From the NCBI RefSeq assembly GCF_016907535.1, contig NZ_JAFBCF010000001.1:2046001-2110000 (forward strand): a stretch of 64,000 nucleotides of DNA, in the 5' to 3' direction. The DNA is from Microlunatus panaciterrae (GTDB taxonomy: Bacteria > Actinomycetota > Actinomycetes > Propionibacteriales > Propionibacteriaceae). This document shows, piece by piece, positions 1 to 64,000 of the stretch. The notes beneath the pieces are model-generated. The model saw only the letters and a program-made list of their open reading frames with translations. It was not told where the DNA came from and searched no databases. Made by a program: the position numbers and the translations under genes. Position 1 is the first letter of the stretch, and each line of letters opens with the position of its first letter.

Positions 1-1832
1 AACCTGAACCCACGGTCCTGTTCGACGGTGCGGTACGTTCCGGTTGTCCACCAGCTGTGGTGGCGGTCCTGGTCGGGAATCAGCATCGAATCGGGACGCT
101 TCGGGTCGCCGATGAGGGTGCGTTCCTCGTCAACCAGTCCGGCGAGCACGAGCGGTCCGTCGAGGAAGGCAACCGTTCCGGGGCGGTCGCCCAGCTCGAC
201 CGCTGTCAATGCCTTCGGCAGCGTGATTCGGACCGTGTCGTGCTCCCAGATGCGTCGGAGGGCAATGAAGCCTTCCGAGACGGCCACCGCGACCGGCTCG
301 CCGTTCAACGTGACGGAAGGTTCGCCGTTCACCCAGTCCGGTACCCGGATCTCGAGCGTGAACTCGACCCGGGCTGCACGCACCTGTACCTCGTGGGTCT
401 CAGCGGTGGGCCGCTGCACCGGCTGGCGGGGCAGGTCGACCCGCTGAATGTGCTCCAGCGCGCTCGCCGTCTGCCGCTGACCGCCGATCGGTCCGTGCCC
501 GGCATCATTCTCGACGGTCACCATCACCTCGGTTCCGCCGACCTCCCAGAGTGCGGTGGACGGCAGATACTGGGTGACCCGGAGCGTCGCAGCGTCGGTG
601 GACGCACCTTCACCCGTGTCGCTGGCGGCGAGCCGGTGGGTGACGGCATCGGGGTACCAGGCGTGCGCCTGCATCAACGTGCCATGGCAGCACCAGAAGT
701 CCTCGGTGGGCCGGCCCCACGCCTTGGCGCTGCCAGCGGACAACGGCAGGAAGTAGCTGATCATCCCGGTCTCGGGGTGTTGTTGGGCGAAGATCCCGTT
801 GACGAGGTTGCGCTCCCAATAGTCGGCGTAGGCGGCCTCGCCGGTCCACCGGTAGAGCGTTTCGGCGAGTCGCATCATGTTGTAGACCGCACAGTGCTCT
901 TGTACGGCGTGCAGCCGCGGTGACTGCGTGTGCGGTGGCTGCCACACTTCGCCGCTGGTACTGCCGCCGGTGCAGTACGTGCCGCGGTCAGTCACCGCCG
1001 ACCGCCAGAATGCGTGCACGATGTCGCGCCAACGGTCATCACCGGTCACCTCCCAGGCGCGGGCGGCCCCCAGCACCTCCGGGATCTGGGTGTTGGCATG
1101 CTTGTTGGTCAGCACGTCCTCGCCGGCCAGCAACGGCCCGAAAAAACGGGGCCGGTCGTACCGCTCAAGCAGCTGGCGGTGCAGCGGGTCGCCGGTGAGG
1201 CCGAACAGGTCAGCCCAGACCTCCAGCATCCCGCCGGTCTCGACGTCGAGCAGGTCGTCCATCTCAGTGCGGCTGAACCTCGCCGTCCACCGCTCCATCC
1301 AGCCGGCGAAAGCGACAGCGAGCGGCAGGGCCTGCTCGTGGCCGGTCCGGTGCGCGTCGAGCAGTCCCATGAAGAGCTTGTGCAGGGTGTATTGCGGCGC
1401 CCAGACCTTTGCGCCCGCAGCAGCCCGCTCCAAGAACGCCGAGGGGAACGGTCCGAGCCACTCGCCGCCGTTGGCCTGCTGACAGCGGCCCAGTTCGGCC
1501 AGCACTCCGTCGACTCGGACGGCGGTCGCGGCGTCGTCCACGCCGATCCGGGACGCAGCAGAGAGCCAATGGCCCAGGATGTGCCCACGAAGCTCGCTTG
1601 TCGGCGATTCCCAACCCCAGTGCCAGGTCTGCGGTCCGCGGACGTCTGGACGGCCCACCGTAGTGCCGAACGAGCCAGAGTAGCTCCACAGGCCGGCTTC
1701 GGTGAGGTAAGGCCGCAGCAGGTTCTCCGGCCTCAGGCTCGTCACGTAGTCCCGGTTGAGCCGCCACCGGTCCTGCACCGGCCCGGGGCCCAGCCGTCCC
1801 CAGAGCCCGACCTCACGCTGTGACATCCACAT
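1..1832 (-). CDS. GH127 beta-L-arabinofuranosidase (DUF1680 family), 3' end cut by window edge
   Basis: Predicted cytoplasmic glycoside hydrolase releasing beta-L-arabinofuranose, as known for GH127 (Bifidobacterium HypBA1). The window holds 610 codons; HypBA1 is 658 aa, so about 50 C-terminal residues are missing. Seen: an N-terminal (alpha/alpha)6-barrel-like half with SAFLERAAAGAKVWAPQYTLHKL, then GGSTSGEVW (E295), EHCAVYN (E312, C314) and FWCCHGT (C381, C382). These match the spacing of the HypBA1 acid/base Glu322, zinc ligands Glu338/Cys340/Cys418 and the cysteine nucleophile Cys417. A beta-sandwich-like C-terminal half follows. ATG at 1832 is preceded by GAGGAGG at a 4-nt spacing; ATG 1826 is an alternative. 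No signal peptide is visible. It lies 85 nt downstream of the PhyH gene on the same strand, probably one operon. The family assignment is firm; the substrate is inferred from the family. Confidence 0.88.
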   Translation of the reverse strand, partial: MWMSQREVGLWGRLGPGPVQDRWRLNRDYVTSLRPENLLRPYLTEAGLWSYSGSFGTTVGRPDVRGPQTWHWGWESPTSELRGHILGHWLSAASRIGVDDAATAVRVDGVLAELGRCQQANGGEWLGPFPSAFLERAAAGAKVWAPQYTLHKLFMGLLDAHRTGHEQALPLAVAFAGWMERWTARFSRTEMDDLLDVETGGMLEVWADLFGLTGDPLHRQLLERYDRPRFFGPLLAGEDVLTNKHANTQIPEVLGAARAWEVTGDDRWRDIVHAFWRSAVTDRGTYCTGGSTSGEVWQPPHTQSPRLHAVQEHCAVYNMMRLAETLYRWTGEAAYADYWERNLVNGIFAQQHPETGMISYFLPLSAGSAKAWGRPTEDFWCCHGTLMQAHAWYPDAVTHRLAASDTGEGASTDAATLRVTQYLPSTALWEVGGTEVMVTVENDAGHGPIGGQRQTASALEHIQRVDLPRQPVQRPTAETHEVQVRAARVEFTLEIRVPDWVNGEPSVTLNGEPVAVAVSEGFIALRRIWEHDTVRITLPKALTAVELGDRPGTVAFLDGPLVLAGLVDEERTLIGDPKRPDSMLIPDQDRHHSWWTTGTYRTVEQDRGFR

Positions 1833-1917
1833 ATGGCCTCCTCAGGCGCTGCTCGACCTTACGCCCAGACATCAGATGATTGACCACAGGCCAGGGTGCT
1901 TCGAACCCGAGCACGGA

Positions 1918-2820
1918 TCAGTCTTGGGCCGCGGCCGCGGCTGCCGCCAGCCGTGCGGTCTCGGCCGCCTCGCGACGCTGCTGAGCGAGGATCCGCTCGG
2001 GCACCACCCTTTCGCGCTCACGCGTCCGCTGGAACGGGAAGCGGTCCACGCCGAGGCCGCGGAGAACGGCCCGTTCGACGGCGGAGAAGGAGTCGACGTC
2101 CTCCCGGTCGAATTGCATGGGCTCGCGGAGTGCGATGGGCGGGTTGGTGATCAGCCGGCCGTGTTTGATGACGTTCTGCGAGGTCGCGTGGAGCATGTAT
2201 GGGTGCATCAGCACGACGTCACCGACGTCGCCGGTCAGCTCGACGAGCTCGTTGCACTGTCGCGTCAGCGCGCGGAAGTCGAAGTCGGTCGGCAGGACAC
2301 CCTCGGGGTGCTCCGCGAGGTACCGGGCGACGACTGGCACCGAGTCGGTGGCGATGAAGGTGCCGCCGCCCTGGTGGAGCATGTCGGTCCACAGCACGAT
2401 GGTGAGCAGGCCCTGCTCGGGCGAGTCCAGGAAGTGGCGGAAGAAGTCGCCGTCCTTGTGCCACCCGTCCATCTCAGGAGTCGGCGCCTGCCATGCCCGG
2501 TCGTCGCCGACCCCGAGGTTGGCGATGAAGCCGTCACCCCAGTTCCAGGGCAGCTCGACGCGGTCCTCCCCGCCCACCAGTTGGACGGCCGCGGCGAAGG
2601 CCTTCGGGGCGAACACTCGCGTGTCCACCGACGCGAGCGTCGACAGGTGGATGCGTTTCTCGAGCCATTGGGACGGGTCTTCCCGGTCATAGCCGAAACG
2701 GACCCAGGCGCGGTCGATCCAATCCTGCGCCGACTCGGGACTGAAGCAGTCCTTCACTACGACGTAGCCATGGCGGATGAAGTGGTCGACGTCTTCATCG
2801 GCCAGCTGCTGAGAGTGCAC
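1918..2820 (-). CDS. PhyH-family Fe(II)/2-oxoglutarate dioxygenase
   Basis: 300-aa phytanoyl-CoA dioxygenase-type oxygenase. Expected chemistry is 2-oxoglutarate-dependent hydroxylation of a small molecule; the substrate is unknown. Seen: the iron facial triad H121-K-D123 in GWHKDGDFF and distal H211 in HPYMLHATSQ, then R222 (HGRLITN), 11 residues later, placed to bind 2-oxoglutarate. The C-terminus is a charged Arg/Glu helix ending in an Ala run. The frame stays open upstream to 3153, but that stretch is Arg-rich and unlike the family. GTG at 2820 has AAGGA five bases upstream and begins just before the conserved GYVVVKDCFSPE segment. It is the first gene of the presumed PhyH-GH127 unit, and its promoter region (2821-3033) is shared with the divergent kinase gene. 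Confidence 0.85.
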   Translation of the reverse strand: MHSQQLADEDVDHFIRHGYVVVKDCFSPESAQDWIDRAWVRFGYDREDPSQWLEKRIHLSTLASVDTRVFAPKAFAAAVQLVGGEDRVELPWNWGDGFIANLGVGDDRAWQAPTPEMDGWHKDGDFFRHFLDSPEQGLLTIVLWTDMLHQGGGTFIATDSVPVVARYLAEHPEGVLPTDFDFRALTRQCNELVELTGDVGDVVLMHPYMLHATSQNVIKHGRLITNPPIALREPMQFDREDVDSFSAVERAVLRGLGVDRFPFQRTRERERVVPERILAQQRREAAETARLAAAAAAAQD

Positions 2821-3033
2821 GGGAATCCTTCCGATGAGATCGACCCGGGCCACCTGATTGGCCCCGCGTTCAGTGAAGGGCCGGGGTCCCCCGCTGGCGG
2901 CTGTGGCCGGGGTTGTTCTGACGATGGCAATTCTGCAGTATCCGATCACTGCGTCCGTAGGCGGACGTCGACCCCGCCCACGACAGCCCAGAGAGGCCGC
3001 ATCTCGTCTAGTCCGGCTTGTTAGCCTCTTGCA

Positions 3034-3528
3034 GTGGCTGTGAGAAATTACCTGATCGAAGGCGTTTCCGGCACCGGGAAGACCTCGGTGTGCAGAGAAT
3101 TGCAGCGGCGCGGCTACCACGCCATCAATGGCGACACCGAGTTGGCTTATCAAGGTGATCCGGAAACCGGTGAACCGATGGACGGCTCAACGCATGAGCG
3201 CCATATTTGGGATGTTGACAAGGTGAAGGCCCTGGTCGCCAACCAGGATGAGCCGGCACTGTTCTTCTGCGGTGGATCCAGGAACTTCCCGCAATTCATA
3301 GGCCTGTTCGACGGCGTTTTCGTCCTTGACGTCGACCTTGGCACTCTGAATCGCCGGCTGGACGAGCGAAGGGACGATGATTGGGGCGGCAACCGAGTGG
3401 AACGGGAGCTCATCGTGAGACTGCATCGAACCAAGGAAGACATTCCGCAGAATGGCATCGTCATCGACGCCACCGCCTCGGTCGCGCACGTCGTTGACGA
3501 GATCGTTCGGCAGAGCCTGATGTCATAG
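3034..3528 (+). CDS. small P-loop nucleotide kinase-like protein
   Basis: 164-aa single-domain P-loop protein. Seen: Walker A GVSGTGKTS near residue 9-17, a following helix (SVCRELQRRGYHAINGDTE) typical of shikimate/adenylate-kinase-like folds, an Asp-rich hhhD strand (GVFVLDVDL) and a lid-like basic stretch (RRLDERRDDDW). Expected role is ATP-dependent phosphotransfer to a small substrate, which the sequence does not reveal. The start is GTG 3034 or GTG 3040; neither has a clear ribosome-binding site, so leaderless translation is possible. Its G+C looks visibly lower than its neighbours, suggesting separate acquisition. The stop overlaps the 3' end of the convergent selenouridine-synthase-like gene. 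Confidence 0.72.
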   Translation: MAVRNYLIEGVSGTGKTSVCRELQRRGYHAINGDTELAYQGDPETGEPMDGSTHERHIWDVDKVKALVANQDEPALFFCGGSRNFPQFIGLFDGVFVLDVDLGTLNRRLDERRDDDWGGNRVERELIVRLHRTKEDIPQNGIVIDATASVAHVVDEIVRQSLMS

Positions 3529-4326
3529 ATTCTGCCCGGCCTCGGGCGGCGACCTGATCACCTCCGGAAGCTCCCCGGCCGGCAGTGCCTGGCGGGCGGT
3601 GCGTGAGGCGCGCAGGGCGTAGCCGTGGTCGAAGTATTCCAACAGAACGCGGATGGCCGCGTCGGGCCGACCGGCATGGAAGTGGCTGATCGCCCGGTCG
3701 GTCCGCGGGTTGCCGAGATGTCGGCGGATGCGCTGGGTTGCGTTGATCAGCTCCCGGGGATCGGCCGACCCATAGGTTGCGACCAGTCGCTGGACGCGCT
3801 CCTCGAGCGGGCGGCTGAGCTCGACGGTATTCGCGTTGGCGATCGCCATGGCGACCTCGCGGGGGAGCCGCAGCGAGCCGATGTGCGGACCCTCGTCCTC
3901 CAGCCACACCGGCCGGCGCGGATCCCAGCCGGCAAGAGCACTCCGAACGAGACCGTCGAATTCGGGTTGGCTGGGCTGTGGGGTGGTGATGCCGATACGG
4001 CCGAAGGAGGAGCCGCGGTGGGCGGCCAGCCCCTCAAGATCGACCACCTGCTCGCCGGCCGCAAGCAGCCGCTCGAGCATCGCAGTCTTGCCGGTGCCAG
4101 CCAGACCGGTGAGCACGTGGAACCGCACCAGTCCCCCTAGGGCCACCGCCGTACGGCGATCAGACTCAAGTGCCCCCTGAACGGAGAGCCTGCACGGAAC
4201 TCCGCATCCACGGAGCAAGAACGCACGAGCTGCCGCCCAGGAGGACTCCCATCGGCTCGGAAACTCTTCCGTATCCCTCGGGTCAAATTCGAGTGTGACT
4301 AGCACTGCCTCCGGTTTCCCCATCAT
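3523..4326 (-). CDS. tRNA 2-selenouridine synthase (MnmH/SelU)-like ATPase lacking the rhodanese domain
   Basis: 267-aa protein whose C-terminal two-thirds match the P-loop half of MnmH/SelU. Seen: Walker A GLAGTGKT (about residues 74-81), the family hallmark DLEGLAAHRGSSFGRI (about 96-110), QPSQPEFDGLV and PVWLEDEGPHIGSLRLP. In canonical MnmH an N-terminal rhodanese domain with a YCWRGG cysteine loop performs sulfur-to-selenium or geranyl exchange on tRNA wobble uridine. Here the first ~70 residues show no such loop. The protein may be a split or repurposed relative, so tRNA modification is uncertain. The gene directly follows the 604-aa gene (TTG 4350 would overlap its stop), but the chosen ATG 4326 has only a weak ribosome-binding site. 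No selD is in the window. Confidence 0.68.
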   Translation of the reverse strand: MMGKPEAVLVTLEFDPRDTEEFPSRWESSWAAARAFLLRGCGVPCRLSVQGALESDRRTAVALGGLVRFHVLTGLAGTGKTAMLERLLAAGEQVVDLEGLAAHRGSSFGRIGITTPQPSQPEFDGLVRSALAGWDPRRPVWLEDEGPHIGSLRLPREVAMAIANANTVELSRPLEERVQRLVATYGSADPRELINATQRIRRHLGNPRTDRAISHFHAGRPDAAIRVLLEYFDHGYALRASRTARQALPAGELPEVIRSPPEAGQNL

Positions 4327-4346
4327 CTGTCGGGCCGGAGCGACCG

Positions 4347-6161
4347 TCAAGGTCCGGAGGTGATGCGGTCGAAGGCCAGGCCGGAACGTGCCTCCCCGCG
4401 GCCGGTGGTCACTCTGCGGGCATGCCAGACGACCGGAGTGCCGTCGTAGCGGCGGGCCCTGCGGAGAAGGCCCTGGACCTGGACGCCGGCTCGCGAAACC
4501 TCCTCTTCATGCACGTAGTAGGGCGTTACCCGGGTGTCCTCGTCGTCGATTCCCAGGCGCAGGATCGAGGTCATCGGACGGATCAGCGTGTCTTCGGGGC
4601 CGATGGTGCGGCGCATCGTGCCGCGCTGCAGCTGAATCGCGCGCAACTGCCCCGGCAGATGTACCGGGATGAAGGGGATCCAGTTCTCGGCGACCTCGGT
4701 CTGCAGGATGTAGCGAAGCTGACCGCTCCCCACCGCAGTCCCGGCTGCCGCGTCAGCGGTCGGGTCGAGTTGCTGTCGCAGCCGTCGGGAAGCCTCGGCG
4801 GCGTCCCGGGACCCGCCCAGGAAGTCCGGGATCCGCTGTTCGATCGCCCACACCATGTCGGCGGTCTCGTCACGGACGAAGGCCACCTGCTCGAGCGGCT
4901 CACCGTCGCTGATCTGCGGCAGTGTCTTCGGCAGGTAGAGGTGCTGGGGGAGCGCCGTCTGGGGCGGCCCGGAGGGCCGGGGCGCCAGGCTGAAGGCGTC
5001 CCATCCGGTCCAGTCGGACCCGGCCGGGTCGACGGTCGGCTGCACCAGGGTCCGCCAGCCGAAGGTGTCGGTGACGACCACCCCCTGGAGTTCGGCGACA
5101 CTGCCGACCGGCTGCCGGCAGAGGATCGTGAACCAGTCGTTGCTGTAGAGCAGTGCGAACTCGCTGACCACGATCCGCGCCGCGTCAGTGGCGTCGGCGC
5201 TCAGCTGACCGAGATCGACAGCGGCGTCCTCAAACTGCCACCAGCGCGGCTGAGGCATGCCCGGATACTCCGCCGGCACCGGGATCACCGAGCGGACGTC
5301 GACAACCCCCGCCGCAGACTCGTCCGCGGTCGTGGGCCCGGTGGCACCCTGGTCGAAGGAGTACCAATCCAGGTGCCCGCCCTGGTGCTCGGCCGCATCC
5401 ACGACCGTGCTCGTCGCGCCACGCGCGACCACTCCGCTGACGGCGTACTCCAACTGGTCGCCCTCCCAACGACTGCCGGCCGGGCCGCTGCCGGGGTCGG
5501 GCTGGGGGTAGGTGCTCTCGAACCAGCCGCGGTAGGCCAACAGCGCGTCCCGCACCAGTTGGTGCTGACCGGCCGGGACCCCGGCGGCGAACTCGGCCGG
5601 GAACATGGCGACGGTCAGATCCGGCGGGGTGACCTGATAGACCCGGACCCCATCCACGCAGCGGCCGCGGAGCGCCCGTCGTGCCCGGACCGCCCTTGGT
5701 GCCGTCCGGTCGCGGGCGGCGGCGATCGCGTCGGTGGGCTCGGCATCCAGCGGCCCGAAGAATCGATAGAAGAGGTCCCGGTAGACCTGCGGGTCATAGG
5801 CATCCGGGTCGACCCCGGAAGCGATCACCGCGGCGTCCAGCCGGCTCAGCAGGGTCCGGCCGAGCCGGGCTCGCACAATCAACGGGAAGTCGATCGGCAG
5901 CCGCTCGGTGATGGCGTCCAGCCCGTCGTCGGGACCTGCGCCGGGGACCAGCACCGGATCGACCTGCCGGGCGAGCGTCGCGAAGATCGCCGACCCCGCG
6001 TCGGCGCCGGCGAACTCGCCGAACTGCCACTGCCGGCCGAGCATGAACACCGGGTCGGCAATCTTCGCCGCCAGCGTGCCGGCGAAGTCGACCTCCCTGG
6101 CACGCGGTTCGAGCCGCGACCAGATCCGCAGAGGTTCGCAGGTCGATGAGATGAAGGCCAT
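4347..6161 (-). CDS. conserved large protein of giant-protein cassette, unknown function (604 aa)
   Basis: I do not recognise a function. An N-terminal block LGRQWQFGEFAGADAGS (about residues 42-58) follows a REVDFAGTLAAKIADPVF segment. From memory this pattern (DP-hhLhxRQWQhGEFxGxDAGSP) recurs in uncharacterised bacterial proteins encoded beside other very large proteins. The rest is mixed alpha/beta with several Trp-rich segments (WYSFDQ, PRWWQFED, NDWFTI). There is no signal peptide or membrane helix. ATG 6161 has AGGA eight bases upstream. It sits 36 nt after the 2086-aa gene in the same direction and probably shares its transcript. I infer cytoplasmic localisation and participation in a complex with its giant neighbours, from co-orientation only. 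Confidence 0.8.
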   Translation of the reverse strand: MAFISSTCEPLRIWSRLEPRAREVDFAGTLAAKIADPVFMLGRQWQFGEFAGADAGSAIFATLARQVDPVLVPGAGPDDGLDAITERLPIDFPLIVRARLGRTLLSRLDAAVIASGVDPDAYDPQVYRDLFYRFFGPLDAEPTDAIAAARDRTAPRAVRARRALRGRCVDGVRVYQVTPPDLTVAMFPAEFAAGVPAGQHQLVRDALLAYRGWFESTYPQPDPGSGPAGSRWEGDQLEYAVSGVVARGATSTVVDAAEHQGGHLDWYSFDQGATGPTTADESAAGVVDVRSVIPVPAEYPGMPQPRWWQFEDAAVDLGQLSADATDAARIVVSEFALLYSNDWFTILCRQPVGSVAELQGVVVTDTFGWRTLVQPTVDPAGSDWTGWDAFSLAPRPSGPPQTALPQHLYLPKTLPQISDGEPLEQVAFVRDETADMVWAIEQRIPDFLGGSRDAAEASRRLRQQLDPTADAAAGTAVGSGQLRYILQTEVAENWIPFIPVHLPGQLRAIQLQRGTMRRTIGPEDTLIRPMTSILRLGIDDEDTRVTPYYVHEEEVSRAGVQVQGLLRRARRYDGTPVVWHARRVTTGRGEARSGLAFDRITSGP

Positions 6162-6197
6162 CGCAGGTTCCTAAGTCGAGAGTCGGAGTTCGTCCCG

Positions 6198-9100
6198 TCA
6201 GGGATTGTTCTGGTGGAAGTCGAGGATCACGCGGTCGCCGGCAACCTCGGAGCCCGCGGCATGGGGGACGACCTCGCCGACCAGCAGCGGCAGCAGTTGG
6301 CCGTAGCGGCTGGCGCCGAGGTGCTCGACCTCGACCATCCGGTTGCGGGCGATCTCGAGCGTGTCGTGCAAGGTGGCGGCGAGATCGGTCAGCGTCCAGG
6401 GCTGGTCCAGCACCGGCGGCACTGCGACCAGGATCGCCTGCGGCGCGGTGGAGTCGGGCTGGTCGTAGTGCAGCGCCACCCCGGTGACCTCCTCCCGGTA
6501 GGGCACCGATTCGCTCCACTCGTCGACCAGCAACGCAGTCCCGGTCGACCCGGCGGCGGGCAGCTGGTCGGCGCCGAAGATCACCACGCTCACCTTGCCG
6601 GTCAGCAGGGCGGGATCCGGCAGGGCGCCGCCCAGCCACGGGGTGCCATCGACGTGCGGGAGCTGGGCGACCTCCCCGGTCAGCGAGTGGCGCCCGAGGG
6701 CCTCGGCCAGCAGCTGCACTTCAGCCAGGTCCGCAGCCCCTGGACGAACCGCGGCCGCCCCCTCCAGCCAGGCATCGAGGTCATCCGGGCCGACCAGGTG
6801 CGAGTCGAGAGCGGTCTGCAGATCGGCGCGGACCGGGTCAAGCCCGACCCGCGGCACCAAAGTGAGGCCGTCGCCCAGCAGGTCCCTGGCGGCCTGTGTC
6901 CAGGTGCTCGCCGGCTTGGGCTCGGGCGCGGCGGCCAGGGTGGCGGCTGCCGTACGACAGCGCCCGGCCAGGTCGAGGAAGGCCACCTCGGCCGACTGCA
7001 GCAACTCCGTACTGACCTGGATCCGGGAGAGGTAGCGGCGCGGCAACCCGACCCGAATCCCATAGGCCTGCGCCGCCTTCGCCGCCGTCCGCCAGGCGTC
7101 GCGGCCCGCCCAGAAAGCGTCCAGTCGTGCGAGCCTCTCGGCCCGCTCGGCAGGTGTGCCGGAGGTGAAGTCGAGCATGGGCAGCCAGGCGCTCGGATGT
7201 TCGGCCGCTGGATCCGCGGGGACCGGTGTCCGGAGCGTCCCCAGCCACACCGCCGGATCGCCGTCCAGCACCGCGGAATCCAGCCCGCCGTCCTCGGCGA
7301 GCAGGCGGGCCAGCGCCACCGCGTCCTGTCGAGCGCCGTCCAGCAGACGCTGCACCCGAGTGGCCAGGTCGTCGACGTCGATCCCGTCTCCGGCCGTCGC
7401 GGTGAACTCCGGGGCGGCGTAGTCCGACGCGTTCGCAGGCCTGGACTTCCCCAGCAGATCCGCCGCCGCCTCAAGCAGTGGTGCGACGTCGGTGATGCTG
7501 CGGATCAGCGGACCCCAGGCGGGTGCCCGCAGGGATTCGATCGTCCAGCTGTCGGTCGCGGTGGTCTGCGGCCCGTCGGCCACCACGACGCCCGGCTGGT
7601 CAGGCGGCAGCTCGGCCGGTCGCAGTTGGTCGAGCACTCGGGCGGTCAGGGTACCGACCGCCGAGTCGAAGCCGTCGGCGAGCAGCGCCACCAGATCCAG
7701 CGGTTGCAGGCCCAGGTCGGCGACCGACACCTCCGGCAGCGCCGCACCGGGGGCCAGGCCGCCCGAATTGAGCCGGATCCGGATCTTCGCGGGATCCCCG
7801 AGAAGGACGCCGAGCCAATGGTTGACCGCTGGTTCGAGGGCCGCCCGTGCGGTCATCGGCACCGCCTCCCAGCCGACTGGGCCGACCACCGGATCGGCAG
7901 ACATGGCTGGCAGCTGCAGGATGAGTTTGTGGCTGATCGGAAGCCCGGTCCGCGGTGTGTCGGTGACCTCGGGATGCGGGATCGCCGTGCCCTCGGACAG
8001 CGCGGCCAGCACCGCCGCCGCCCGTGCGTGATTGCCGCGCACCAACTGGTGCACGGTCTCGCTGATGGTCAGATCGGCCAGCGCGTCCAGGGCGTCGGCG
8101 ATCGCGTCGATCCCGCGCAGGACCCCGACCAGCTTGTCGGTCTCGGCTCGGGGCGGCAGCGCGCCCGGCTTGGTCAGCCAGGGATAGGCGGCCTGGTGGG
8201 CCCACAGGGTCTGGAACAGGGTGCCCTCGGCATCGGGGTCGTTGGCCTCGACCCAGTCCAGCAGGGTACGGACGAGAGCGAGTCCGTCGACGACGTACCG
8301 AGTCGGTTCGGTGACCGCTTCGGCGCCCGGGGCAACCGCAGCCACCGTCGGGTAGGCCCGTCGAAGCGGGAAGATCGCCGAGTCCAGCTCCACCACCTGC
8401 GGGGTGTCGGGGCGCGCGTAGTACTCGTGCAGGAAGCGCTCCAGGCGGTACCCGAGCAGCGCGCCCAGATCATTGCCTGCGCGTACGCCGTCGATCAGGG
8501 ACAGCGCGACGCGCACCCGGTCCGACGACAGGTTGACCGACATCTCGTTGCCGAAGGAGCCCTCTGCGGTCTGCGAACGGTAGGCCGCGCGCAGGATCGC
8601 CGCGGTCACCGCATGCGTCGGCGACGGGGTCTGGATGAAGCCCTCCCCGGTCGGGTCGGAGATCAACGGACGCCCGGGCAGGCCGGCCAACGCCTCCGGG
8701 ACGGCGGTGGCGGGCGGTGCGCTCGGCTTGCGGCGCAGGTTCTCGACCCAGCCGTAGGCGCCGATCTGGGCCCCTCGCGGTCGGCGGGCGCGCAGGATCT
8801 GGAGCCGCCGGTGCGCGAGCCCACCGAGCCAGGCGTCGAGCCGGTAACTGCACAGATCCAGGTGTTCGCGGGTGAGCGCGGTCATCCGGTCGGCCGGCAA
8901 TCCGGCGAAGGTGGTGATCGCGGCCCGATGGTCGGTGATCACGGCCGGCCGGAGCGCGGCGACGACCTCGGCCATCGTGCGGTTGTCGAGGTCGGCGGGC
9001 ACCGGAACGCCGGCGCCGCCGAGTTCGGCGAGCCGGTTGACGGGGGTGAAGAGCAGCCCCCAGGCCGACGTCCGGGACAGGGTGCCGGCGGACCAGGTCT

Positions 9101-12100
9101 GGTACAGGCTCGAGGTGCCCAGGATCGCCAGCGCCTCCTCCGACAACAGACCGCGGGTGATAAGGACGTCCGCTGCCGCGCGCCGGGCCTCGGCCAGCAA
9201 CGCGTGCCGGACCAGCAGCTCAGCCAGGCCGACGTTCGCCAGGTCGTCCTCGGTCCGGGCCCGGACCTCGGTCAGCGCCAGGCTGAGCAGGTTGAGGATC
9301 CAGGTTCCGGTGCCGGTGGTGGTGCCGTGGGCCGGAACCGAGACCACGCCCTGCAACGGCCAGAGCCCGGTGAGCAGCCGCAGCCCGTAGGCGCGGGAGG
9401 TCTGGAGCAGCTCCAGCACAGGCTTCCAGTCCGCCGACGCCTGCCCGGTCGAAGGATCCCGCGGTATCGAGGCGGGTGGTAACCCAAAGGCGGTGCGGAA
9501 GACCTCCTCGAGGTGCTCCATCAGTGCGAACGGCCCCAACGTGGCTGCAGTGTCGACGGAGGTCCCCTCGGTCGGTGGGACGCCGAAGCTCAGTCCGAGG
9601 TCAGGCTGGCCGCGAACCCCGCCACGGTCGGCGACGTTGAGCGCGAAGCGGTAGCTCGACCCGACCGAGGAGAATTCCAGGCCCAGCATCCCGAGGAAAT
9701 GCTGCTGGGCGTCGAAGCCCGGCTGCCCGACCTCGGGGCTGTGCGCGTGCTTGACGGCCGGGCCGCCGTCGGCGCCGAGGCGGATCGTCGACCAGTCCCG
9801 GTTCAGCTGCCGGAACAGCCCGAGCAGGGTGTCCTCAAACTTCTTCTGCCGCGCCCGCTCGGCGGGGGCGGCAGCGTCGAGGCCCGAATCGCGGAGGTCG
9901 GTCCGGAAGCGGCTCAGCGCCAGCACCGGCAGCAGCCCGTACGGCTGGTCGTCGACTCGGATCGCGGGCAGCAGCCCGCGTCCCGAGACATGGGCGAGCG
10001 CGTACCTCCGCAGCCGATCCCGGGCGTCCCGGCTGATGAGCCCGGAGGCCAGTTCCTCCAAGGCGTGCCCGATCGTGCCGGGGTAGAGCACCTGGTTGGC
10101 GAGTAGGGCGTCGTTCGCATCGGTACCGTCGGCGCCGGCAACGTGGGCCAGCACGTCGGTGTCGATCCCGAGAGCCGTCGCCAGACGGCTGCCGTCGGAG
10201 TCGTTGGTCGTCGCGGCGAGTGAGGGCCCGCGCTCGATCGGGTACGCCTGGTCGGGGTCGTCCGTGCTGGAGTAGCCGGCCCGGTCGTCCTCGGTGTTGT
10301 TGGTCGCCGTGCCGACCGGCAGCACCGAAAGGCCATCGGCGGTGTAGTGGTGGGCGTCCAGCATCGCCGTCAGCCGAGCCTCCGCGTCGGCGGCATCACC
10401 GTCGGAGAGGCCGAGGACCAGCAGCTCGTCGAAGCCCTGTTCGGCCTCCTGAGCGGTGATAGTCAGCCGCAGAGCCATCCCCTTGGCCTCGGCCTCGTCG
10501 AAGTCGGACATCCAGCGGAGGCCGTCCGGCACCACCAGATTGCCGTCCTCGTCGAGGCTGAAGGTGTCCCCGCTCGGGTCCAGGCCGAGTTTGAGGTCGG
10601 CCGGGATGGGCCGGCCGGCCGTCACCTTTCCCGCCTTGCCGCCGCTGATGGTGAAGACCGCGAAGCGCTTCGGCAGCACCGTCGAGGAGGCGGCCCGGGT
10701 CCAGGTGCCGCTGCGGGTGCCGACGGTCGGGGTCGTCGGCTGCGGGATCGGCTCCACCGGGATCCGCTGCATCCGGCCGACGAGCTCGTCCAGCAGCTTG
10801 ATCCACTCCGCGGGGACGTTGCTGAAGACCTGGCTGAGGCCGACCAGGGTGGCCCGCTGGGTCTGCAGCCGGGCGGCGATGGTCGTGATCGCAGTGGCCG
10901 GCAACGCCTCGGCGGCCTCGAGAGACGACTGCACCGCCTGCAGGGCCCGGGCGATTGCGGTGAGCTGGCGGTCGGTCAGGGCTCGCCTCGGCCGCAGTAC
11001 CGGAGGGCGCCCAGGGCGCTCGTCCGGCACGGTGCGGTCCCCGCCCAGGACGGCGGCTCGTTTCTCCAGCGCGGTGATCGCGTCACTGATCAGCTTGGCG
11101 GCGGCGGCGCCGGGGGTTGGTCCGGTCTCGGCGGGTTCGAACGGTTCGGTGACCCGGGCGACCCACGCTGCGCGTTGGGTGCTGCGGCCGATGCAGAGCG
11201 CCCGCCAGGCGCCCTTGCGGAGGTCCTCGTCGTCGCCGGCCGCAGCCGTCTCGGTCCAGAAGTGGGCCCCGTCGTTCCGTTCGGTCTCGGTCAGATCTTC
11301 TTCGTGGCTGTCGACGGCGAGCGGTTCGGGGTAGACCCGCACCAGCAGTTGATGGACCGTCCTGGTCGGCCGGGCGAGGGCAAACACGGTCGACGCGGTG
11401 CGATCGGGGACTTTTCGGTCGAGGTCGGGCCGGTCACTCGGGGTGGCCTCGATCTCAGCGCGGAGCTCGGCCGCACCGGGCCGCCCCGCGGCCACCGCGA
11501 GTCGGGCGAGCAGGTCGGCCTTGAGCGCTCCGGGCAGCAGCGTGATCCCTGCGGCTGCTGCCCGCAGGTCGGGGCCGAGGGCGGCCATCGGGTCGGTCAG
11601 CCGGCTGAGGATCAAGTCGGCGGCCTCGGCGGAGGCGATCAGCTGCGACCGGTCCAGCCGCACCACCCGGGCGGCGCCGAGCGCGTCGGCTGTGGTGCCG
11701 TCGCCGATGACGATCCGGTGCCGGGGGCGCCGCCCGGCGGGACCTGCGGTGCCGGCTGCGGGTGCGCCGCCGGGCAGCCCCGGTCGCAGCGGCAGCCCGG
11801 CCGGGGTGCGGCCGAGTTCGCGGGCGGCCTGCGCTCCGGTCCGCAGGCCGAGGTCCGCGACCAACCGCAGCGCGGGCTGGACCCGGCCCGCTATCGCGCG
11901 GAACAGGGCCTCGGCGATGGCGACCTGTTGGTCGAAGGCGGCCAGGAAGCGCTCGCGCTGGTAGTCCGACCGAAGGCCGCCGAGCCCGGCACGCGCCGCA
12001 CCGATCCCCTCGCGCAGTGCCGGCAGGGCCCTGGCCAACCGGCGCTGCTGTTCCGGCGTACCGGCGGTGATCGGCTGCTCCAGTTGGAAACGCAGCCTCT

Positions 12101-12458
12101 CCAGCGTCCCGGCGAAGAGGGTGAGGTCGGTCTCGGTGGCCTTGTAGAGCGGCTCCTCGACCCTCCGTTTGAACGCCGTCTTCTCCTTGACCGTGCCGAC
12201 CAGCTCGGTCGGAAAGCTGCGCTCACGAAGCCGCTGCAGGAGGTCGTCAAGCTGCGCCAGGAGATCGAGCAGGTCGCCGAGGTGGTCGGTGAGATCGGGC
12301 ACCTCGACGGTGGTGAAGCGGGTCTCGACCCGGACCGGGATGAGCACGGCCGGCACCTGAGGGTCGAAGCCGGCCGCGAGCGTCCCCAACGCGGTGACCG
12401 CAGTGGTGGCGGCGGGGTCGGTGGTCAGCGTCGACCAGTCGACGGGGTTGGTGGTCAT
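6198..12458 (-). CDS. giant protein of unknown function (2086 aa)
   Basis: A 2086-residue single ORF. Seen: an N-terminal segment with PAVLIPVRVETRF (about residue 37-49), then an alpha-helical Leu/Glu/Arg-rich stretch of coiled-coil character, then LLVRVYPEPLAVDSHEEDLT with EYW/HFW-like continuation near residue 370-400. Long alpha-helical, Ala/Leu-rich repeats make up the remainder, with GYSSTDDPDQAYPIERGPSL and VDDQPYGLLPV segments around residues 730-850. As I recall, the VRVETRF plus VYPxxLxVDxHE combination marks an uncharacterised family of very large proteins. No enzyme motif, signal peptide or membrane helix is evident. ATG 12458 has GAGG upstream, and it begins 16 nt after the previous gene stops, so the two are likely co-transcribed. 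Confidence 0.85.
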   Translation of the reverse strand: MTTNPVDWSTLTTDPAATTAVTALGTLAAGFDPQVPAVLIPVRVETRFTTVEVPDLTDHLGDLLDLLAQLDDLLQRLRERSFPTELVGTVKEKTAFKRRVEEPLYKATETDLTLFAGTLERLRFQLEQPITAGTPEQQRRLARALPALREGIGAARAGLGGLRSDYQRERFLAAFDQQVAIAEALFRAIAGRVQPALRLVADLGLRTGAQAARELGRTPAGLPLRPGLPGGAPAAGTAGPAGRRPRHRIVIGDGTTADALGAARVVRLDRSQLIASAEAADLILSRLTDPMAALGPDLRAAAAGITLLPGALKADLLARLAVAAGRPGAAELRAEIEATPSDRPDLDRKVPDRTASTVFALARPTRTVHQLLVRVYPEPLAVDSHEEDLTETERNDGAHFWTETAAAGDDEDLRKGAWRALCIGRSTQRAAWVARVTEPFEPAETGPTPGAAAAKLISDAITALEKRAAVLGGDRTVPDERPGRPPVLRPRRALTDRQLTAIARALQAVQSSLEAAEALPATAITTIAARLQTQRATLVGLSQVFSNVPAEWIKLLDELVGRMQRIPVEPIPQPTTPTVGTRSGTWTRAASSTVLPKRFAVFTISGGKAGKVTAGRPIPADLKLGLDPSGDTFSLDEDGNLVVPDGLRWMSDFDEAEAKGMALRLTITAQEAEQGFDELLVLGLSDGDAADAEARLTAMLDAHHYTADGLSVLPVGTATNNTEDDRAGYSSTDDPDQAYPIERGPSLAATTNDSDGSRLATALGIDTDVLAHVAGADGTDANDALLANQVLYPGTIGHALEELASGLISRDARDRLRRYALAHVSGRGLLPAIRVDDQPYGLLPVLALSRFRTDLRDSGLDAAAPAERARQKKFEDTLLGLFRQLNRDWSTIRLGADGGPAVKHAHSPEVGQPGFDAQQHFLGMLGLEFSSVGSSYRFALNVADRGGVRGQPDLGLSFGVPPTEGTSVDTAATLGPFALMEHLEEVFRTAFGLPPASIPRDPSTGQASADWKPVLELLQTSRAYGLRLLTGLWPLQGVVSVPAHGTTTGTGTWILNLLSLALTEVRARTEDDLANVGLAELLVRHALLAEARRAAADVLITRGLLSEEALAILGTSSLYQTWSAGTLSRTSAWGLLFTPVNRLAELGGAGVPVPADLDNRTMAEVVAALRPAVITDHRAAITTFAGLPADRMTALTREHLDLCSYRLDAWLGGLAHRRLQILRARRPRGAQIGAYGWVENLRRKPSAPPATAVPEALAGLPGRPLISDPTGEGFIQTPSPTHAVTAAILRAAYRSQTAEGSFGNEMSVNLSSDRVRVALSLIDGVRAGNDLGALLGYRLERFLHEYYARPDTPQVVELDSAIFPLRRAYPTVAAVAPGAEAVTEPTRYVVDGLALVRTLLDWVEANDPDAEGTLFQTLWAHQAAYPWLTKPGALPPRAETDKLVGVLRGIDAIADALDALADLTISETVHQLVRGNHARAAAVLAALSEGTAIPHPEVTDTPRTGLPISHKLILQLPAMSADPVVGPVGWEAVPMTARAALEPAVNHWLGVLLGDPAKIRIRLNSGGLAPGAALPEVSVADLGLQPLDLVALLADGFDSAVGTLTARVLDQLRPAELPPDQPGVVVADGPQTTATDSWTIESLRAPAWGPLIRSITDVAPLLEAAADLLGKSRPANASDYAAPEFTATAGDGIDVDDLATRVQRLLDGARQDAVALARLLAEDGGLDSAVLDGDPAVWLGTLRTPVPADPAAEHPSAWLPMLDFTSGTPAERAERLARLDAFWAGRDAWRTAAKAAQAYGIRVGLPRRYLSRIQVSTELLQSAEVAFLDLAGRCRTAAATLAAAPEPKPASTWTQAARDLLGDGLTLVPRVGLDPVRADLQTALDSHLVGPDDLDAWLEGAAAVRPGAADLAEVQLLAEALGRHSLTGEVAQLPHVDGTPWLGGALPDPALLTGKVSVVIFGADQLPAAGSTGTALLVDEWSESVPYREEVTGVALHYDQPDSTAPQAILVAVPPVLDQPWTLTDLAATLHDTLEIARNRMVEVEHLGASRYGQLLPLLVGEVVPHAAGSEVAGDRVILDFHQNNP

Positions 12459-12474
12459 CGCGTACCTCTGTCCC

Positions 12475-15400
12475 TCACGTAGTCGCCTGAACGGGGAGCA
12501 TGTCGGTGGCGTGCCGGGCCAGCCAGACGGGGTTCTGGCAGAGAATCGAGGCCAGGTGTGCCGAGGTCTGGCCCCAGTCCGGCAGGCCGCCCGTCGTCGG
12601 GGCCAGGCCGGTGTTGGCGCTGACCAGCACCTGGGTCGGCGGCTGCCCGGCGACCGGCTGCAGGTGCTTCCAGTTAAGGTCGTCCCAGCTGGTCAGGGCC
12701 GGGGCCGGGGTGGACGGGTCCTCATCCAGGTCCAGCCCGAAACGCAATTGCCCGGGGCGCTCCATGAAGCAGAAGAAGAAGCCGGCGTCGGCGGCGGTGC
12801 CGGCGGCCTCCTCAGGCGTCAGCTCGAAGCCGAACAGCGAGATGTCGGGGTCGAGCCGGCCACGGATGACCGGGTAGCGGATCTCACCCGCCTCGTCCAG
12901 GGTGCGGTGACGGCTCGCGCCCGCGCCGGTGTAGCGCCCGTGCTGAGCGAAGACGATGGTGTCAGGAAACTTGACCAGCAACGCGGCGCGCACCACCAGC
13001 ACCAGCAGTCCGGACAGCTGTGGAGCGTTGGTGCCCAGGTCGTGCTCCCAGCCGTGCAGCTCGGGGATGTCCGGCGGCCGATCCACGCCGGCGTCGGCGG
13101 CGTCGAAGAACCGCGCGAAGTAGGTCCCGCGCTGGTCCGTCGGATATTCGTTCCAGAGCAGCTCCCGGGCGAACTCGGTGTTCACCCCCGCCAGCAGCGA
13201 CTCGATGAAGCGCACATTGGGCACCATGAGCGCGATCGACTCCGCGGGGAGGTTGGCGATATTGGGAATGATGTAGTCCTGGCCCAGTTGCGACAGCGGC
13301 GCGAAGAGTGGGTCGTCGAAGGTCGGGTAGGCCATCACCGGCCTGAGCCTGCGGCTGTTGGCCAGGTCCGCCGCCAGATCGTCCACGCCGCCGAGCACGG
13401 TGGCCAGCCGGGCAGGCATCGCCACCCGAGGCCTCAGCTGCAGCGACACCCGCGTGGCCAACGTCGCCGGGGCGGCCAGCGCAGCCGCCGGGGCGGGTAT
13501 CGGCCGGGAGGCCGACAGCGCGGAGAAATCAGCCAGCGCAGCCGCGAAGTCGACAGCGTTGGTCAGCCCTGCCGTCGGCGCCAGTGTCGTGAGCGTGGTG
13601 GCGGTGCTCGGCGCAATCACCACCGAGAGGTAGTTCTTGCCATCGATGGCGGAGCCGTAGTGTTCGGTGAAGATCGCCTCGGGCATCCGCAGGACGGTCG
13701 CCTCGTCGTCGGCGCCCACGTCCACGGTGGTGAGGGCGTCGTTGAGGGCGATCACTTCGGCGCGCAGCTCCGCGTTGCCCGCGGTCGTCGCCGGGTAGGT
13801 GGTGTCCAGCCGCCCCCGAATCGCGGTGTGCAGCTGGTCGATGGTGATGGCGGCCAGGGTGCCGGCCAGCCGGCGTGCCTCCACTTCGTCGCCGGCGAGC
13901 ACCGGGAGCACGTCCCGGCCGCGGGGGAGTTGGGCGGCGACCGCTTGGGCGGCCGTCTGCACCAGCGTCGGCGCGACACTCAGCGCCGGCTCAGGCGCCG
14001 GTGGCGCGGTGGAGACCGCGGTCGCGGGGTCCTCGTTCAGCCGGTTCAACAGCCCGGACTGCAGTTCGCCCGGCAGGCCGGTCGTGATGGTGGTGAGGGA
14101 TCGGATGAGCGGTCGGCGCGGCCGGGTGATGCGCCGGAAGGCCGGCGCCTGCGCCGCCACGGGTACCCGGCTGGCATCCACCACCCCACGGATGCTCGTG
14201 TCGGTCGCATCCGCGGTCCGCAGCCCAGACTGGGCGCCCGCGGTCATGCCGAGCAGCCGGTCGGGACCGGAGTGCGAGATGTGCTTGGCGAAGACACGTT
14301 CGTTGGTGGTCAGCGCCAGGTCAGCCTCCCGGAGCCGCTGGTTGACAGCATCCAGCTCCTCGACCTGCGCCCACGCCCGCTCCATGTACTCCTCGTCGCG
14401 CTGGCGGACGATCTCCGCGCCCAGCCCGGCAGCGGCGCGGTTGCGCGGGTCGAGGTTGAGTTCGGCCAGCCAGCGCAAGGTCGCCGTGGTGGCATCGGCG
14501 ACCCGCTCCAGTGCGGCGTGCTTGCGGGCGTACGCGGGCGGGGTGACGATCGGGTCCTCGTCGGCGCCCGCGCCGGTCTCGCGGAAGTCCACGGCCAGGT
14601 CGACGACCTCACGCAACTGGTTGATGATCGGTGCACCGGGAGACGTGGGGTAGCCGACACGGGTGGCGAAGTCGACCGGCGCCAAAGCGCCCTCGAAGGC
14701 GACTGTGGTCCCCGGCGTCGCCTCCACGCCTGCGCCCGGATCGGAGATGTCCAGGTCACGGGTGCCGAAGCCCTCGGCCTCGATGCGGTACGCCTTCGGC
14801 CGCCGCGCGAGCACCTCGAAGTCGGCCAGTTCGCCGGTCCGGAAGGTCCAGTCATACAGCACCGGGAAGACCCGCGGCTGGCCCTGCCCCCAGGACGGCT
14901 GCTGGGCCGGCACGGTGCCCGGCTCGGCCGGGGTGCCCAGTCCGGCCAGCCGGCCGACCTCGAAGGCGGGCACGACGACGGCCCGATAACCCGTGTTCAG
15001 GTCGAGCCGGCGAGGGCTCAGCAGCCGGGACAGCGCCCGATCGGGGGCGGACCTCACGTAGTCGTCCAGCAGGTCGCCGGGGTCGCCGGCACCCAGGTCG
15101 CCTTGGGTCTGAACGTGGGCCCACGCCCACGTTTCGGTGACCGGTGGCAGCGGGGCTGCGTCAGTGATCGTGAGGATGGCGACCTCGCCGGGGATCGGGG
15201 TCAGTGTGTACTCGCCGTCGGCGAACACCAGCAGCACCAGCCAGGGCCGCAGCTTATGGGCGGCGGTGGCCCGCGCCGGGCTGTACCGCCAGGGGAAGTC
15301 CTCGTCGTAGAACTCGACGTAGGCCAGCTCGCCGGGGCTGGCGTTCACGCTGCCGGGGACCGGCATCGCGCGCAGCACCGTGTCGGGCTTGAGGCTCTTG

Positions 15401-15627
15401 ATGTCGCCCGGCCCGACCAGGGACACCTGCTGGCTGACCACCGCGGGACCCACGGCCGACGCCCCTGGGACCGGCACAGACTCCAGGGTGATCGAGGCAG
15501 TCAGCGTCGCACGGTCCTTCGTACCGGCGTTGGGAGTGGTTCCCAGGTGGTCGACCTGGTCTACACGAGTGGCGATGCCGCGCCGGGACCACGGGAGGAA
15601 GCTGTACTCCGGCAACTCAGTGGACAA
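12475..15627 (-). CDS. large protein of giant-protein cassette, unknown function (~1050 aa)
   Basis: Start chosen at TTG 15627, which overlaps the end of the 2871-aa gene by 11 bases and has a G-rich GGGGGTG site upstream. The frame remains open to 15879, but that part is a Pro/Arg/Ser-rich antisense-like translation. The protein opens with ELPEYSFLPWSRRGIATRVD, then GPGDIKSL, VEFYDEDFPWRYSPA and LRPWLVLLVF (first ~200 residues), a pattern I recall from unannotated giant-protein loci. The middle is helical (ERVADATTATLRWLAELN...), and the C-terminal third has PDIPELHGWEHDLG and FGFELTPEEAAG segments. No catalytic motif, signal peptide or membrane segment is visible. The tight overlap with the gene upstream suggests translational coupling and a joint function. 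Confidence 0.82.
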   Translation of the reverse strand: MSTELPEYSFLPWSRRGIATRVDQVDHLGTTPNAGTKDRATLTASITLESVPVPGASAVGPAVVSQQVSLVGPGDIKSLKPDTVLRAMPVPGSVNASPGELAYVEFYDEDFPWRYSPARATAAHKLRPWLVLLVFADGEYTLTPIPGEVAILTITDAAPLPPVTETWAWAHVQTQGDLGAGDPGDLLDDYVRSAPDRALSRLLSPRRLDLNTGYRAVVVPAFEVGRLAGLGTPAEPGTVPAQQPSWGQGQPRVFPVLYDWTFRTGELADFEVLARRPKAYRIEAEGFGTRDLDISDPGAGVEATPGTTVAFEGALAPVDFATRVGYPTSPGAPIINQLREVVDLAVDFRETGAGADEDPIVTPPAYARKHAALERVADATTATLRWLAELNLDPRNRAAAGLGAEIVRQRDEEYMERAWAQVEELDAVNQRLREADLALTTNERVFAKHISHSGPDRLLGMTAGAQSGLRTADATDTSIRGVVDASRVPVAAQAPAFRRITRPRRPLIRSLTTITTGLPGELQSGLLNRLNEDPATAVSTAPPAPEPALSVAPTLVQTAAQAVAAQLPRGRDVLPVLAGDEVEARRLAGTLAAITIDQLHTAIRGRLDTTYPATTAGNAELRAEVIALNDALTTVDVGADDEATVLRMPEAIFTEHYGSAIDGKNYLSVVIAPSTATTLTTLAPTAGLTNAVDFAAALADFSALSASRPIPAPAAALAAPATLATRVSLQLRPRVAMPARLATVLGGVDDLAADLANSRRLRPVMAYPTFDDPLFAPLSQLGQDYIIPNIANLPAESIALMVPNVRFIESLLAGVNTEFARELLWNEYPTDQRGTYFARFFDAADAGVDRPPDIPELHGWEHDLGTNAPQLSGLLVLVVRAALLVKFPDTIVFAQHGRYTGAGASRHRTLDEAGEIRYPVIRGRLDPDISLFGFELTPEEAAGTAADAGFFFCFMERPGQLRFGLDLDEDPSTPAPALTSWDDLNWKHLQPVAGQPPTQVLVSANTGLAPTTGGLPDWGQTSAHLASILCQNPVWLARHATDMLPVQATT

Positions 15628-18600
15628 CCTGCACCCCCGGGACGATCTGGAAGCGCCGCCCGTCAGCCGGCAAGCCGGCCAGCCGCTGCTCGGCGTCGGT
15701 GCGGGAGAGCAACATGGTGCCCCCGGCCGCGGGCTGACCGTCGGCGCCCAGTGGCACGAGTGAATCCTTGGCCGTGACGGCGTACAGCGGCTCGGCGGCG
15801 GTCGCCGACCGCACCTTGCCGCGCTCGGCACGCTTGGCCTGCAGTCTGGACGGGGCTGAGGAGCCGATCGCACCGCCAACGACCAGCCTGGAGAAGGTCA
15901 ACTGCGGGTTGGCCGGCACGGCGGCGGGAGTCGGGGCCTCCGGGTCGGGGTCGTCGATGACGATCATTTCGTAGGTCTGCGGGTGGTGCAGCACGAAGTC
16001 GGCCTCCAGGGTTTGTCCTGAACTGGCCCGAACGCCGTTCGGCCGGTCCTCGAACGCCGGCGCCTTCAGCAGGTCGGAGCTGGTGCTGGAGAGCCCGGCG
16101 AAGGTGGAGGGGGAGAACGGAGCGGTGACGTCGTCGAAGTCGGCCGCGTCGGTGCCGAACGAGAGACCGGTGATGGTGACCCGCTGGACATCACTCGGCG
16201 GGGTCTTGCCGACCAGGCCGATGTCGGTCTCGAGCGGAATCAGGTTCTCCCTTGCGGACAGCAATCCGCCGGCGTCGACCACCAGCTCGTCACCGGGCAG
16301 CGGCAGCAGCGTCACCCCGGCGGAGGCGGAGGCGGTCAGTTCGGCGGTCCAGTTCAGCGGATCCCGGAACTGGTCGAGCAGCTTCGGCAGTACGGGCTCG
16401 GCCGGGATGCTGGTCTCGTGGGCCTCGCCGAAGGTCGCCTCCACCTCTACGCTGATCTTGAAGAAGAGGATCCTGATGCTGGCCGTGCCGTGCGCGTACC
16501 ACGGGGTCGGGCCGCGCAGCTGCAGGTCCAGGCTGATCGAGCAGACGTCGGTTCCGCCGGCAGTGACGGCGAGCTTGCCCCACATGTGCGCGTCGATCAG
16601 GAACGGCACGAACTGCACCAGCACGTCGAAGCCGAGATCGCCGCTGATCGAGAAGCCGCTGACACCGACGAAGAACTCCAGCTGGGCGCCGAACTGGATG
16701 GTGTTGCTGGTCACCGCGAAGTAGAGCCTCAGCGTCAGCCGTGGGTTGTCCTTGAGCAGCGACAGGCTGAGCCGCCGCATCACCGGCAGTTTGAGGTGCG
16801 CAGCCGGGGTATAGCTGGGGTGGAAGCCGCCGATCGAGACCACCAGGTCGGGCTGGGCCCCCCAGCAGAGCCTGATGGCGATGTCGCCCTCGAGGCTGAG
16901 CTTGAAATCGGCGTAGCCGATGAAGGAGTCGTAGATCGCAGCATCGAAATAGAGCAGGCTGGCACCGACGTCGATGCCGCCGATGAAGGCCACCTTGAGG
17001 TCCACGACGGCTTCGTCCGGGGTGGGCAGTGCCAGCCGCAGCACGCCCAGCAACGCGATGTTGGGCTGCGGGGCGATCTCCAGCACAATCCCGATCTTGA
17101 GCGTCACGAGCGCCGGGTTCATCCAGGTGATCATGGCCATCGGCGCGATCAGGAAATGGCCCTCCTGGGCCGGGAAGGACTCCTCCAGATCGCGGACGAT
17201 CACGTCGATGCGGTTGATGATGTCGGTGGGGAAGAGGATCGAGTCGGCGGTGCCGGTGCGCAACCCGTCTCTAATCCGGTCGACGTCCATGCCGCGGTTG
17301 AGGCCGAGCAGGCCACCGGCGCCGGCGAAGAAGAACCCGTAGCCGAGTGGGATCGGCACCGGCAGCGTGACCGTGATCAACATCAGCAGCGAGAACCCGG
17401 GAGAGCCGTCGGGCTTCTTGGTGGTGATGATCCCTATCGCGGTGAGCGCGAACTTCTCCAGAACCGCGATCTCCAGAGCGCCGACGTAGCGGCCGCGAGC
17501 CTCGTCAACGAGCAGGAAGCCGCCGAGCCGGATCGTGGAAGCATCCAGCGAGAACCCGAAACCGTCGGGTGGCTTGAACGACAGCACTGCACCCGAACCG
17601 GTGATCGTGACCCGCAGCCCGACCCGGTCCACCGTGACCGCAATCGGTCCCAACTCCGCGTTGCCGGAGAGGGCAGCGACCAGGTCGCTCTGTTGCCCGA
17701 AGACCGCGGCCAGGTAGAGCTCGCGGAGGAAGATCACGTCGAAGAGGTTGAGGTTGAGCGGGAACGTCAGTTCGATCCCGTTGTCCAGATCACCAGGTCC
17801 GCCGTGCACCTCGAGCTGGTCGTTGCGGTAGGCGATGGCAGTGGTGAAGCCGGCGCCGAGCTCCTGCGGGATCAGCTTGGCGACGAAGGAGTCGCCGTCG
17901 GAGCCGTTCACCCGGATCGCGGTGTTGATCAGCTCGACCGCTCCGCCCAGGCTGTCGACGGCGAAGGTGGCTCGGCTGGTGGTGGCGTCCCAGAAGGCGA
18001 AGTTGGCGAAGAGAATCGCGGCCACACCACCGAGCTGGACCACGCTGTCGTCGTCGCCACCGAACAGCGGATGCTCATCATCCGCACCGGCGATCTGCAA
18101 GCCGACACCGACCACGTCCAGGCCCGGCGCCGGGGCAACCGGCAGGGCCGGATCAGCTGAAGGTCCGACGACCCAGGCAGTGACCCCGGCGCCGGCGCCG
18201 ATCCAGTCATGCTCGCCGAAGAGCAGGGTCACCGACACGTCGCCCGGGAAGTTCACCGAGCCCTGCAACCGGATGCCGAGTCGACCGGCATCCTCGGCGA
18301 AGCCGAGGTCCAGGTCGTCGGAGATCTTGACGGAGACTGACGACAGCGCCCGCTTCAGGGCTCCCAGCCCTATCACTGACGGCTCAGGGAACTGGTCGAC
18401 GATCTGAACCGCCCCGGTGTCGCTGGTGACCAACCCGGCACCGCGCAGGATGGCCCGTGAGCTCGGCCCACTGGGCCACAGCGGCTGGTTGAGCAGCGTC
18501 TCGACCTGCGGGATGACGTAGCGGGTGATCAGCGGAAGCAGCCAGGAGCCGGCCAGCCGCAGCCCGCCCTCTGCGGTGAGGACGACGTCCGGCGTGGGCA

Positions 18601-21600
18601 ACACGACGATCTCCACCTCGCCGGCGGCGGCCTCGCCGAGCGGCACGATGCGTAGGCCGAGCCGGTCGCCTGCGAGGCTGAACTCAATCTCGGGGGTGAA
18701 CCAGTCCAGCGGATCTCCGACCTCCACCCGGGCCCGCAGCAGGCCCTCGAAGTCGTTCAGGTAGCCCAGCCTGGCTTCGAGGATGCTGACCGGGCCGGTA
18801 TCCAGGCCGGTGAGGGTGATCAGCACCTGCGGGTGGCCGTCGGCTGCCCAGCCCAGTTCGGCGCCGAGCTCGCAGCCGGGCAGCAGATCCATCTCCCAGC
18901 GCAGCCGGTCCTCCACTCGAACGATTCGGTGACCTGCGGGCAGCGGGATGACGCCGGGGTTGCCGCCGCTGGGGAAGAGGCTCCGGATGTGGTCGATGAT
19001 CAACGCCGGGTCGGTGACCTGGTCCTGCAGCCAGCCGGGGTCGAGCATGTCCCGCAGCAGTTCGACCTGCGTGCTGCCGGTGAAGCCGTCAGCGGACGGG
19101 TCGTAGAGGCCAAGCGCCTCGGCGATCTGCAGAGCGACGTCCAGTACCGGGTGCGGCGGGTTGGGTGCGAGCGCGTCGACGATCTCCTGCAGCACCTTTG
19201 GCACCAGGGCGGTGACAGTGTCGCCGAGCAGCTCACCGAGCCCCGAGACGGTCGGCAGCAACTGGATCGGGCCGACAGTGTCCGGGGTGATCACCAGCCG
19301 GACACCGCCCGCGTCGACGCTGAACGCGATCGTCAGGTCGCCCCAGTCACCAGGCAGCTTCAGGTCCAGGGTGATGGCACCGGCCGGTGTCACCTGCACG
19401 TCCGTCGGCTGCGTTCCGGTGGTACGCAGAGCCAGGCTGAGCGCGACGGTGGCGCTCACGACGTCCGAGTCCTCGCCGAACGTGCCCGTGAGCTGCACGA
19501 GGAGCGGCTCGCTGCCAGAGGCGGTGATCAGGAAGCCGCCGGGCAGCGCGAGACCCTGATCGCTGTCGAGGGCGAGGGCACCAGCGATCGTGCGGAGCAG
19601 GTCGTTGATCTTGTCGCCGTCCAGCAGCCCGGCGGCGGTGCCGAGCGCGGCCGGGCTCCGCAGCCAGCTGACCGGGTCGCGGACCAGTGCGCTGATCGGA
19701 GGCACCGTGGTCGCACCGCCGGTCAGGTCACCGAGCACCGCGCTCGCCACTGCCGACACCGCCAGTTCGGGGATCAGGTCGACCAGCCGGGACTGCAGCG
19801 CTGCCGCGTCGAACGGCCGCAGCACCAGGGGTGCCGCCAACCACGGGTCGGCGCTGACGTTGATCGTGCCGTCGGCGGGCCGGCGCAGCAGTGCCGGTCC
19901 GGCGATCACCGAGACGTCGAGGGTGGGCGCGAGCGTGCGGGTGGCGAGGTCGAGCTGGCCGCAGATCCTGAACGGCTCCGCCACGATGATGTCGGCTGTG
20001 GTCTCCAGCCGCACCACCATCGTGGCGTCATCCAGACTGAGCCGGAGCGGCAGCTCGGGCAGCGTGATCGACAGTGCGCCCGGGTCGAGATCGCCCAGGT
20101 CCAGACCGGTGGTGTCAGGATCGCCCAGGATGTCGCGCAGCACTGTCAGCAGATCGGTCCGACGCTCGCTCAGTGTCCGGATCGGTACGGTGGCCAGGTC
20201 GATGAGGCCCTGGATGGAGGCGCGCGGTCCTTCGGTGGTGGTGATGACCGCCCCCGCGGCCTCGAGCAGGTCGAGGGCGGCGTGGGCTGCCGGGTTGGCG
20301 GCCGCGGCGTGCAGTTCGGCCAGTACGGCGTCGATCACCTCCCGCAGACCGTCATCGGCGAGCTCGACCACCTCCCGGACCGGGGAGGCGTCGATCGACG
20401 CGTCGACCAGCCGCAGCCAGGGCCGGATGCCCAGGCCACCGGTGGAGCCTCCGCCACCGGCCGGGTGGACCATCACGCCCGCCTCGACCTGTCGCACCCG
20501 TGCGGTGACCGGTCCGTCCGGAAGGGCACCCGCGCCGACGAGCCAACCGTCGGGCCGGAAGGTGGTCGTGCTGAGGCTGAGCGCAGTGGCGGGTCGCGGT
20601 GGTTCCGCAGCACCCGGGACGAGCCGCAACCGGGCCAGGTCGACCCGCGCGTCGGCCGCGAGCGCGATCTCCCGCGGCCCCTCGGCGTCGACACCACCGT
20701 CGTCACCGTGCGGGGTGGTCAGACCGAGGCGGACGCCGAAGGAGAGGTGGCTCGGCGGCTCGGCGGCGGTCAGTCCGGTGATCGTCGAGCCCGTCAACAG
20801 CCCGAGCAGGTCCCCGCTGAGCCGGGAGCCGACGGCGAACCCAGGCACCGTGTCAACAAGACCATCCGCGACCCCGGCGAACCAGCCGAGTTTGACCGGC
20901 CCGCCCAGCGCTCCCCCGGTGCCGTCCAGCAGCCCGTCCAGCCAGCCGACCGTGCCGCCCAGGGCGCTCTCGGCGATCGACCCCGACACCGAGGCGGCCA
21001 CCCGGACCGCGTCGGCTGTGAGGGCGTCGACGAGCGGGGACAGCTCGGAACCATGATGCGGGCTGCCAAGGGTGATCAACCCGCTGACCAGCTCCGGATG
21101 GGCCGCGGCCAGGTTTCGGGCCACCACGCCGGCAGTGGAATGGCCGACCAGCCGAACCGGCTGCCCGGTCAGCGCCCGCACGCGCTGGGCCACCGATCGC
21201 AGTTGTTCGACCTCGCTGACGGCGTGGTCGGCGAGCAGGTCCGCGGTGTAGATCGCTGCCACAGCGACGATCTGGCCGAGATCGACCTCGGATGGATCGG
21301 GCAGCGCACGCAGATCGAAGTGCCGGCCGGGCAGCGTTGCCGCCCCCGTGACGGCGGTGATCAGCTCGTCGAAGATCATGCGATCGGCGAACGGAGGCGC
21401 GACCATCAGTATCGGCCCGCTGCCGGCGGCCAGCCTGGCCACGACCTGGCTGATCACCGCTGGATCCTTCGGCAGCAGGCCGTGCGGAGTGCTGACGGTG
21501 GTGCCCAGGGTCCAGCCGTCCGGCAGTTGCGAGGCCAGCGGCACCAGCCCGTCGCCGTCGCCCAGCCAGCTGGCAAGATCATCGAAACCGTGTGCCAGGG

Positions 21601-24232
21601 CGTCCAGATTGCGGCCGCGGAGAAGAGTGCCGAGCTGGGGCCGCAACGCGGAGGCATCGGCTAAGAAGCTGACCAGGAAGTCACCGTCGGTCACCTGGTC
21701 GGCAAGCTGGGCGATGGCGGAGATCCATTCGGCCGGCGGCCCGGCCGGCTCCAGCCACACCAGCCCGTCGACCTTCGTCACGCCCCGGGACGCGTCGGTG
21801 GTGTCGTCGACGATCGGGATGACCCACGGGTCGTCGTAGCGGCCGTTGCCGGTGATCGACCGCAGCGATGGAGCATCGAAGCCGCCGAGCCTGAAGCCGC
21901 CCGGCAGCAGTCGGCCGAGCAACTGCAGGCCGTTGCCGACAAACGTGACACCGTCGGCCGAGATGCCAGTGAGCAGTCGCTCCAGGTGGGCACGCAGCAC
22001 GGTCGGCGGGTCGTCGAGGAACAGCTGCAGTTGATCGACACCGCCGAGCAGGTCACCGAGCAGCGGCCAGTCGTCAGGCAGTTCCGGCAGGTCCCGGTGC
22101 AGGCCCAGCAGGGCGGCGAGGACGTAGGCGGGTTCCCCGGCCCAGGAGCGCAGTGCCGAGCTGATCAGCTGACCGAGCAGCCGGATGGCGTCCGCGCCGA
22201 GCCCGAGGTCGGGTTGCAGGCCGGGCAGCACGAGGTCGTACGGACCGAAGACCTGCTCCTCGAGGGTGATCGTGACCCCCGTGATTCCCACCTGCCAGAG
22301 CGGCTGGTCGCCGGGCCGCCAGGTGACCAGTGCGGCGGCGCGGCCGGACGTCAACTGCAGACCGGAGAGGTCCAGCGGACCAGTGGGGGTGATCTCGACC
22401 GCCAGTTGCGAACGGCCGACCAGAGCCACCGAACCGGCCCCGCTGGCCGGCAGGTCCAGGGCCAGCAGCTCGACCAGCAGTCCGCCCTCGAAGACGCCCT
22501 GGCCGGCGCTCAACATGAGGCCCAGCCGGAGCCGCTGCAGTCCGTCGGGGTCGGTATCGGTCCGGGCGTCCCAGGCCGCCAGTGACAGCCCGACCGGGCC
22601 GGCCGTGGCGATCGGGGTGACCCAGGGATCCTCGGTGCTGCCGGCGCCGGTGACGACCGGTGTCAGCCCGACCAGGATCGCCACCTGCTCGAACATGTGC
22701 GACCACGGATGCGCGGCATCGGCAAGAACCGTCCGGTGCAGCGCGCCCAGTGCGATCGTCGGCCCCCGGCCCAAGGCCGCCGGGTCCAGCAGGTGTGGCG
22801 TGGTCGGGTCTGAGTCCGGGCGGCGCAGGCCCAGCAGGGTGAGCAGCGCGTGGGCGATCGGGCTGTCCCCGAAGGCGTCCTGGAGGATGTGCAGGGCTGC
22901 ATCGGCCGCCACCCCGATCACCGCGTCTGCGTCGGTCAGGTCGACCATCCCATGGTCCTCGCCGCTGATGATGACATCGGTGATCGCCAACCACGGTTGC
23001 AGGTTGCCGTCGGCGAGCCGGAAGCCGGCGCCGAGCTGGCCGATCTGAAGATCGGGGACGTTGGAGATCAGGTTGCCGGTGGTGGGCGCGATCAGGCCGA
23101 CGGTCGCCTCCGCGACGAACTGCGTGCGGCGAACAGGCGCTCCGGGGTCCGCAGACACCCCCGGCACTGCAGGCAAGGGGATCCGCAGAACAGTCACCGC
23201 CCCGGACAGGGCGACCGGACCGGCATCCACCCGGACCTCCAGGCCGATCTCCAGCTCTCGGTTCGGGGTAACCTCGAGCAGCAGGGAGAGGTCGACGATG
23301 TCGGAGTCCAACAGTCGTGCCCGGAAGGGGTCGTCTTCGGTGCCCGTGCCGCCGACCGGCAGATCGTCACCGATGAGGCCGCTCAGGTGGGTTGCCCAGG
23401 ACGTCAGGCTGGCCGGGGAGTCGACGATGTCGACGAGCCAGTCCAGTACCGCTTCCGGGTGGGAGAGAAGATCCTCCAGGGGCAGCGGTGGGATCTCCGA
23501 GGTGTCGTCGGTGCTGATGCCCAGGAGCTCGAAGAGGTGCTCAGCGAGCCGGGCCAGTTGTTGGTTGCCGCCGGCGTCGGCGACCAGCAGGTCGACCACC
23601 TTCTGGAGCAGCAGTCTCAGCGCCTTGACCAGATCCGTACCCACGGTGGCGGAGTCGATCACCAGATCCACAGGCTCAGCGCCGCCGAGGATGAAGTCGT
23701 CGACGGTGACCCGGACCCCGGCCTGGACGCCCAGCGGCGCAGCCTCGTCGAGATGGATGCTGACCGCGGCACCGATCCTGCTCATCGGGATGTCGGCGGA
23801 CGTGAAGCCGATGTCGACGCCGACCAGCATCGGCCCATCGGCGGTGCCGGCGATCGCCTCAAGATCACCGGCGACGCTGACCAGCGGAAGCCGGACGGTG
23901 CCCTGCACCTGGCCGACGCCGGAGCCGAGGACGCCGCTGTGCAGGCCCGCGGCGACGCCGATGATGTCGCCTTCGACGGTCAGATAGAGGTTGCCCACCT
24001 CGGTGTCCAGCAGCGGGTACCAGCCGGGGAGCCCCGGGTCGGGCGGCAGCAACTCGTCCAGCAGCCGCAGCAGCGCGGCCCGCTGACTGGGGTTGGAGAG
24101 CACCCGTCGGATGGCGGACAGTGGATCATCGAACCAGCTCGCGACCAGCTGCCCGTCGTCATCGGTGACGCCGATGGCAGTGAGCAACGAGGTGGTCTGT
24201 GGATCGACCCCAAGGTCGAGAGTCATCACCAT
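15617..24232 (-). CDS. 2871-aa giant beta-rich protein with embedded alpha/beta-hydrolase-like module (DUF6603-like C-terminal region)
   Basis: The largest gene in the window. About residues 1-900 are repeated beta-strand modules (e.g. LEIGLEVRVDAGPVALSG) separated by GTEDDPF, STEDPWVTPI and GRYDDPWVIPI turns. A lipase-like segment follows near 970-1080: PILMVAPPFADRM, LVGHSTAGVVARNL (nucleophile-elbow Ser1032) and LGSPHHGSEL. Further long amphipathic beta modules come next. Around residues 2270-2600 there is FFFAGAGGLLGLNRGMD, and downstream WCWGxQPD-type and GFHPSYTP segments, which I associate from memory with DUF6603. No signal peptide or membrane helix is seen. ATG 24232 has GGGGG directly upstream; ATG 24226 is an alternative with better spacing. 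It is the first gene of a five-gene minus-strand run. Function unknown; a scaffold or amphipathic-sheet role is speculation. Confidence 0.85.
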   Translation of the reverse strand: MVMTLDLGVDPQTTSLLTAIGVTDDDGQLVASWFDDPLSAIRRVLSNPSQRAALLRLLDELLPPDPGLPGWYPLLDTEVGNLYLTVEGDIIGVAAGLHSGVLGSGVGQVQGTVRLPLVSVAGDLEAIAGTADGPMLVGVDIGFTSADIPMSRIGAAVSIHLDEAAPLGVQAGVRVTVDDFILGGAEPVDLVIDSATVGTDLVKALRLLLQKVVDLLVADAGGNQQLARLAEHLFELLGISTDDTSEIPPLPLEDLLSHPEAVLDWLVDIVDSPASLTSWATHLSGLIGDDLPVGGTGTEDDPFRARLLDSDIVDLSLLLEVTPNRELEIGLEVRVDAGPVALSGAVTVLRIPLPAVPGVSADPGAPVRRTQFVAEATVGLIAPTTGNLISNVPDLQIGQLGAGFRLADGNLQPWLAITDVIISGEDHGMVDLTDADAVIGVAADAALHILQDAFGDSPIAHALLTLLGLRRPDSDPTTPHLLDPAALGRGPTIALGALHRTVLADAAHPWSHMFEQVAILVGLTPVVTGAGSTEDPWVTPIATAGPVGLSLAAWDARTDTDPDGLQRLRLGLMLSAGQGVFEGGLLVELLALDLPASGAGSVALVGRSQLAVEITPTGPLDLSGLQLTSGRAAALVTWRPGDQPLWQVGITGVTITLEEQVFGPYDLVLPGLQPDLGLGADAIRLLGQLISSALRSWAGEPAYVLAALLGLHRDLPELPDDWPLLGDLLGGVDQLQLFLDDPPTVLRAHLERLLTGISADGVTFVGNGLQLLGRLLPGGFRLGGFDAPSLRSITGNGRYDDPWVIPIVDDTTDASRGVTKVDGLVWLEPAGPPAEWISAIAQLADQVTDGDFLVSFLADASALRPQLGTLLRGRNLDALAHGFDDLASWLGDGDGLVPLASQLPDGWTLGTTVSTPHGLLPKDPAVISQVVARLAAGSGPILMVAPPFADRMIFDELITAVTGAATLPGRHFDLRALPDPSEVDLGQIVAVAAIYTADLLADHAVSEVEQLRSVAQRVRALTGQPVRLVGHSTAGVVARNLAAAHPELVSGLITLGSPHHGSELSPLVDALTADAVRVAASVSGSIAESALGGTVGWLDGLLDGTGGALGGPVKLGWFAGVADGLVDTVPGFAVGSRLSGDLLGLLTGSTITGLTAAEPPSHLSFGVRLGLTTPHGDDGGVDAEGPREIALAADARVDLARLRLVPGAAEPPRPATALSLSTTTFRPDGWLVGAGALPDGPVTARVRQVEAGVMVHPAGGGGSTGGLGIRPWLRLVDASIDASPVREVVELADDGLREVIDAVLAELHAAAANPAAHAALDLLEAAGAVITTTEGPRASIQGLIDLATVPIRTLSERRTDLLTVLRDILGDPDTTGLDLGDLDPGALSITLPELPLRLSLDDATMVVRLETTADIIVAEPFRICGQLDLATRTLAPTLDVSVIAGPALLRRPADGTINVSADPWLAAPLVLRPFDAAALQSRLVDLIPELAVSAVASAVLGDLTGGATTVPPISALVRDPVSWLRSPAALGTAAGLLDGDKINDLLRTIAGALALDSDQGLALPGGFLITASGSEPLLVQLTGTFGEDSDVVSATVALSLALRTTGTQPTDVQVTPAGAITLDLKLPGDWGDLTIAFSVDAGGVRLVITPDTVGPIQLLPTVSGLGELLGDTVTALVPKVLQEIVDALAPNPPHPVLDVALQIAEALGLYDPSADGFTGSTQVELLRDMLDPGWLQDQVTDPALIIDHIRSLFPSGGNPGVIPLPAGHRIVRVEDRLRWEMDLLPGCELGAELGWAADGHPQVLITLTGLDTGPVSILEARLGYLNDFEGLLRARVEVGDPLDWFTPEIEFSLAGDRLGLRIVPLGEAAAGEVEIVVLPTPDVVLTAEGGLRLAGSWLLPLITRYVIPQVETLLNQPLWPSGPSSRAILRGAGLVTSDTGAVQIVDQFPEPSVIGLGALKRALSSVSVKISDDLDLGFAEDAGRLGIRLQGSVNFPGDVSVTLLFGEHDWIGAGAGVTAWVVGPSADPALPVAPAPGLDVVGVGLQIAGADDEHPLFGGDDDSVVQLGGVAAILFANFAFWDATTSRATFAVDSLGGAVELINTAIRVNGSDGDSFVAKLIPQELGAGFTTAIAYRNDQLEVHGGPGDLDNGIELTFPLNLNLFDVIFLRELYLAAVFGQQSDLVAALSGNAELGPIAVTVDRVGLRVTITGSGAVLSFKPPDGFGFSLDASTIRLGGFLLVDEARGRYVGALEIAVLEKFALTAIGIITTKKPDGSPGFSLLMLITVTLPVPIPLGYGFFFAGAGGLLGLNRGMDVDRIRDGLRTGTADSILFPTDIINRIDVIVRDLEESFPAQEGHFLIAPMAMITWMNPALVTLKIGIVLEIAPQPNIALLGVLRLALPTPDEAVVDLKVAFIGGIDVGASLLYFDAAIYDSFIGYADFKLSLEGDIAIRLCWGAQPDLVVSIGGFHPSYTPAAHLKLPVMRRLSLSLLKDNPRLTLRLYFAVTSNTIQFGAQLEFFVGVSGFSISGDLGFDVLVQFVPFLIDAHMWGKLAVTAGGTDVCSISLDLQLRGPTPWYAHGTASIRILFFKISVEVEATFGEAHETSIPAEPVLPKLLDQFRDPLNWTAELTASASAGVTLLPLPGDELVVDAGGLLSARENLIPLETDIGLVGKTPPSDVQRVTITGLSFGTDAADFDDVTAPFSPSTFAGLSSTSSDLLKAPAFEDRPNGVRASSGQTLEADFVLHHPQTYEMIVIDDPDPEAPTPAAVPANPQLTFSRLVVGGAIGSSAPSRLQAKRAERGKVRSATAAEPLYAVTAKDSLVPLGADGQPAAGGTMLLSRTDAEQRLAGLPADGRRFQIVPGVQVVH

Positions 24233-24504
24233 CCCCCATGCCGAAAGTGCCAGAGCGTTGTCGCCAGGATGACCACGCCTGCCGGCGCCGTGATCAGGAA
24301 GAGGTCAACGTCGTGGTGCCCGCCCGAAGGGCGCCATGCGGGTCAGCCTAGCGACGGCTGATTCACCGCAACAGAGGCTTGATCGTCGAGTTCCGCTGCT
24401 CCGGGCACTCGTCATCGATCCATGCACGCTTGCTCGGTGCTGGGCTCTGTCGGTGTGGCCCGGTCGGGTACATACTGGTCGGCAGGTTGATCGAGGAGGT
24501 GCTC
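24233..24504. promoter_or_regulatory. divergent promoter region of the giant-protein cassette
   Basis: 272-base gap between the divergently read 2871-aa and 709-aa genes; it must contain both promoters. The plus-strand gene has a strong GAGGAGG site at 24493-24499. I see no convincing -35/-10 pair, operator dyad or RNA structure. Confidence 0.5.
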
Positions 24505-26634
24505 GTGACCATCGTCGACGACATCCTGGCCGCGCTGGGCCTCGCCAAAGTGCCGGGGACCGCCCGTAATCTGTTGCGATGGCCAGTGCCGCCCACCCCA
24601 CCGGCGCCAAGACCGCCGTTGGTCGAGGGTGTGCTGGCCCACCTCCGGGGCGACCTCACCACCGACTCCAGTTTGCGTCCCCGGGTCAGCTTCATCCTCG
24701 GCCCGGGTGCGACACTCGGCGGTGTCGTCGCCGAGCTGACCGATCTGCTGGCCACGATCACCACCCGTACGACCGCAGCCCCGATCCCCGATCGAGGCAC
24801 GGTCGGGGCGGCACTGCAGACCTACAGCGCCACGCACCTGACCAACACCCCGACCGACGTGCTGAAGGTCGGCTTCCGGATGCCGCTGCCGATCGAGATC
24901 GACGAGGACACCGGGGAGTGGGTCACCAACCTGGAGACGATCCGGGACTGGGCTCAGGTGCCGCCAACGATCGTGCTGCCGGCCGGGGTGGTCGGGCCAC
25001 TGCTGATTCCTGACCCGGATGCGCTGCGCGCCGAGGTCGCCGCCGACCTGGCGGCCGTTGCCGACGCCAGTGATCTCGGGATCGCGCTGGCCGCGCGTGC
25101 GCTGCGGAACCCCTACGAGCCGGTGTTCTTCGCCTACGAACTGTTCGACCAGGTGCGGCGCCTGCGGGCCGCCGAGGAGGTGCCGCTGGCGCTGGAACTG
25201 GTCGACTCGCTGGTCAACCATCAGGCCCAGCTGTTGGCCAGCACCACGGCTGGCAACGCGGTGCTGCGGCGGCTGTGGTTCGCCGTCGAGTCGGTCGATG
25301 CCGCAACCCTGGTGGGCGACCCGCGGGACAGCCTGCTTCGCGGCCGCCGGTTGTTGGCCACAGCCCTCGGGCTGGCCGCGACCGTGCCGCCGGTCCTCGA
25401 CACCTGGCAGAGCCCGCTGGTCGCCGGCCCGTCGATCACGCCGCGGGAGGCTCCGTTGCCGGCGGCCAACGTCAACTTCGCCGCGGCCAACGCGCCCGCC
25501 GGGTCCGAGACGGCGATCGAGGCCGCCGGTAACAACCAGCAGGTGGTGCTCGGTCGCCAGTTGAGTGCCGGGAACACCGGCGTGTATGACGGCTACACCG
25601 GCCCGGCCCACATCGGCCGGGTGTTGCCGGCGGCCTTCGTCGCCGCCCATCAGGTCGAGATCAATCCCGCGGGGGACCCGCGGCTCGATGCCCGGTCGCA
25701 GATCGTGGTCGCGATCGCCCCCAACGAGGGCCGGCTGGATGCCGCACGGCTCCGGGACCGGGGCATGCTCTCCACCGGCCTGCAGCAGTGGACCGAACAC
25801 GTCAACACCGAGGCCAACGTGCTCTGGGAGCACTTCCGTGGACTGGCCCCGGATCAGTACGACCTGCACTTCGGGCTGTACCGGCTGTATCCCCAGATCT
25901 GGGGCGCGCTGGAGGCTGCAGCCACTCCGGTGCCATCGGCCGCCGCGTTGGCGGCCGCGAACCCGTGGGCGGATCCGGCCGTGACCGCCGATCCGCTCGC
26001 GCTGCCTGCCGCCCCGGTTGATCATTTCCCTCTGTATGCCACGCTCTATGAGCTTGTCCTGAATGGCAGGGTCAGGATGCACCAGTCGACGGCGGCCAAC
26101 ATCGGACCCCGGTTCGCGTTCTTCAAAGGCAGCGGTCCGGCGGGGGCGCGGGTCTTCACCGCGGAATGGGGGGCGAGGGCGCGACTCGCGGCACGTACCT
26201 CGGTCGCCTATTGCGTCGCCGAGATGCAGACTGCGAACAAGCGCTTCGACCGCATCCTGCGCGACACCGGGGACTTTCTCATTCCCGGCACGCCTGCCCC
26301 GCTGGGTGGCGGCCCGCTGCCGCGCTACACGGCCGCCGACCTCTTCACCACCCAGTACGGGGCGGCACTGGTGCTGGACCACCACATCAATGCGCCGGGG
26401 CTGGTCACCGGGGACATCACTGACGCCGTAAACACCACCACGGCCGTGTCGGGCCAGGCCGCCTTCGACGCCGCAGGCAATCTGCGCGACCCGTGGGTGG
26501 TTGCCCTGGCCTCGCGGTACCAGGTCGTGCGGCACTTCCCCGGGCCGGGGGCCAAGGCCCAGCGTGATGGTTTCATCAACGGTCTGCCGGCTGCCGTCCT
26601 GTCCCGCGCAGCGGGGTCCTTCGCCGGGTGGTGA
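24505..26634 (+). CDS. 709-aa protein with lysozyme-like NEG motif, giant-protein cassette
   Basis: Start GTG 24505 lies five bases after GAGGAGG and gives VTIVDDILAALGLAKV; upstream in-frame residues to 24379 look non-coding. An N-terminal Pro-rich linker (PVPPTPPAPRPP) is followed by an Ala-rich helical region. Near residue 395-470 is an NEGRLDA segment (E408), then a RDRG and STGLQQW continuation, and FRGLAPDQYDLHFGLY. This spacing resembles the lysozyme-like modules of some injection-system-associated proteins (NEGxxDAxxxxDxxxxSxGxxQW), with the NEG glutamate as candidate catalytic acid. That relation is from memory and unproven. The C-terminal half is otherwise unrecognised. No signal peptide. 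Divergent from the 2871-aa gene, which suggests shared control. Confidence 0.8.
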   Translation: MTIVDDILAALGLAKVPGTARNLLRWPVPPTPPAPRPPLVEGVLAHLRGDLTTDSSLRPRVSFILGPGATLGGVVAELTDLLATITTRTTAAPIPDRGTVGAALQTYSATHLTNTPTDVLKVGFRMPLPIEIDEDTGEWVTNLETIRDWAQVPPTIVLPAGVVGPLLIPDPDALRAEVAADLAAVADASDLGIALAARALRNPYEPVFFAYELFDQVRRLRAAEEVPLALELVDSLVNHQAQLLASTTAGNAVLRRLWFAVESVDAATLVGDPRDSLLRGRRLLATALGLAATVPPVLDTWQSPLVAGPSITPREAPLPAANVNFAAANAPAGSETAIEAAGNNQQVVLGRQLSAGNTGVYDGYTGPAHIGRVLPAAFVAAHQVEINPAGDPRLDARSQIVVAIAPNEGRLDAARLRDRGMLSTGLQQWTEHVNTEANVLWEHFRGLAPDQYDLHFGLYRLYPQIWGALEAAATPVPSAAALAAANPWADPAVTADPLALPAAPVDHFPLYATLYELVLNGRVRMHQSTAANIGPRFAFFKGSGPAGARVFTAEWGARARLAARTSVAYCVAEMQTANKRFDRILRDTGDFLIPGTPAPLGGGPLPRYTAADLFTTQYGAALVLDHHINAPGLVTGDITDAVNTTTAVSGQAAFDAAGNLRDPWVVALASRYQVVRHFPGPGAKAQRDGFINGLPAAVLSRAAGSFAGW

Positions 26635-26712
26635 CTCCGGCGTCGCGCTTCGGCCGAGAGGGATGGCGAGACGAAGGGCACGTACCTGGTCAACGAGCTC
26701 AGCCCCCCACGC

Positions 26713-26733
26713 GCTCTGAGCCTGTCGAAGAGC
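26713..26733. repeat. single dispersed repeat/hairpin between convergent genes
   Basis: CTGAGCCTGTCGAAG flanked by GCTCT and AGAGC, which pair to form a 5-bp stem. The same core repeats in tandem near 60245 and 60385-60470. It lies in the 114-nt gap between two converging genes, so it could act as a weak bidirectional terminator, though there is no T run. Confidence 0.55.
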
Positions 26734-26748
26734 GATGCACAGGGTGGC

Positions 26749-28152
26749 TCAGACGTCCGCGGTGGGATGGTGCATCTCCGAGGAGACCGTGCTGACTCCC
26801 TGGAGGAGTGCATCGAGCTCGCGGCGAGCGCTGTCGGTGAAGACATGTAGATCGGGGTAGGCGTCCGCGTCGGCGGTCACCAGCAGGCACAGCCGTCCGG
26901 CGTAGGACATCGCTCCCACGCCGAGCGAGACGTTCCCGATGAGGTTCAGCAGGGGGAACACCCCGAGGACCCGCGCGCCGCAGAAGAACAGAGGATCCCT
27001 GGGCCCGGGCAGGTCTGCGCTGAGGACGTTGACGCGACGTCGAGCGACTGACTTGAGCATCACACCACTGAGGAGCCGACTGCGAAACATCGAGCCCAGC
27101 GCAGGATGGGGCTGAGACTTGCACCTTCTGGTCTGCTCCGCGATCAGCCTCAGCCTGGTTGCAGGGTTCACGTCCGCCAACGGAACCGGTACAACGATCT
27201 GGGCGATGAGGTTTCCGCCCGGGTGATCGCTCGCGTCCGGGCCGGTTCCGCGAAGCGACACGGGGACGTAGATCGGCATCGACATACCTTCAGCCAGCTC
27301 CCCACGGCCGGCCAACAACCCTCGTAGCCCGCCGGCGATCACCGTGAGCAGCACGTCGTTGACCGTGGCGCCGTGCCTGTGCGCGACCTGAATCAGCGGG
27401 GGCAGGCGACTGCTCAGCAGGTCCAGGCTGCGGTCCGGACCGATCAACCGGTTGAGGCTGGTGTTCGGTCCCGGCTCGGCGGCGAGAAGTTGGTGCAACG
27501 TGGGCCAGGCGGCGAGAACTCGCCGAACCGTCCTGACCAGATGCCTGATGGAGACCAGCACCTGAACCGCCTCATGGCCGACGTGGACCAGGTTGTCGAT
27601 CAGCAGCGCGGATCTGGACGGCCATGGCGACGGAGCCCATCTGGGGGCCGGCGGTGGCGGCCCAACCTCGGTAGTCGTGTCCAGCAGTACGGCCAGGCTG
27701 GCCACCCCGGCCATGCCGTCTCCCATGACGTGGTGCAGGCGGATGAAGAGGCCGACCCGTCCATGTGTCAGCCCGGTGAGGAACCACATCGCCCACAGCG
27801 GCCGTGAGGGGTCCAGGCGGGACCGTCGCACCTCGGCGACCGTACGCAGCACCTGCTCGTCATCACCCGGCGACGGCACCGCGAGGGCGTGGACATGCTG
27901 GGCCAGGTCGAACGCGGGGGCGTCCAACCACAGCGGCCGACCGAGCCCGCGACCGGGGACGTACAGCACCTGACGAAGGCGTGGCAGCAGGTGCAGTCGG
28001 CGCTCGAGCGCCTCCCGCAACGCCTCGATGCGCAGTCGCCCGTCGGTGTCGACGAGTTGGCCGCCTTCGAGGAATACGAGGGCGCCGATGTCCTGCGGCC
28101 AGGTGTGATCGGACCAGAGGACGAGCCGGTCATCGGCACTGAGTCTGTCCAT
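26749..28152 (-). CDS. wax ester synthase / diacylglycerol acyltransferase (WS/DGAT)
   Basis: 467-aa bifunctional acyltransferase family member that esterifies diacylglycerol or fatty alcohol with acyl-CoA to make storage lipid, acting at the membrane/lipid-body surface. Seen: N-terminal RLSADDRLVLW, active-site HHxxxDG as HHVMGDG (H140, H141, D145), NDVLLTVIAGGLR and the C-terminal conserved SADLPGPRDPLFFCGA and LNIGNVSLGVGAMSYAG-type region (here NLIGNVSLGVGAMSYAG). Length is typical (450-480 aa). ATG 28152 is preceded by GGGAGG at 8 nt; GTG 28161 overlaps that site and is less likely. Divergent from the serine hydrolase at 28331. Confidence 0.92.
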   Translation of the reverse strand: MDRLSADDRLVLWSDHTWPQDIGALVFLEGGQLVDTDGRLRIEALREALERRLHLLPRLRQVLYVPGRGLGRPLWLDAPAFDLAQHVHALAVPSPGDDEQVLRTVAEVRRSRLDPSRPLWAMWFLTGLTHGRVGLFIRLHHVMGDGMAGVASLAVLLDTTTEVGPPPPAPRWAPSPWPSRSALLIDNLVHVGHEAVQVLVSIRHLVRTVRRVLAAWPTLHQLLAAEPGPNTSLNRLIGPDRSLDLLSSRLPPLIQVAHRHGATVNDVLLTVIAGGLRGLLAGRGELAEGMSMPIYVPVSLRGTGPDASDHPGGNLIAQIVVPVPLADVNPATRLRLIAEQTRRCKSQPHPALGSMFRSRLLSGVMLKSVARRRVNVLSADLPGPRDPLFFCGARVLGVFPLLNLIGNVSLGVGAMSYAGRLCLLVTADADAYPDLHVFTDSARRELDALLQGVSTVSSEMHHPTADV

Positions 28153-28330
28153 GATCGCCACCTCCCTCGTCAGCGTCGCCGTCCGACGGAGGGCCGGCTA
28201 GGGTCTTCTGACCCGGGGCGGTGAGGCACAAAGCCTCCTGCGTCGACCACCCGGCAGGCAGGAGGGTCGAGTCAGGCACTGGCTTCAGCGGAGGCCGAAG
28301 GCCGCCAGCGGTGGTTCTCGAGAGGCTCGC

Positions 28331-29782
28331 ATGGTCGACGACACTCAGCTCAGGGTGCAGGAAAGGGTTGACCGGATCCTCAACCGGTGCCCCGCCGTCG
28401 GGCTGGCTGTCGCAGTGACGGGGCCTGGAGTCGCCAACGCCTTCCAGGCCCAGGGGTATGCAGACATCGCCTCCAAGCAGCCGGTGACCGAGGACACCGT
28501 CTTCAGGATTGCTTCGATCTCGAAGACGTTCACTGCGGTGGCCGTCATGCAGCTGTGGGAGCAGGGTCTACTCGACCTGGACCGTCCGGCCAACGCCTAC
28601 CTTCGATCCTTCCAGCTCGTCTCGGGGCATCGCGGCTGGCGGCCAGCGACTCTGCGACACCTGCTGACCCACACAGCGGGGGTGCCTGAATGGGTGCGTC
28701 CGTCACGCATGGTCAGCAGTGGTTGGTTCGGGGAGAGCTTCGCGGTCGATCAACGGCTGCCCACCCTCGCCGACTACTACTCGGGAGGGCTGCGCCTTGC
28801 GGTCGAGCCGGGCACGATCTGGACCTATTCCGACCACGGGTTCGCCACCCTCGGACAGGTGGTCGAAGACGTCAGCGGACTGCCGTTGCACCTGTATCTG
28901 CGCCAGTTCATCTTCGAACCGCTCGGCATGGCGGACAGCGACCTGCTCCGATCCGAACGGGTCCAAGCGCACCTCGCCACCGGCTACCGACTGCGATCGA
29001 AGGGCCCTCGACACGTGACCGACCGGGCCTGGGTCACCGCAGCGGCGTCGTCGATCTACTCCACCCCGCGAGACATGGTCAGGTATCTCGCGGCGCTGCT
29101 CGGAGGGGGTTCGGCGGCAGGTGGAGCAATCCTCAAGCCGGAGACGCTGGCCATGATGTTCGAGGCGCACCACCAGAACGACCCGCGGATCCCGGGCATC
29201 GGGCTCGGGTTTCTCCGTGCGAACGTCGGCGGGCATCCCGTGGTCGAGCACCAGGGAGTTCTGCCAGGGTTCAATTCGCAGATCGCTCTGGCTCCCGGCG
29301 ACGGGGTCGGGGTGGTCGCCCTGACCAACGGGGGCAGGAATGCTGCCACCTGGCTGACAACCGAGTCGCTGCGCCTGCTCGGGGATCTTCTCGGGGCAGA
29401 GCTCGACGGCATCCGCAACGACATCCCCCCTCAAGCGGAGACCTGGAGCGGCCTCTGCGGTTGGTACCAGCCGCGTGCCCAACCGACTGACATGCAGGCG
29501 TGGGCCATGCTCGGCGCGGGCGTCGAGGTCTGGGTCCGGCGCGGCCGACTCACCATTCGGGCTCTCAGCCCCATCCCTGCGCTCTTCCGCGGTTTGCCGC
29601 TGCACCCCGACGACGCCGAGGACCCGGACGTGTTCCGGCTCGACCTGGCGCGCTACGGCCTGGGCACGGCCCGAGTGGTGTTCAGCCGCGACGCCGGGGG
29701 GATGGCGACCGGGGTCCACCTGGACGGACTGCTCTTGTCCGCAGTGAGGCGAGACGGACGACGCGTGGGAGGCAGCGGATGA
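28331..29782 (+). CDS. beta-lactamase-fold serine hydrolase (class C/DD-peptidase-like) with YSD motif
   Basis: 483-aa member of the beta-lactamase/esterase (class C-like) family. Seen: SxxK as S62-I-S-K65, second motif Y166-S-D168 where YxN is usual, and HQG in EHQGVLPGFNSQ as the third motif. A ~120-residue C-terminal domain follows, shared with the paralog at 30142 (CGWYxP, PxPAxxRGLxLxPDD). No signal peptide is visible, so the enzyme appears cytoplasmic or carries an unrecognised export signal. ATG 28331 has GAGAGG upstream. Its final codons overlap the ATG of the broken amidase (ATGA), indicating a former coupled operon. Substrate unknown; esterase or peptidase activity is possible. Confidence 0.85.
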   Translation: MVDDTQLRVQERVDRILNRCPAVGLAVAVTGPGVANAFQAQGYADIASKQPVTEDTVFRIASISKTFTAVAVMQLWEQGLLDLDRPANAYLRSFQLVSGHRGWRPATLRHLLTHTAGVPEWVRPSRMVSSGWFGESFAVDQRLPTLADYYSGGLRLAVEPGTIWTYSDHGFATLGQVVEDVSGLPLHLYLRQFIFEPLGMADSDLLRSERVQAHLATGYRLRSKGPRHVTDRAWVTAAASSIYSTPRDMVRYLAALLGGGSAAGGAILKPETLAMMFEAHHQNDPRIPGIGLGFLRANVGGHPVVEHQGVLPGFNSQIALAPGDGVGVVALTNGGRNAATWLTTESLRLLGDLLGAELDGIRNDIPPQAETWSGLCGWYQPRAQPTDMQAWAMLGAGVEVWVRRGRLTIRALSPIPALFRGLPLHPDDAEDPDVFRLDLARYGLGTARVVFSRDAGGMATGVHLDGLLLSAVRRDGRRVGGSG

Positions 29783-30117
29783 GCGTCATGGAGTCGGCGC
29801 CACTGTGGCGCTGGGGCGCGGGGGAGCTCGCTGCCGCGATTCGGGCTGGTCAGGTGTCCAGCAACGAGGTCATCGCGGTTCACCTGCAGCGGATCGCTGA
29901 GGTGAACCCGACCGTGAACGCGGTGCCGGTGGGCTCGCCGAGCAGGCGTTGGCAGCCGCGGCGGTGGCTGATCGGGCAGTCGCGGCCGGCGACGAACTGC
30001 CGCCGTTCCACGGAGTTCCATTCACGGTCAAGGCCAACATCGACGTCGCCGGAACGCCGACCACCCAGGGGCTCAAGGCCCTGGTCGGAGTGCTGACCCC
30101 GATCGATCCGCACTGAC
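29779..30117 (+). pseudogene. remnant of amidase-signature hydrolase, frameshifted and truncated
   Basis: Reading from ATG 29779 gives LWRWGAGELAAAIRAGQVSS and NEVIAVHLQRIAEVNP, the usual amidase N-terminus. The match breaks near 29925-29935 and resumes in another frame as LAEQALAAAAVADRAVAAG, then PPFHGVPFTVKANIDVAG with the conserved catalytic Lys (FTVKANID). After TTQGLKAL homology stops and TGA follows at 30115. The Ser-cisSer core (GGSSGG) and about 350 further residues are absent. So there is one frameshift plus loss of the 3' three-quarters. It sits between two serine-hydrolase paralogs, whose duplication or recombination may have removed the rest. Confidence 0.85.
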
Positions 30118-30141
30118 ACAGGGCACCAAGGAGGGGGAGAG

Positions 30142-31722
30142 ATGGACGCGTTCGATACGGAGTCAAAGCCGAGCACCGAGGCACCAGCATCACGTCGAAT
30201 CGGCGGCGCCGAACTGCTTCCGATGGTTGCGGAGGCGCTGAACCGATGGCCCTCTGCTGGCCTGGCCGTCGGTGTCGTCGACCGCAACGGGCTCGCCTGG
30301 TTCCACGGGCACGGAGTCGCGGAGGTCTTCTCGAGAACCCCGGTCACCGAAGACACGGTGTTTCGGATCGGGTCCATCACGAAGACGTTCACCGCGATCG
30401 CGGTCATGCAGCTGTGGGAACAGGGACTTCTTGACCTCGATGTGCCCGCCAACGAGTATCTGCGTGCCTTTCGCCTGGTGCCCACCAAGGCGAACCTCTC
30501 GCCGGTCACCCTGCGTCACCTGCTCACGCACACCGCCGGGATCGGTTACTGGCGACGCCTCACTGATCTGCTCCAGCCCGGCATCGGGTCCGGGATCCGG
30601 GCCGGGCGGTCCTTACCCTCGCTCGCCGAGTACTACCACCGGGGACTGCCGGTCGAGGTCGAGCCCGGCACCAAGTGGATGTACAGCAATCACGGCTTCG
30701 CCGTCCTGGGCCAGATCGTCGAGGACGTCAGTGGGCAGCCGCTCGATCACTACCTCCGCGACCAGGTGTTCGCGCCCCTGGGTATGGAGCACACCGACCT
30801 CTCCCGCTCCGACCGGGTCCGCTCCCAGCTGGCCACCGGATACGTGCTCCGGGCGCGCGGGCTCAAGCCGGTGGCCGACCGTGAGGTGTTGGCCATCGGC
30901 GGAGGAGCCGCCAACTCCAGCACGGCGGACCTGGCGCGGTACGTCGCCGCGCTGCTGCGAGGTGGGGCCAACGAGCACGGGAGGATCCTGAAACCCGAGA
31001 CGCTGGCGTACATGTTCGACCCGCACTACCAGCCCGACCCACGGGTGCCGGGTATGGGCCTGGCCTTCCTGCGTGGCCAAGAGGGCGCCCACCGCACGAT
31101 CGGCCATGACGGGATCGTGTCCGGGTTTCTCTCCCAGATGACGCTGGCCCCGGAGCACGACGTCGGGGTCGTCGTCCTCGCCAACACGGGCGGCCTGGAC
31201 GGCCGCGGGACCCCGGTGCCGCTGGGGACCGCTCTGCTGCGCCGACTGCTCGATCTCCCGGACAACGCGATCCGCTCCGACGTGCCGACGCATCCCGAGG
31301 TCTGGGGCGAGGTCTGCGGCTGGTACGGCCCGGACCCGGGGCCGGTCACCAACCTGTTCACGAGAGCGTTCATCGGTGCCGGAGCGGAGGTCACTGCAGG
31401 GGGCGGGCAGCTGACCCTGAAACCGCTGAACCCTATCCCCGCGATCCGCCGGGGCCTGCGGCTGTACCCCGACGACCCGGACGATCCGCGGATGTTCCGG
31501 GTCGATCTCTCGGGACTCGGCCTGGGGACACTGCCACTGGTCTTCACCGGTAGTCACGACGATCGGGGTCAGAAGCCCCGTCTCCTGTTGAACGGGATGT
31601 CGCTCGTCAAGCGGCCGGACGTCCGCAATCCTCGTCCGTGGGTCACCGGCGCCCTGGTCGGCGCGGCGGGTGCATTCGTCATCCGTCGGCGATCGAAGCG
31701 ACTCGCCACGAAAGGAATCTGA
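30142..31722 (+). CDS. beta-lactamase-fold serine hydrolase with C-terminal membrane anchor
   Basis: 526-aa paralog of the 28331 product, with intact motifs S78-I-T-K81, Y181-S-N183 and HDG (IGHDGIVSGF). It has the same C-terminal domain (CGWYGPDPGP, PAIRRGLRLYPDDPDD) plus an extra tail, WVTGALVGAAGAFVIRRRS, that looks like one membrane segment followed by a basic stop-transfer patch. This suggests a tail-anchored protein; which side the catalytic domain faces is not clear, as no N-terminal signal is seen. ATG 30142 follows AGGAGGGGGAG closely. Likely esterase or penicillin-binding-protein-like enzyme; substrate unknown. Confidence 0.87.
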   Translation: MDAFDTESKPSTEAPASRRIGGAELLPMVAEALNRWPSAGLAVGVVDRNGLAWFHGHGVAEVFSRTPVTEDTVFRIGSITKTFTAIAVMQLWEQGLLDLDVPANEYLRAFRLVPTKANLSPVTLRHLLTHTAGIGYWRRLTDLLQPGIGSGIRAGRSLPSLAEYYHRGLPVEVEPGTKWMYSNHGFAVLGQIVEDVSGQPLDHYLRDQVFAPLGMEHTDLSRSDRVRSQLATGYVLRARGLKPVADREVLAIGGGAANSSTADLARYVAALLRGGANEHGRILKPETLAYMFDPHYQPDPRVPGMGLAFLRGQEGAHRTIGHDGIVSGFLSQMTLAPEHDVGVVVLANTGGLDGRGTPVPLGTALLRRLLDLPDNAIRSDVPTHPEVWGEVCGWYGPDPGPVTNLFTRAFIGAGAEVTAGGGQLTLKPLNPIPAIRRGLRLYPDDPDDPRMFRVDLSGLGLGTLPLVFTGSHDDRGQKPRLLLNGMSLVKRPDVRNPRPWVTGALVGAAGAFVIRRRSKRLATKGI

Positions 31723-31773
31723 GGCGCCAGGGCGTCGCTTGTCGAGGACCTCGTCGTGCTGAGATGGCATCTT

Positions 31774-31792
31774 CTGGGCTGCGTAGCCCCAG
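31774..31792 (+). terminator. possible hairpin terminator after serine hydrolase
   Basis: CTGGGCT-GCGT-AGCCCCAG forms a GC-rich stem with a 4-nt loop and one bulge, 51 nt after the stop codon. No T run follows, as is common in high-GC actinobacteria. Weak support. Confidence 0.35.
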
Positions 31793-31853
31793 GTCGCACC
31801 CCGTGCCCGGGCCAGACAGCCGACCCCGGGCGAACCTCTTGCGGGATCACTAA

Positions 31854-31889
31854 TCAGTGTTACTATCTAGTGGTAGTCAGCAACACTGA
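31854..31889. promoter_or_regulatory. candidate PadR operator
   Basis: Inverted repeat TCAGTGTT (31854-31861) and AACACTGA (31882-31889), enclosing an offset inner dyad ACTA-N8-TAGT (31862-31877). It lies 22-57 nt upstream of the PadR start and is AT-richer than its surroundings. PadR repressors of this type usually autoregulate at such dyads, so I infer autorepression of the operon. Confidence 0.6.
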
Positions 31890-31910
31890 GTAGTTGAGGG
31901 TAGGGCGTGC

Positions 31911-32261
31911 ATGGGCAAGCAGATGACCGAGATGCTGAAGGGCACGCTCGAGGGCATCGTCCTCGCGATCCTGGCCGGGCAGCCGGCATACGGCTACGAG
32001 ATCACTGCGCGGCTGCGCGAACAGGGCTTCTCCGACATCGTCGAGGGCACTGTCTATGCGCTGCTGGTCCGGATCGAGCAGCGCGGCTTCGTGGACGTGG
32101 CGAAGGTCCCGTCGGAGAAGGGGCCGCCGCGCAAGGTCTACTCGCTGAACGCACTGGGCGGCGACCACCTCGAAGAGTTCTGGAAGACCTGGACGTTCCT
32201 CGCAGAGCGGATCGAGCAGCTCCACCACCACATCGAACCCCCGAAGGAAGAGGGAGAGTAA
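31911..32261 (+). CDS. PadR-family transcriptional regulator
   Basis: 116-aa winged-helix repressor. Seen: KGTLEGIVLAILAGQPAYGYEI with the PadR YGYEI motif, wing segment VEGTVYALLVRIEQRGFV and KVYSLNALGGDHL, then a C-terminal dimerisation helix. ATG 31911 (GGTAGGG upstream) is chosen; MTEML at 31923 is possible. It heads a compact four-gene operon (PadR, DUF1048, ABC ATPase, ABC permease), an arrangement known for PadR-controlled multidrug exporters. The likely ligand is a drug or toxic metabolite exported by the downstream transporter. Confidence 0.9.
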   Translation: MGKQMTEMLKGTLEGIVLAILAGQPAYGYEITARLREQGFSDIVEGTVYALLVRIEQRGFVDVAKVPSEKGPPRKVYSLNALGGDHLEEFWKTWTFLAERIEQLHHHIEPPKEEGE

Positions 32262-32263
32262 TC

Positions 32264-32629
32264 ATGGCCACACGATGGATCGAGTTGATCACGGGCTCGT
32301 TCGAGGACAAGAAGCGCTGGCGCCAGTACAAGGCCCGCAAGGAACAGTTCCCCGCGAGTTACCGAACGGCGATCGACGGGCTCGAGCGCTACTTCATGTA
32401 CGCGGGAGGGATCGTGAAAGGGGATGTCCTGATGCAGATGCTCGAGGACCTCGCCGACCTGATCGAGCGGGCCGCAGCCGACGGCACCCCGATCCGCGAC
32501 ATCGTGGGGGACGAGCCGGTGGAGTTCGCAGACACCTTCCTCCAGAACTACACGGACGGCCAGTGGCTCAACAAGGAGCGCAAGCGCCTGACCGACGCCA
32601 TCGATCAAGCCGGCAACGACGGTGCGTGA
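32264..32629 (+). CDS. DUF1048 family protein
   Basis: 121-aa helical protein beginning MATRWIELITGSFEDKKRW, with YKARKEQFPASYRTAIDGLE and YFMYAGGI matching DUF1048. The molecular role is not established; the family is found almost always beside PadR regulators and drug exporters, as here. The start is 2 nt after the PadR stop, with GGAAGAGGGAGAG upstream, so translation is coupled. Confidence 0.85.
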   Translation: MATRWIELITGSFEDKKRWRQYKARKEQFPASYRTAIDGLERYFMYAGGIVKGDVLMQMLEDLADLIERAAADGTPIRDIVGDEPVEFADTFLQNYTDGQWLNKERKRLTDAIDQAGNDGA

Positions 32630-32653
32630 AACGCCGAGAACGGACAACCGGAG

Positions 32654-33448
32654 ATGACCACCGACCAGGCCGTCCAACCCGCGATCCGGGTGCAGGGGAT
32701 CGAGAAGTCGTTCGAAGACCTGCAGGTGCTGCGGGGCGTCGACTTCGATGTGAGCGCTGGGAGCATCTTCGCGCTGCTCGGTTCGAACGGTGCGGGCAAG
32801 ACGACGCTGGTGCGGATCCTGTCAACGCTGCTGAAGGCCGACGCCGGCACGGCCACCATCCAGGGCTTCGACGTCGCAGCGAGGCCCGGCGACGTGCGCG
32901 AGTCGATCAGCCTGACCGGCCAGTTCGCCGCAGTCGATGGAGTGCTCACCGGCCGGGAGAACCTCGAGCTGGTCGCCAGGTTGCGTCACCTGAAGAGCCC
33001 AGGTCCCATCGCCGACGAGCTGCTCGCCCGCTTCTCGCTCACCGAAGCCGGCAACCGTAAGGCGTCGACGTACTCGGGCGGCCTGCGACGCCGACTCGAC
33101 ATCGCGATGAGCCTGATCGGGAACCCGCCGGTCATCTTCCTCGACGAACCGACGACGGGACTCGATCCCCAGGCGCGCATTGAGGTGTGGCAGACCGTCA
33201 GGCAACTCGCCAGTGAGGGCGCGACGGTGCTGCTGACGACGCAGTATCTGGACGAGGCCGAACAGCTCGCCGACCGCATCGCGATCCTGCACCAGGGCAT
33301 GATCATCCAGAACGGGACCCTTACCGAACTCAAGCAACTCCTGCCACCCGCCAAGGTCGAATATGTCGAGAAGCAGCCTTCCCTCGAGGACGTGTTCCTC
33401 GCCCTGGTCCGTGCCAGCACGGTCCCGGCACGAAAGGAATCTCGATGA
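32654..33448 (+). CDS. ABC exporter ATP-binding protein (DrrA-like)
   Basis: 264-aa ATPase. Seen: Walker A GSNGAGKTT, signature YSGGLRRRLDIA, Walker B VIFLDEPTTGLD and switch-His segment in LLTTQYLDEAEQLAD. The RRRLDIAMSL pattern and the TTQYLDEAEQLAD segment are typical of the daunorubicin-resistance (DrrA) group, but the C-terminal extension usual there (to ~320 aa) is short. It ends with LEDVFLALV. It pairs with the permease whose ATG overlaps its stop (ATGA). Confidence 0.92.
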   Translation: MTTDQAVQPAIRVQGIEKSFEDLQVLRGVDFDVSAGSIFALLGSNGAGKTTLVRILSTLLKADAGTATIQGFDVAARPGDVRESISLTGQFAAVDGVLTGRENLELVARLRHLKSPGPIADELLARFSLTEAGNRKASTYSGGLRRRLDIAMSLIGNPPVIFLDEPTTGLDPQARIEVWQTVRQLASEGATVLLTTQYLDEAEQLADRIAILHQGMIIQNGTLTELKQLLPPAKVEYVEKQPSLEDVFLALVRASTVPARKESR

Positions 33449-34209
33449 CCGCCCACGCTCTCAGCGACACCGGCGTCCTGACCGGTCGCTCGCTGCGTCA
33501 CATCGTCCGTAGCCCCGACACGATCATCACCACCGCGGTTACCCCGATCGCACTGATGCTGCTGTTCGTGTTCGTGTTCGGCGGCGCCATCAACACCGGA
33601 TCCGACGATTCGTACGTCAACTACATGCTCGCCGGCATCCTGCTGATCACGATCGCGTCCGGCGTTGCCTACACGGCGTACCGGCTGTTCCTGGACCTGC
33701 AGGGCGGCATCTTCGAACGCTTTCAGTCCATGCCGATCGCACGGTCGAGCGTGCTCTGGGCACACGTGCTCACCTCCCTGGCCGCGAACCTGGTCTCGGT
33801 CGCCATCGTGATCGGCGTCGCGATGATCATGGGGTTCCGCACCGGCGCATCCGTGGCCGCCTGGCTCGCGGTCGCCGGCATTCTGATCCTGTTCACCCTT
33901 GCGCTGACGTGGATCGCCGCGATCGCCGGACTCTCGGCGAAGACCGTTGACGATGCGAGCGCGTTCAGCTACCCGCTGATCTTCCTGCCGTTCATCAGCT
34001 CGGCGTTCGTGCCCACCGACTCGATGCCCGGGCCGGTCGCCTGGTTCGCCGAGCACCAGCCCGTGACCTCCATCGTGAACACCATCCGGGCCCTGTTCGC
34101 CCAGGACCCCGTCGGCAGTGACATCTGGATCGCCCTCGGATGGCTCGTCGGCATTCTCGTCGTCGCCTACGCCTTCGCGATGGCCATCTACCGTCACAAG
34201 ATCAGCTGA
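33445..34209 (+). CDS. ABC-2 type exporter permease (DrrB-like)
   Basis: 254-aa membrane protein with about six hydrophobic segments: TAVTPIALMLLFVFVFGG, YMLAGILLITIASGVAY, LAANLVSVAIVIGVAMIMG, WLAVAGILILFTLALTWIAA, YPLIFLPFISSAFVP and ALGWLVGILVVAYAFAM. The FERFQSMPIARSSVLWAH and PxPVAWFAEHQPVT motifs fit the DrrB/ABC-2 family. Start ATG 33445 has AAAGG upstream inside the ATPase gene. Partner of the 32654 ATPase; probably exports a hydrophobic compound sensed by PadR. Confidence 0.9.
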   Translation: MTAHALSDTGVLTGRSLRHIVRSPDTIITTAVTPIALMLLFVFVFGGAINTGSDDSYVNYMLAGILLITIASGVAYTAYRLFLDLQGGIFERFQSMPIARSSVLWAHVLTSLAANLVSVAIVIGVAMIMGFRTGASVAAWLAVAGILILFTLALTWIAAIAGLSAKTVDDASAFSYPLIFLPFISSAFVPTDSMPGPVAWFAEHQPVTSIVNTIRALFAQDPVGSDIWIALGWLVGILVVAYAFAMAIYRHKIS

Positions 34210-34266
34210 GTCCGAGCGCTGCTCGCCGTCACACCTCTCATACCTGTCGTGCGCTGCCGCGTCGGA

Positions 34267-34734
34267 TCAGTCACGGGGTTCGAGGACGACCACCGGCGTC
34301 GTGGTCGACCGCCGGCCAGCGAAGGTGTCGAGGTTCGGATCGACCGCCGCCCAGCGCCGCCACAGCCGTTCGCGTTCCTCCCCTGTGGACTGGCGTGCAT
34401 GCACCGGGCGCGGGTGCTGGCCCGACAGTTGAACGACGGCGTCCGGGTGCGCCTCGAGGTTGAGCCACCAGGCGGGATGACCCTCGTCCCAGCCGTTCAT
34501 CGCCAGCGTCATCAGGTTGGGCCCGTCTTCGAGATAGCCGAGGATGACGGTGCGCTCCTGCCCCGACTTCCGCCCGATGGTCGTGAGGCGCAGCGCGCCC
34601 CAGCCACGCTTGTTGGACGTGGTCCACAGGAAGCGACCACCACTGAGCCGGTACAGCAACCGATGAGCGCGCCAGAAGAAGTGCACGAACCATCGCGGCG
34701 GCATCTTCGGCGATTGGGTTGCCTTGTGGCTCAT
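34267..34734 (-). CDS. deazaflavin (F420)-dependent nitroreductase family protein (Ddn-like)
   Basis: 155-aa split-barrel protein. Seen: LLTTxGRKSGxxRTxxL as LRLTTIGRKSGQERTVIL, then LMTLAMNGWDEGHPAWWLNLEAHPDAVVQL in two adjacent conserved blocks, all diagnostic of the Ddn/DUF385 family that uses F420 (or sometimes other cofactors) for two-electron reduction. Length is typical. ATG 34734 has GGGGAGG at 5 nt. Convergent with the exporter operon; no obvious functional link. Substrate unknown. Confidence 0.9.
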   Translation of the reverse strand: MSHKATQSPKMPPRWFVHFFWRAHRLLYRLSGGRFLWTTSNKRGWGALRLTTIGRKSGQERTVILGYLEDGPNLMTLAMNGWDEGHPAWWLNLEAHPDAVVQLSGQHPRPVHARQSTGEERERLWRRWAAVDPNLDTFAGRRSTTTPVVVLEPRD

Positions 34735-34911
34735 CTCTTCCTCCCCGCACCGGCGACTCCATCGACGCTACTCCGTGTTCGACGGATCCGCGCTGCGTTG
34801 GCTCTGGTGAGGCCGGGTGGACCTCGAGGGTCGCGGCGACGGAGCGACCCGTGGATCCGCATCGGTGCACTCGGACTCTCGACTCAGCGAACCGCCGACC
34901 GTCCAGCACGT

Positions 34912-35667
34912 TCATCCGTTCAACTTCGCGGCCAGCTCGAGCGCCTCACTCTTCAACAGCGGTACCGCCTGCTCGCCGAGCTCGGCCGTCACCCGGAACT
35001 CGGGACCTGAGATGGACAGCGCCATCGGGATGGGGACTCCCAGCACCGGCACGGCATAGCACCGCACTCCAATGGCCTGCTCTCCCTCATCGATCGCGTA
35101 ACCCTGCTGCTTGATGCGGCGTAGTTCCTCCTCAAGGCGGCCCAGGTCGGTGATGGTGTGCTCCGTCGCGACCGGCATACCGGTCTTGGCCATAATCTTG
35201 CGGACCCGTTCCGGATCGAGTTCGGCCAAGATGGCTTTGCCAACTCCGGTGGAGTGGGTGTGAGCACGGTGGCCTACCTCGGTGAACATGCGCATGGGGT
35301 GCGGGGAGGGTGCCTGGGCGATGTAGACGACCATGTCACCCTCAAGCACGGCTATGTTGGCCGACTCGCCCGTCCGCTCGGCCAGTTTCTCGAGGTGAGG
35401 CCTGGCCATGGGCGCGAACTGCATATTCGCCTGTTCACCCAGTCGCACCAAACCCATGCCCAGGCCGTACCGCCGAGTGGAGAGTTGGCGCGCATAGCCC
35501 AGGGCGACCAAGGTCTTCAGCAAGCGGTGGGTGGTCGGGGTTGGCAGGGCGACCAGGGCCGCCAGCTCGCTCAGCGACAGGTCGCTTGAGGACTCGGCGA
35601 TCAGCTCGAGTAGATGGAAAGCGCGTCCGACGGACTGGACCCCGCCCTCCGGCTTCGCCACTACCAT
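34912..35667 (-). CDS. IclR-family transcriptional regulator 1
   Basis: 251-aa regulator. Seen: N-terminal helix-turn-helix with SVGRAFHLLELIAE and LSLSELAALVALPTPTTHRL, and an IclR ligand domain with STGVGKAILAELDPE, MFTEVGHRAHTH, IDEGEQAIGVRCYAVPV and SISGPEFRV. ATG 35667 has AGAAGGG upstream; the open frame above it to 35820 is not IclR-like. It lies downstream of, and co-directional with, glcDEF. It shares strong similarity of layout with the IclR at the other end of the island (59278-60078), so either or both may control the TTCCG-N5-TGGAA sites. Confidence 0.92.
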   Translation of the reverse strand: MVVAKPEGGVQSVGRAFHLLELIAESSSDLSLSELAALVALPTPTTHRLLKTLVALGYARQLSTRRYGLGMGLVRLGEQANMQFAPMARPHLEKLAERTGESANIAVLEGDMVVYIAQAPSPHPMRMFTEVGHRAHTHSTGVGKAILAELDPERVRKIMAKTGMPVATEHTITDLGRLEEELRRIKQQGYAIDEGEQAIGVRCYAVPVLGVPIPMALSISGPEFRVTAELGEQAVPLLKSEALELAAKLNG

Positions 35668-35743
35668 CTGCTGCCCTTCTCGGTCCGGGAGCACGGCCTG
35701 TCGGCTGAACGTAACCCAGGGGCCAGCTTGACCCTGGCGCACT

Positions 35744-37198
35744 TCATGCGGTCCCAGCCGGTGGTGATGAGGTCGGTCGTCCCCGTCGCCGCGACCGCCA
35801 GGCAGAACGACTCCGCTCATGTGTGGACAGCTCCGGATCGCCCTTGCCTGTCAGCGCGCTGGTCGGGAGGCCCCGAATGGAGGCGTCGAGCACTTCTATC
35901 GTGTGCGCCATCGCCAGGCGCGACCCGGCGCGCTCGAGACTCCCCGCCACCTGCATGAGGCAGCCGGGGTTGGCGGTCACCAGAAGGGACGCACCGGTGG
36001 CCACGATGTTGGCGGCCTTGCGGTCACCGAGTTCACGTGCCGGCTCGGGGTGGAGGATGTTGTAGATCCCGGCTGATCCACAGCACAGATCGGCGTCGGC
36101 GATCTCCCGCAGCTCTAGACCGGGGACATCCTGCAAGAGCGCCCGAGGCTGGGTCCGGATCCCTTGGGCGTGCGCCAGGTGGCAGGCATCGTGGTAGGCG
36201 ACGCTCAGCTCCAGCGGATGCCGCGGCGCGACTGGGCCCAGCTCGGAGAGGATCTCCGAGACGTCCCGCACGGCGGCCGCAAACACTGCGGCCCGATGGG
36301 CGTACGCGGCGTCGTCGGCGAGCAGGTCGGCGTACTCCTTCATTGTGGACCCGCATCCCGCCGCGTTGACGATGATGAACGTGACACCGGCGGCTTCGAA
36401 CTGATCTATGGTCCTCCGGGCATAAGCCTGCGCTTCGGTCTCCCGGCCGTTGTGGATGGATAGGGCACCGCAGCATCCCTGGCCCCGGGGCACAACGACC
36501 TCGCAGCCCTCCGCCGCCAGCACACGTGCCGTGGCAGCGTTGACAGCTGGGAAGAACTGTCCCTGCACACATCCGGTGAGCAAGCCCACCACCGCCCGAG
36601 GGGCACCACTCGCGGGCACCCGCTCGGGTAGCCGCTCGGGCTTGCTCAGCCGCGGGGTCAGCGCCTCCATCGCAGCGAGCCGGGGCGCCAGGCGGTTGAG
36701 AAGGCCGCTACGGCGCACCAGCCGGTCGAGGCCGAGACGCTGATACAGCCTGAGCGGCCCTCGCAGTGACCGAAGCCGGCGTGGGTGGGGGAACACCGAG
36801 AAGATGACGGCCCGCAGCAACCGGTCAGCAGGGGTCCGCTCATAGTTACGCTCGACCTGCGAACGGGTCGCCTCGATCAACTTGTCGTACTGCACGCCGG
36901 AAGGACAAGCGGTCACGCAGGCCATGCAGCCGAGGCAGGCGTCCCAGTGCTGCACCATCGAGTCCGACATCGGCTCACCCTCGAGGCCCTGCTTCATCAG
37001 GTGGATGCGTCCCCTGGGGGAGTCCATCTCCTCCCCCCACAGGGAGAACGTCGGGCAGGTCGTCAGGCAGAACCCGCAGTGCACGCAGTCGCCGACCAGG
37101 GCCGCAGCTGGCGGGTGATGGTCGTCGAAGGCTCCACGAACCACTGGCGGCGGCAGGTCCACCGATCCAGGCCGCGATCCGCTTTCCGTCGCTCCCAT
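35744..37198 (-). CDS. glcF: glycolate oxidase iron-sulfur subunit GlcF
   Basis: 484-aa subunit carrying electrons from the GlcD/GlcE flavin site. Seen: two [4Fe-4S] ferredoxin motifs, CVHCGFCLTTCP and CLGCMACVTACPSG, near residues 38-100. Two CCG-type domains follow, with GQGCCGALSIHNG and NAAGCGSTMKEY, then DACHLAHAQGIR and DLCCGSAGIYN. The C-terminal ~35 residues are basic and extend past the usual end. ATG 37198 overlaps the glcE stop as TGATG. Expected role: membrane-associated oxidation of glycolate to glyoxylate together with GlcD and GlcE. Confidence 0.93.
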   Translation of the reverse strand: MGATESGSRPGSVDLPPPVVRGAFDDHHPPAAALVGDCVHCGFCLTTCPTFSLWGEEMDSPRGRIHLMKQGLEGEPMSDSMVQHWDACLGCMACVTACPSGVQYDKLIEATRSQVERNYERTPADRLLRAVIFSVFPHPRRLRSLRGPLRLYQRLGLDRLVRRSGLLNRLAPRLAAMEALTPRLSKPERLPERVPASGAPRAVVGLLTGCVQGQFFPAVNAATARVLAAEGCEVVVPRGQGCCGALSIHNGRETEAQAYARRTIDQFEAAGVTFIIVNAAGCGSTMKEYADLLADDAAYAHRAAVFAAAVRDVSEILSELGPVAPRHPLELSVAYHDACHLAHAQGIRTQPRALLQDVPGLELREIADADLCCGSAGIYNILHPEPARELGDRKAANIVATGASLLVTANPGCLMQVAGSLERAGSRLAMAHTIEVLDASIRGLPTSALTGKGDPELSTHERSRSAWRSRRRGRPTSSPPAGTA

Positions 37199-38469
37199 CA
37201 GATGCCTCCTACGAAACGGCCCGGCGAGAGCCGGTGCTGGGGATCGAACTGGTCCTTGACTCGGCGCATCAGGTCGATCGCGGCAATGGGCCCCCAGAGG
37301 TCGATGGCCTGCTTGACCGCGGCCGGCCCATCGAGGATGACGACAGCGCCGCCCCAGCTCCTGCAGGCGGCCCGCAGCCGTTGCACCACGCGCACAACAG
37401 CGGCGGGGGTTGTCTCGCTGGGCATGGCGCCGTACAGGACTCCCGCGCCGGCGGATCCACGCAGGGTTACCCGGACCTCCTCCTCGAGGGCCACCGCGCG
37501 CAGCTCGGACAGAACCGCGGGCAGACCGGTGAGCGCGAACGTCAGTTTGAGCGCAACCTCGCCGGCGGACCAGGGGTAGGTCGCCCACCACCCAGGCGGT
37601 TGATCGGCAACTTCGGTGGGTGAGCTGTCGAGGGAGGCGAGTATGGACTTCGTCCTGGCCGCGACGCCGCCCTCGGTGCCCTCCAGCAGCACCGCGATCG
37701 TGCCTGCGCCCTCGGCCGGCCAGTCCACCTCGACCGCGCTCGGCACGACCTGTCCGTGGACGACCGCCTGCACCACAAGGTGCGCCTGGTCAGCATCGCG
37801 GACGGATAGGGTGACGAAGCGCCGAGCAGAGGGCAGGGGATGCAGGCGGAATACCGCCTCGGTGACGACTGCGAGGGTGCCGAAGGAGCCGGTGACGAGC
37901 TTACCGAGGTCGTAGCCCGCAACGTTCTTGACCACTCGCCCGCCCGCTCTGGCGACCACGCCGTCGGCCCGCACCAGGGTGACGCCGATGAGCAGATCGC
38001 GGACGGTACCGGCGAGGACACGGTGCGGACCACTGGTGGAGGTCGCGACCGCTCCCCCGACGCTGGCACCCGGCACCATCTCGTCCAGCGCGAGGCGCTG
38101 GCCCGCGGCGGCGACGGTCCGTTGGAGGGAGTCCAGGCGGGTACCGGCCTGGGTCACCAGGACCAGGTCGCCCGGGGCGTGGTCGATGACCTGGTCCAGC
38201 CGGCTGAGATCCACCACCAGGTCGACCCGCGAAGGCGGCTGACCCCAAGTCAGCTTCGTGCCCCGTCCCCGGGGTACGACGGCCAGGGCCTGCGCTGCGG
38301 CCGCCCGCAGCACCTGGCCGGTCTCCTCAGTCGAGGTCGGGTACGCCACGAGCGCGGGCCGGACGCCGTCCACCTCGTCTTGCTCGTCGGCGTCACGCAC
38401 CGTCGCGCAGGCACTGCGGACGGCGCTCAGCGCCGATGCCGACGGGCCGGTCACCGAGCTGCTCCCCAT
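37198..38469 (-). CDS. glcE: glycolate oxidase FAD-binding subunit GlcE
   Basis: 423-aa FAD-binding (PCMH-type) protein. Seen: ALAVVPRGRGTKLTWG, the PP-loop/FAD segment GASVGGAVATSTSGPHR and GGRVVKNVAGYDLGKLVTGS with FGTLAVVTEAVFRLHPLP, diagnostic of GlcE. It lacks the C-terminal catalytic module of GlcD, as expected. Start ATG 38469 overlaps the glcD stop and its own stop overlaps the glcF start, so the three genes are translationally coupled. Confidence 0.93.
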   Translation of the reverse strand: MGSSSVTGPSASALSAVRSACATVRDADEQDEVDGVRPALVAYPTSTEETGQVLRAAAAQALAVVPRGRGTKLTWGQPPSRVDLVVDLSRLDQVIDHAPGDLVLVTQAGTRLDSLQRTVAAAGQRLALDEMVPGASVGGAVATSTSGPHRVLAGTVRDLLIGVTLVRADGVVARAGGRVVKNVAGYDLGKLVTGSFGTLAVVTEAVFRLHPLPSARRFVTLSVRDADQAHLVVQAVVHGQVVPSAVEVDWPAEGAGTIAVLLEGTEGGVAARTKSILASLDSSPTEVADQPPGWWATYPWSAGEVALKLTFALTGLPAVLSELRAVALEEEVRVTLRGSAGAGVLYGAMPSETTPAAVVRVVQRLRAACRSWGGAVVILDGPAAVKQAIDLWGPIAAIDLMRRVKDQFDPQHRLSPGRFVGGI

Positions 38470-40025
38470 CAGAACACCTCCGCGACGCCGGCGTCGCTCA
38501 GGGGATGAGCCCCCTTGTGCTTGCCGGGGACTTCACCGCACAACCGAGGCGTGGGGAAGATCTTGCCCGGGTTGGAGATGTTGTCGGGATCGAAGGCACA
38601 GCGGACCATCTGCATGGTGTCGAGGTCGTCGTCGTTGAACATCCTGGGCATGTAGGCCGACTTGTCGATGCCCACGCCGTGTTCGCCCGTGATCGAGCCG
38701 CCGGCGGCGATGCACAGGTCGAGGATGGCGCCACTGACCTTCTCCGCCTCCTCACCCTGGCCAGGCAACGACTCGTCGAACAGCACAAGCGGGTGCAGGT
38801 TGCCGTCGCCGGCATGGAAGACGTTGGCCACCCGGACGCCCGAGGTGGCGGAGAGGTCGGCGATGGCACGCAACACCTCAGGCAGTGACGTTCGCGGGAT
38901 CACACCGTCCTGGACGATGTAGTCGGGGCTGATCCGACCCACGGCGGCAAAGGCGGACTTCCGGCCCTTCCAGATCAGGGACCGCTCGACCGCGTCGGTC
39001 GCGACCCGTACCTCGAACGCGCCGTGGGCCCGGCAGTGTTGGGTCACGGCCTCGAATTCGTGGGCCACCTCACTGGCTGGACCGTCCAGCTCGACCAGCA
39101 GGATGGCGCCAGCGCCCGCCGGGTAGTCGCAGTGCACCGCGGCCTCGGCGGCCTCGATGGCCAGTGCGTCCATCATCTCGATGGCGGCGGGGAGCACACC
39201 GGCTCCAATGATCGCCGATGTGGCGGCACCGGCGTCGTCGGTGGAGGCGAAGCCTGCCAGCACCGTTCGGACCTCCTCTGGTGCCCGAACCAGCCGGACG
39301 GTGACCGCGGTCGCGACGCCCAGTGTGCCTTCTGAGCCCACGATCGTGCCGAGCAGGTCATACCCCGGCGCGTCCGGAGCCAGCCCACCGACTTCCACGC
39401 GCTCACCGCCCGGCGTCACCAACTCGACCCCGAGGACATGGTTGGTCGTGAACCCGTACTTCAGGCAGTGCGCCCCGCCGGAGTTCTCCGCCACGTTCCC
39501 GCCGATCGAGCAGATCTGCTGGCTCGATGGATCCGGTGCGTAGTAGTACCCGTGCGGCGCCGCCACCCGGGTGACCTCGAGGTTGATGACACCGGGCTGC
39601 ACGACCGCGCGTTGGTCGCGCCAGCGGACCTGCTGAACCGTCCGCATCCGGGAGGTCACCACGAGCACACCGTCGGCTCGGGGGAGCGCACCGCCCGAAA
39701 GTCCGGTGCCTGATCCGCGTGCGACGAACGGCACCCGCTCGCGGGCACACGCGCCAACGACAGCGGCCAACTGCTCGGCGGTCTCCGGCAATACGACGAG
39801 CGCCGGGACGACGCGGTAGTGGGCGAGCCCGTCGCACTCGTAAGTCCGCAAGCGAGCGTGGTCGGTGATCACCCCGTCGTGCGGCAGTAAGGAACGCACC
39901 GTCGCAGCGACGGCGGCGACCGCCCAAGGTCGCGAGTCGGAGGAGCCGGTGACTGCGGTCTGCTCGGGCGGCGTCCGTTCGACCCGCGAACCGGAGGTCG
40001 TGGTGGTCCCGTGTGTGCCGCTCAT
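38469..40025 (-). CDS. glcD: glycolate oxidase catalytic subunit GlcD
   Basis: 518-aa FAD-linked oxidase that converts glycolate (or D-lactate-type 2-hydroxyacids) to the 2-oxoacid. Seen: FAD-binding region VPFVARGSGTGLSGGALP, APDPSSQQICSIGGNVAENS, GLVGSEGTLG-type block (TIVGSEGTLGVATAV), and C-terminal VFHAGDGNLHPLVLFD and GSITGEHGVGIDK. ATG 40025 is chosen because GlcD homologs begin near this point; GTG 40055 in the same frame lacks a ribosome-binding site. It is the first gene of glcDEF, reading away from glycosidase paralog 1 through a shared promoter region with the 40274 operator-like site. Confidence 0.93.
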   Translation of the reverse strand: MSGTHGTTTTSGSRVERTPPEQTAVTGSSDSRPWAVAAVAATVRSLLPHDGVITDHARLRTYECDGLAHYRVVPALVVLPETAEQLAAVVGACARERVPFVARGSGTGLSGGALPRADGVLVVTSRMRTVQQVRWRDQRAVVQPGVINLEVTRVAAPHGYYYAPDPSSQQICSIGGNVAENSGGAHCLKYGFTTNHVLGVELVTPGGERVEVGGLAPDAPGYDLLGTIVGSEGTLGVATAVTVRLVRAPEEVRTVLAGFASTDDAGAATSAIIGAGVLPAAIEMMDALAIEAAEAAVHCDYPAGAGAILLVELDGPASEVAHEFEAVTQHCRAHGAFEVRVATDAVERSLIWKGRKSAFAAVGRISPDYIVQDGVIPRTSLPEVLRAIADLSATSGVRVANVFHAGDGNLHPLVLFDESLPGQGEEAEKVSGAILDLCIAAGGSITGEHGVGIDKSAYMPRMFNDDDLDTMQMVRCAFDPDNISNPGKIFPTPRLCGEVPGKHKGAHPLSDAGVAEVF

Positions 40026-40466
40026 CGATGGTCCGTCCGCTCTGGCGTCGGCCACCTGGTGGTGTGGTCAGTCCAAGTCGCCCACGAGGCCGGGTGGAAA
40101 GGTTATTCCCTAATGTGAAAACTCAACCGCATTGCTTCGTTGGCGTCAAGGCCCAGGCCCGGTCGGCGTTACCACGCCGCTCAGGTCCATTCGTCATGAT
40201 CAGCGATCAGGGGAGCTGCCCCCTTGATTTCCGCCCCGTCATGAGTCTATTGTTTCGCATATCGGTTCGCATATTCCAGATTACGGAAATATTGGGTCTG
40301 TGCAGGCGGTAGGTGACTCGCCAGGACTCACAGTCGTGGACTTTGCACAGGCGTGCGAAGGGCCCAATCGATTGTGCTCTGCGCGACTCTGCTCAGCTCG
40401 AGTTCCCAGGTTCCTATCCAGACAGCACCGACATTCAAGGGCCTTGCGGCCGGGACGGATGAAGCA
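40026..40466. promoter_or_regulatory. divergent glcD / glycosidase paralog 1 control region
   Basis: 441-base gene-free stretch, noticeably AT-richer in its middle (about 40210-40300). It contains a direct repeat TTCGCATAT (40254-40262 and 40266-40274) running into the 15-bp palindrome at 40274-40288. No convincing -35/-10 pair, RNA gene or small ORF with a ribosome-binding site was seen. Confidence 0.6.
40274..40288. promoter_or_regulatory. candidate IclR operator, site A
   Basis: TTCCA-GATTA-CGGAA, which on the other strand reads TTCCG-TAATC-TGGAA and so matches sites B and C (49834, 52649). It is flanked by near-symmetrical ATA/ATAT. It lies 179 nt before paralog 1 and about 250 nt before glcD. 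Size and symmetry fit IclR-family boxes. Confidence 0.6.
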
Positions 40467-43091
40467 ATGAGCGCAGAGATGCGGGCCGAATCGGGGTCCG
40501 TCGACGTGGTGGTGAATGCCGACGACTACATCGACGCAGACGCGACCGCCACCTGGGCGGTCGGCCGCCTGGCCGAGGTCCTGGCCGCCGCGGGTCTGCG
40601 CGTCGGTCCACAGCAGGAGAGCTCCGGCACGGCGCTACGGATCGTGGCGGCACTGCCGGGCAGCCGGGTGGCTGAGCAGCTGTCGGCGCACGGCGCCCCT
40701 ATCCCGAGTGCGGCGGAGTCCTTCGTGATCCACCGGTGGAATGACGGCCAGGACGTCCTGACCGTAGGCGGCGCCGATGGTCGTGGCCTGGCGTACGGGT
40801 TGCTCGAGCTCGCCGACATCGTCGCTCTGTCCGAGGAGCCGATGGCGGCCCTGCGGGAGGCGAGCGACAGTGAACAGAGCCCTGCCACGCCCATCCGCAG
40901 CATTTCGCGGGGCTTTGTCAGCGACGTCGAGGACAAGCCGTGGTTCTACGATCACGACTTCTGGCAGGAGTACCTCACCGAACTGGCTACCCACCGGATC
41001 AACCGGCTGCAGCTCGCGCTGGGGATGCAATACAACTATTCGCACGACCCGGACTCGATCGACAACTACTTCTGTTTCGCCTACCCTTTCCTGATTGATG
41101 TCCCGGGCTACGACGTCCGCGCCGGTGGCGTCTCGGACGAGGAACGTGACCAGAACCTGGCGACGCTGAAGTACATCAGTGACGAGGCGAAGCTCCGCGG
41201 TATCCACTTCCAGTTGGGCCTGTGGAATCACGCCTACGAGATGATGGACAGCCCGGAGATTCGCTACCCGATCTCTGGTGTGACGCAGGAGAACCACGCT
41301 CAGTACAGCGCCGCCGCTTTGGAGCTGCTGCTCCGCAGCTGCCCTTCGATCGACGGGCTGACCTTGCGAGTTCACTACGAGGGCGGGGTGCCCGAGCCCG
41401 GACACGAGTTCTGGCGGACGGTGATGAGCGCCGTCACGGCGATCGATCGACCCGTAGAGCTGGACATGCATGCGAAGGGAGTCGACGAGGGTCTGGTGGA
41501 CGTCGCCCGCCAGACCGGGTCCCCCGTGGTGATCTCCGCCAAGTACTGGGCTGAGCACCAGGGCCTGCCATACCATCAGGCCTCCGTGCGGGAGAAGGAG
41601 AAGGCGACGCCCGGGCCGGGGTCGGGGCTGCGGTCGATTACGGCGCACCTTCGACGTTTCACCCGTTACGGGTTCGGCGACTTCCTGCGCGAAGATCGCG
41701 ACTTCGATCTGATCTTCCGCATCTGGCCGGGCACCCAGCGCCTGCTGCTGTGGGGCGATCCGGTCCTGGCCGCAGGCTATGGGCGCCTCGGCACGATCGG
41801 AGGGGCGCTCGGCGTCGAGCTCTGTGAACCGCTGTTCTTCAAGGGCCGCAAGAACTCAGGTAAGCCTGGGGAACGGGATCCCTACGCCGACCCTGCTCTG
41901 CAGCTGGGCCTGGACGACTGGAAGAAGTACTCCTACACCTACCGCCTGTGGGGTCGTCTGCTGTACGACCCGGATGCTGACCCGTCGTCGTGGCGCCGGT
42001 TCCTGCGCCACGAGTTCGGCGACGCCGCGGCAGCGGTCGAGGGCGCACTGGGCGCCGCCAGCCGAGTGCTCCCGCTCGTCACCGTGATCCACGGCCTCGG
42101 TGCTTCCAACAACGGCTACTGGCCCGAGATGTACGTCAACATGCCGATCGCCGGCGGAGCGCACTCCGACCATTACACCTTCGACACGGCTGAGCCCACC
42201 ACCTTCGGCGGAGTCAGCTCGTTCGACCCCACCCTGTTCGACCGGATCAATGACCACGCCGACGATCTGCTGGCCGGTCGGTGCTCGGGCCGCTATACCC
42301 CAGTGGAGACCGCGCAGTGGCTGGAGAGGCTGGCTGACGAGGCGGCGGACAGCCTGGAGGAGGCGGACGCGAAGATCACCGACGAGAACGATCCCCGCTA
42401 TCGCCGACTAGCCGTCGACGTCAAGGTGCAGCTGAACCTCGCACGCTTCTTCGCCGCCAAGAACCGGGCAGGCTTGTCCTACGCGCTCTATGAGCGCACG
42501 CGGGAGCCGGGACACCTGGTCGCGGCCGTCGCGGTCTACCAGGTGGCGCGGGATGCCTTCGCCCGGATCGTGGACACCACAACCGGCGTCTATCGGTCCG
42601 ATGTCACGTTCGGGAACCGGCTCTCCGAGCATGGTCACTGGGCTGACCGGCTTCCTGGAGTCGACAGTGACCTCGACGCCTTGAAGGCAGAGGCCGAGCA
42701 GGCGGGTGCCGGCGCGGGAACTGCAGCCATCTACCCTCCGCAACCGCCCCGCAGCAGCCGGCCCGGCGTCAACCACCGCCCTCCGAACTCGTTCTCCCGC
42801 GGCGCAGAGGTGCCGCTGGAGGTATCGCTCGAGACGCCTCTTGAAGGCGGCGTATCCCTGCACTACCGCCATCTCAACCAGGGTGAGGATTGGGTCGTCA
42901 CTGAGATGGTCGGCGACGGGGAGCGCCAAGCTGCGAGCATTCCCGCTTGCTACACCGACTCGGCGTATCCCCTCACGTACTTCTTCACCGTCCATCACCG
43001 GACTGGCGATGCCTGGCTCGTTCCCGGGTTGGACCGGACCCTTTCCAACCAGCCCTATCACGTCGTCCGCCAGCGAGCGACGGACGCATAA
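40467..43091 (+). CDS. putative glycoside hydrolase, unclassified, paralog 1
   Basis: 874-aa protein. The N-terminal ~150 residues resemble the small alpha/beta domain preceding GH20/GH67-type barrels (WAVGRLAEVLAAAGLRV, GLAYGLLELADIV). A TIM-barrel-like core follows: FWQEYLTELATHRINRLQLA, FQLGLWNHAYE, VHYEGGVPEP (E305), LDMHAKGVDE (D333), KYWAEHQGLPYHQAS (E363) and WPGTQRLLLWGDP (D431). The C-terminal ~100-residue beta domain has LHYRHLNQG and LSNQPYHV. The named blocks are conserved in all three paralogs, so E305, D333, E363 and D431 are catalytic candidates. ATG 40467 matches the paralogs' starts; GTG 40353 would add a non-conserved leader. No signal peptide, so it probably acts on imported oligosaccharide. 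I cannot assign a named GH family. Confidence 0.72.
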   Translation: MSAEMRAESGSVDVVVNADDYIDADATATWAVGRLAEVLAAAGLRVGPQQESSGTALRIVAALPGSRVAEQLSAHGAPIPSAAESFVIHRWNDGQDVLTVGGADGRGLAYGLLELADIVALSEEPMAALREASDSEQSPATPIRSISRGFVSDVEDKPWFYDHDFWQEYLTELATHRINRLQLALGMQYNYSHDPDSIDNYFCFAYPFLIDVPGYDVRAGGVSDEERDQNLATLKYISDEAKLRGIHFQLGLWNHAYEMMDSPEIRYPISGVTQENHAQYSAAALELLLRSCPSIDGLTLRVHYEGGVPEPGHEFWRTVMSAVTAIDRPVELDMHAKGVDEGLVDVARQTGSPVVISAKYWAEHQGLPYHQASVREKEKATPGPGSGLRSITAHLRRFTRYGFGDFLREDRDFDLIFRIWPGTQRLLLWGDPVLAAGYGRLGTIGGALGVELCEPLFFKGRKNSGKPGERDPYADPALQLGLDDWKKYSYTYRLWGRLLYDPDADPSSWRRFLRHEFGDAAAAVEGALGAASRVLPLVTVIHGLGASNNGYWPEMYVNMPIAGGAHSDHYTFDTAEPTTFGGVSSFDPTLFDRINDHADDLLAGRCSGRYTPVETAQWLERLADEAADSLEEADAKITDENDPRYRRLAVDVKVQLNLARFFAAKNRAGLSYALYERTREPGHLVAAVAVYQVARDAFARIVDTTTGVYRSDVTFGNRLSEHGHWADRLPGVDSDLDALKAEAEQAGAGAGTAAIYPPQPPRSSRPGVNHRPPNSFSRGAEVPLEVSLETPLEGGVSLHYRHLNQGEDWVVTEMVGDGERQAASIPACYTDSAYPLTYFFTVHHRTGDAWLVPGLDRTLSNQPYHVVRQRATDA

Positions 43092-43124
43092 CCGTCCCCG
43101 TGCCCGACCCGAAGGAGACCTCGC

Positions 43125-44192
43125 ATGCCCAATGAACGCGCCAACGTCCCCCACGTCTTGGACGACCCGCCGCCGTTCCACGAGATGCTGCTGGACTACG
43201 GGGAGCGGCCGTACTGGTCAGCTGACGGCAGCCGCATCGCCTTCATCGAGCAGAACTACGGGGACGTCTGCGAGATCGACCTGGCCACCCGTCAGGTCCG
43301 GAACCTGACCAGGGATCTCGGCGACCATCACTCCTTCCTGCGTGTGTTGATCCTGTCCAACGGTGACTACCTCCTGATCGGTCCGGCCGAGTTCAAGGAC
43401 CGCGATGTCAGCCGGCACGTGGAGTCCGAGCTGTGGGTGCTGGGCAAGAACCTGCGCCGACCACCCAAGCCGCTGGGACGCAGGATCGCCGAGGGGGCTG
43501 GCGTGTCCACCTTGGAACCCAAGATCACCTACGCGGTGACCGGGCGCAACGATCCCAACATCGGTACACCCGACGTCCACGAGTGCCACGTCACCGAGAT
43601 CGTGTATGGCGACGACGGCCCCGAACTCGGGCAAGACACCGTCTTCTACCGCACCCGGGGCGGGATGGCCCCCGAACCGCAGGACTTCCGACACGACGAC
43701 ACCGAGGTGATCTTCGCCGAGTACTCGCAGGGGCGCGTCATGGGCGTCACACCCGATCCGAACTGCGTCGTCAAGGGCTACCGGCTGGACAACGGCGAGT
43801 TCACGACCTACATCACCGAGTCACTGGTCCACAACGAGCCGGAGGGCATCTTCCCCGACGGGGAATACATCTGTCTGGAGTCCGCCTGCGACACCGACTT
43901 TCCGTACTACCCGCCACGGGACCTGTGGAAGCTGAAGCTGGACGGCTCCCAGCAGCGGGTCCGGATGACGTCGATGCCGGCCGACCACACCTGGAAGGCG
44001 ACCAACTCCAACGTCAGCCCCGATGGCCGTTGGCTGGCATTCATGGTCGGTCTGCGGGCCGACGAGGCCGGCTTCGGCCGGGGGCTGGGACTGCTCGATC
44101 TCGAGGCCTGGGGACGATCGCCCCAGTCCCAGGAGTGGGAGACGCCGACTTCGCGTGCGCAGGCCCGCCTCGACGTGATGGGGCGGGGATAG
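43125..44192 (+). CDS. TolB/oligogalacturonide-lyase-like beta-propeller protein
   Basis: 355-aa protein of WD40-like repeats: RPYWSADGSRIAFIEQNYGDV, then EIDLATRQVRNLT, DFRHDDTEVIFAEYS, GIFPDGEYICLES and SNVSPDGRWLAFMV. These are the DGxxhhF/Y blades of TolB-type and PL22 oligogalacturonate-lyase-type propellers. No signal peptide, so a cytoplasmic lyase or binding role is more likely than a Tol role. ATG 43125 has AAGGAG at 7 nt and begins 33 nt after paralog 1, so the genes are co-transcribed. It probably acts on the same imported sugar. Catalytic residues could not be assigned. Confidence 0.7.
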   Translation: MPNERANVPHVLDDPPPFHEMLLDYGERPYWSADGSRIAFIEQNYGDVCEIDLATRQVRNLTRDLGDHHSFLRVLILSNGDYLLIGPAEFKDRDVSRHVESELWVLGKNLRRPPKPLGRRIAEGAGVSTLEPKITYAVTGRNDPNIGTPDVHECHVTEIVYGDDGPELGQDTVFYRTRGGMAPEPQDFRHDDTEVIFAEYSQGRVMGVTPDPNCVVKGYRLDNGEFTTYITESLVHNEPEGIFPDGEYICLESACDTDFPYYPPRDLWKLKLDGSQQRVRMTSMPADHTWKATNSNVSPDGRWLAFMVGLRADEAGFGRGLGLLDLEAWGRSPQSQEWETPTSRAQARLDVMGRG

Positions 44193-44237
44193 AGGGGCCG
44201 GGTGGTCTAGCCGCGGGCATCCTCCTCGGACCGACGG

Positions 44238-46433
44238 TCAAGAAACGCTGGTGCTGCTGAGGCTACGCATCGCCGCTTTGGCTTCCCGGCGCCGGCGATG
44301 CAGGATCGGCTCGGTGTACCCGCTCGGTTGGCGGGCTCCCGCCATGATCAGCTCGAGGGCGGTCTGGAAGGCAATGCTCGACTCGAAGGCGGGAGCCATC
44401 GGCCGATAGGCCGGATCCGTACTGTTCTGCCGGTCGACGACCGCGGCCATCCGCTCCAGACTCTGTCTCACCCTCTCGGGGGTGATCACCTTGTGCCGCA
44501 ACCAGTTGGCCAGCAGCTGGCTGGAGATCCGCAAGGTGGCCCGGTCCTCCATCAGTGACACCTCGTGGATGTCAGGAACCTTTGAACAACCGATGCCCTG
44601 ATCGATCCAGCGCACCACGTAGCCGAGGATCGACTGGACGTTGTTGTCGACCTCCTCGGCCTTCTCGTGGTCGGTCCAGCCGGTGTCGGTAGCCAGCGGG
44701 ATGGTCAGCAGGTCACCAAGCGATGCCCTGTTCTGTCCGGCAAGCTCACGTTGCCGCTGAGCCACGTCCACCTGGTGATAATGCAGCGCGTGCAGAGTGG
44801 CCGCCGTTGGCGAGGGCACCCAGGCGGTGTTCGCGCCCGCCTGCGGTTGGGCGATCTTCTGTTCCAGCATGTCGGCCATCAGGTCAGGCATGGCCCACAT
44901 CCCCTTGCCGATCTGTGCTCTGCCCTGCATCCCGGTGGAGAGACCGGCGTCGACGTTAGCGTCCTCGTAAGCCGTGATCCAGACCTGTTTCTTCATGTCG
45001 GCCTTGCGAACCATCGCCCCGGCTTCCATCGAGGTGTGAATCTCATCCCCGGTGCGGTCGAGGAAACCGGTGTTGATGAAGGCAACCCGCTCCCGTGCGG
45101 CATGGATCGCGGCGCGAAGATTGACGCTGGTGCGCCGCTCCTCGTCCATGATGCCCATCTTGATCGTGTTCGGCTGGAGGCGGAGAAGCCGCTCAACCGC
45201 GCCGAACAGCTCGTTGGCGAAGGCAACCTCATCGGGGCCGTGCATCTTGGGCTTGACGATGTAGATGGAGCCGGTGCGGCTGTTGCGCAGCTCGTTGGCC
45301 CCGCTCAGTCCCGGCAGGGCCGCGAGGCTCGTGATCACTGCGTCCAGGATGCCCTCGGGGACCTCGGCGCCGTCCCCGTCAAGGACGGCGTCGCTGGTCA
45401 TCAGCAGCCCCACGTTGCGGACGAGGAGCAGGGCCCGTCCCGGAAGACTGATCTCGCTGCCGTCTCCTGCGGTGAATTTGCGATCGGGGGCCAGCCGGCG
45501 GATGAAGGTGGTTCCCGACTTGGTGACCTCCTCGCTGAGGGTTCCTTGGTTCAGCCGGAGCCAGTTCCGGTAGGCCAGCACCTTGTCTTCAGCATCGACC
45601 GCGGCGACCGAGTCCTCGAAGTCCACGATCGTGGTGACGGCGGCCTCGACGACGATATCCTTCACGCCGGCACGGTCGCGGGCGCCGATGGAGTGCCCAG
45701 GGTCGATCTGGATAACGACGTGAAGGCCGTGGTTGCGCAGCAGGATGCTGCTGGGCGCGTCAGGCTCTCCGGTGTAGCCGCGGAACTTCGCCTGGTCCAC
45801 CAAACCGGTGGTCCGACCGTCCGCGAGTGTGACCACGAGTTGTGCTGCCTCTACCCGGTACGCCTGGGCGTCAGCGTGGGAGCCGCCTGACAGAGGGAAG
45901 AACTGGTCGAGGTAGGCCCGGGCCGCGGCAACGACCTTGGCGCCGCGCGCCTGGTCGTATCCGCTGCGCGGCCTCGATCCGTCCTCGGCGGGGATGGCGT
46001 CGGTACCGTAGAGGGCGTCGTACAACGATCCCCACCGAGCATTCGCTGCGTTGAGCGTGAAGCGAGCGTTCAGGACCGGGACCACCAGCTGCGGCCCGGC
46101 GATGTCACTGATCTCGGGATCGACGTTCGCCGTGCTGACCGTGAACGGGCCCGGGTCGGGGACCAGATAGCCGATCTCCCGCAGGAACGCAACGTAGGCC
46201 GGTGGATCGAGGTCAGTCCGGTGGTCTCGGTGCCACTGGTCGATCCTTGTCTGCAGTTCGTCGCGCCGGTCGAGCAACGCCCGGTTCCTGGGGGCGAAGT
46301 CGGCGATCAACTGCCCGAAGTCATCCCAGAAACCCTCCGCGTCCACGGCCGAGTCCGGCAACACCTCCTCGGTCAGGAAGTCGAACACGCTCCTGGCCAC
46401 CTGTAGACCTCCGACTGAGACTCGATCCGTCAT
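44238..46433 (-). CDS. glcB: malate synthase G
   Basis: 731-aa enzyme condensing glyoxylate with acetyl-CoA to malate; length fits the G isoform (~720-740 aa). Seen: N-terminal [46 protein letters not shown] (catalytic Asp/Glu region), [39 protein letters not shown], the acetyl-CoA region [10 protein letters not shown] and C-terminal [14 protein letters not shown]-type block ([20 protein letters not shown]). ATG 46433 has AAAGGAAAG upstream. It lies 107 nt after the GlcG-like gene in the same direction. Uses glyoxylate made by GlcDEF. Confidence 0.95.
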
Positions 46434-46540
46434 CTCTTTCCTTTCCCTTCCAGCGTGCTCACCAAGTTCTTGGGCCAGTCGACTCGAGCGTCTCCGGCGG
46501 ACGAGAGATGCTGCGGTGCTGCGGGCATCCCGCCAGCCGA

Positions 46541-46996
46541 TCAATCCGAGGGGTCGAGGACCAGCCCCGCCCTGCTCACGCCGAAGGCACAGCACATCTC
46601 ATCCTGGTCGCCGGTGCCGCCACTGGCCCCTGCTGCTCCGAGGACGGCTCCGTCCTGGTCGCGGATGAGTACAGCACCGGGTTGTGGCAGGAACCGACCC
46701 CTGCCGGTCGCGGCCAACGAGACGAAGAAGTTGGGGTTGTCCTCAGCACGAGCGGCAAGGACGCGGCTCGACGTACCCATGGCTACCGCAGCCCAGGCCT
46801 TGCCAAGTGCCACATCGAACCGGAACATGCTGGCTCCGTCCTGTCGCTGGGCGGCGATGAGGTGGCCGGACGGGTCCACCACCACCACGGTCAGCGGCGG
46901 CACTGCCTCCTCGATGGCGTGCGCGGCGGCTTGCTCGATGATCAGGCTCGCTTGGGCGAGGGTGAGCGGGCCCGGTGGAGTGTTCGCTGTTGCCAT
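46541..46996 (-). CDS. GlcG/HbpS-family heme-degrading-domain protein
   Basis: 151-aa Haem_degrading (DUF336) protein: [54 protein letters not shown] and [19 protein letters not shown]. In enterobacteria glcG lies in the glc operon; HbpS in Streptomyces binds heme and senses redox. The molecular role here is unknown. ATG 46996 has TAGGAG at 6 nt. It sits between glycosidase paralog 2 (64 nt upstream) and glcB on one strand, which ties the glycosidase to the glycolate genes. Confidence 0.88.
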
Positions 46997-47060
46997 GGTG
47001 TGCTCCTAGCTTGACGTCAGTGGTGAGCCGGATGCGATCTGCCGGTGGGGCAGCCGCAGG

Positions 47061-49757
47061 TCATTGCGGTGACACGCGTCCCCAGCGGAGGGCCGGATCG
47101 GCGTGCACCACGAAGTACGGCTGGTTGGAGAGGTGAACCGGGTCGAGGCGGGGATAGAGAGCGGTCCCGTGGGGACTGCGGACCTCGACGAAGTATTGAA
47201 GGGAGTACGGACCTGATGTGCAGTCGGCAGGGATATCCAAGCTGAACCGGTCCCCGTCCGCGACCGTCGATGCCACGAGCCATGACGCGGCCTGGTTCAC
47301 CGGCCGGTAGTGCACCCGGATGGACACGTCAGAACCTGCGGGAGCCGCGAAGGAGAGCTGAAGCCGTTCACCCTTCTTGAAGGCCGGCGGCGGGACGTGG
47401 CCCAGCTGAGGCTGGAGCCTGGGCGCAGTGCGGGTGGCCACTCCAGGACGGTCGGCGTGCCGGAGGCAGTCGTTACCTGCGGCATGGCTGGTCAAGGCGG
47501 CGATATCCCTGTCAATGCCTGGTAACCGGTCGACCCAATGACCACGTTGGTAAGGCGCTCGGCCGAACGGGAGGTCGCGTTGGTACGCGTCCGCCGAGTC
47601 GGCTGCCTGCTGCCACGCATCCCGCGCTGAGCGGTATTCGGCCAGGGCCGAGTCGAGCACGGCCACCTGGGCGGTCCGTTCGTGCCACCGCCAGGCCACG
47701 GCGGCCCGGAACTTGTGGGCGAAGAACTGGCCGAGGTGGGCGAGGATCTCGACATCGATCGCCAGCCGTCGGAAGGCTTCGCTCAGGTCGGTGAGCTGAC
47801 GTGCCGAGCTGAGGTGGTCCAGAGCGGACTGGGCCAGAAACTGCAACCAGTCAGCCACCTCCATCGGCGAGTACTTGGCTGTGGCTTCGTCACCCAGCAG
47901 CGAGTCGACGTACTCGTCGACGGTGGCGAAGAGCTCCGGGTCCAGGGTGCTGGTGTTGCCGAAGGTATATGGAGGGGTCATGTCGAAGCGTGAGTCCGGC
48001 TGCCAACCAAACGGCGCGAACGGGTTCTCTGCCGTGTGCTCGTCTGCCACCAGGGGGATGTTCGTGTACATCTCGGGCCAGTACGCGTTCCCCGCCACTG
48101 ATGGCGCGTGCGCCGTCAGGACCAACGGCAAGATGCGGCTGGCGAAGCCCAGCGCCGCCTCGCAGTCGGCGGTGCCGGCTCCGAACCGGCTGCGGAGGTA
48201 GCGACGCCACGACTCGGGGTCCGCGCCCGGATCATAGCTCAGGCGGCCCCAGAGCCGGAGGGTGTAGAGATACTTCTGCCACCCGCTAGACCCGGGCCCG
48301 GAGAGCTCAGGGTCACGGTAGAGGTCCCGGTCTGTTCGGGGCGTCTGCTGCTCCAAGGGGCGGCTGGCTGAGTCCTTGCGGCCAAGGAACGTGAGAGGTT
48401 CGAACCACTCGATTCCCTGGGAACCCGCGAAGGTGGCCTGTCGGCCGATGCCGGCCGCCATGGCTGGGTCGCCCCACAGGAGTACTCGCTGGGTGCCCGG
48501 CCAAACTCGGTGCAGGAGTTGGTATTCGGCGTCGTCGCGGGCGTAGTCCGCGTACCCGTAGCGGGTGAAGCTCCGCCGCCGGGTGGTCGCTGCGCCATCG
48601 CGGCCGTCGGCGGAGTGCTCAGCTGCGGAGCCTCCGACTCCGAACTCGCGGGACCGGATCGACGCCTGGTGATAGGGCAGGCCCATATGCTCTCCCCAGT
48701 ACTTCGTGGACAGCGTGAACGGCGCATCATGGCTGCCCAACACCTCCAGCAGTTCGTCGTTCACCCCCTTGGCGTGCGCGTCGAGCCGGATGGGGCGTGC
48801 CACCCTGTCCAGGGCTGCGGTGACGACGCGCCAGAAGTCGTGCGTGGGCTCGGGCACCCCACCCTCGAAGTGCACCCGGAAGGTGAGGGCGCTGATCTCA
48901 GGACAGGCTCGCAACAGCATCTCCAACGCCTCGCCGCAGTAGGTCGCATGGTTGGACGCGTCGAGGCCAGAGATCAGCCACCTCTCCGACGGGATCACGG
49001 GGTCGAGTCGGTAGGCGTGGTTCCACAGACCGAGGCCGAACTCGAGACCACGTAGGGAGGCCGCTGACGCGATGTACTGCAGAGACTCCAGGTTCCGCTG
49101 CCGCTCGTCCTCGGTGAGTCCCGCCACTGCCACGTCGTACCCGGGCACCGAGAAAAGGAAGGGGTAGACAAAGCAGAGATAGTTGTCGGTCACGCGCTTG
49201 TCGATCAGGTAGTCGTAGGCCAGCCCGAACCCGAGGCTGAAGCGGTTGAACCGCTGCACGGCCAGCTCGGTGAGATATTCGTCCCAGAACCCGCGGTCAT
49301 GGAACCAGGCGGAATCCGTTGCGTGGCAGGAGAACATGCGGCTGACACTGCGGACCGCGACATGCGGGTGCTCGTAGCGCGCCGGCAGGGTCGACAGCGC
49401 GGTAGCAGGTGTGTCGCTGCAGCGCAGAATGTCACTGAGCTCCGTCAACGCGTAGACGGCGCCCGCTTCGTCGGCCACCACGATTGCCAGGGTCTGGCTC
49501 TCGGCTGGGGTCCGGGCCATGGCGAAGGACTCCGCCGGCAGCTGTTCGGGGGCGGCTGCCGCCTGCATAACCTGGGCGGCCAGCGCTCCGCCCGGAGCAG
49601 CCAGAAGCACGCGTTGCCCGGCCTCGTGAGGGTGGTCGGTGAGGGTCAGCCCCCGGTTTCGAGCCGTCGCCCGGAGGAAGTCGATGGCCCAGGCTGTGGA
49701 GGCGTGCACGGGGACCGGTCGCTCCCAACCGACGAATACCCTCCGGGACCGAGTCAC
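47061..49757 (-). CDS. putative glycoside hydrolase, unclassified, paralog 2
   Basis: 898-aa paralog with the same architecture: N-terminal alpha/beta domain (STAWAIDFLRATARNRGL, AVYALTELSDIL), barrel-like core with FGLGLWNHAYR, VHFEGGVPEP (E298), LDAHAKGVND, KYWGEHMGLPYHQAS and WPGTQRVLLWGDP, and C-terminal VHYRPVNQAA and LSNQPYFVV. It has insertions after the GLPYHQAS block and in the middle (ENPFAPFGWQPDS) absent from the others, so it is the most divergent copy. GTG 49757 is chosen as the nearest start giving the family length, but AAGGGG lies about 12 nt upstream; TTG 49769 and TTG 49799 are alternatives. Leads a presumed operon with the GlcG-like gene and glcB. Confidence 0.7.
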   Translation of the reverse strand: MTRSRRVFVGWERPVPVHASTAWAIDFLRATARNRGLTLTDHPHEAGQRVLLAAPGGALAAQVMQAAAAPEQLPAESFAMARTPAESQTLAIVVADEAGAVYALTELSDILRCSDTPATALSTLPARYEHPHVAVRSVSRMFSCHATDSAWFHDRGFWDEYLTELAVQRFNRFSLGFGLAYDYLIDKRVTDNYLCFVYPFLFSVPGYDVAVAGLTEDERQRNLESLQYIASAASLRGLEFGLGLWNHAYRLDPVIPSERWLISGLDASNHATYCGEALEMLLRACPEISALTFRVHFEGGVPEPTHDFWRVVTAALDRVARPIRLDAHAKGVNDELLEVLGSHDAPFTLSTKYWGEHMGLPYHQASIRSREFGVGGSAAEHSADGRDGAATTRRRSFTRYGYADYARDDAEYQLLHRVWPGTQRVLLWGDPAMAAGIGRQATFAGSQGIEWFEPLTFLGRKDSASRPLEQQTPRTDRDLYRDPELSGPGSSGWQKYLYTLRLWGRLSYDPGADPESWRRYLRSRFGAGTADCEAALGFASRILPLVLTAHAPSVAGNAYWPEMYTNIPLVADEHTAENPFAPFGWQPDSRFDMTPPYTFGNTSTLDPELFATVDEYVDSLLGDEATAKYSPMEVADWLQFLAQSALDHLSSARQLTDLSEAFRRLAIDVEILAHLGQFFAHKFRAAVAWRWHERTAQVAVLDSALAEYRSARDAWQQAADSADAYQRDLPFGRAPYQRGHWVDRLPGIDRDIAALTSHAAGNDCLRHADRPGVATRTAPRLQPQLGHVPPPAFKKGERLQLSFAAPAGSDVSIRVHYRPVNQAASWLVASTVADGDRFSLDIPADCTSGPYSLQYFVEVRSPHGTALYPRLDPVHLSNQPYFVVHADPALRWGRVSPQ

Positions 49758-49833
49758 GCGGAAACTCAACCCCTTCCGGCTGCAGTGTGTCCGTGACAAC
49801 CGAGGCTAGGGTGTCCACCAATTGAAGTCAATC

Positions 49834-49848
49834 TTCCGGCTTGTGGAA
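49834..49848. promoter_or_regulatory. candidate IclR operator, site B
   Basis: TTCCG-GCTTG-TGGAA in the 196-nt gap between the divergent paralogs 2 and 3, 106 nt before paralog 3 and 77 nt before the chosen paralog 2 start. It matches sites A and C in both half-sites. Confidence 0.6.
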
Positions 49849-49953
49849 TGTCGCCGCGAAGAAAGTTTGGCCGGGGATATTGCCGGATCGAGACCTTCAT
49901 GCCAATCTGTCCAACATGCGGTCTTGACCATTCACCATGCGAAAAGAGCAACG

Positions 49954-52533
49954 ATGCCTTCGGATCCCGTGTCCACCCTGAGAACAACTGTGAGCCGCTC
50001 GCTGAGCGGACCGACGGTGGAGTGGGCCCTCGGCCGACTCGACAGCCGACTGCAGAGCCGTGGTCTGCACAGGTCCGACGGCGAGGACGGTGACGGGCCT
50101 CTGCTGCGGATCTCGCCCGCGGTCGAGGTGGCCGAAGACGCCACGCCGCATGCCGCCAGTGGTGGGGTCGAGGCCTTCGACTACGTCCCCGAGCCGGATG
50201 GGTCGATCACGATCGCCGCGGGTGGGGCGATCGGAGCGGCCTATGGGCTGATCGGCCTCGGTGACCGCGTTTCGCTGCGAGGCTCGTGGGAGGCGGCGTT
50301 GGACGGTATCGGCGCTGCAGGTGGCAGCCCCGCGGTCCCGGTCCGCGGAATCGTGCGCTCGTTCTCGAGCGTCGATGAGGACCTTCCCTGGTTTCGCGAC
50401 CACACTTTCTGGACCGAGTATCTCGACTGGATGGCCGAGTCGCGGTTCAACCGGTTCCACCTGGCCCTCGGAATGCAGTACAACTACGGGGCCGACCGTC
50501 ATGGTGCGACCGACAACTACCTGTGCTTCGCCTACCCGTTCCTACTCGAGGTGGACGGTTGGGACGTCACAGCGGACGGCGTGACGCCGGAGGAGCGGGA
50601 CGAGAACCTGCAGATGCTGCGGTTCATCTCGGCTGAGACCAAGCGCCGCGGCATGTCTTTCCAGCTTGGGCTGTGGAACCACGCCTACGACTACGGACGG
50701 GACTCGCGGCACCGCTACGAGATCCTGGGCCTGACCCCCGAGACTCACGGTGACTACTCCGCGGCCGCACTGGCTCAGTTGCTGGCGGAGTGCCCCGATA
50801 TCGACGGGCTGACCTTCCGCGTGCACTACGAAGGTGGCATCCACGACCAGGATCACGAGATCTTCTGGGAGAAGGTCTTCGCTGGAGCGTCCGGATCCGG
50901 CCGGAGCCTTGAAATCGACATGCACGCCAAGGGTGTGGACAAGGCTTTGCTCGATGCCGCAGCCAAGCCCAATCTGCGGCCGGTCCTGTCGGCGAAGTAC
51001 TGGGCTGAGCACCAAGGTCTTCCCTATCACCAGGCGTCCATCCGGCGTCGGGAGGAGGCCAAGCCGATCCCACCCGGCCACGAGATGACCGGGGTCACCG
51101 AATTCTCGCGCCGGTTCACCCGGTACGGGTACGCAGACTTTCTGAGCGAAGACCGCGAGGCGGAGCTGATGTTTCGGGTCTGGCCCGGAACTCAGAAGCT
51201 GCTCCTCTGGGGCGACCCCGAGCAGGCCGCGGGTTACGGGCGGCTGGCGACGTTCGGCGGCTCTCAGGGCGTAGATGTGTGTGAGCCGCTCTTCTTCAAA
51301 GGCCGCAAGGGCTCTGGTGTCCCGGGTGGCCGCGACCCCTACATCGCCCCCGATCTCCAACTGGGCCTGGCGGACTGGACGAAGTACCGCTACACCTACC
51401 TGGTGTGGGGCAGGATGCTGTTCAACCCGGACGCGCCGGCCGACGAGTGGCGAGCGTTTCTCACCGAGACGTACGGCGACCATGCCGACAGCGTGGAACG
51501 TGCCCTGTCACCGCTCAGCAGAATCCTGCCACTGGTGACCGTCGTGCATGGGGTCGGCGGATCCAACAACGGATACTGGCCGGAGATCTACACCAACCTT
51601 CCGATCACGAGCGGCGTGGACCCCGGCCACTATGGCAGTGACACCGATTCGCCTCCGGTGTGGGGCACCGTGAGCCCATTCGACCCAACGACGTTCTACA
51701 TCATCAACGAATACGCCAAGGACCTTGTCGACGGCACGGTGGGAGCACGATATACACCGTGGGAAGTGGCGCAATGGTTGGAGGGGTTCGTCGCTGAGGC
51801 CGAGGAGCACCTGAGCGCACTACGGCTGGTGACCAGCCAGGAAGCCCAGTTTCGCCGTACCGTGATCGACCTCGAGGTGCTCAGCTGCCTGGGTCGGTTC
51901 TTCGCGGCCAAGTTCCGGTCCGCGACCCAGTACGGGGTCTACCAGCAGTGCGGCAGCGGGGCGGCGCTGCGCTCCGCTGTGGCGGAGAACGTCAAGGCGC
52001 GTGACGCCTTTGCCACGATTCTCGATCGGGTCGAGGGCATCTACCAGGAGGACCTGAAGTTCGGCGACGGCGCCTCCGAGCACGGGCACTGGGCGCTTCG
52101 CCTTCCCGCTGTCGAACGGGATCTCCAGGCGATGAAGGCGGAACTGGACGCACTGCAGGCGCCTTCGGACGTGCCGGCGCCCGCCCACCCCTTACGAGCG
52201 GCCACCAGCGGCATCAGACACACGCCGCCGGAGGCGTTCCGGCGCGGTGAGGATCTAGCGATCAGCCTGGACTCCCACGATGCGACGGTGCGTGGGGTGA
52301 CGCTCTGCTATCGGCATGTCAATCAGGCTGAGCACTATCAGACTGCCACGATGCAGCGCAGCGGCGACTCTTTCGAAGCGGTGATACCGGCCGCCCACAC
52401 CGGCTCAAGCTATCCCCTGATGTACTTCTTCGACGTCGACCTGGGCGAGACCCGCAGTCTGCATCCGCGCTTCAACGCGGCCCTGTCCAACCAGCCCTAC
52501 CACGTCATCTTCAGTGAAGACCGACGACCTTGA
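49954..52533 (+). CDS. putative glycoside hydrolase, unclassified, paralog 3
   Basis: 859-aa paralog, closest to paralog 1. Conserved blocks: FWTEYLDWMAESRFNRFHLA, FQLGLWNHAYD, VHYEGGIHDQ (E293), IDMHAKGVDK (D322), KYWAEHQGLPYHQAS (E352), WPGTQKLLLWGDP (D421), SNNGYWPEIYTNLP, and C-terminal LCYRHVNQAE and LSNQPYHVI. E-D-E-D spacing (29, 30, 69) agrees with paralog 1 (28, 30, 68). ATG 49954 is the start that aligns with the paralogs, with only a weak AAGAG site. No signal peptide is seen. It is followed after a 317-nt gap by the importer operon in the same direction. Confidence 0.72.
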   Translation: MPSDPVSTLRTTVSRSLSGPTVEWALGRLDSRLQSRGLHRSDGEDGDGPLLRISPAVEVAEDATPHAASGGVEAFDYVPEPDGSITIAAGGAIGAAYGLIGLGDRVSLRGSWEAALDGIGAAGGSPAVPVRGIVRSFSSVDEDLPWFRDHTFWTEYLDWMAESRFNRFHLALGMQYNYGADRHGATDNYLCFAYPFLLEVDGWDVTADGVTPEERDENLQMLRFISAETKRRGMSFQLGLWNHAYDYGRDSRHRYEILGLTPETHGDYSAAALAQLLAECPDIDGLTFRVHYEGGIHDQDHEIFWEKVFAGASGSGRSLEIDMHAKGVDKALLDAAAKPNLRPVLSAKYWAEHQGLPYHQASIRRREEAKPIPPGHEMTGVTEFSRRFTRYGYADFLSEDREAELMFRVWPGTQKLLLWGDPEQAAGYGRLATFGGSQGVDVCEPLFFKGRKGSGVPGGRDPYIAPDLQLGLADWTKYRYTYLVWGRMLFNPDAPADEWRAFLTETYGDHADSVERALSPLSRILPLVTVVHGVGGSNNGYWPEIYTNLPITSGVDPGHYGSDTDSPPVWGTVSPFDPTTFYIINEYAKDLVDGTVGARYTPWEVAQWLEGFVAEAEEHLSALRLVTSQEAQFRRTVIDLEVLSCLGRFFAAKFRSATQYGVYQQCGSGAALRSAVAENVKARDAFATILDRVEGIYQEDLKFGDGASEHGHWALRLPAVERDLQAMKAELDALQAPSDVPAPAHPLRAATSGIRHTPPEAFRRGEDLAISLDSHDATVRGVTLCYRHVNQAEHYQTATMQRSGDSFEAVIPAAHTGSSYPLMYFFDVDLGETRSLHPRFNAALSNQPYHVIFSEDRRP

Positions 52534-52850
52534 TGGTCCTGTACCGCGGCCATCATCTGCTGAGGCGATGGGCACCGAAGCGACTGTCACGAGATCGTCA
52601 CGAGGCATTGACCTGGACCGGTGGGAGCCGTAGAGTCATGGCAAGCGATTCCGCATGGTGGAGTCGTTCTGCCGCTTAATGGAGATTCCACCTGATCTGC
52701 ACCGCAGGTTCGTGATCGCCCAGCCGGTCACATTCCCGCATTCCCACCACTTCAGCATCAGATTGACGCCTTCAGCGCCGTCGCCAGGGCGCGAGGTCGG
52801 TACTTCCGTCAGTAGCACACTCACAGCGACGCTCGTGAAAGGCAGACGCA
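52534..52850. promoter_or_regulatory. importer operon control region
   Basis: 317-nt gene-free stretch. It holds a direct repeat GTCACGAG (52586-52593, 52597-52604) and the 15-bp site C. It also holds AAAGG before the ATG of the binding-protein gene. No RNA gene is recognised. Confidence 0.5.
52649..52663. promoter_or_regulatory. candidate IclR operator, site C
   Basis: TTCCG-CATGG-TGGAG, with outer GAT/GTC symmetry, 188 nt upstream of the importer binding-protein gene. One mismatch to sites A and B. Confidence 0.55.
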
Positions 52851-54770
52851 ATGACGCACTTCATGCCACGCAGACAGTTCCTGGCCCTGGGAGGGAGTCT
52901 GGCCGGGGCTTCCCTCCTGGGCGGCTGCGGACTCTTCTCCATGGACCCGAAGAAGGAGAGCAGCGGAGGAGCCGGCAAGAAGGGACTCCAGTCCCCGATT
53001 CTGGACGACCGAGTCAAGTCCGGCGCCCTTCCGCCCGTCGAGCAGCGGTTGCCCACCAAGCCCCGGGTCATCCAGCCGCTCCAGCAGGCCGGGATCTACG
53101 GTGGGACCCTGCAGACCGGGGACGTGAGCACTGACCCCAGCTGGATGTGGATGACCGTCACCCACGACCATCTGGTCACCTGGGACCCGGGCTACAGCAA
53201 GATCATTCCCAACGTCGCCGAAAGCTTCGAGATCGTCGACAATGGGAAGGAGTACGTCTTCACCCTTCGCGAGGGAATGAAGTGGTCCGACGGTGAGCCC
53301 TTCAACGCCGACGACCTGCTGTTCTGGTACAAGGAGATCCTGCTCAACAAGAGTCTCACCCCCGTTGTCCCCAGCCAGCTGAAGGTGGGCGACAAACCCT
53401 TGACGGTGGAGAAGCTGGGCGAATACCAGGTGAAGTTCTCCTTCCCTTCGCCGAGCGCGCTGTTCTTGGAGCAGCTTGCTCCGCACGGTCCGCCTTTCAG
53501 GCTGATGCCCCGGCACTACCTGGAGAAGTTCCACAAGAACTTCAACAAGTCGCTGCCCGATGACTGGGCTGAGACGTTCCTGCAGAAGATGGATGAGCTG
53601 GAGAACGTCGACCTGCCAGTGCTCAGCGCCTGGATCCCCAAGAACCCGCACGGCGACGGTGGCCGTCAGGTGTGGCAACGAAACCCCTTCTACTGGAAGG
53701 TCGACGCCGACGGCAGTCAACTGCCCTACATTGACGAGGTCGTTTTCACCTTCTTGGAGGAGGGGCCCTTCCTGCTGCGCCTCGCCAACGGTGACATCGA
53801 CTTCTACCAGCGGGCGGAAATCACGGTGCCCAAGAACCAGCCGGTGCTGAGCGAAGGCCAGAAGGCGGGCGACTACAAGCTGGTCAAGCTCAAGGACCCG
53901 AACCACAACACCATCGGCATCTGCTTCAACCTGACCCACAAGGACGCGACGAAGCGCCGGATGTACCAGAACAAGGACTTCCGCATCGGGCTGTCACATG
54001 CCATCAACCGTCAAGAGATCATCAACCTGGTCTACCTACGCCAGGGGGAGATCTGGCAGACGGCGCCGCGGCCGGACGTCCCGTTCTACGACTCCGACGA
54101 CTTTGGGAAGCAGTACACCGAGTTCAACCTGGACTTGGCCAAGCAGCACCTGGAGAAGGCGGGTTACGGCAAGTTGGATGAGAGGAAACGACGTCTCGGC
54201 GCCGACGGGAAGCCACTGGTGATCACCGTTCTCTGCCAGTCGCGCTATCCCGACATGATCGATGCCATGGAGTTCATCAAGCGCACCTGGTCTCAGGTCG
54301 GTGTGGAGCTGAGAATCGACACCGTGAGCTCGGAGCTGGTGTCGACCCGGATGGACGCCAACGACTACGACTGCACCCTGGACAAGGGCGAGGTCGGCTA
54401 CCTGGACCTTCTCGGAGATCCGCGGTGGCTGTTCGCGACCGGCGGGTCGTCGTATGCGCCACTCTGGTCTCGTTGGTATGAGGGCGGTACGCCCAACGAG
54501 GAGCCACCTGAGGCGATGAAGCGCCAGATGGCGATCTACCGGCAGAAGGTCTTCGCCTCCACTGACAAGGATGTCCAGTACGCCGGCATCCGCGAGATCA
54601 TCGAGATCGCCCGCGACGAGTTCTGGACGATGGGGATCAGTCTGCCGGGGCAACCGTTTGCGGTGGTGAGCAACCGCATGCATAACGTGCCTGGGGACGA
54701 CCAGATGTGGCTGTCCTTCAAGGCTCCCTATCCGGCGGTGACCAATATGACCCAGTACTACATCCAGTGA
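52851..54770 (+). CDS. ABC importer substrate-binding lipoprotein (SBP_bac_5 family)
   Basis: 639-aa extracytoplasmic lipoprotein of the oligopeptide/nickel-binding class, a class that in actinobacteria and Thermotogales also binds plant oligosaccharides. Seen: twin-arginine-like RRQFLALGG and lipobox LLGGC (Cys26), so Tat export and lipidation are likely. SBP_bac_5 blocks follow: AESFEIVDNGKEYVFTLREG, KWSDGEPFNADDLLFWYKEI, KDFRIGLSHAINRQEI and PLWSRWYEGG. Length exceeds the usual ~540 aa. ATG 52851 has AAAGG at 8 nt. First gene of the five-gene importer. Confidence 0.92.
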   Translation: MTHFMPRRQFLALGGSLAGASLLGGCGLFSMDPKKESSGGAGKKGLQSPILDDRVKSGALPPVEQRLPTKPRVIQPLQQAGIYGGTLQTGDVSTDPSWMWMTVTHDHLVTWDPGYSKIIPNVAESFEIVDNGKEYVFTLREGMKWSDGEPFNADDLLFWYKEILLNKSLTPVVPSQLKVGDKPLTVEKLGEYQVKFSFPSPSALFLEQLAPHGPPFRLMPRHYLEKFHKNFNKSLPDDWAETFLQKMDELENVDLPVLSAWIPKNPHGDGGRQVWQRNPFYWKVDADGSQLPYIDEVVFTFLEEGPFLLRLANGDIDFYQRAEITVPKNQPVLSEGQKAGDYKLVKLKDPNHNTIGICFNLTHKDATKRRMYQNKDFRIGLSHAINRQEIINLVYLRQGEIWQTAPRPDVPFYDSDDFGKQYTEFNLDLAKQHLEKAGYGKLDERKRRLGADGKPLVITVLCQSRYPDMIDAMEFIKRTWSQVGVELRIDTVSSELVSTRMDANDYDCTLDKGEVGYLDLLGDPRWLFATGGSSYAPLWSRWYEGGTPNEEPPEAMKRQMAIYRQKVFASTDKDVQYAGIREIIEIARDEFWTMGISLPGQPFAVVSNRMHNVPGDDQMWLSFKAPYPAVTNMTQYYIQ

Positions 54771-54833
54771 CGTGATGCCGCTGCCAGCACCCATGGGCGT
54801 CGCAATGTTCTCATTGAAGGGTTTGGTGATCTG

Positions 54834-55832
54834 ATGCTCGGGTTCATGGTGCGGAGGATCCTCTACATGATCCCGACGTTGTTCCTGATCTCGATCGTGG
54901 CCTTCGCCATCATCGCCTTGCCGCCGGGCGACTACCTGACCACACTGATCGCCCAGATGCGGGCCCAGGGCGGCGACGTGGATCCGGCACGGATCGCGGC
55001 GCTCGAGGTCCGGTACGGATTGAACGAGCCGGTGTACGCCCAGTACCTGAAGTGGATCTCGTCCATCATCATGCACGGGGACTTTGGCCAGTCCTTCCAG
55101 CTCAATCGGCCGGTCAGTTCGGTGCTGGCGCAGCGCCTCCCGTTGACCGTCACCATTGCCGTCTTCACCCTGCTCTTCACCTGGGTGGTCGCCTTTCCGG
55201 TCGGGGTGTACTCGGCCGTCAAGCAGTACACGTTGGGTGACTACGTCGCGACGACGATCGGATTCCTCGGGCTGGCGGTGCCCAACTTCCTGATCGCCTT
55301 GGTGCTCATGTTCATTGGCTATCGCTACTTCGGCCTGAGCGTCGGCGGGCTCTTCTCCCCGGAGTACATTGACGCCGGTTGGAATCTGGGCAAGCTCGTG
55401 GACATGTTGAGCCACATCTGGGTGCCCGTCGTGGTGCTTGGTATGGCAGGAACCGCTGGCCTGATCAGGATCCTGCGCGCGAACCTGCTGGATGAGTTGC
55501 GCAAGCCCTATGTCGTCGCCGCCCGCGCGAGAGGCGTTCCCGAGCGTCGGCTGATCATGAAGTATCCACTGCGGGTCGCCATGAATCCGTTCATCTCGAC
55601 TGTGGGCTGGATCTTGCCGGTGCTGGTCTCCGGGGAGGTGATCGTGGCCCAGGTGCTGTCGCTGCCCACGACGGGACCCGTTCTGCTCAGCTCGTTGTTG
55701 AGTCAGGACATGTATCTCGCAGGATCGATCATCTTGATCATGAGCGTGCTCACCGTCATCGGCACGCTTCTGTCCGATTTCGCTCTGGCCTGGCTCGACC
55801 CTCGGGTCCGGCTGCGCGGGTTCTCGGGGTAG
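54834..55832 (+). CDS. ABC importer permease 1 (DppB/OppB-like)
   Basis: 332-aa membrane protein with N-terminal ILYMIPTLFLISIVAFAII and typical BPD_transp_1 regions: FTLLFTWVVAFPVGVYSAV, IGFLGLAVPNFLIALVLM and the EAA-type loop ARARGVPERRLIMKYPLRVA. The LPPGDYLTTLIAQ periplasmic stretch is characteristic of the DppB group. ATG 54834 and ATG 54846 are both possible; AAGGG lies 12 nt before the first. Lies 63 nt after the binding protein. Confidence 0.92.
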   Translation: MLGFMVRRILYMIPTLFLISIVAFAIIALPPGDYLTTLIAQMRAQGGDVDPARIAALEVRYGLNEPVYAQYLKWISSIIMHGDFGQSFQLNRPVSSVLAQRLPLTVTIAVFTLLFTWVVAFPVGVYSAVKQYTLGDYVATTIGFLGLAVPNFLIALVLMFIGYRYFGLSVGGLFSPEYIDAGWNLGKLVDMLSHIWVPVVVLGMAGTAGLIRILRANLLDELRKPYVVAARARGVPERRLIMKYPLRVAMNPFISTVGWILPVLVSGEVIVAQVLSLPTTGPVLLSSLLSQDMYLAGSIILIMSVLTVIGTLLSDFALAWLDPRVRLRGFSG

Positions 55833-55840
55833 GGAGCGCC

Positions 55841-57040
55841 ATGACTGAACATCCGTCCAACGTCGGCGTCGATCCCGCGCTCGATCCTCCCGCAGAGCCG
55901 ACTTCGCGGTCAGAGCCGCTGCTGATCAAGGAAGCCCCGGCGGCCGAGGAGGCGATCTACACCGCCAGTCAGTCCGAACTGGTCTGGCGGGCGTTCAAGA
56001 AGCACAAACTGGCCATGGTCGGCGCCGTTGTCGTCATCCTCTTCTACCTGATCGCATTGTTCGCCGAGTTCCTGGCTCCGTTCAACACCGACAACTTCGA
56101 CCAGAACTATGCCTACGCGCCTCCGCAACGGATCCACTTTCTGGACACCTCCGACGGGGTGGACTTCGGGCTGTACGTGAACGGCTACACCGCCAAGGTG
56201 AATCCCGAGACTCTGGCAGTGCAGTACCAGACGGACAAGTCGGTCAAGATACCCCTCCAGTTGTTCGACCGGTCCGCGGAGCCCTACCGCATGTGGGGGC
56301 TCTTCGAGGGGAACGTGCACCTCATCGGCCCGGTCGACAACAAGCAGCCGATGTACCTGCTGGGATCGGACCGCAACGGTCGGGACATGCTCTCGCGGGT
56401 CACATACGGGACTCGCGTGTCGATGACGATTGGTCTGGTTGGGGTGACGATGGCCTTCGTCCTCGGGGTAGTGCTGGGCGGTGTGTCCGGCTATCTGGGC
56501 GGCAAGATCGACACGGTCATCCAGCGCATCGTCGAGTTCTTCATGTCCGTCCCGTCGCTGCCGCTCTGGCTCGGGTTGGCCGCCGCCGTTCCCTCGGGTT
56601 GGGGAGCACTCCAGCGGTATTTCGCCATTACCTCGATCTTGGCCATCTTCGCCTGGACCGATCTCGCCAGGGTGACTCGTGGCCGTTTCATGTCCTTACG
56701 CGAGGAGGAGTTCATCACCTCAGCGCGACTCGACGGCAACCGCCCGCACCGAATCATCTTTCGGCACCTGTTGCCACTGTTCACCAGTCACCTGATCGCC
56801 TCGCTGACCTTGTCGATCCCGTCCATGATCTTGGCCGAGACGGCCCTGTCGTTCCTGGGGCTGGGTCTGCAACCGCCGGTGGTCAGCTGGGGCGTCCTGC
56901 TGCAGGAGTCGCAGAACATCCGCACGGTGGCGACGGCACCGTGGTTGATGTTGCCGGGTCTGGCTGTTGTGGTCGCTGTGCTGGCGTTGAATTTCGTCGG
57001 AGATGGGTTGCGCGATGCCGCCGACCCCTACAAGCAGTAG
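55841..57040 (+). CDS. ABC importer permease 2 (DppC/OppC-like) with long extracytoplasmic insert
   Basis: 399-aa permease, ~100 aa longer than usual DppC. A soluble N-terminal ~45 residues precede the OppC_N segment WRAFKKHKLAMVGAVVVILF. An insert of about 110 residues (QNYAYAPPQRIHFLDTSDG to MYLLGSDRNGRDMLS) lies between TM1 and the transport domain. Transport-domain features: VSMTIGLVGVTMAFVLGVVL, the EAA loop ARLDGNRPHRIIFRHLLP and LSFLGLGLQPPVVSWG. ATG 55841 has GGGAG at 5 nt, 8 nt after permease 1. Confidence 0.92.
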   Translation: MTEHPSNVGVDPALDPPAEPTSRSEPLLIKEAPAAEEAIYTASQSELVWRAFKKHKLAMVGAVVVILFYLIALFAEFLAPFNTDNFDQNYAYAPPQRIHFLDTSDGVDFGLYVNGYTAKVNPETLAVQYQTDKSVKIPLQLFDRSAEPYRMWGLFEGNVHLIGPVDNKQPMYLLGSDRNGRDMLSRVTYGTRVSMTIGLVGVTMAFVLGVVLGGVSGYLGGKIDTVIQRIVEFFMSVPSLPLWLGLAAAVPSGWGALQRYFAITSILAIFAWTDLARVTRGRFMSLREEEFITSARLDGNRPHRIIFRHLLPLFTSHLIASLTLSIPSMILAETALSFLGLGLQPPVVSWGVLLQESQNIRTVATAPWLMLPGLAVVVAVLALNFVGDGLRDAADPYKQ

Positions 57041-57048
57041 GAGACGCC

Positions 57049-58155
57049 ATGTCACAGCCAGAAATTCTGCTCGAGATCAAGGACCTCAAGACCCACTTCT
57101 TCCTGCACGAGGGAATCGTGCGTGCTGTTGACGGTGTGAACCTGACCGTCCCGGCGGGGAAGACGATCTGTGTCGTGGGCGAGTCCGGCTGCGGGAAGAG
57201 CATCATGGCGCGGTCGATTCTGCGGCTGATCGAACGGCCGGGACGCATCGTCGGCGGTGAGCTGCTGTGGTCGGGACAGAGTCGTGGCGGTGGCACCGTC
57301 GAACAGCGGAACCCGGACGACCAGGGGGCGAAGCGGCCGGGCACTGTCGACCTGGCGACCCTGGACGCGAGCAGCGAGGAGCTCAGAAACATCCGGGGTG
57401 CCCAGATAGCCATGGTCTTTCAGGAGCCGATGGCATCCCTTTCTCCCATGTACACGGTGGGCAACCAGCTCACCGAGGCGATCCGGCTGCATCTCCCGAT
57501 GAGCCCGAGAGAGGCTCGGCAGCGGGGTCTCCAGTTGCTGGAGCATGTGGGCATCCCGCGTGCTTCCCGGATCATGGAGAGCTACCCGTTCCAGCTCTCC
57601 GGCGGGATGTGCCAACGCGTCATGATCGCCATTGCCCTGTCCTGCGGGCCGCAATTGCTGATCGCAGATGAGCCGACGACTGCTCTGGACGTGACCACGC
57701 AGGCCAGGATCATCGATCTGCTGCGCGACCTGCAGGACGAGACCGGAATGGCCATGATGTTCATCACCCACGACCTCGGGGTGGTTGCGGAGGTGGCGGA
57801 TGAGGTCGTCGTCATGTATCTCGGCACGGTTGTCGAGCAAGGCAACGTCGACGACCTGTTCCACGATCCCCAGCACCCGTACACCAAGGCCTTGCTGCGC
57901 TCGATCCCCAAGATGGGCAGCGGGAGGCGCGAGGCCCTGGCGACCATCCGAGGTCAGGTGCCGCACCCCCAGAACCGGCCGGCGGGGTGCCCGTTTCATC
58001 CGCGCTGCGACTATGCGATGCCGGGTCTGTGTGACCAGGTGGAGCCGCCGCTGGTGAAACTGGGACCGCGGCGAGTCTCACGCTGCGTTCTGCACGATCG
58101 AGCCTTGATGGCCAGCCATGGTGTGTCAGCTACCGAGCAGAAGGAAGACGCATGA
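57049..58155 (+). CDS. ABC importer ATPase 1 (DppD/OppD-like)
   Basis: 368-aa ATPase: Walker A GESGCGKS, signature [16 protein letters not shown], Walker [14 protein letters not shown]-loop [14 protein letters not shown], and the C-terminal oligopeptide-class domain with [16 protein letters not shown] cysteines (possible Fe-S or metal site known in this class). An insert between Walker A and Q-loop ([20 protein letters not shown]) is unusual. ATG 57049 has TAGGAG upstream. Confidence 0.93.
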
Positions 58156-59243
58156 GCGGGGAGGGTCCCAATCAGGTGAGCGACAGTCAGACCTTGCTGA
58201 AGGTCGAGGAACTGGCCATGAGGTTCCCGGTCCGTGGCCGAGGGCTGTTCTCACGGACGACCGGCTGGGTGCATGCCGTCAATGGCGTCAGCCTAGAGGT
58301 CAAGAAGGGTGAGGTCCTCGGCCTTGTGGGGGAGTCCGGATGCGGTAAGACGACCTTGGGCCGGTGCATCGTGCGCAGTCTGAAGCCCAGCGAAGGACAT
58401 CTGTACTACCGGCAGCCCAACGGCGAGACGGCCGACCTCGCCACCTTGGGAACTAGTGACCTGCGGCCGCTGCAGCGGCAGATCCGGGTCATCTTCCAGG
58501 ATCCGTTCTCCTCGTTGAACCCACGGATGACGATCAGGCAGATCGTGGGCGACCCGTTGAAGGCCAGCGGGTTGTCGGGCGGGTCAGAGCTGGAGGACCG
58601 AGTAGCAGCGATGCTTCGTCGCGTGGGGCTTTCGCCGGGTCACATGCACCGCTATCCGCACGCCTTCTCCGGTGGAGAGCGGCAGCGGGTCAACATCGCC
58701 CGAGCGTTGATCATGGAACCGCGGCTGGTCATCGCCGACGAAGCTGTGTCGGCTCTCGACGTGTCGGTGCGGGCCCAGGTGCTCAACCTGCTCCGTGATC
58801 TGCAGGACGAGTTCGACCTGACCTATCTGTTCATCTCCCACGACATGTCGGTGGTCGAGAACATCTGCGATCGGGTGGCGGTGATGTATCTAGGAAAGAT
58901 CGTGGAGCTCGCTGACACGGCGGAGCTTTACGCGGAACCACAACATCCCTACACGGAAGCCCTCTTGTCGGCGGTGCCCAAGCCCGATCCGCGGCTGCGC
59001 GGTGCAGGTCGCCGGATCAGGCTGTCGGACGACTTCCCCGACCCGGCGAGCCCACCCTCGGGCTGCTTCTTTCACACCCGCTGCCGGTACGCCGACGATC
59101 AGGACTGCGTCAACCGGCGTCCCGAGCTGCGCAGCGTCGGGGCGGACGGACATTCGGCTGCGTGCCACTACAGTGAGAAGCTCGAGCTCGCCCCAGCCGT
59201 TGAACCGGAGCTAGCGGACGACGTGAGCATCACTAGCCCCTGA
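58152..59243 (+). CDS. ABC importer ATPase 2 (DppF/OppF-like)
   Basis: 363-aa ATPase: Walker A GESGCGKTT, Q-loop IFQDPFSSLNPRMTI, signature FSGGERQRVNIARALI, Walker B LVIADEAVSALD, H-loop FISHDMSVVENICD, and C-terminal GCFFHTRCRYADDQDC. Overlaps the previous gene (ATGA) with GAAGGAAG upstream. Pairs with ATPase 1 to energise the importer. Convergent with the downstream IclR gene (34-nt gap). Confidence 0.93.
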   Translation: MSGEGPNQVSDSQTLLKVEELAMRFPVRGRGLFSRTTGWVHAVNGVSLEVKKGEVLGLVGESGCGKTTLGRCIVRSLKPSEGHLYYRQPNGETADLATLGTSDLRPLQRQIRVIFQDPFSSLNPRMTIRQIVGDPLKASGLSGGSELEDRVAAMLRRVGLSPGHMHRYPHAFSGGERQRVNIARALIMEPRLVIADEAVSALDVSVRAQVLNLLRDLQDEFDLTYLFISHDMSVVENICDRVAVMYLGKIVELADTAELYAEPQHPYTEALLSAVPKPDPRLRGAGRRIRLSDDFPDPASPPSGCFFHTRCRYADDQDCVNRRPELRSVGADGHSAACHYSEKLELAPAVEPELADDVSITSP

Positions 59244-59277
59244 TCCTCAGCGTCTGGGGACCACAGTCAGCATGGAA

Positions 59278-60078
59278 TCAGTCCCCGGTGCTGTTGATCG
59301 CCGTGGCCAGTTCGGCAGCGACCTTCAGCAGGTATGGGCCAACACTTTCGGCAACCTCCGGCGTCAGCCGGGCTGAAGGACCAGACACGGAGATCGCGGC
59401 TTGGATGCCAGTGCCCAGGACGGGTGCCGCGATACAGCGCACCCCGATCTCCTGTTCGCCGTTGTCTTCGGCCCAGCCGCGCTGACGGATCCGCTCCAGG
59501 TCCTTCATCAGCTCGTCGGCGGTGGTGATGGTCTGCGTGGTCATGGCCGGCATTCCGTTGCGCTGGAGGATCTCCTTCACGGACGAGTCTGGCAGCTGTG
59601 CCAATAGAGCCTTGCCTACTCCCGTGCAGTGCGGCAGTACGCGGCGCCCGATCTCGGTGAACATCCGCATCGAATGCCGGGACGGGACCTGTGCCACATA
59701 GACGACGAGATCGCCTTCCCGAATGGCGAAGTTCGACGTCTCTTCGGTGAAATTGACCAGTTCGGTCAGGAATGGCTTGGCCGTCGCCCCCAGCGTCTGA
59801 CTGGCAACCTCGCCCAGCCGGATCAGCCGTGGGCCGAGGGCGTAGCGTCGTGAGGGCGTTTGGCGGACATGACCCAACGCGACCAGGGCCTTGAGCAGTC
59901 TGTGTACGGTCGGGAGGGGGAGTCCGGAAGTGGTCGACAACTCGCTGATGGTTACTGAGGAACCGTGGTCAGCGATCAGGTCCAGAAGTTCGAAAGCACG
60001 CGAGACCGTCTGGACGCCATTCAAGGGCTTATCAATGACCGCCGCCTTCGGTTTCAGAGCACGAGAACATCTCGTCAT
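59278..60078 (-). CDS. IclR-family transcriptional regulator 2
   Basis: 266-aa regulator: helix-turn-helix with TVSRAFELLDLIADHG, VTISELSTTSGLPLPTVHRLL; ligand domain with VYVAQVPSRHSMRMFTEIG, HCTGVGKALLAQLPD, EDNGEQEIGVRCIAAPV and ISVSGPSARLTPE. ATG 60078 is the only sensible start in the family's usual position, but no ribosome-binding site precedes it. The frame stays open into the repeat region, which is not coding. The convergent position beside the importer makes it the leading candidate regulator of sites A-C. Confidence 0.9.
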   Translation of the reverse strand: MTRCSRALKPKAAVIDKPLNGVQTVSRAFELLDLIADHGSSVTISELSTTSGLPLPTVHRLLKALVALGHVRQTPSRRYALGPRLIRLGEVASQTLGATAKPFLTELVNFTEETSNFAIREGDLVVYVAQVPSRHSMRMFTEIGRRVLPHCTGVGKALLAQLPDSSVKEILQRNGMPAMTTQTITTADELMKDLERIRQRGWAEDNGEQEIGVRCIAAPVLGTGIQAAISVSGPSARLTPEVAESVGPYLLKVAAELATAINSTGD

Positions 60079-60188
60079 TATACAACTGCGCGTCGGTCTA
60101 CTCCCACGACATCTCTGCGGCCCCGGGTTCCGGGTCGGGTCGACAGTGATGAGGCCCACCGCCCGGCTCTGGCCATACTGCTGCACCC

Positions 60189-60245
60189 GAGCCTGAGTAC
60201 GCGCCCTGAGCCTGAGTACGCGCCCTGAGCCTGAGTACGCGCCCT
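60189..60245. repeat. three tandem 19-bp repeats
   Basis: Three exact copies of GAGCCTGAGTACGCGCCCT, followed directly by GAGCCTGTCGAAGGG, the dispersed-repeat core. The units look like slippage-amplified half-repeats. Confidence 0.9.
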
Positions 60246-60381
60246 GAGCCTGTCGAAGGGCTCCGGAGTTCCCAAGGTGCCAAGGACCTTGGCCCCCATG
60301 TGAACGTCCACCAGACGCCATGATGCCCGTCGGCTTTGGGGGACTCGCAGGCGCGGGCTTCGGCGGGCTTTCTCACTAAGT

Positions 60382-60473
60382 CCCTTCGACAGGCTCAGGG
60401 CAGCGCCCATCGACAGGCTCAGGGCAGCGCCCTTCGACAGGCTCAGGGCAGCGCCCTTCGACAGGCTCAGGGC
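60382..60473. repeat. tandem 24-bp repeats with CCTTCGACAGGCTCAGGG core
   Basis: Nearly four contiguous copies of a 24-bp unit (CCCTTCGACAGGCTCAGGG plus CAGCG); copy 2 has CCCA for CCCT and copy 4 is partial. The core is the reverse complement of the dispersed repeat at 60246 and 26716. No unique spacers. Confidence 0.9.
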
Positions 60474-60531
60474 GAGCATGGGCGGCGGAGTTTGGAAGAG
60501 CTGACGGCTGCCGCTAACCTAGGAGATAGAG

Positions 60532-60547
60532 ATACCCCCCTGGGTAT
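60532..60547. promoter_or_regulatory. CsoR/CstR-type operator
   Basis: ATACCC-CCCT-GGGTAT, a perfect 6-bp inverted repeat with a 4-bp spacer, 24 nt upstream of the rhodanese start and overlapping the expected promoter. CsoR-family repressors (Cu or persulfide sensors) bind this type of TACCC-N-GGGTA box. With the downstream genes, a persulfide-sensing CstR-like repressor is the likelier ligand. The regulator gene is not in the window. Confidence 0.7.
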
Positions 60548-60571
60548 ACGAATACTGCCAAGGAGCCGCCC

Positions 60572-60895
60572 GTGTCAGAGATCAACCAGACCGACTTCGC
60601 TCGCACCCACTGTGACGGCCGATCCCAGGTTGTCGATGTTCGCGAGCGCGAGGAGTTCGCCTCCGGACACGTACCCGGCGCCAGGTGGATCCCGATGGGC
60701 CAGTTGACCAACCGGCTGGCCGAGATCGACAGGACTCAGCCGGTCTACGTGATCTGCGCCACCGGCGGACGCAGCTCGGCCATGACCGATGTGCTGCGCC
60801 ACCACGGCTTCGACGCCCGCTCTGTGGCCGGCGGCACCAGCGCCTGGATGGCAGCTGGCCGTGTAATCGACTACGGCACCCCGGAAGGACATTGA
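60572..60895 (+). CDS. single-domain rhodanese
   Basis: 107-aa sulfurtransferase with active-site loop ICATGGRS (Cys62), N-terminal VVDVREREEFASGHVPGA and C-terminal VAGGTSAWMAAG, all rhodanese hallmarks. GTG 60572 has AAGGAG at 6 nt. First gene behind the CstR-like operator. Transfers sulfane sulfur between thiol acceptors, cytoplasmic. Confidence 0.92.
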   Translation: MSEINQTDFARTHCDGRSQVVDVREREEFASGHVPGARWIPMGQLTNRLAEIDRTQPVYVICATGGRSSAMTDVLRHHGFDARSVAGGTSAWMAAGRVIDYGTPEGH

Positions 60896-60900
60896 GCCTC

Positions 60901-62286
60901 ATGACCAATATCACCAAGACAGCGACCATCATCCCGATCGAGACCCCGACGTTGGGGGACCGCAGCTATCTCGTGCACGACGGCCAGGTGGGTTTTGTCG
61001 TCGACCCGCAGCGTGACATCGACCGCGTCCTCGACCTTGCCAGCCGCGAAGGCGTGTCGATCTCCCATGTCTTCGAGACCCACATCCACAACGACTACGT
61101 CACCGGGGGACTGGCACTGGCCGAGGCGACCGGAGCGCTCTATCTCGTCAACGGTGCCGACGAGGTCGCCTACGACCGCACCCCGATCGCCGACGGCGAC
61201 GAGATCCGCATCGGCGACTCGATGGTGATGCGGGCGCTGGCGACGCCCGGACACACCTTCACGCACCTGTCCTATGCGCTTACTGACGCCGGTGAGCCGG
61301 TAGCGGTGTTCACCGGTGGGTCCCTGCTGTTCGGCGCGACCGGCCGGCCGGACCTGTTGGGTCACGAACACACCCACGACCTGGTTCATGCCCAGTACGC
61401 CTCGGCGCAACGGCTCGCCACTGAACTCCCCGACGCCACCGAGGTGTTTCCGACGCACGGGTTTGGCAGCTTCTGCTCGGCGACGCAGTCCGAGGCCACC
61501 GACTCCACCATCGGCCAGGAGAAGCTGTCCAACCCGGTCCTGACCGAGTCCGAGGAGGCCTACGTCGAAGCGCTGCTCGGAGGTCTGGACGCCTACCCGG
61601 CCTACTACGTCCATATGGCCCCGGCCAACGCCGCGGGACCGTCCGCGCCTGACCTGTCGCTGCCAGAACTCGCCCAGCCGGCCGAGCTGCGCCGCCGGAT
61701 CGAGGAGGGTGAGTGGGTCGTCGATCTGCGATCGCGGACACTCTTCGCTGCGGGACACGTTCCCGGGACCCTGAACTTCGGTCTCGACGGCGGCTTCGCC
61801 ACGTACCTCGGCTGGCTGATCGAGTGGGGTACGCCACTGACCCTGCTCGGCGAGACAGAGGAGGACGTCAGCAACGCCCAGCGTGAGCTGGTGCGGATCG
61901 GCATCGACCGACCCGCCGCGGCCGCGACCGGAGGTCCCGAGGACTGGTCAGACCGACCACTCGCATCGTTCCCGCGGGCGACCTTCGCTGATCTGGCGCA
62001 CGTCCGGCACCACCGCGAGGTCGTCATCCTCGATGTACGCCGGATCGCCGAGTACGCCGCTGCACGCATCGAGGGTGCGCTGAACATTCCGCTGCACGAG
62101 CTGCCCAAGAGGGTCGCCGAGGTGCCCGACGCCGAGGTGTGGGTGCACTGCGCCGGCGGCTATCGGGCCTCGGTCGCCGCGTCGTTCCTGTCTGCGGCCG
62201 GCCGGCGGCTGGTCGCCATCGACGACACCTTCGACAACGCCAAGGTCACCGGCCTGCACCTCATCACCGACGAGGAGGAGGCGTGA
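60901..62286 (+). CDS. cstB: CstB-like persulfide dioxygenase-rhodanese fusion
   Basis: 461-aa protein in three parts. An N-terminal metallo-beta-lactamase persulfide dioxygenase (HIHNDYVTG at residues 61-69, PGHTFTHLSY, FTGGSLLFGATGRPDL, FPTHGFGSFC) is followed by a middle rhodanese-like domain with no catalytic Cys (ELRRRIEEGEWVVDLRSR). A C-terminal rhodanese has active HCAGGYRA (Cys417). The order PDO, dead rhodanese, active rhodanese is that of Staphylococcus CstB, which converts persulfides to thiosulfate. ATG 60901 follows the previous stop by 5 nt. Detoxifies reactive sulfur in the cytoplasm. Symbol used by architecture only. Confidence 0.82.
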   Translation: MTNITKTATIIPIETPTLGDRSYLVHDGQVGFVVDPQRDIDRVLDLASREGVSISHVFETHIHNDYVTGGLALAEATGALYLVNGADEVAYDRTPIADGDEIRIGDSMVMRALATPGHTFTHLSYALTDAGEPVAVFTGGSLLFGATGRPDLLGHEHTHDLVHAQYASAQRLATELPDATEVFPTHGFGSFCSATQSEATDSTIGQEKLSNPVLTESEEAYVEALLGGLDAYPAYYVHMAPANAAGPSAPDLSLPELAQPAELRRRIEEGEWVVDLRSRTLFAAGHVPGTLNFGLDGGFATYLGWLIEWGTPLTLLGETEEDVSNAQRELVRIGIDRPAAAATGGPEDWSDRPLASFPRATFADLAHVRHHREVVILDVRRIAEYAAARIEGALNIPLHELPKRVAEVPDAEVWVHCAGGYRASVAASFLSAAGRRLVAIDDTFDNAKVTGLHLITDEEEA

Positions 62287-62651
62287 TGATGCGCAAACTC
62301 CAGGCCCTGCTCGGCCGCCCCCCGTCCCTGACGGCAACCGAGGCCCACCAATCCGTCGAGGATGACCGGGCGGTGCTGCTCGATGTCCGAGAGACCAACG
62401 AATGGCGAGCGGGCCACGCGCCTCAGGCCCTGCACATCACCCTCAGCACGCTCGAGACCCGACTAGAGGAGATCCCGACCGGGCGGCCGATTGTCACAGT
62501 CTGCCGGTCCGGCCGACGCTCGGCCGCGGCCGCGAATGTGCTCATCCGGCGCGGCTACGAGGTTGCCAACCTCACCGGCGGCATGAATGCCTGGGCCGCC
62601 GCCGGCTTACCCGTCATCACCGCACGGAACAAACCCGGCCAGATCATCTGA
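62286..62651 (+). CDS. single-domain rhodanese 2
   Basis: 121-aa rhodanese with VCRSGRRS loop (Cys73), VLLDVRETNEWRAGHAPQA and NLTGGMNAWAAAGLPV. ATG 62286 overlaps the cstB-like stop (TGATG) with GAGGAGG upstream; ATG 62289 is an alternative. Likely partner in sulfane-sulfur relay. Confidence 0.9.
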   Translation: MMRKLQALLGRPPSLTATEAHQSVEDDRAVLLDVRETNEWRAGHAPQALHITLSTLETRLEEIPTGRPIVTVCRSGRRSAAAANVLIRRGYEVANLTGGMNAWAAAGLPVITARNKPGQII

Positions 62652-62678
62652 CTGTCTATGCCCCGCAAGGAGACCACC

Positions 62679-63278
62679 ATGACCTCACCCAATACGCACC
62701 TGCCTGACACCGTTGACACCGAAACCGTGCTCGGCTGGATGGCCGACCCTGATGCGGTCACCGTCATCGACGTACGCAGCCCAGCGGAGTTCGATACCGT
62801 CCACATCACCGGCTCCTACAACATGCCGCTCGACCTCCTCGCCGAACACGCACCCCAGCTGGCGACCCGGTTGGACCACAAGGTGGTCCTCGTCTGCCAG
62901 TCCGGCGTCCGCGCTGGCCAGGCCCGCCAGCGCCTCGCCGCGGTCGGCATGGACAACCTCCACGTCCTCGACAAGGGCGTCCCCGGTTTCGCCGCCGCGG
63001 GCGGGCCTGTGGTCCGAGGGCGGGCGCGGTGGGCGCTGGAACGTCAAGTCCGCTTCGTCGCGGGCTCCCTCGTGGTCGCCGGCGTCGTCGCCAGCCGCTG
63101 GGCTCCGAAGCTCGTCGCCGTCGCCGGCGGGATCGGCGCCGGCCTGACCATCTCGGCTCTCACCGACACCTGCACCATGGGCCGGGTCCTGTCCGCCCTT
63201 CCATACAACCGGGGCCCGCGAGCCAAGAGTGGGCAGACGCTGGTCGACGAGCTGCCCATCAGCGTCTCGTCATCGTGA
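62679..63278 (+). CDS. membrane-anchored rhodanese (YgaP-like)
   Basis: 199-aa protein: N-terminal rhodanese with VIDVRSPAEFDTVHITGSYN and VCQSGVRA (Cys73), then two hydrophobic segments (VAGSLVVAGVVASRW, LVAVAGGIGAGLTISAL) resembling the DUF2892 tail of YgaP. ATG 62679 has AAGGAG at 7 nt. Probably hands sulfur at the membrane to or from the exporter that follows (GTGA overlap). Confidence 0.87.
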   Translation: MTSPNTHLPDTVDTETVLGWMADPDAVTVIDVRSPAEFDTVHITGSYNMPLDLLAEHAPQLATRLDHKVVLVCQSGVRAGQARQRLAAVGMDNLHVLDKGVPGFAAAGGPVVRGRARWALERQVRFVAGSLVVAGVVASRWAPKLVAVAGGIGAGLTISALTDTCTMGRVLSALPYNRGPRAKSGQTLVDELPISVSSS

Positions 63279-64000
63279 CCGGCACCCTGCTGGTGTCGGT
63301 CCTGCTGGGGCTGGCCATCGGGGTTCTGCTGGGCCTACTGGGCGGGGGCGGCTCCATTCTGGCCGTCCCTGCGCTCGTCTACGGGGCCGGGCTGCCGCTC
63401 TCTGCGGCCGTCCCCACCTCGTTGCTCGTGGTCGGGATCTCGTCGGCCACCGCCGTCATCCCCCGGCTGCGGCAGGTCCAATGGCGCCTTGCTGCCGTGT
63501 TCGGGGGCAGCGGCGCGATAGCGGCCTTCGGTGGCGCCGCCGTCAACCGGCTGCTCGACCCCACCGTCGTGCTCGTCGGCTTCGCCGTACTGATGATCGC
63601 CGCCGGCGTCCGGATGCTCACCAACCAGAGCGAGGGCGGCGGTTCCTGCGCACTGCCGACTGGCGGTGTCCACTGGCAGAGTTGTCTGCCCAAGGCGATC
63701 GGCGCCGGCCTGGTCGTGGGCTTCCTCACCGGCCTGTTCGGCGTCGGAGGCGGATTCCTGATCATTCCCGCCCTGGTCCTGCTGCTCGGCCTCGCCATGC
63801 CCCAAGCCGTGGCCACCTCACTGATCATCATCGTGGTCAACTCCGCCTCCGGTTTCATCGCCCACCTCGGTGACGCTCACCTCGAAGCCGCGGTGGCGAT
63901 CCCCTTCACCCTGGCCGCCATCGCCGGCTCCCTCGGCGCAGGACGGTTCGCCAGTCGGTTGCCCGCCAGCAAGCTGCGCCGCTGGTTCGCCTACTTGGTC
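63275..64000 (+). CDS. TauE/SafE-family sulfite/sulfonate exporter, 3' end beyond window
   Basis: 242 codons present. Repeated hydrophobic helices include the TauE hallmarks [18 protein letters not shown] and [19 protein letters not shown], with [18 protein letters not shown] 63275 overlaps the previous stop. Its place in the operon suggests export of sulfite or a related anion made during persulfide oxidation, as for the tauE gene in the staphylococcal cst locus. Confidence 0.9.

What the first reader, a model, noticed from the sequence alone, without database searches (positions are those of the whole stretch)
3523..26634. Five-protein giant cassette of unknown function
Four co-directional genes (2871, ~1050, 2086, 604 aa) with overlaps or gaps under 40 nt, plus a divergent 709-aa gene, occupy over 22 kb. 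None carries a signal peptide, membrane helix or clear full-length family. Signature segments (VRVETRF / VYPxxLxVDSHE; RQWQFGEFAGADAGS; FPWRYSPA...LRPWLVL) feel like recurring hallmarks of uncharacterised large proteins, so this is probably a conserved multi-protein system, not junk. It could be a large intracellular assembly, or cargo or scaffold of an exported particle; both are speculation.
Basis: partly seen in the sequence, partly recalled or inferred. Interest (0 to 1): 0.82.

Follow-up and report, generated by a model that had tools for sequence, protein, structure and literature searches.

The report
Giant four-protein cassette with swappable enzyme
The window holds a block of four giant proteins of unknown function that is inherited as a unit in very different bacteria and some salt-loving archaea, often next to one exchangeable enzyme, which suggests an undescribed enzyme-carrying complex.

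Summary
The four co-directional giant genes are real: P1-P2-P3-P4 (2871, 1050, 2086, 604 aa). P1 does carry known families: Pfam DUF6603 and a lipase-like stretch. P2 and P4 match no library model; P3 only sub-threshold.

P2-P3-P4 are in order and co-directional in 74 of 74 loci holding all three (80 fetched; six cut by contig ends), from ten bacterial phyla; haloarchaeal plasmids carry all four. DUF6603 occurs in 70 of 71 genomes picked by P4. Pairwise distances of P2, P3 and P4 correlate at 0.96-0.98.

New here: an exchangeable gene often precedes P1. A fixed rule finds one before 64 of 97 DUF6603 ORFs; 53 look like enzymes (trypsin-like, subtilisin, M64 and M14 peptidases, PhoD, phospholipase D, tyrosinase, galactose oxidase). 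The class changes at least 27 times on a 59-row P4 tree. Trypsin-like and some subtilisin proteins share one C-terminal domain. In the window the enzyme is probably the lipase-like stretch inside P1.

Best reading: a carrier complex for a swappable enzyme. P5 is a rare accessory. Assembly, location and target are untested.

The parts
15617..24232 (-). P1, 2871 aa, DUF6603 protein with a long N-terminal part
   Evidence: ORF; Pfam PF20248; coding bias
16175..17692 (-). DUF6603 domain of P1 (residues 2181-2686); predicted long amphipathic antiparallel strands
   Evidence: E 8e-110; model; amphipathicity
20981..21217 (-). Lipase-like stretch of P1 (residues 1006-1084) with GHSTAG
   Evidence: Best E 8e-9 to solved lipases; GHSTAG also in four relatives; catalytic Asp and His not identified
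12475..15627 (-). P2, about 1050 aa
   Evidence: ORF and start; relatives in 74 of 80 loci
6198..12458 (-). P3, 2086 aa
   Evidence: ORF; relatives in 79 of 80 loci
4347..6161 (-). P4, 604 aa
   Evidence: ORF; family used for the genome-contig scan
3523..4326 (-). P6, stand-alone MnmH-like P-loop protein after P4; start uncertain; lineage-specific neighbour
   Evidence: NF008750 159.6 bits, positions 139-316 of 346, below its cut-off of 241; similar genes near P4 in 20 of 80 loci
24505..26634 (+). P5, 709 aa, divergent optional accessory, not core
   Evidence: ORF; rarity

Best explanation
A horizontally spreading carrier module. Four proteins (P1 with DUF6603, P2, P3, P4) are encoded and inherited together and most likely assemble into one large complex that holds a single exchangeable enzyme. 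The enzyme is usually encoded directly before P1; in the window lineage it is probably the lipase-like stretch built into P1. The DUF6603 part gives the complex a broad hydrophobic beta-sheet that would bind lipid or enter a membrane, so that the enzyme acts at a membrane or on another cell after release. Shown: the gene unit, its co-inheritance, the enzyme position, its repeated exchange, and a C-terminal domain shared by two unrelated protease folds. Predicted by model: the amphipathic sheet. Inferred only: physical assembly, membrane contact, release, target.
For: P2-P3-P4 in order and co-directional in 74 of 74 loci with all three; DUF6603 in 70 of 71 genomes picked by P4; P4 and DUF6603 together in 8 of 396 genomes of the phylum against 10 and 12 alone, Fisher p 1.6e-12; distance correlations 0.96-0.98 over 46 loci; one P3-P4 fusion. 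Upstream gene before 64 of 97 DUF6603 ORFs, 53 of enzyme classes; at least 27 class changes on the P4 tree. Shared C-terminal domain in 14 of 14 trypsin-like and 4 of 7 subtilase upstream proteins. Relatives fused to lamin-tail, FG-GAP, Kelch, PKD or peptidoglycan-binding domains.
Against: No Sec-like signal in P1-P4 and no injection or lysis genes among the annotated neighbours of six plasmid copies. 33 of 97 DUF6603 ORFs gave no upstream gene by the rule, among them the second cassette of this genome and L185-L187; L188 has a WD40 protein there. No domain is common to all enzyme classes. The class is still clustered on the tree (27 changes against a shuffled mean of 36.9), so exchange is not free. 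DUF6603 model is moderate (mean pLDDT 65.5) and no fold match is decisive.
Confidence: 0.5

Rival explanations
1. An intracellular conflict (defence) system: P1-P4 sense an invader and switch on a swappable effector enzyme inside the same cell.
For: Patchy distribution, plasmid copies, effector-like exchange, no Sec-like signals in P1-P4. Published conflict systems also swap trypsin-like and other peptidases and use small effector-associated domains (PMC7159879, passages).
Against: No PADLOC match for P1-P5; no NTPase, nuclease or sensor domain found in P1-P4; tyrosinase, galactose oxidase and extracellular-type partner domains fit poorly.
Confidence: 0.2
2. An extracellular or surface enzyme scaffold: P1-P4 form a matrix that displays one nutrient- or matrix-modifying enzyme of the producer.
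For: Enzyme classes are mostly of secreted kinds (general knowledge); lamin-tail, FG-GAP, PKD, Kelch and peptidoglycan-binding partners.
Against: No Sec-like N-terminus in P1-P4; no sortase or anchoring signal was looked for.
Confidence: 0.15
3. A lipid-binding particle: DUF6603 wraps or carries lipid and the enzyme remodels it.
Confidence: 0.1

Closest known systems
DUF6603 (Pfam PF20248)
   Same: P1 is a clear member (368 bits, cut-off 27)
   Different: The Pfam entry has no function and does not describe the P2-P3-P4 unit or the enzyme; 0 papers name it in the held library
Extracellular contractile injection systems (eCIS)
   Same: Fixed core with variable enzymes or toxins; a domain linked to unlike toxins (DUF4157); patchy spread incl. 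archaea (PMC8213781, passages)
   Different: No sheath, tube, baseplate or AAA component found in P1-P4 or among annotated neighbours of six plasmid copies
vWA-MoxR/VMAP and related conflict systems with effector-associated domains
   Same: Swappable trypsin-like and other peptidases; small shared adaptor-like domain (PMC7159879, passages)
   Different: No such core components found in P1-P4; the shared C-domain has no significant Pfam match
Polymorphic toxin systems
   Same: Exchange of enzyme modules on a fixed frame (PMC3482391, start of abstract in a search listing)
   Different: Variable enzyme is mostly a separate gene at the 5' end; immunity genes were not looked for
Apolipoprotein B belt and porins (fold only)
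   Same: Large amphipathic antiparallel sheet
   Different: High rmsd, no sequence similarity shown, no outer membrane in the window's host group (general knowledge)
MnmH (for P6)
   Same: P-loop half
   Different: Rhodanese half missing, below cut-off

Membership tests
DUF6603 (PF20248) | Profile score above the curated cut-off of 27 bits | tested here: met
   368.2 bits, E 8e-110
eCIS | Sheath, tube, baseplate, spike and AAA components in the locus | tested here: not met
   No such Pfam match in P1-P4; none named among annotated features around six plasmid copies. Neighbours of the other loci were not scanned with Pfam except upstream genes
VMAP / effector-associated-domain conflict systems | VMAP, vWA and MoxR components | tested here: not met
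   None in P1-P4 by Pfam, NCBIfam or PADLOC
VMAP / effector-associated-domain conflict systems | Shared small domain is an EAD | tested here: inconclusive
   No match better than E 0.04 in Pfam for four stand-alone copies; no EAD alignment was on hand
Polymorphic toxin systems | Toxin domain with adjacent immunity gene | not tested
   Not looked for
Apolipoprotein B / lipid-transfer fold | Same fold with significant structural match | tested here: inconclusive
Lipase family (P1 stretch) | Nucleophile elbow in a lipase-like context | tested here: met
   Phmmer to solved lipases; GHSTAG in window, G007, Demequina, Tessaracoccus, Kineococcus
Lipase family (P1 stretch) | Complete Ser-Asp-His triad and activity | not tested
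   Asp and His not identified
MnmH (P6) | Rhodanese plus P-loop domain, score above cut-off | tested here: not met
   159.6 bits against 241, P-loop part only

The most novel reading that the evidence does not exclude
An undescribed enzyme-delivery machine shared by Bacteria and haloarchaea and unrelated to phage tails: a very large complex of P1-P4 whose DUF6603 sheet enters lipid and which carries one swappable hydrolase or oxidase to the membrane of another cell, with a loading domain used by unrelated proteases.
Probability: 0.3. Interest if true: 0.88.

Novelty: categorically new. Interest (0 to 1): 0.74.

Why it matters
Three giant protein families without a Pfam model of their own, found together from Actinomycetota to Bacteroidota and in haloarchaea, are a large blind spot in annotation. 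If the carrier reading is right, this is a further way in which microbes deploy enzymes, with a natural plug-in position for the enzyme. Even if it is wrong, the fixed unit and the exchanged enzyme make the function directly testable. 'New' rests on family libraries, fold searches and the open-licence papers searched here; a description under another name cannot be excluded.

Tried and rejected

Limits. The 80 loci are the best 80 of 367 by P4 similarity, so they lean to the window type. PF20248 was searched in 71 of those 80 genomes. The 97 DUF6603 ORFs include the window, its second cassette, several copies per genome and cassettes without P4; an upstream gene counted only if co-directional, ending 1000-1550 nt before the DUF6603 domain and, in GC-rich DNA, with coding bias. 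The tree has 59 rows: 58 of the 80 loci and the window. Upstream loci were paired with P4 loci by me through genome handle and contig length; five labels were set by hand (L104 and L077, whose upstream ORF failed the bias filter; L054, L055, L056, whose proteases follow P4); the unclassified family CL3 counts as one class; 22 loci, among them L041 and L058 with unclassified upstream genes, were left out. It is a quick tree with long branches flagged.
Full report
What is there. The window lies in a single-contig genome of 4.07 Mb. P1-P4 run leftwards on the minus strand with gaps of -11, 16 and 36 nt; P5 is divergent with a 272 nt gap. Codon-position GC supports these frames over six long opposite-strand ORFs. 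P1 carries DUF6603 and a stretch similar to bacterial lipases. P2 and P4 match nothing in Pfam, NCBIfam, PHROGs or PADLOC at E <= 1; P3 has one sub-threshold Pfam match (E 0.035) and P5 one weak PHROG match (E 0.33). After P4 comes P6, a stand-alone MnmH-like P-loop protein.

Second copy and relatives. The same genome holds a second, diverged cassette at about 548.6-561 kb in the order P1-P2-P3-P4. Congener G007 has a cassette 83% identical in P4. A genome-contig scan with a 12-sequence P4 alignment gave 367 relatives; the best 80 were kept. Titles and origins put them in Actinomycetota, Bacteroidota, Acidobacteriota, Chloroflexota, Pseudomonadota, Planctomycetota, Myxococcota, Nitrospirota, Cyanobacteriota and Verrucomicrobiota. 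P3 relatives lie on 13 plasmid records, four haloarchaeal and one of Gemmatirosa; in Halalkalicoccus and Salinigranum all four proteins are found in order.

Is it a unit? P3 was found in 79 and P2 in 74 of the 80 loci. All 74 loci with the three genes have them in order and co-directional; the six without P2 end at a contig end. DUF6603 was found in 30 of 30 and 40 of 41 genomes picked by P4; the miss is G585. It lies directly before P2 in, for example, L129, L130, L183, L185, L189, L193, L200, L201, L203-L206, L208 and L211. In 396 genomes of the phylum, the window's own included, P4 occurs in 10, DUF6603 in 12 and both in 8, Fisher p 1.6e-12; in three of the eight (G245, G364, G400, all fragmented) they are on different contigs. 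A first search with the single P4 sequence had found 9. DUF6603 without P4 exists (G243, G284, G299, G382). Seven such loci carry a P2-like protein, related to P2 by profile (hhalign 94.9%, E 4e-8), so a second, diverged cassette type seems to exist. Distances of P2, P3 and P4 correlate at 0.96-0.98 over 46 loci, reached by 0 of 999 permutations. In one genome (G232) P3 and P4 are one ORF.

The swappable enzyme. By a fixed rule 64 of 97 DUF6603 ORFs have a co-directional gene directly upstream. They comprise 14 trypsin-like proteins (GDSG motif), 6 subtilases, 14 PhoD-like phosphatases (Pfam match in 12), 11 M64 peptidases (Pfam 11 of 11, HExxH 11 of 11), 4 phospholipase D proteins, one tyrosinase, and one each of M14 carboxypeptidase, galactose-oxidase-like protein and a further subtilase: 53. 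Eleven have no class, seven of them one family. The other 33 ORFs include the window lineage, where P1 itself is longer, cassettes without P4, three cassettes with proteases after P4, and cases without any candidate such as L003 and L185-L187. On a 59-row P4 tree the class changes at least 27 times (least possible 9, shuffled mean 36.9, as low in 0 of 200). Amycolatopsis orientalis (trypsin-like) and Rhodococcus rhodnii (M64) are neighbours there with SH-aLRT support 99. So the enzyme stays with the core for a while but is exchanged often.

A shared domain. Trypsin-like and subtilase proteins have unrelated catalytic folds (general knowledge), but about 120 residues at the C-terminus are one family (hhalign 98.5%, E 1.7e-15). 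A profile finds it in 40 of 12,565 ORFs examined: in 14 of 14 trypsin-like and 4 of 7 subtilase upstream proteins (not in L207, L235, L248), in further neighbouring proteases, and alone in four ORFs of 139-152 aa. It has no significant Pfam match. A loading or docking role is inference.

The window lineage. In the window, Demequina, Tessaracoccus, Kineococcus and G007, P1 (2,700 residues or more where the frame is whole) contains the lipase-like stretch with GHSTAG, while P1 has about 1,150 residues in many relatives. I take this stretch as the built-in enzyme. In Pseudosporangium (3,871 aa) no such stretch was found.

Folds. P4: mean pLDDT 79.3, no decisive PDB match. DUF6603 part: mean pLDDT 65.5, block means 70-95 between model residues 191 and 550; 21 strands, one face strongly hydrophobic (2.85 against -0.61; difference 3.46 against shuffled 1.47, 0 of 1000). 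Nearest solved shapes are the apolipoprotein B belt and porins, close to each other and with rmsd near 10. A lipid- or membrane-facing sheet is plausible, not shown.

P5 and P6. P5 is divergent beside P1 in Demequina (80% identical). In Actinomadura craniellae a 35% relative lies at the 5' end of a giant DUF6603 ORF on the same strand, the stop-to-stop frames overlapping. In G007 it sits away from the cassette. It looks like one more optional partner. P6-like genes lie after P4 in 20 of 80 loci, all among the 28 listed first, 17 of them starting within about 360 nt of the P4 end, on either strand.

Where it acts. Relatives carry lamin-tail, FG-GAP, Kelch, PKD or peptidoglycan-binding domains, mostly of extracellular proteins (general knowledge), yet P1-P4 show no Sec-like N-terminus. 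Release by lysis, an unknown route, or an intracellular role all stay open.

Noticed in passing
window 3523-4326 (-): P6: MnmH-like P-loop protein without the rhodanese half, directly after P4; similar genes near P4 in 20 of 80 loci.
   Followed up: partly
L003 3600-15957 (own genome, about 548.6-561 kb): Second, diverged P1-P2-P3-P4 cassette in the same genome, without an upstream enzyme by the rule used.
   Followed up: partly
L190, L191, L194, L196, L198, L214, L215: DUF6603 cassettes without P4 that carry a P2-like protein: probably a second type of the system.
   Followed up: partly
L129, L130 (haloarchaeal plasmids): All four core proteins in Archaea, P4 ending in a lamin-tail domain.
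   Followed up: partly
L217 4940-5365, L259 4546-4974, L261 6086-6544, L262 7016-7435: Stand-alone copies (139-152 aa) of the C-terminal domain shared by the proteases.
   Followed up: no
L188 13141-19497: P3 and P4 as one 2118-aa ORF.
   Followed up: no
L029, L030 (G007): P1 of the congener is spread over two reading frames near query residue 2457-2460; real or sequencing error not examined.
   Followed up: no
L144, L146, L147: P4 matches in three genomes of the window's family each cross one TGA; cause not examined.
   Followed up: no
L127 (MT835531): A faecal scaffold deposited as 'Bacteriophage sp.' (unverified, unannotated) holds P3 and P4 relatives.
   Followed up: partly
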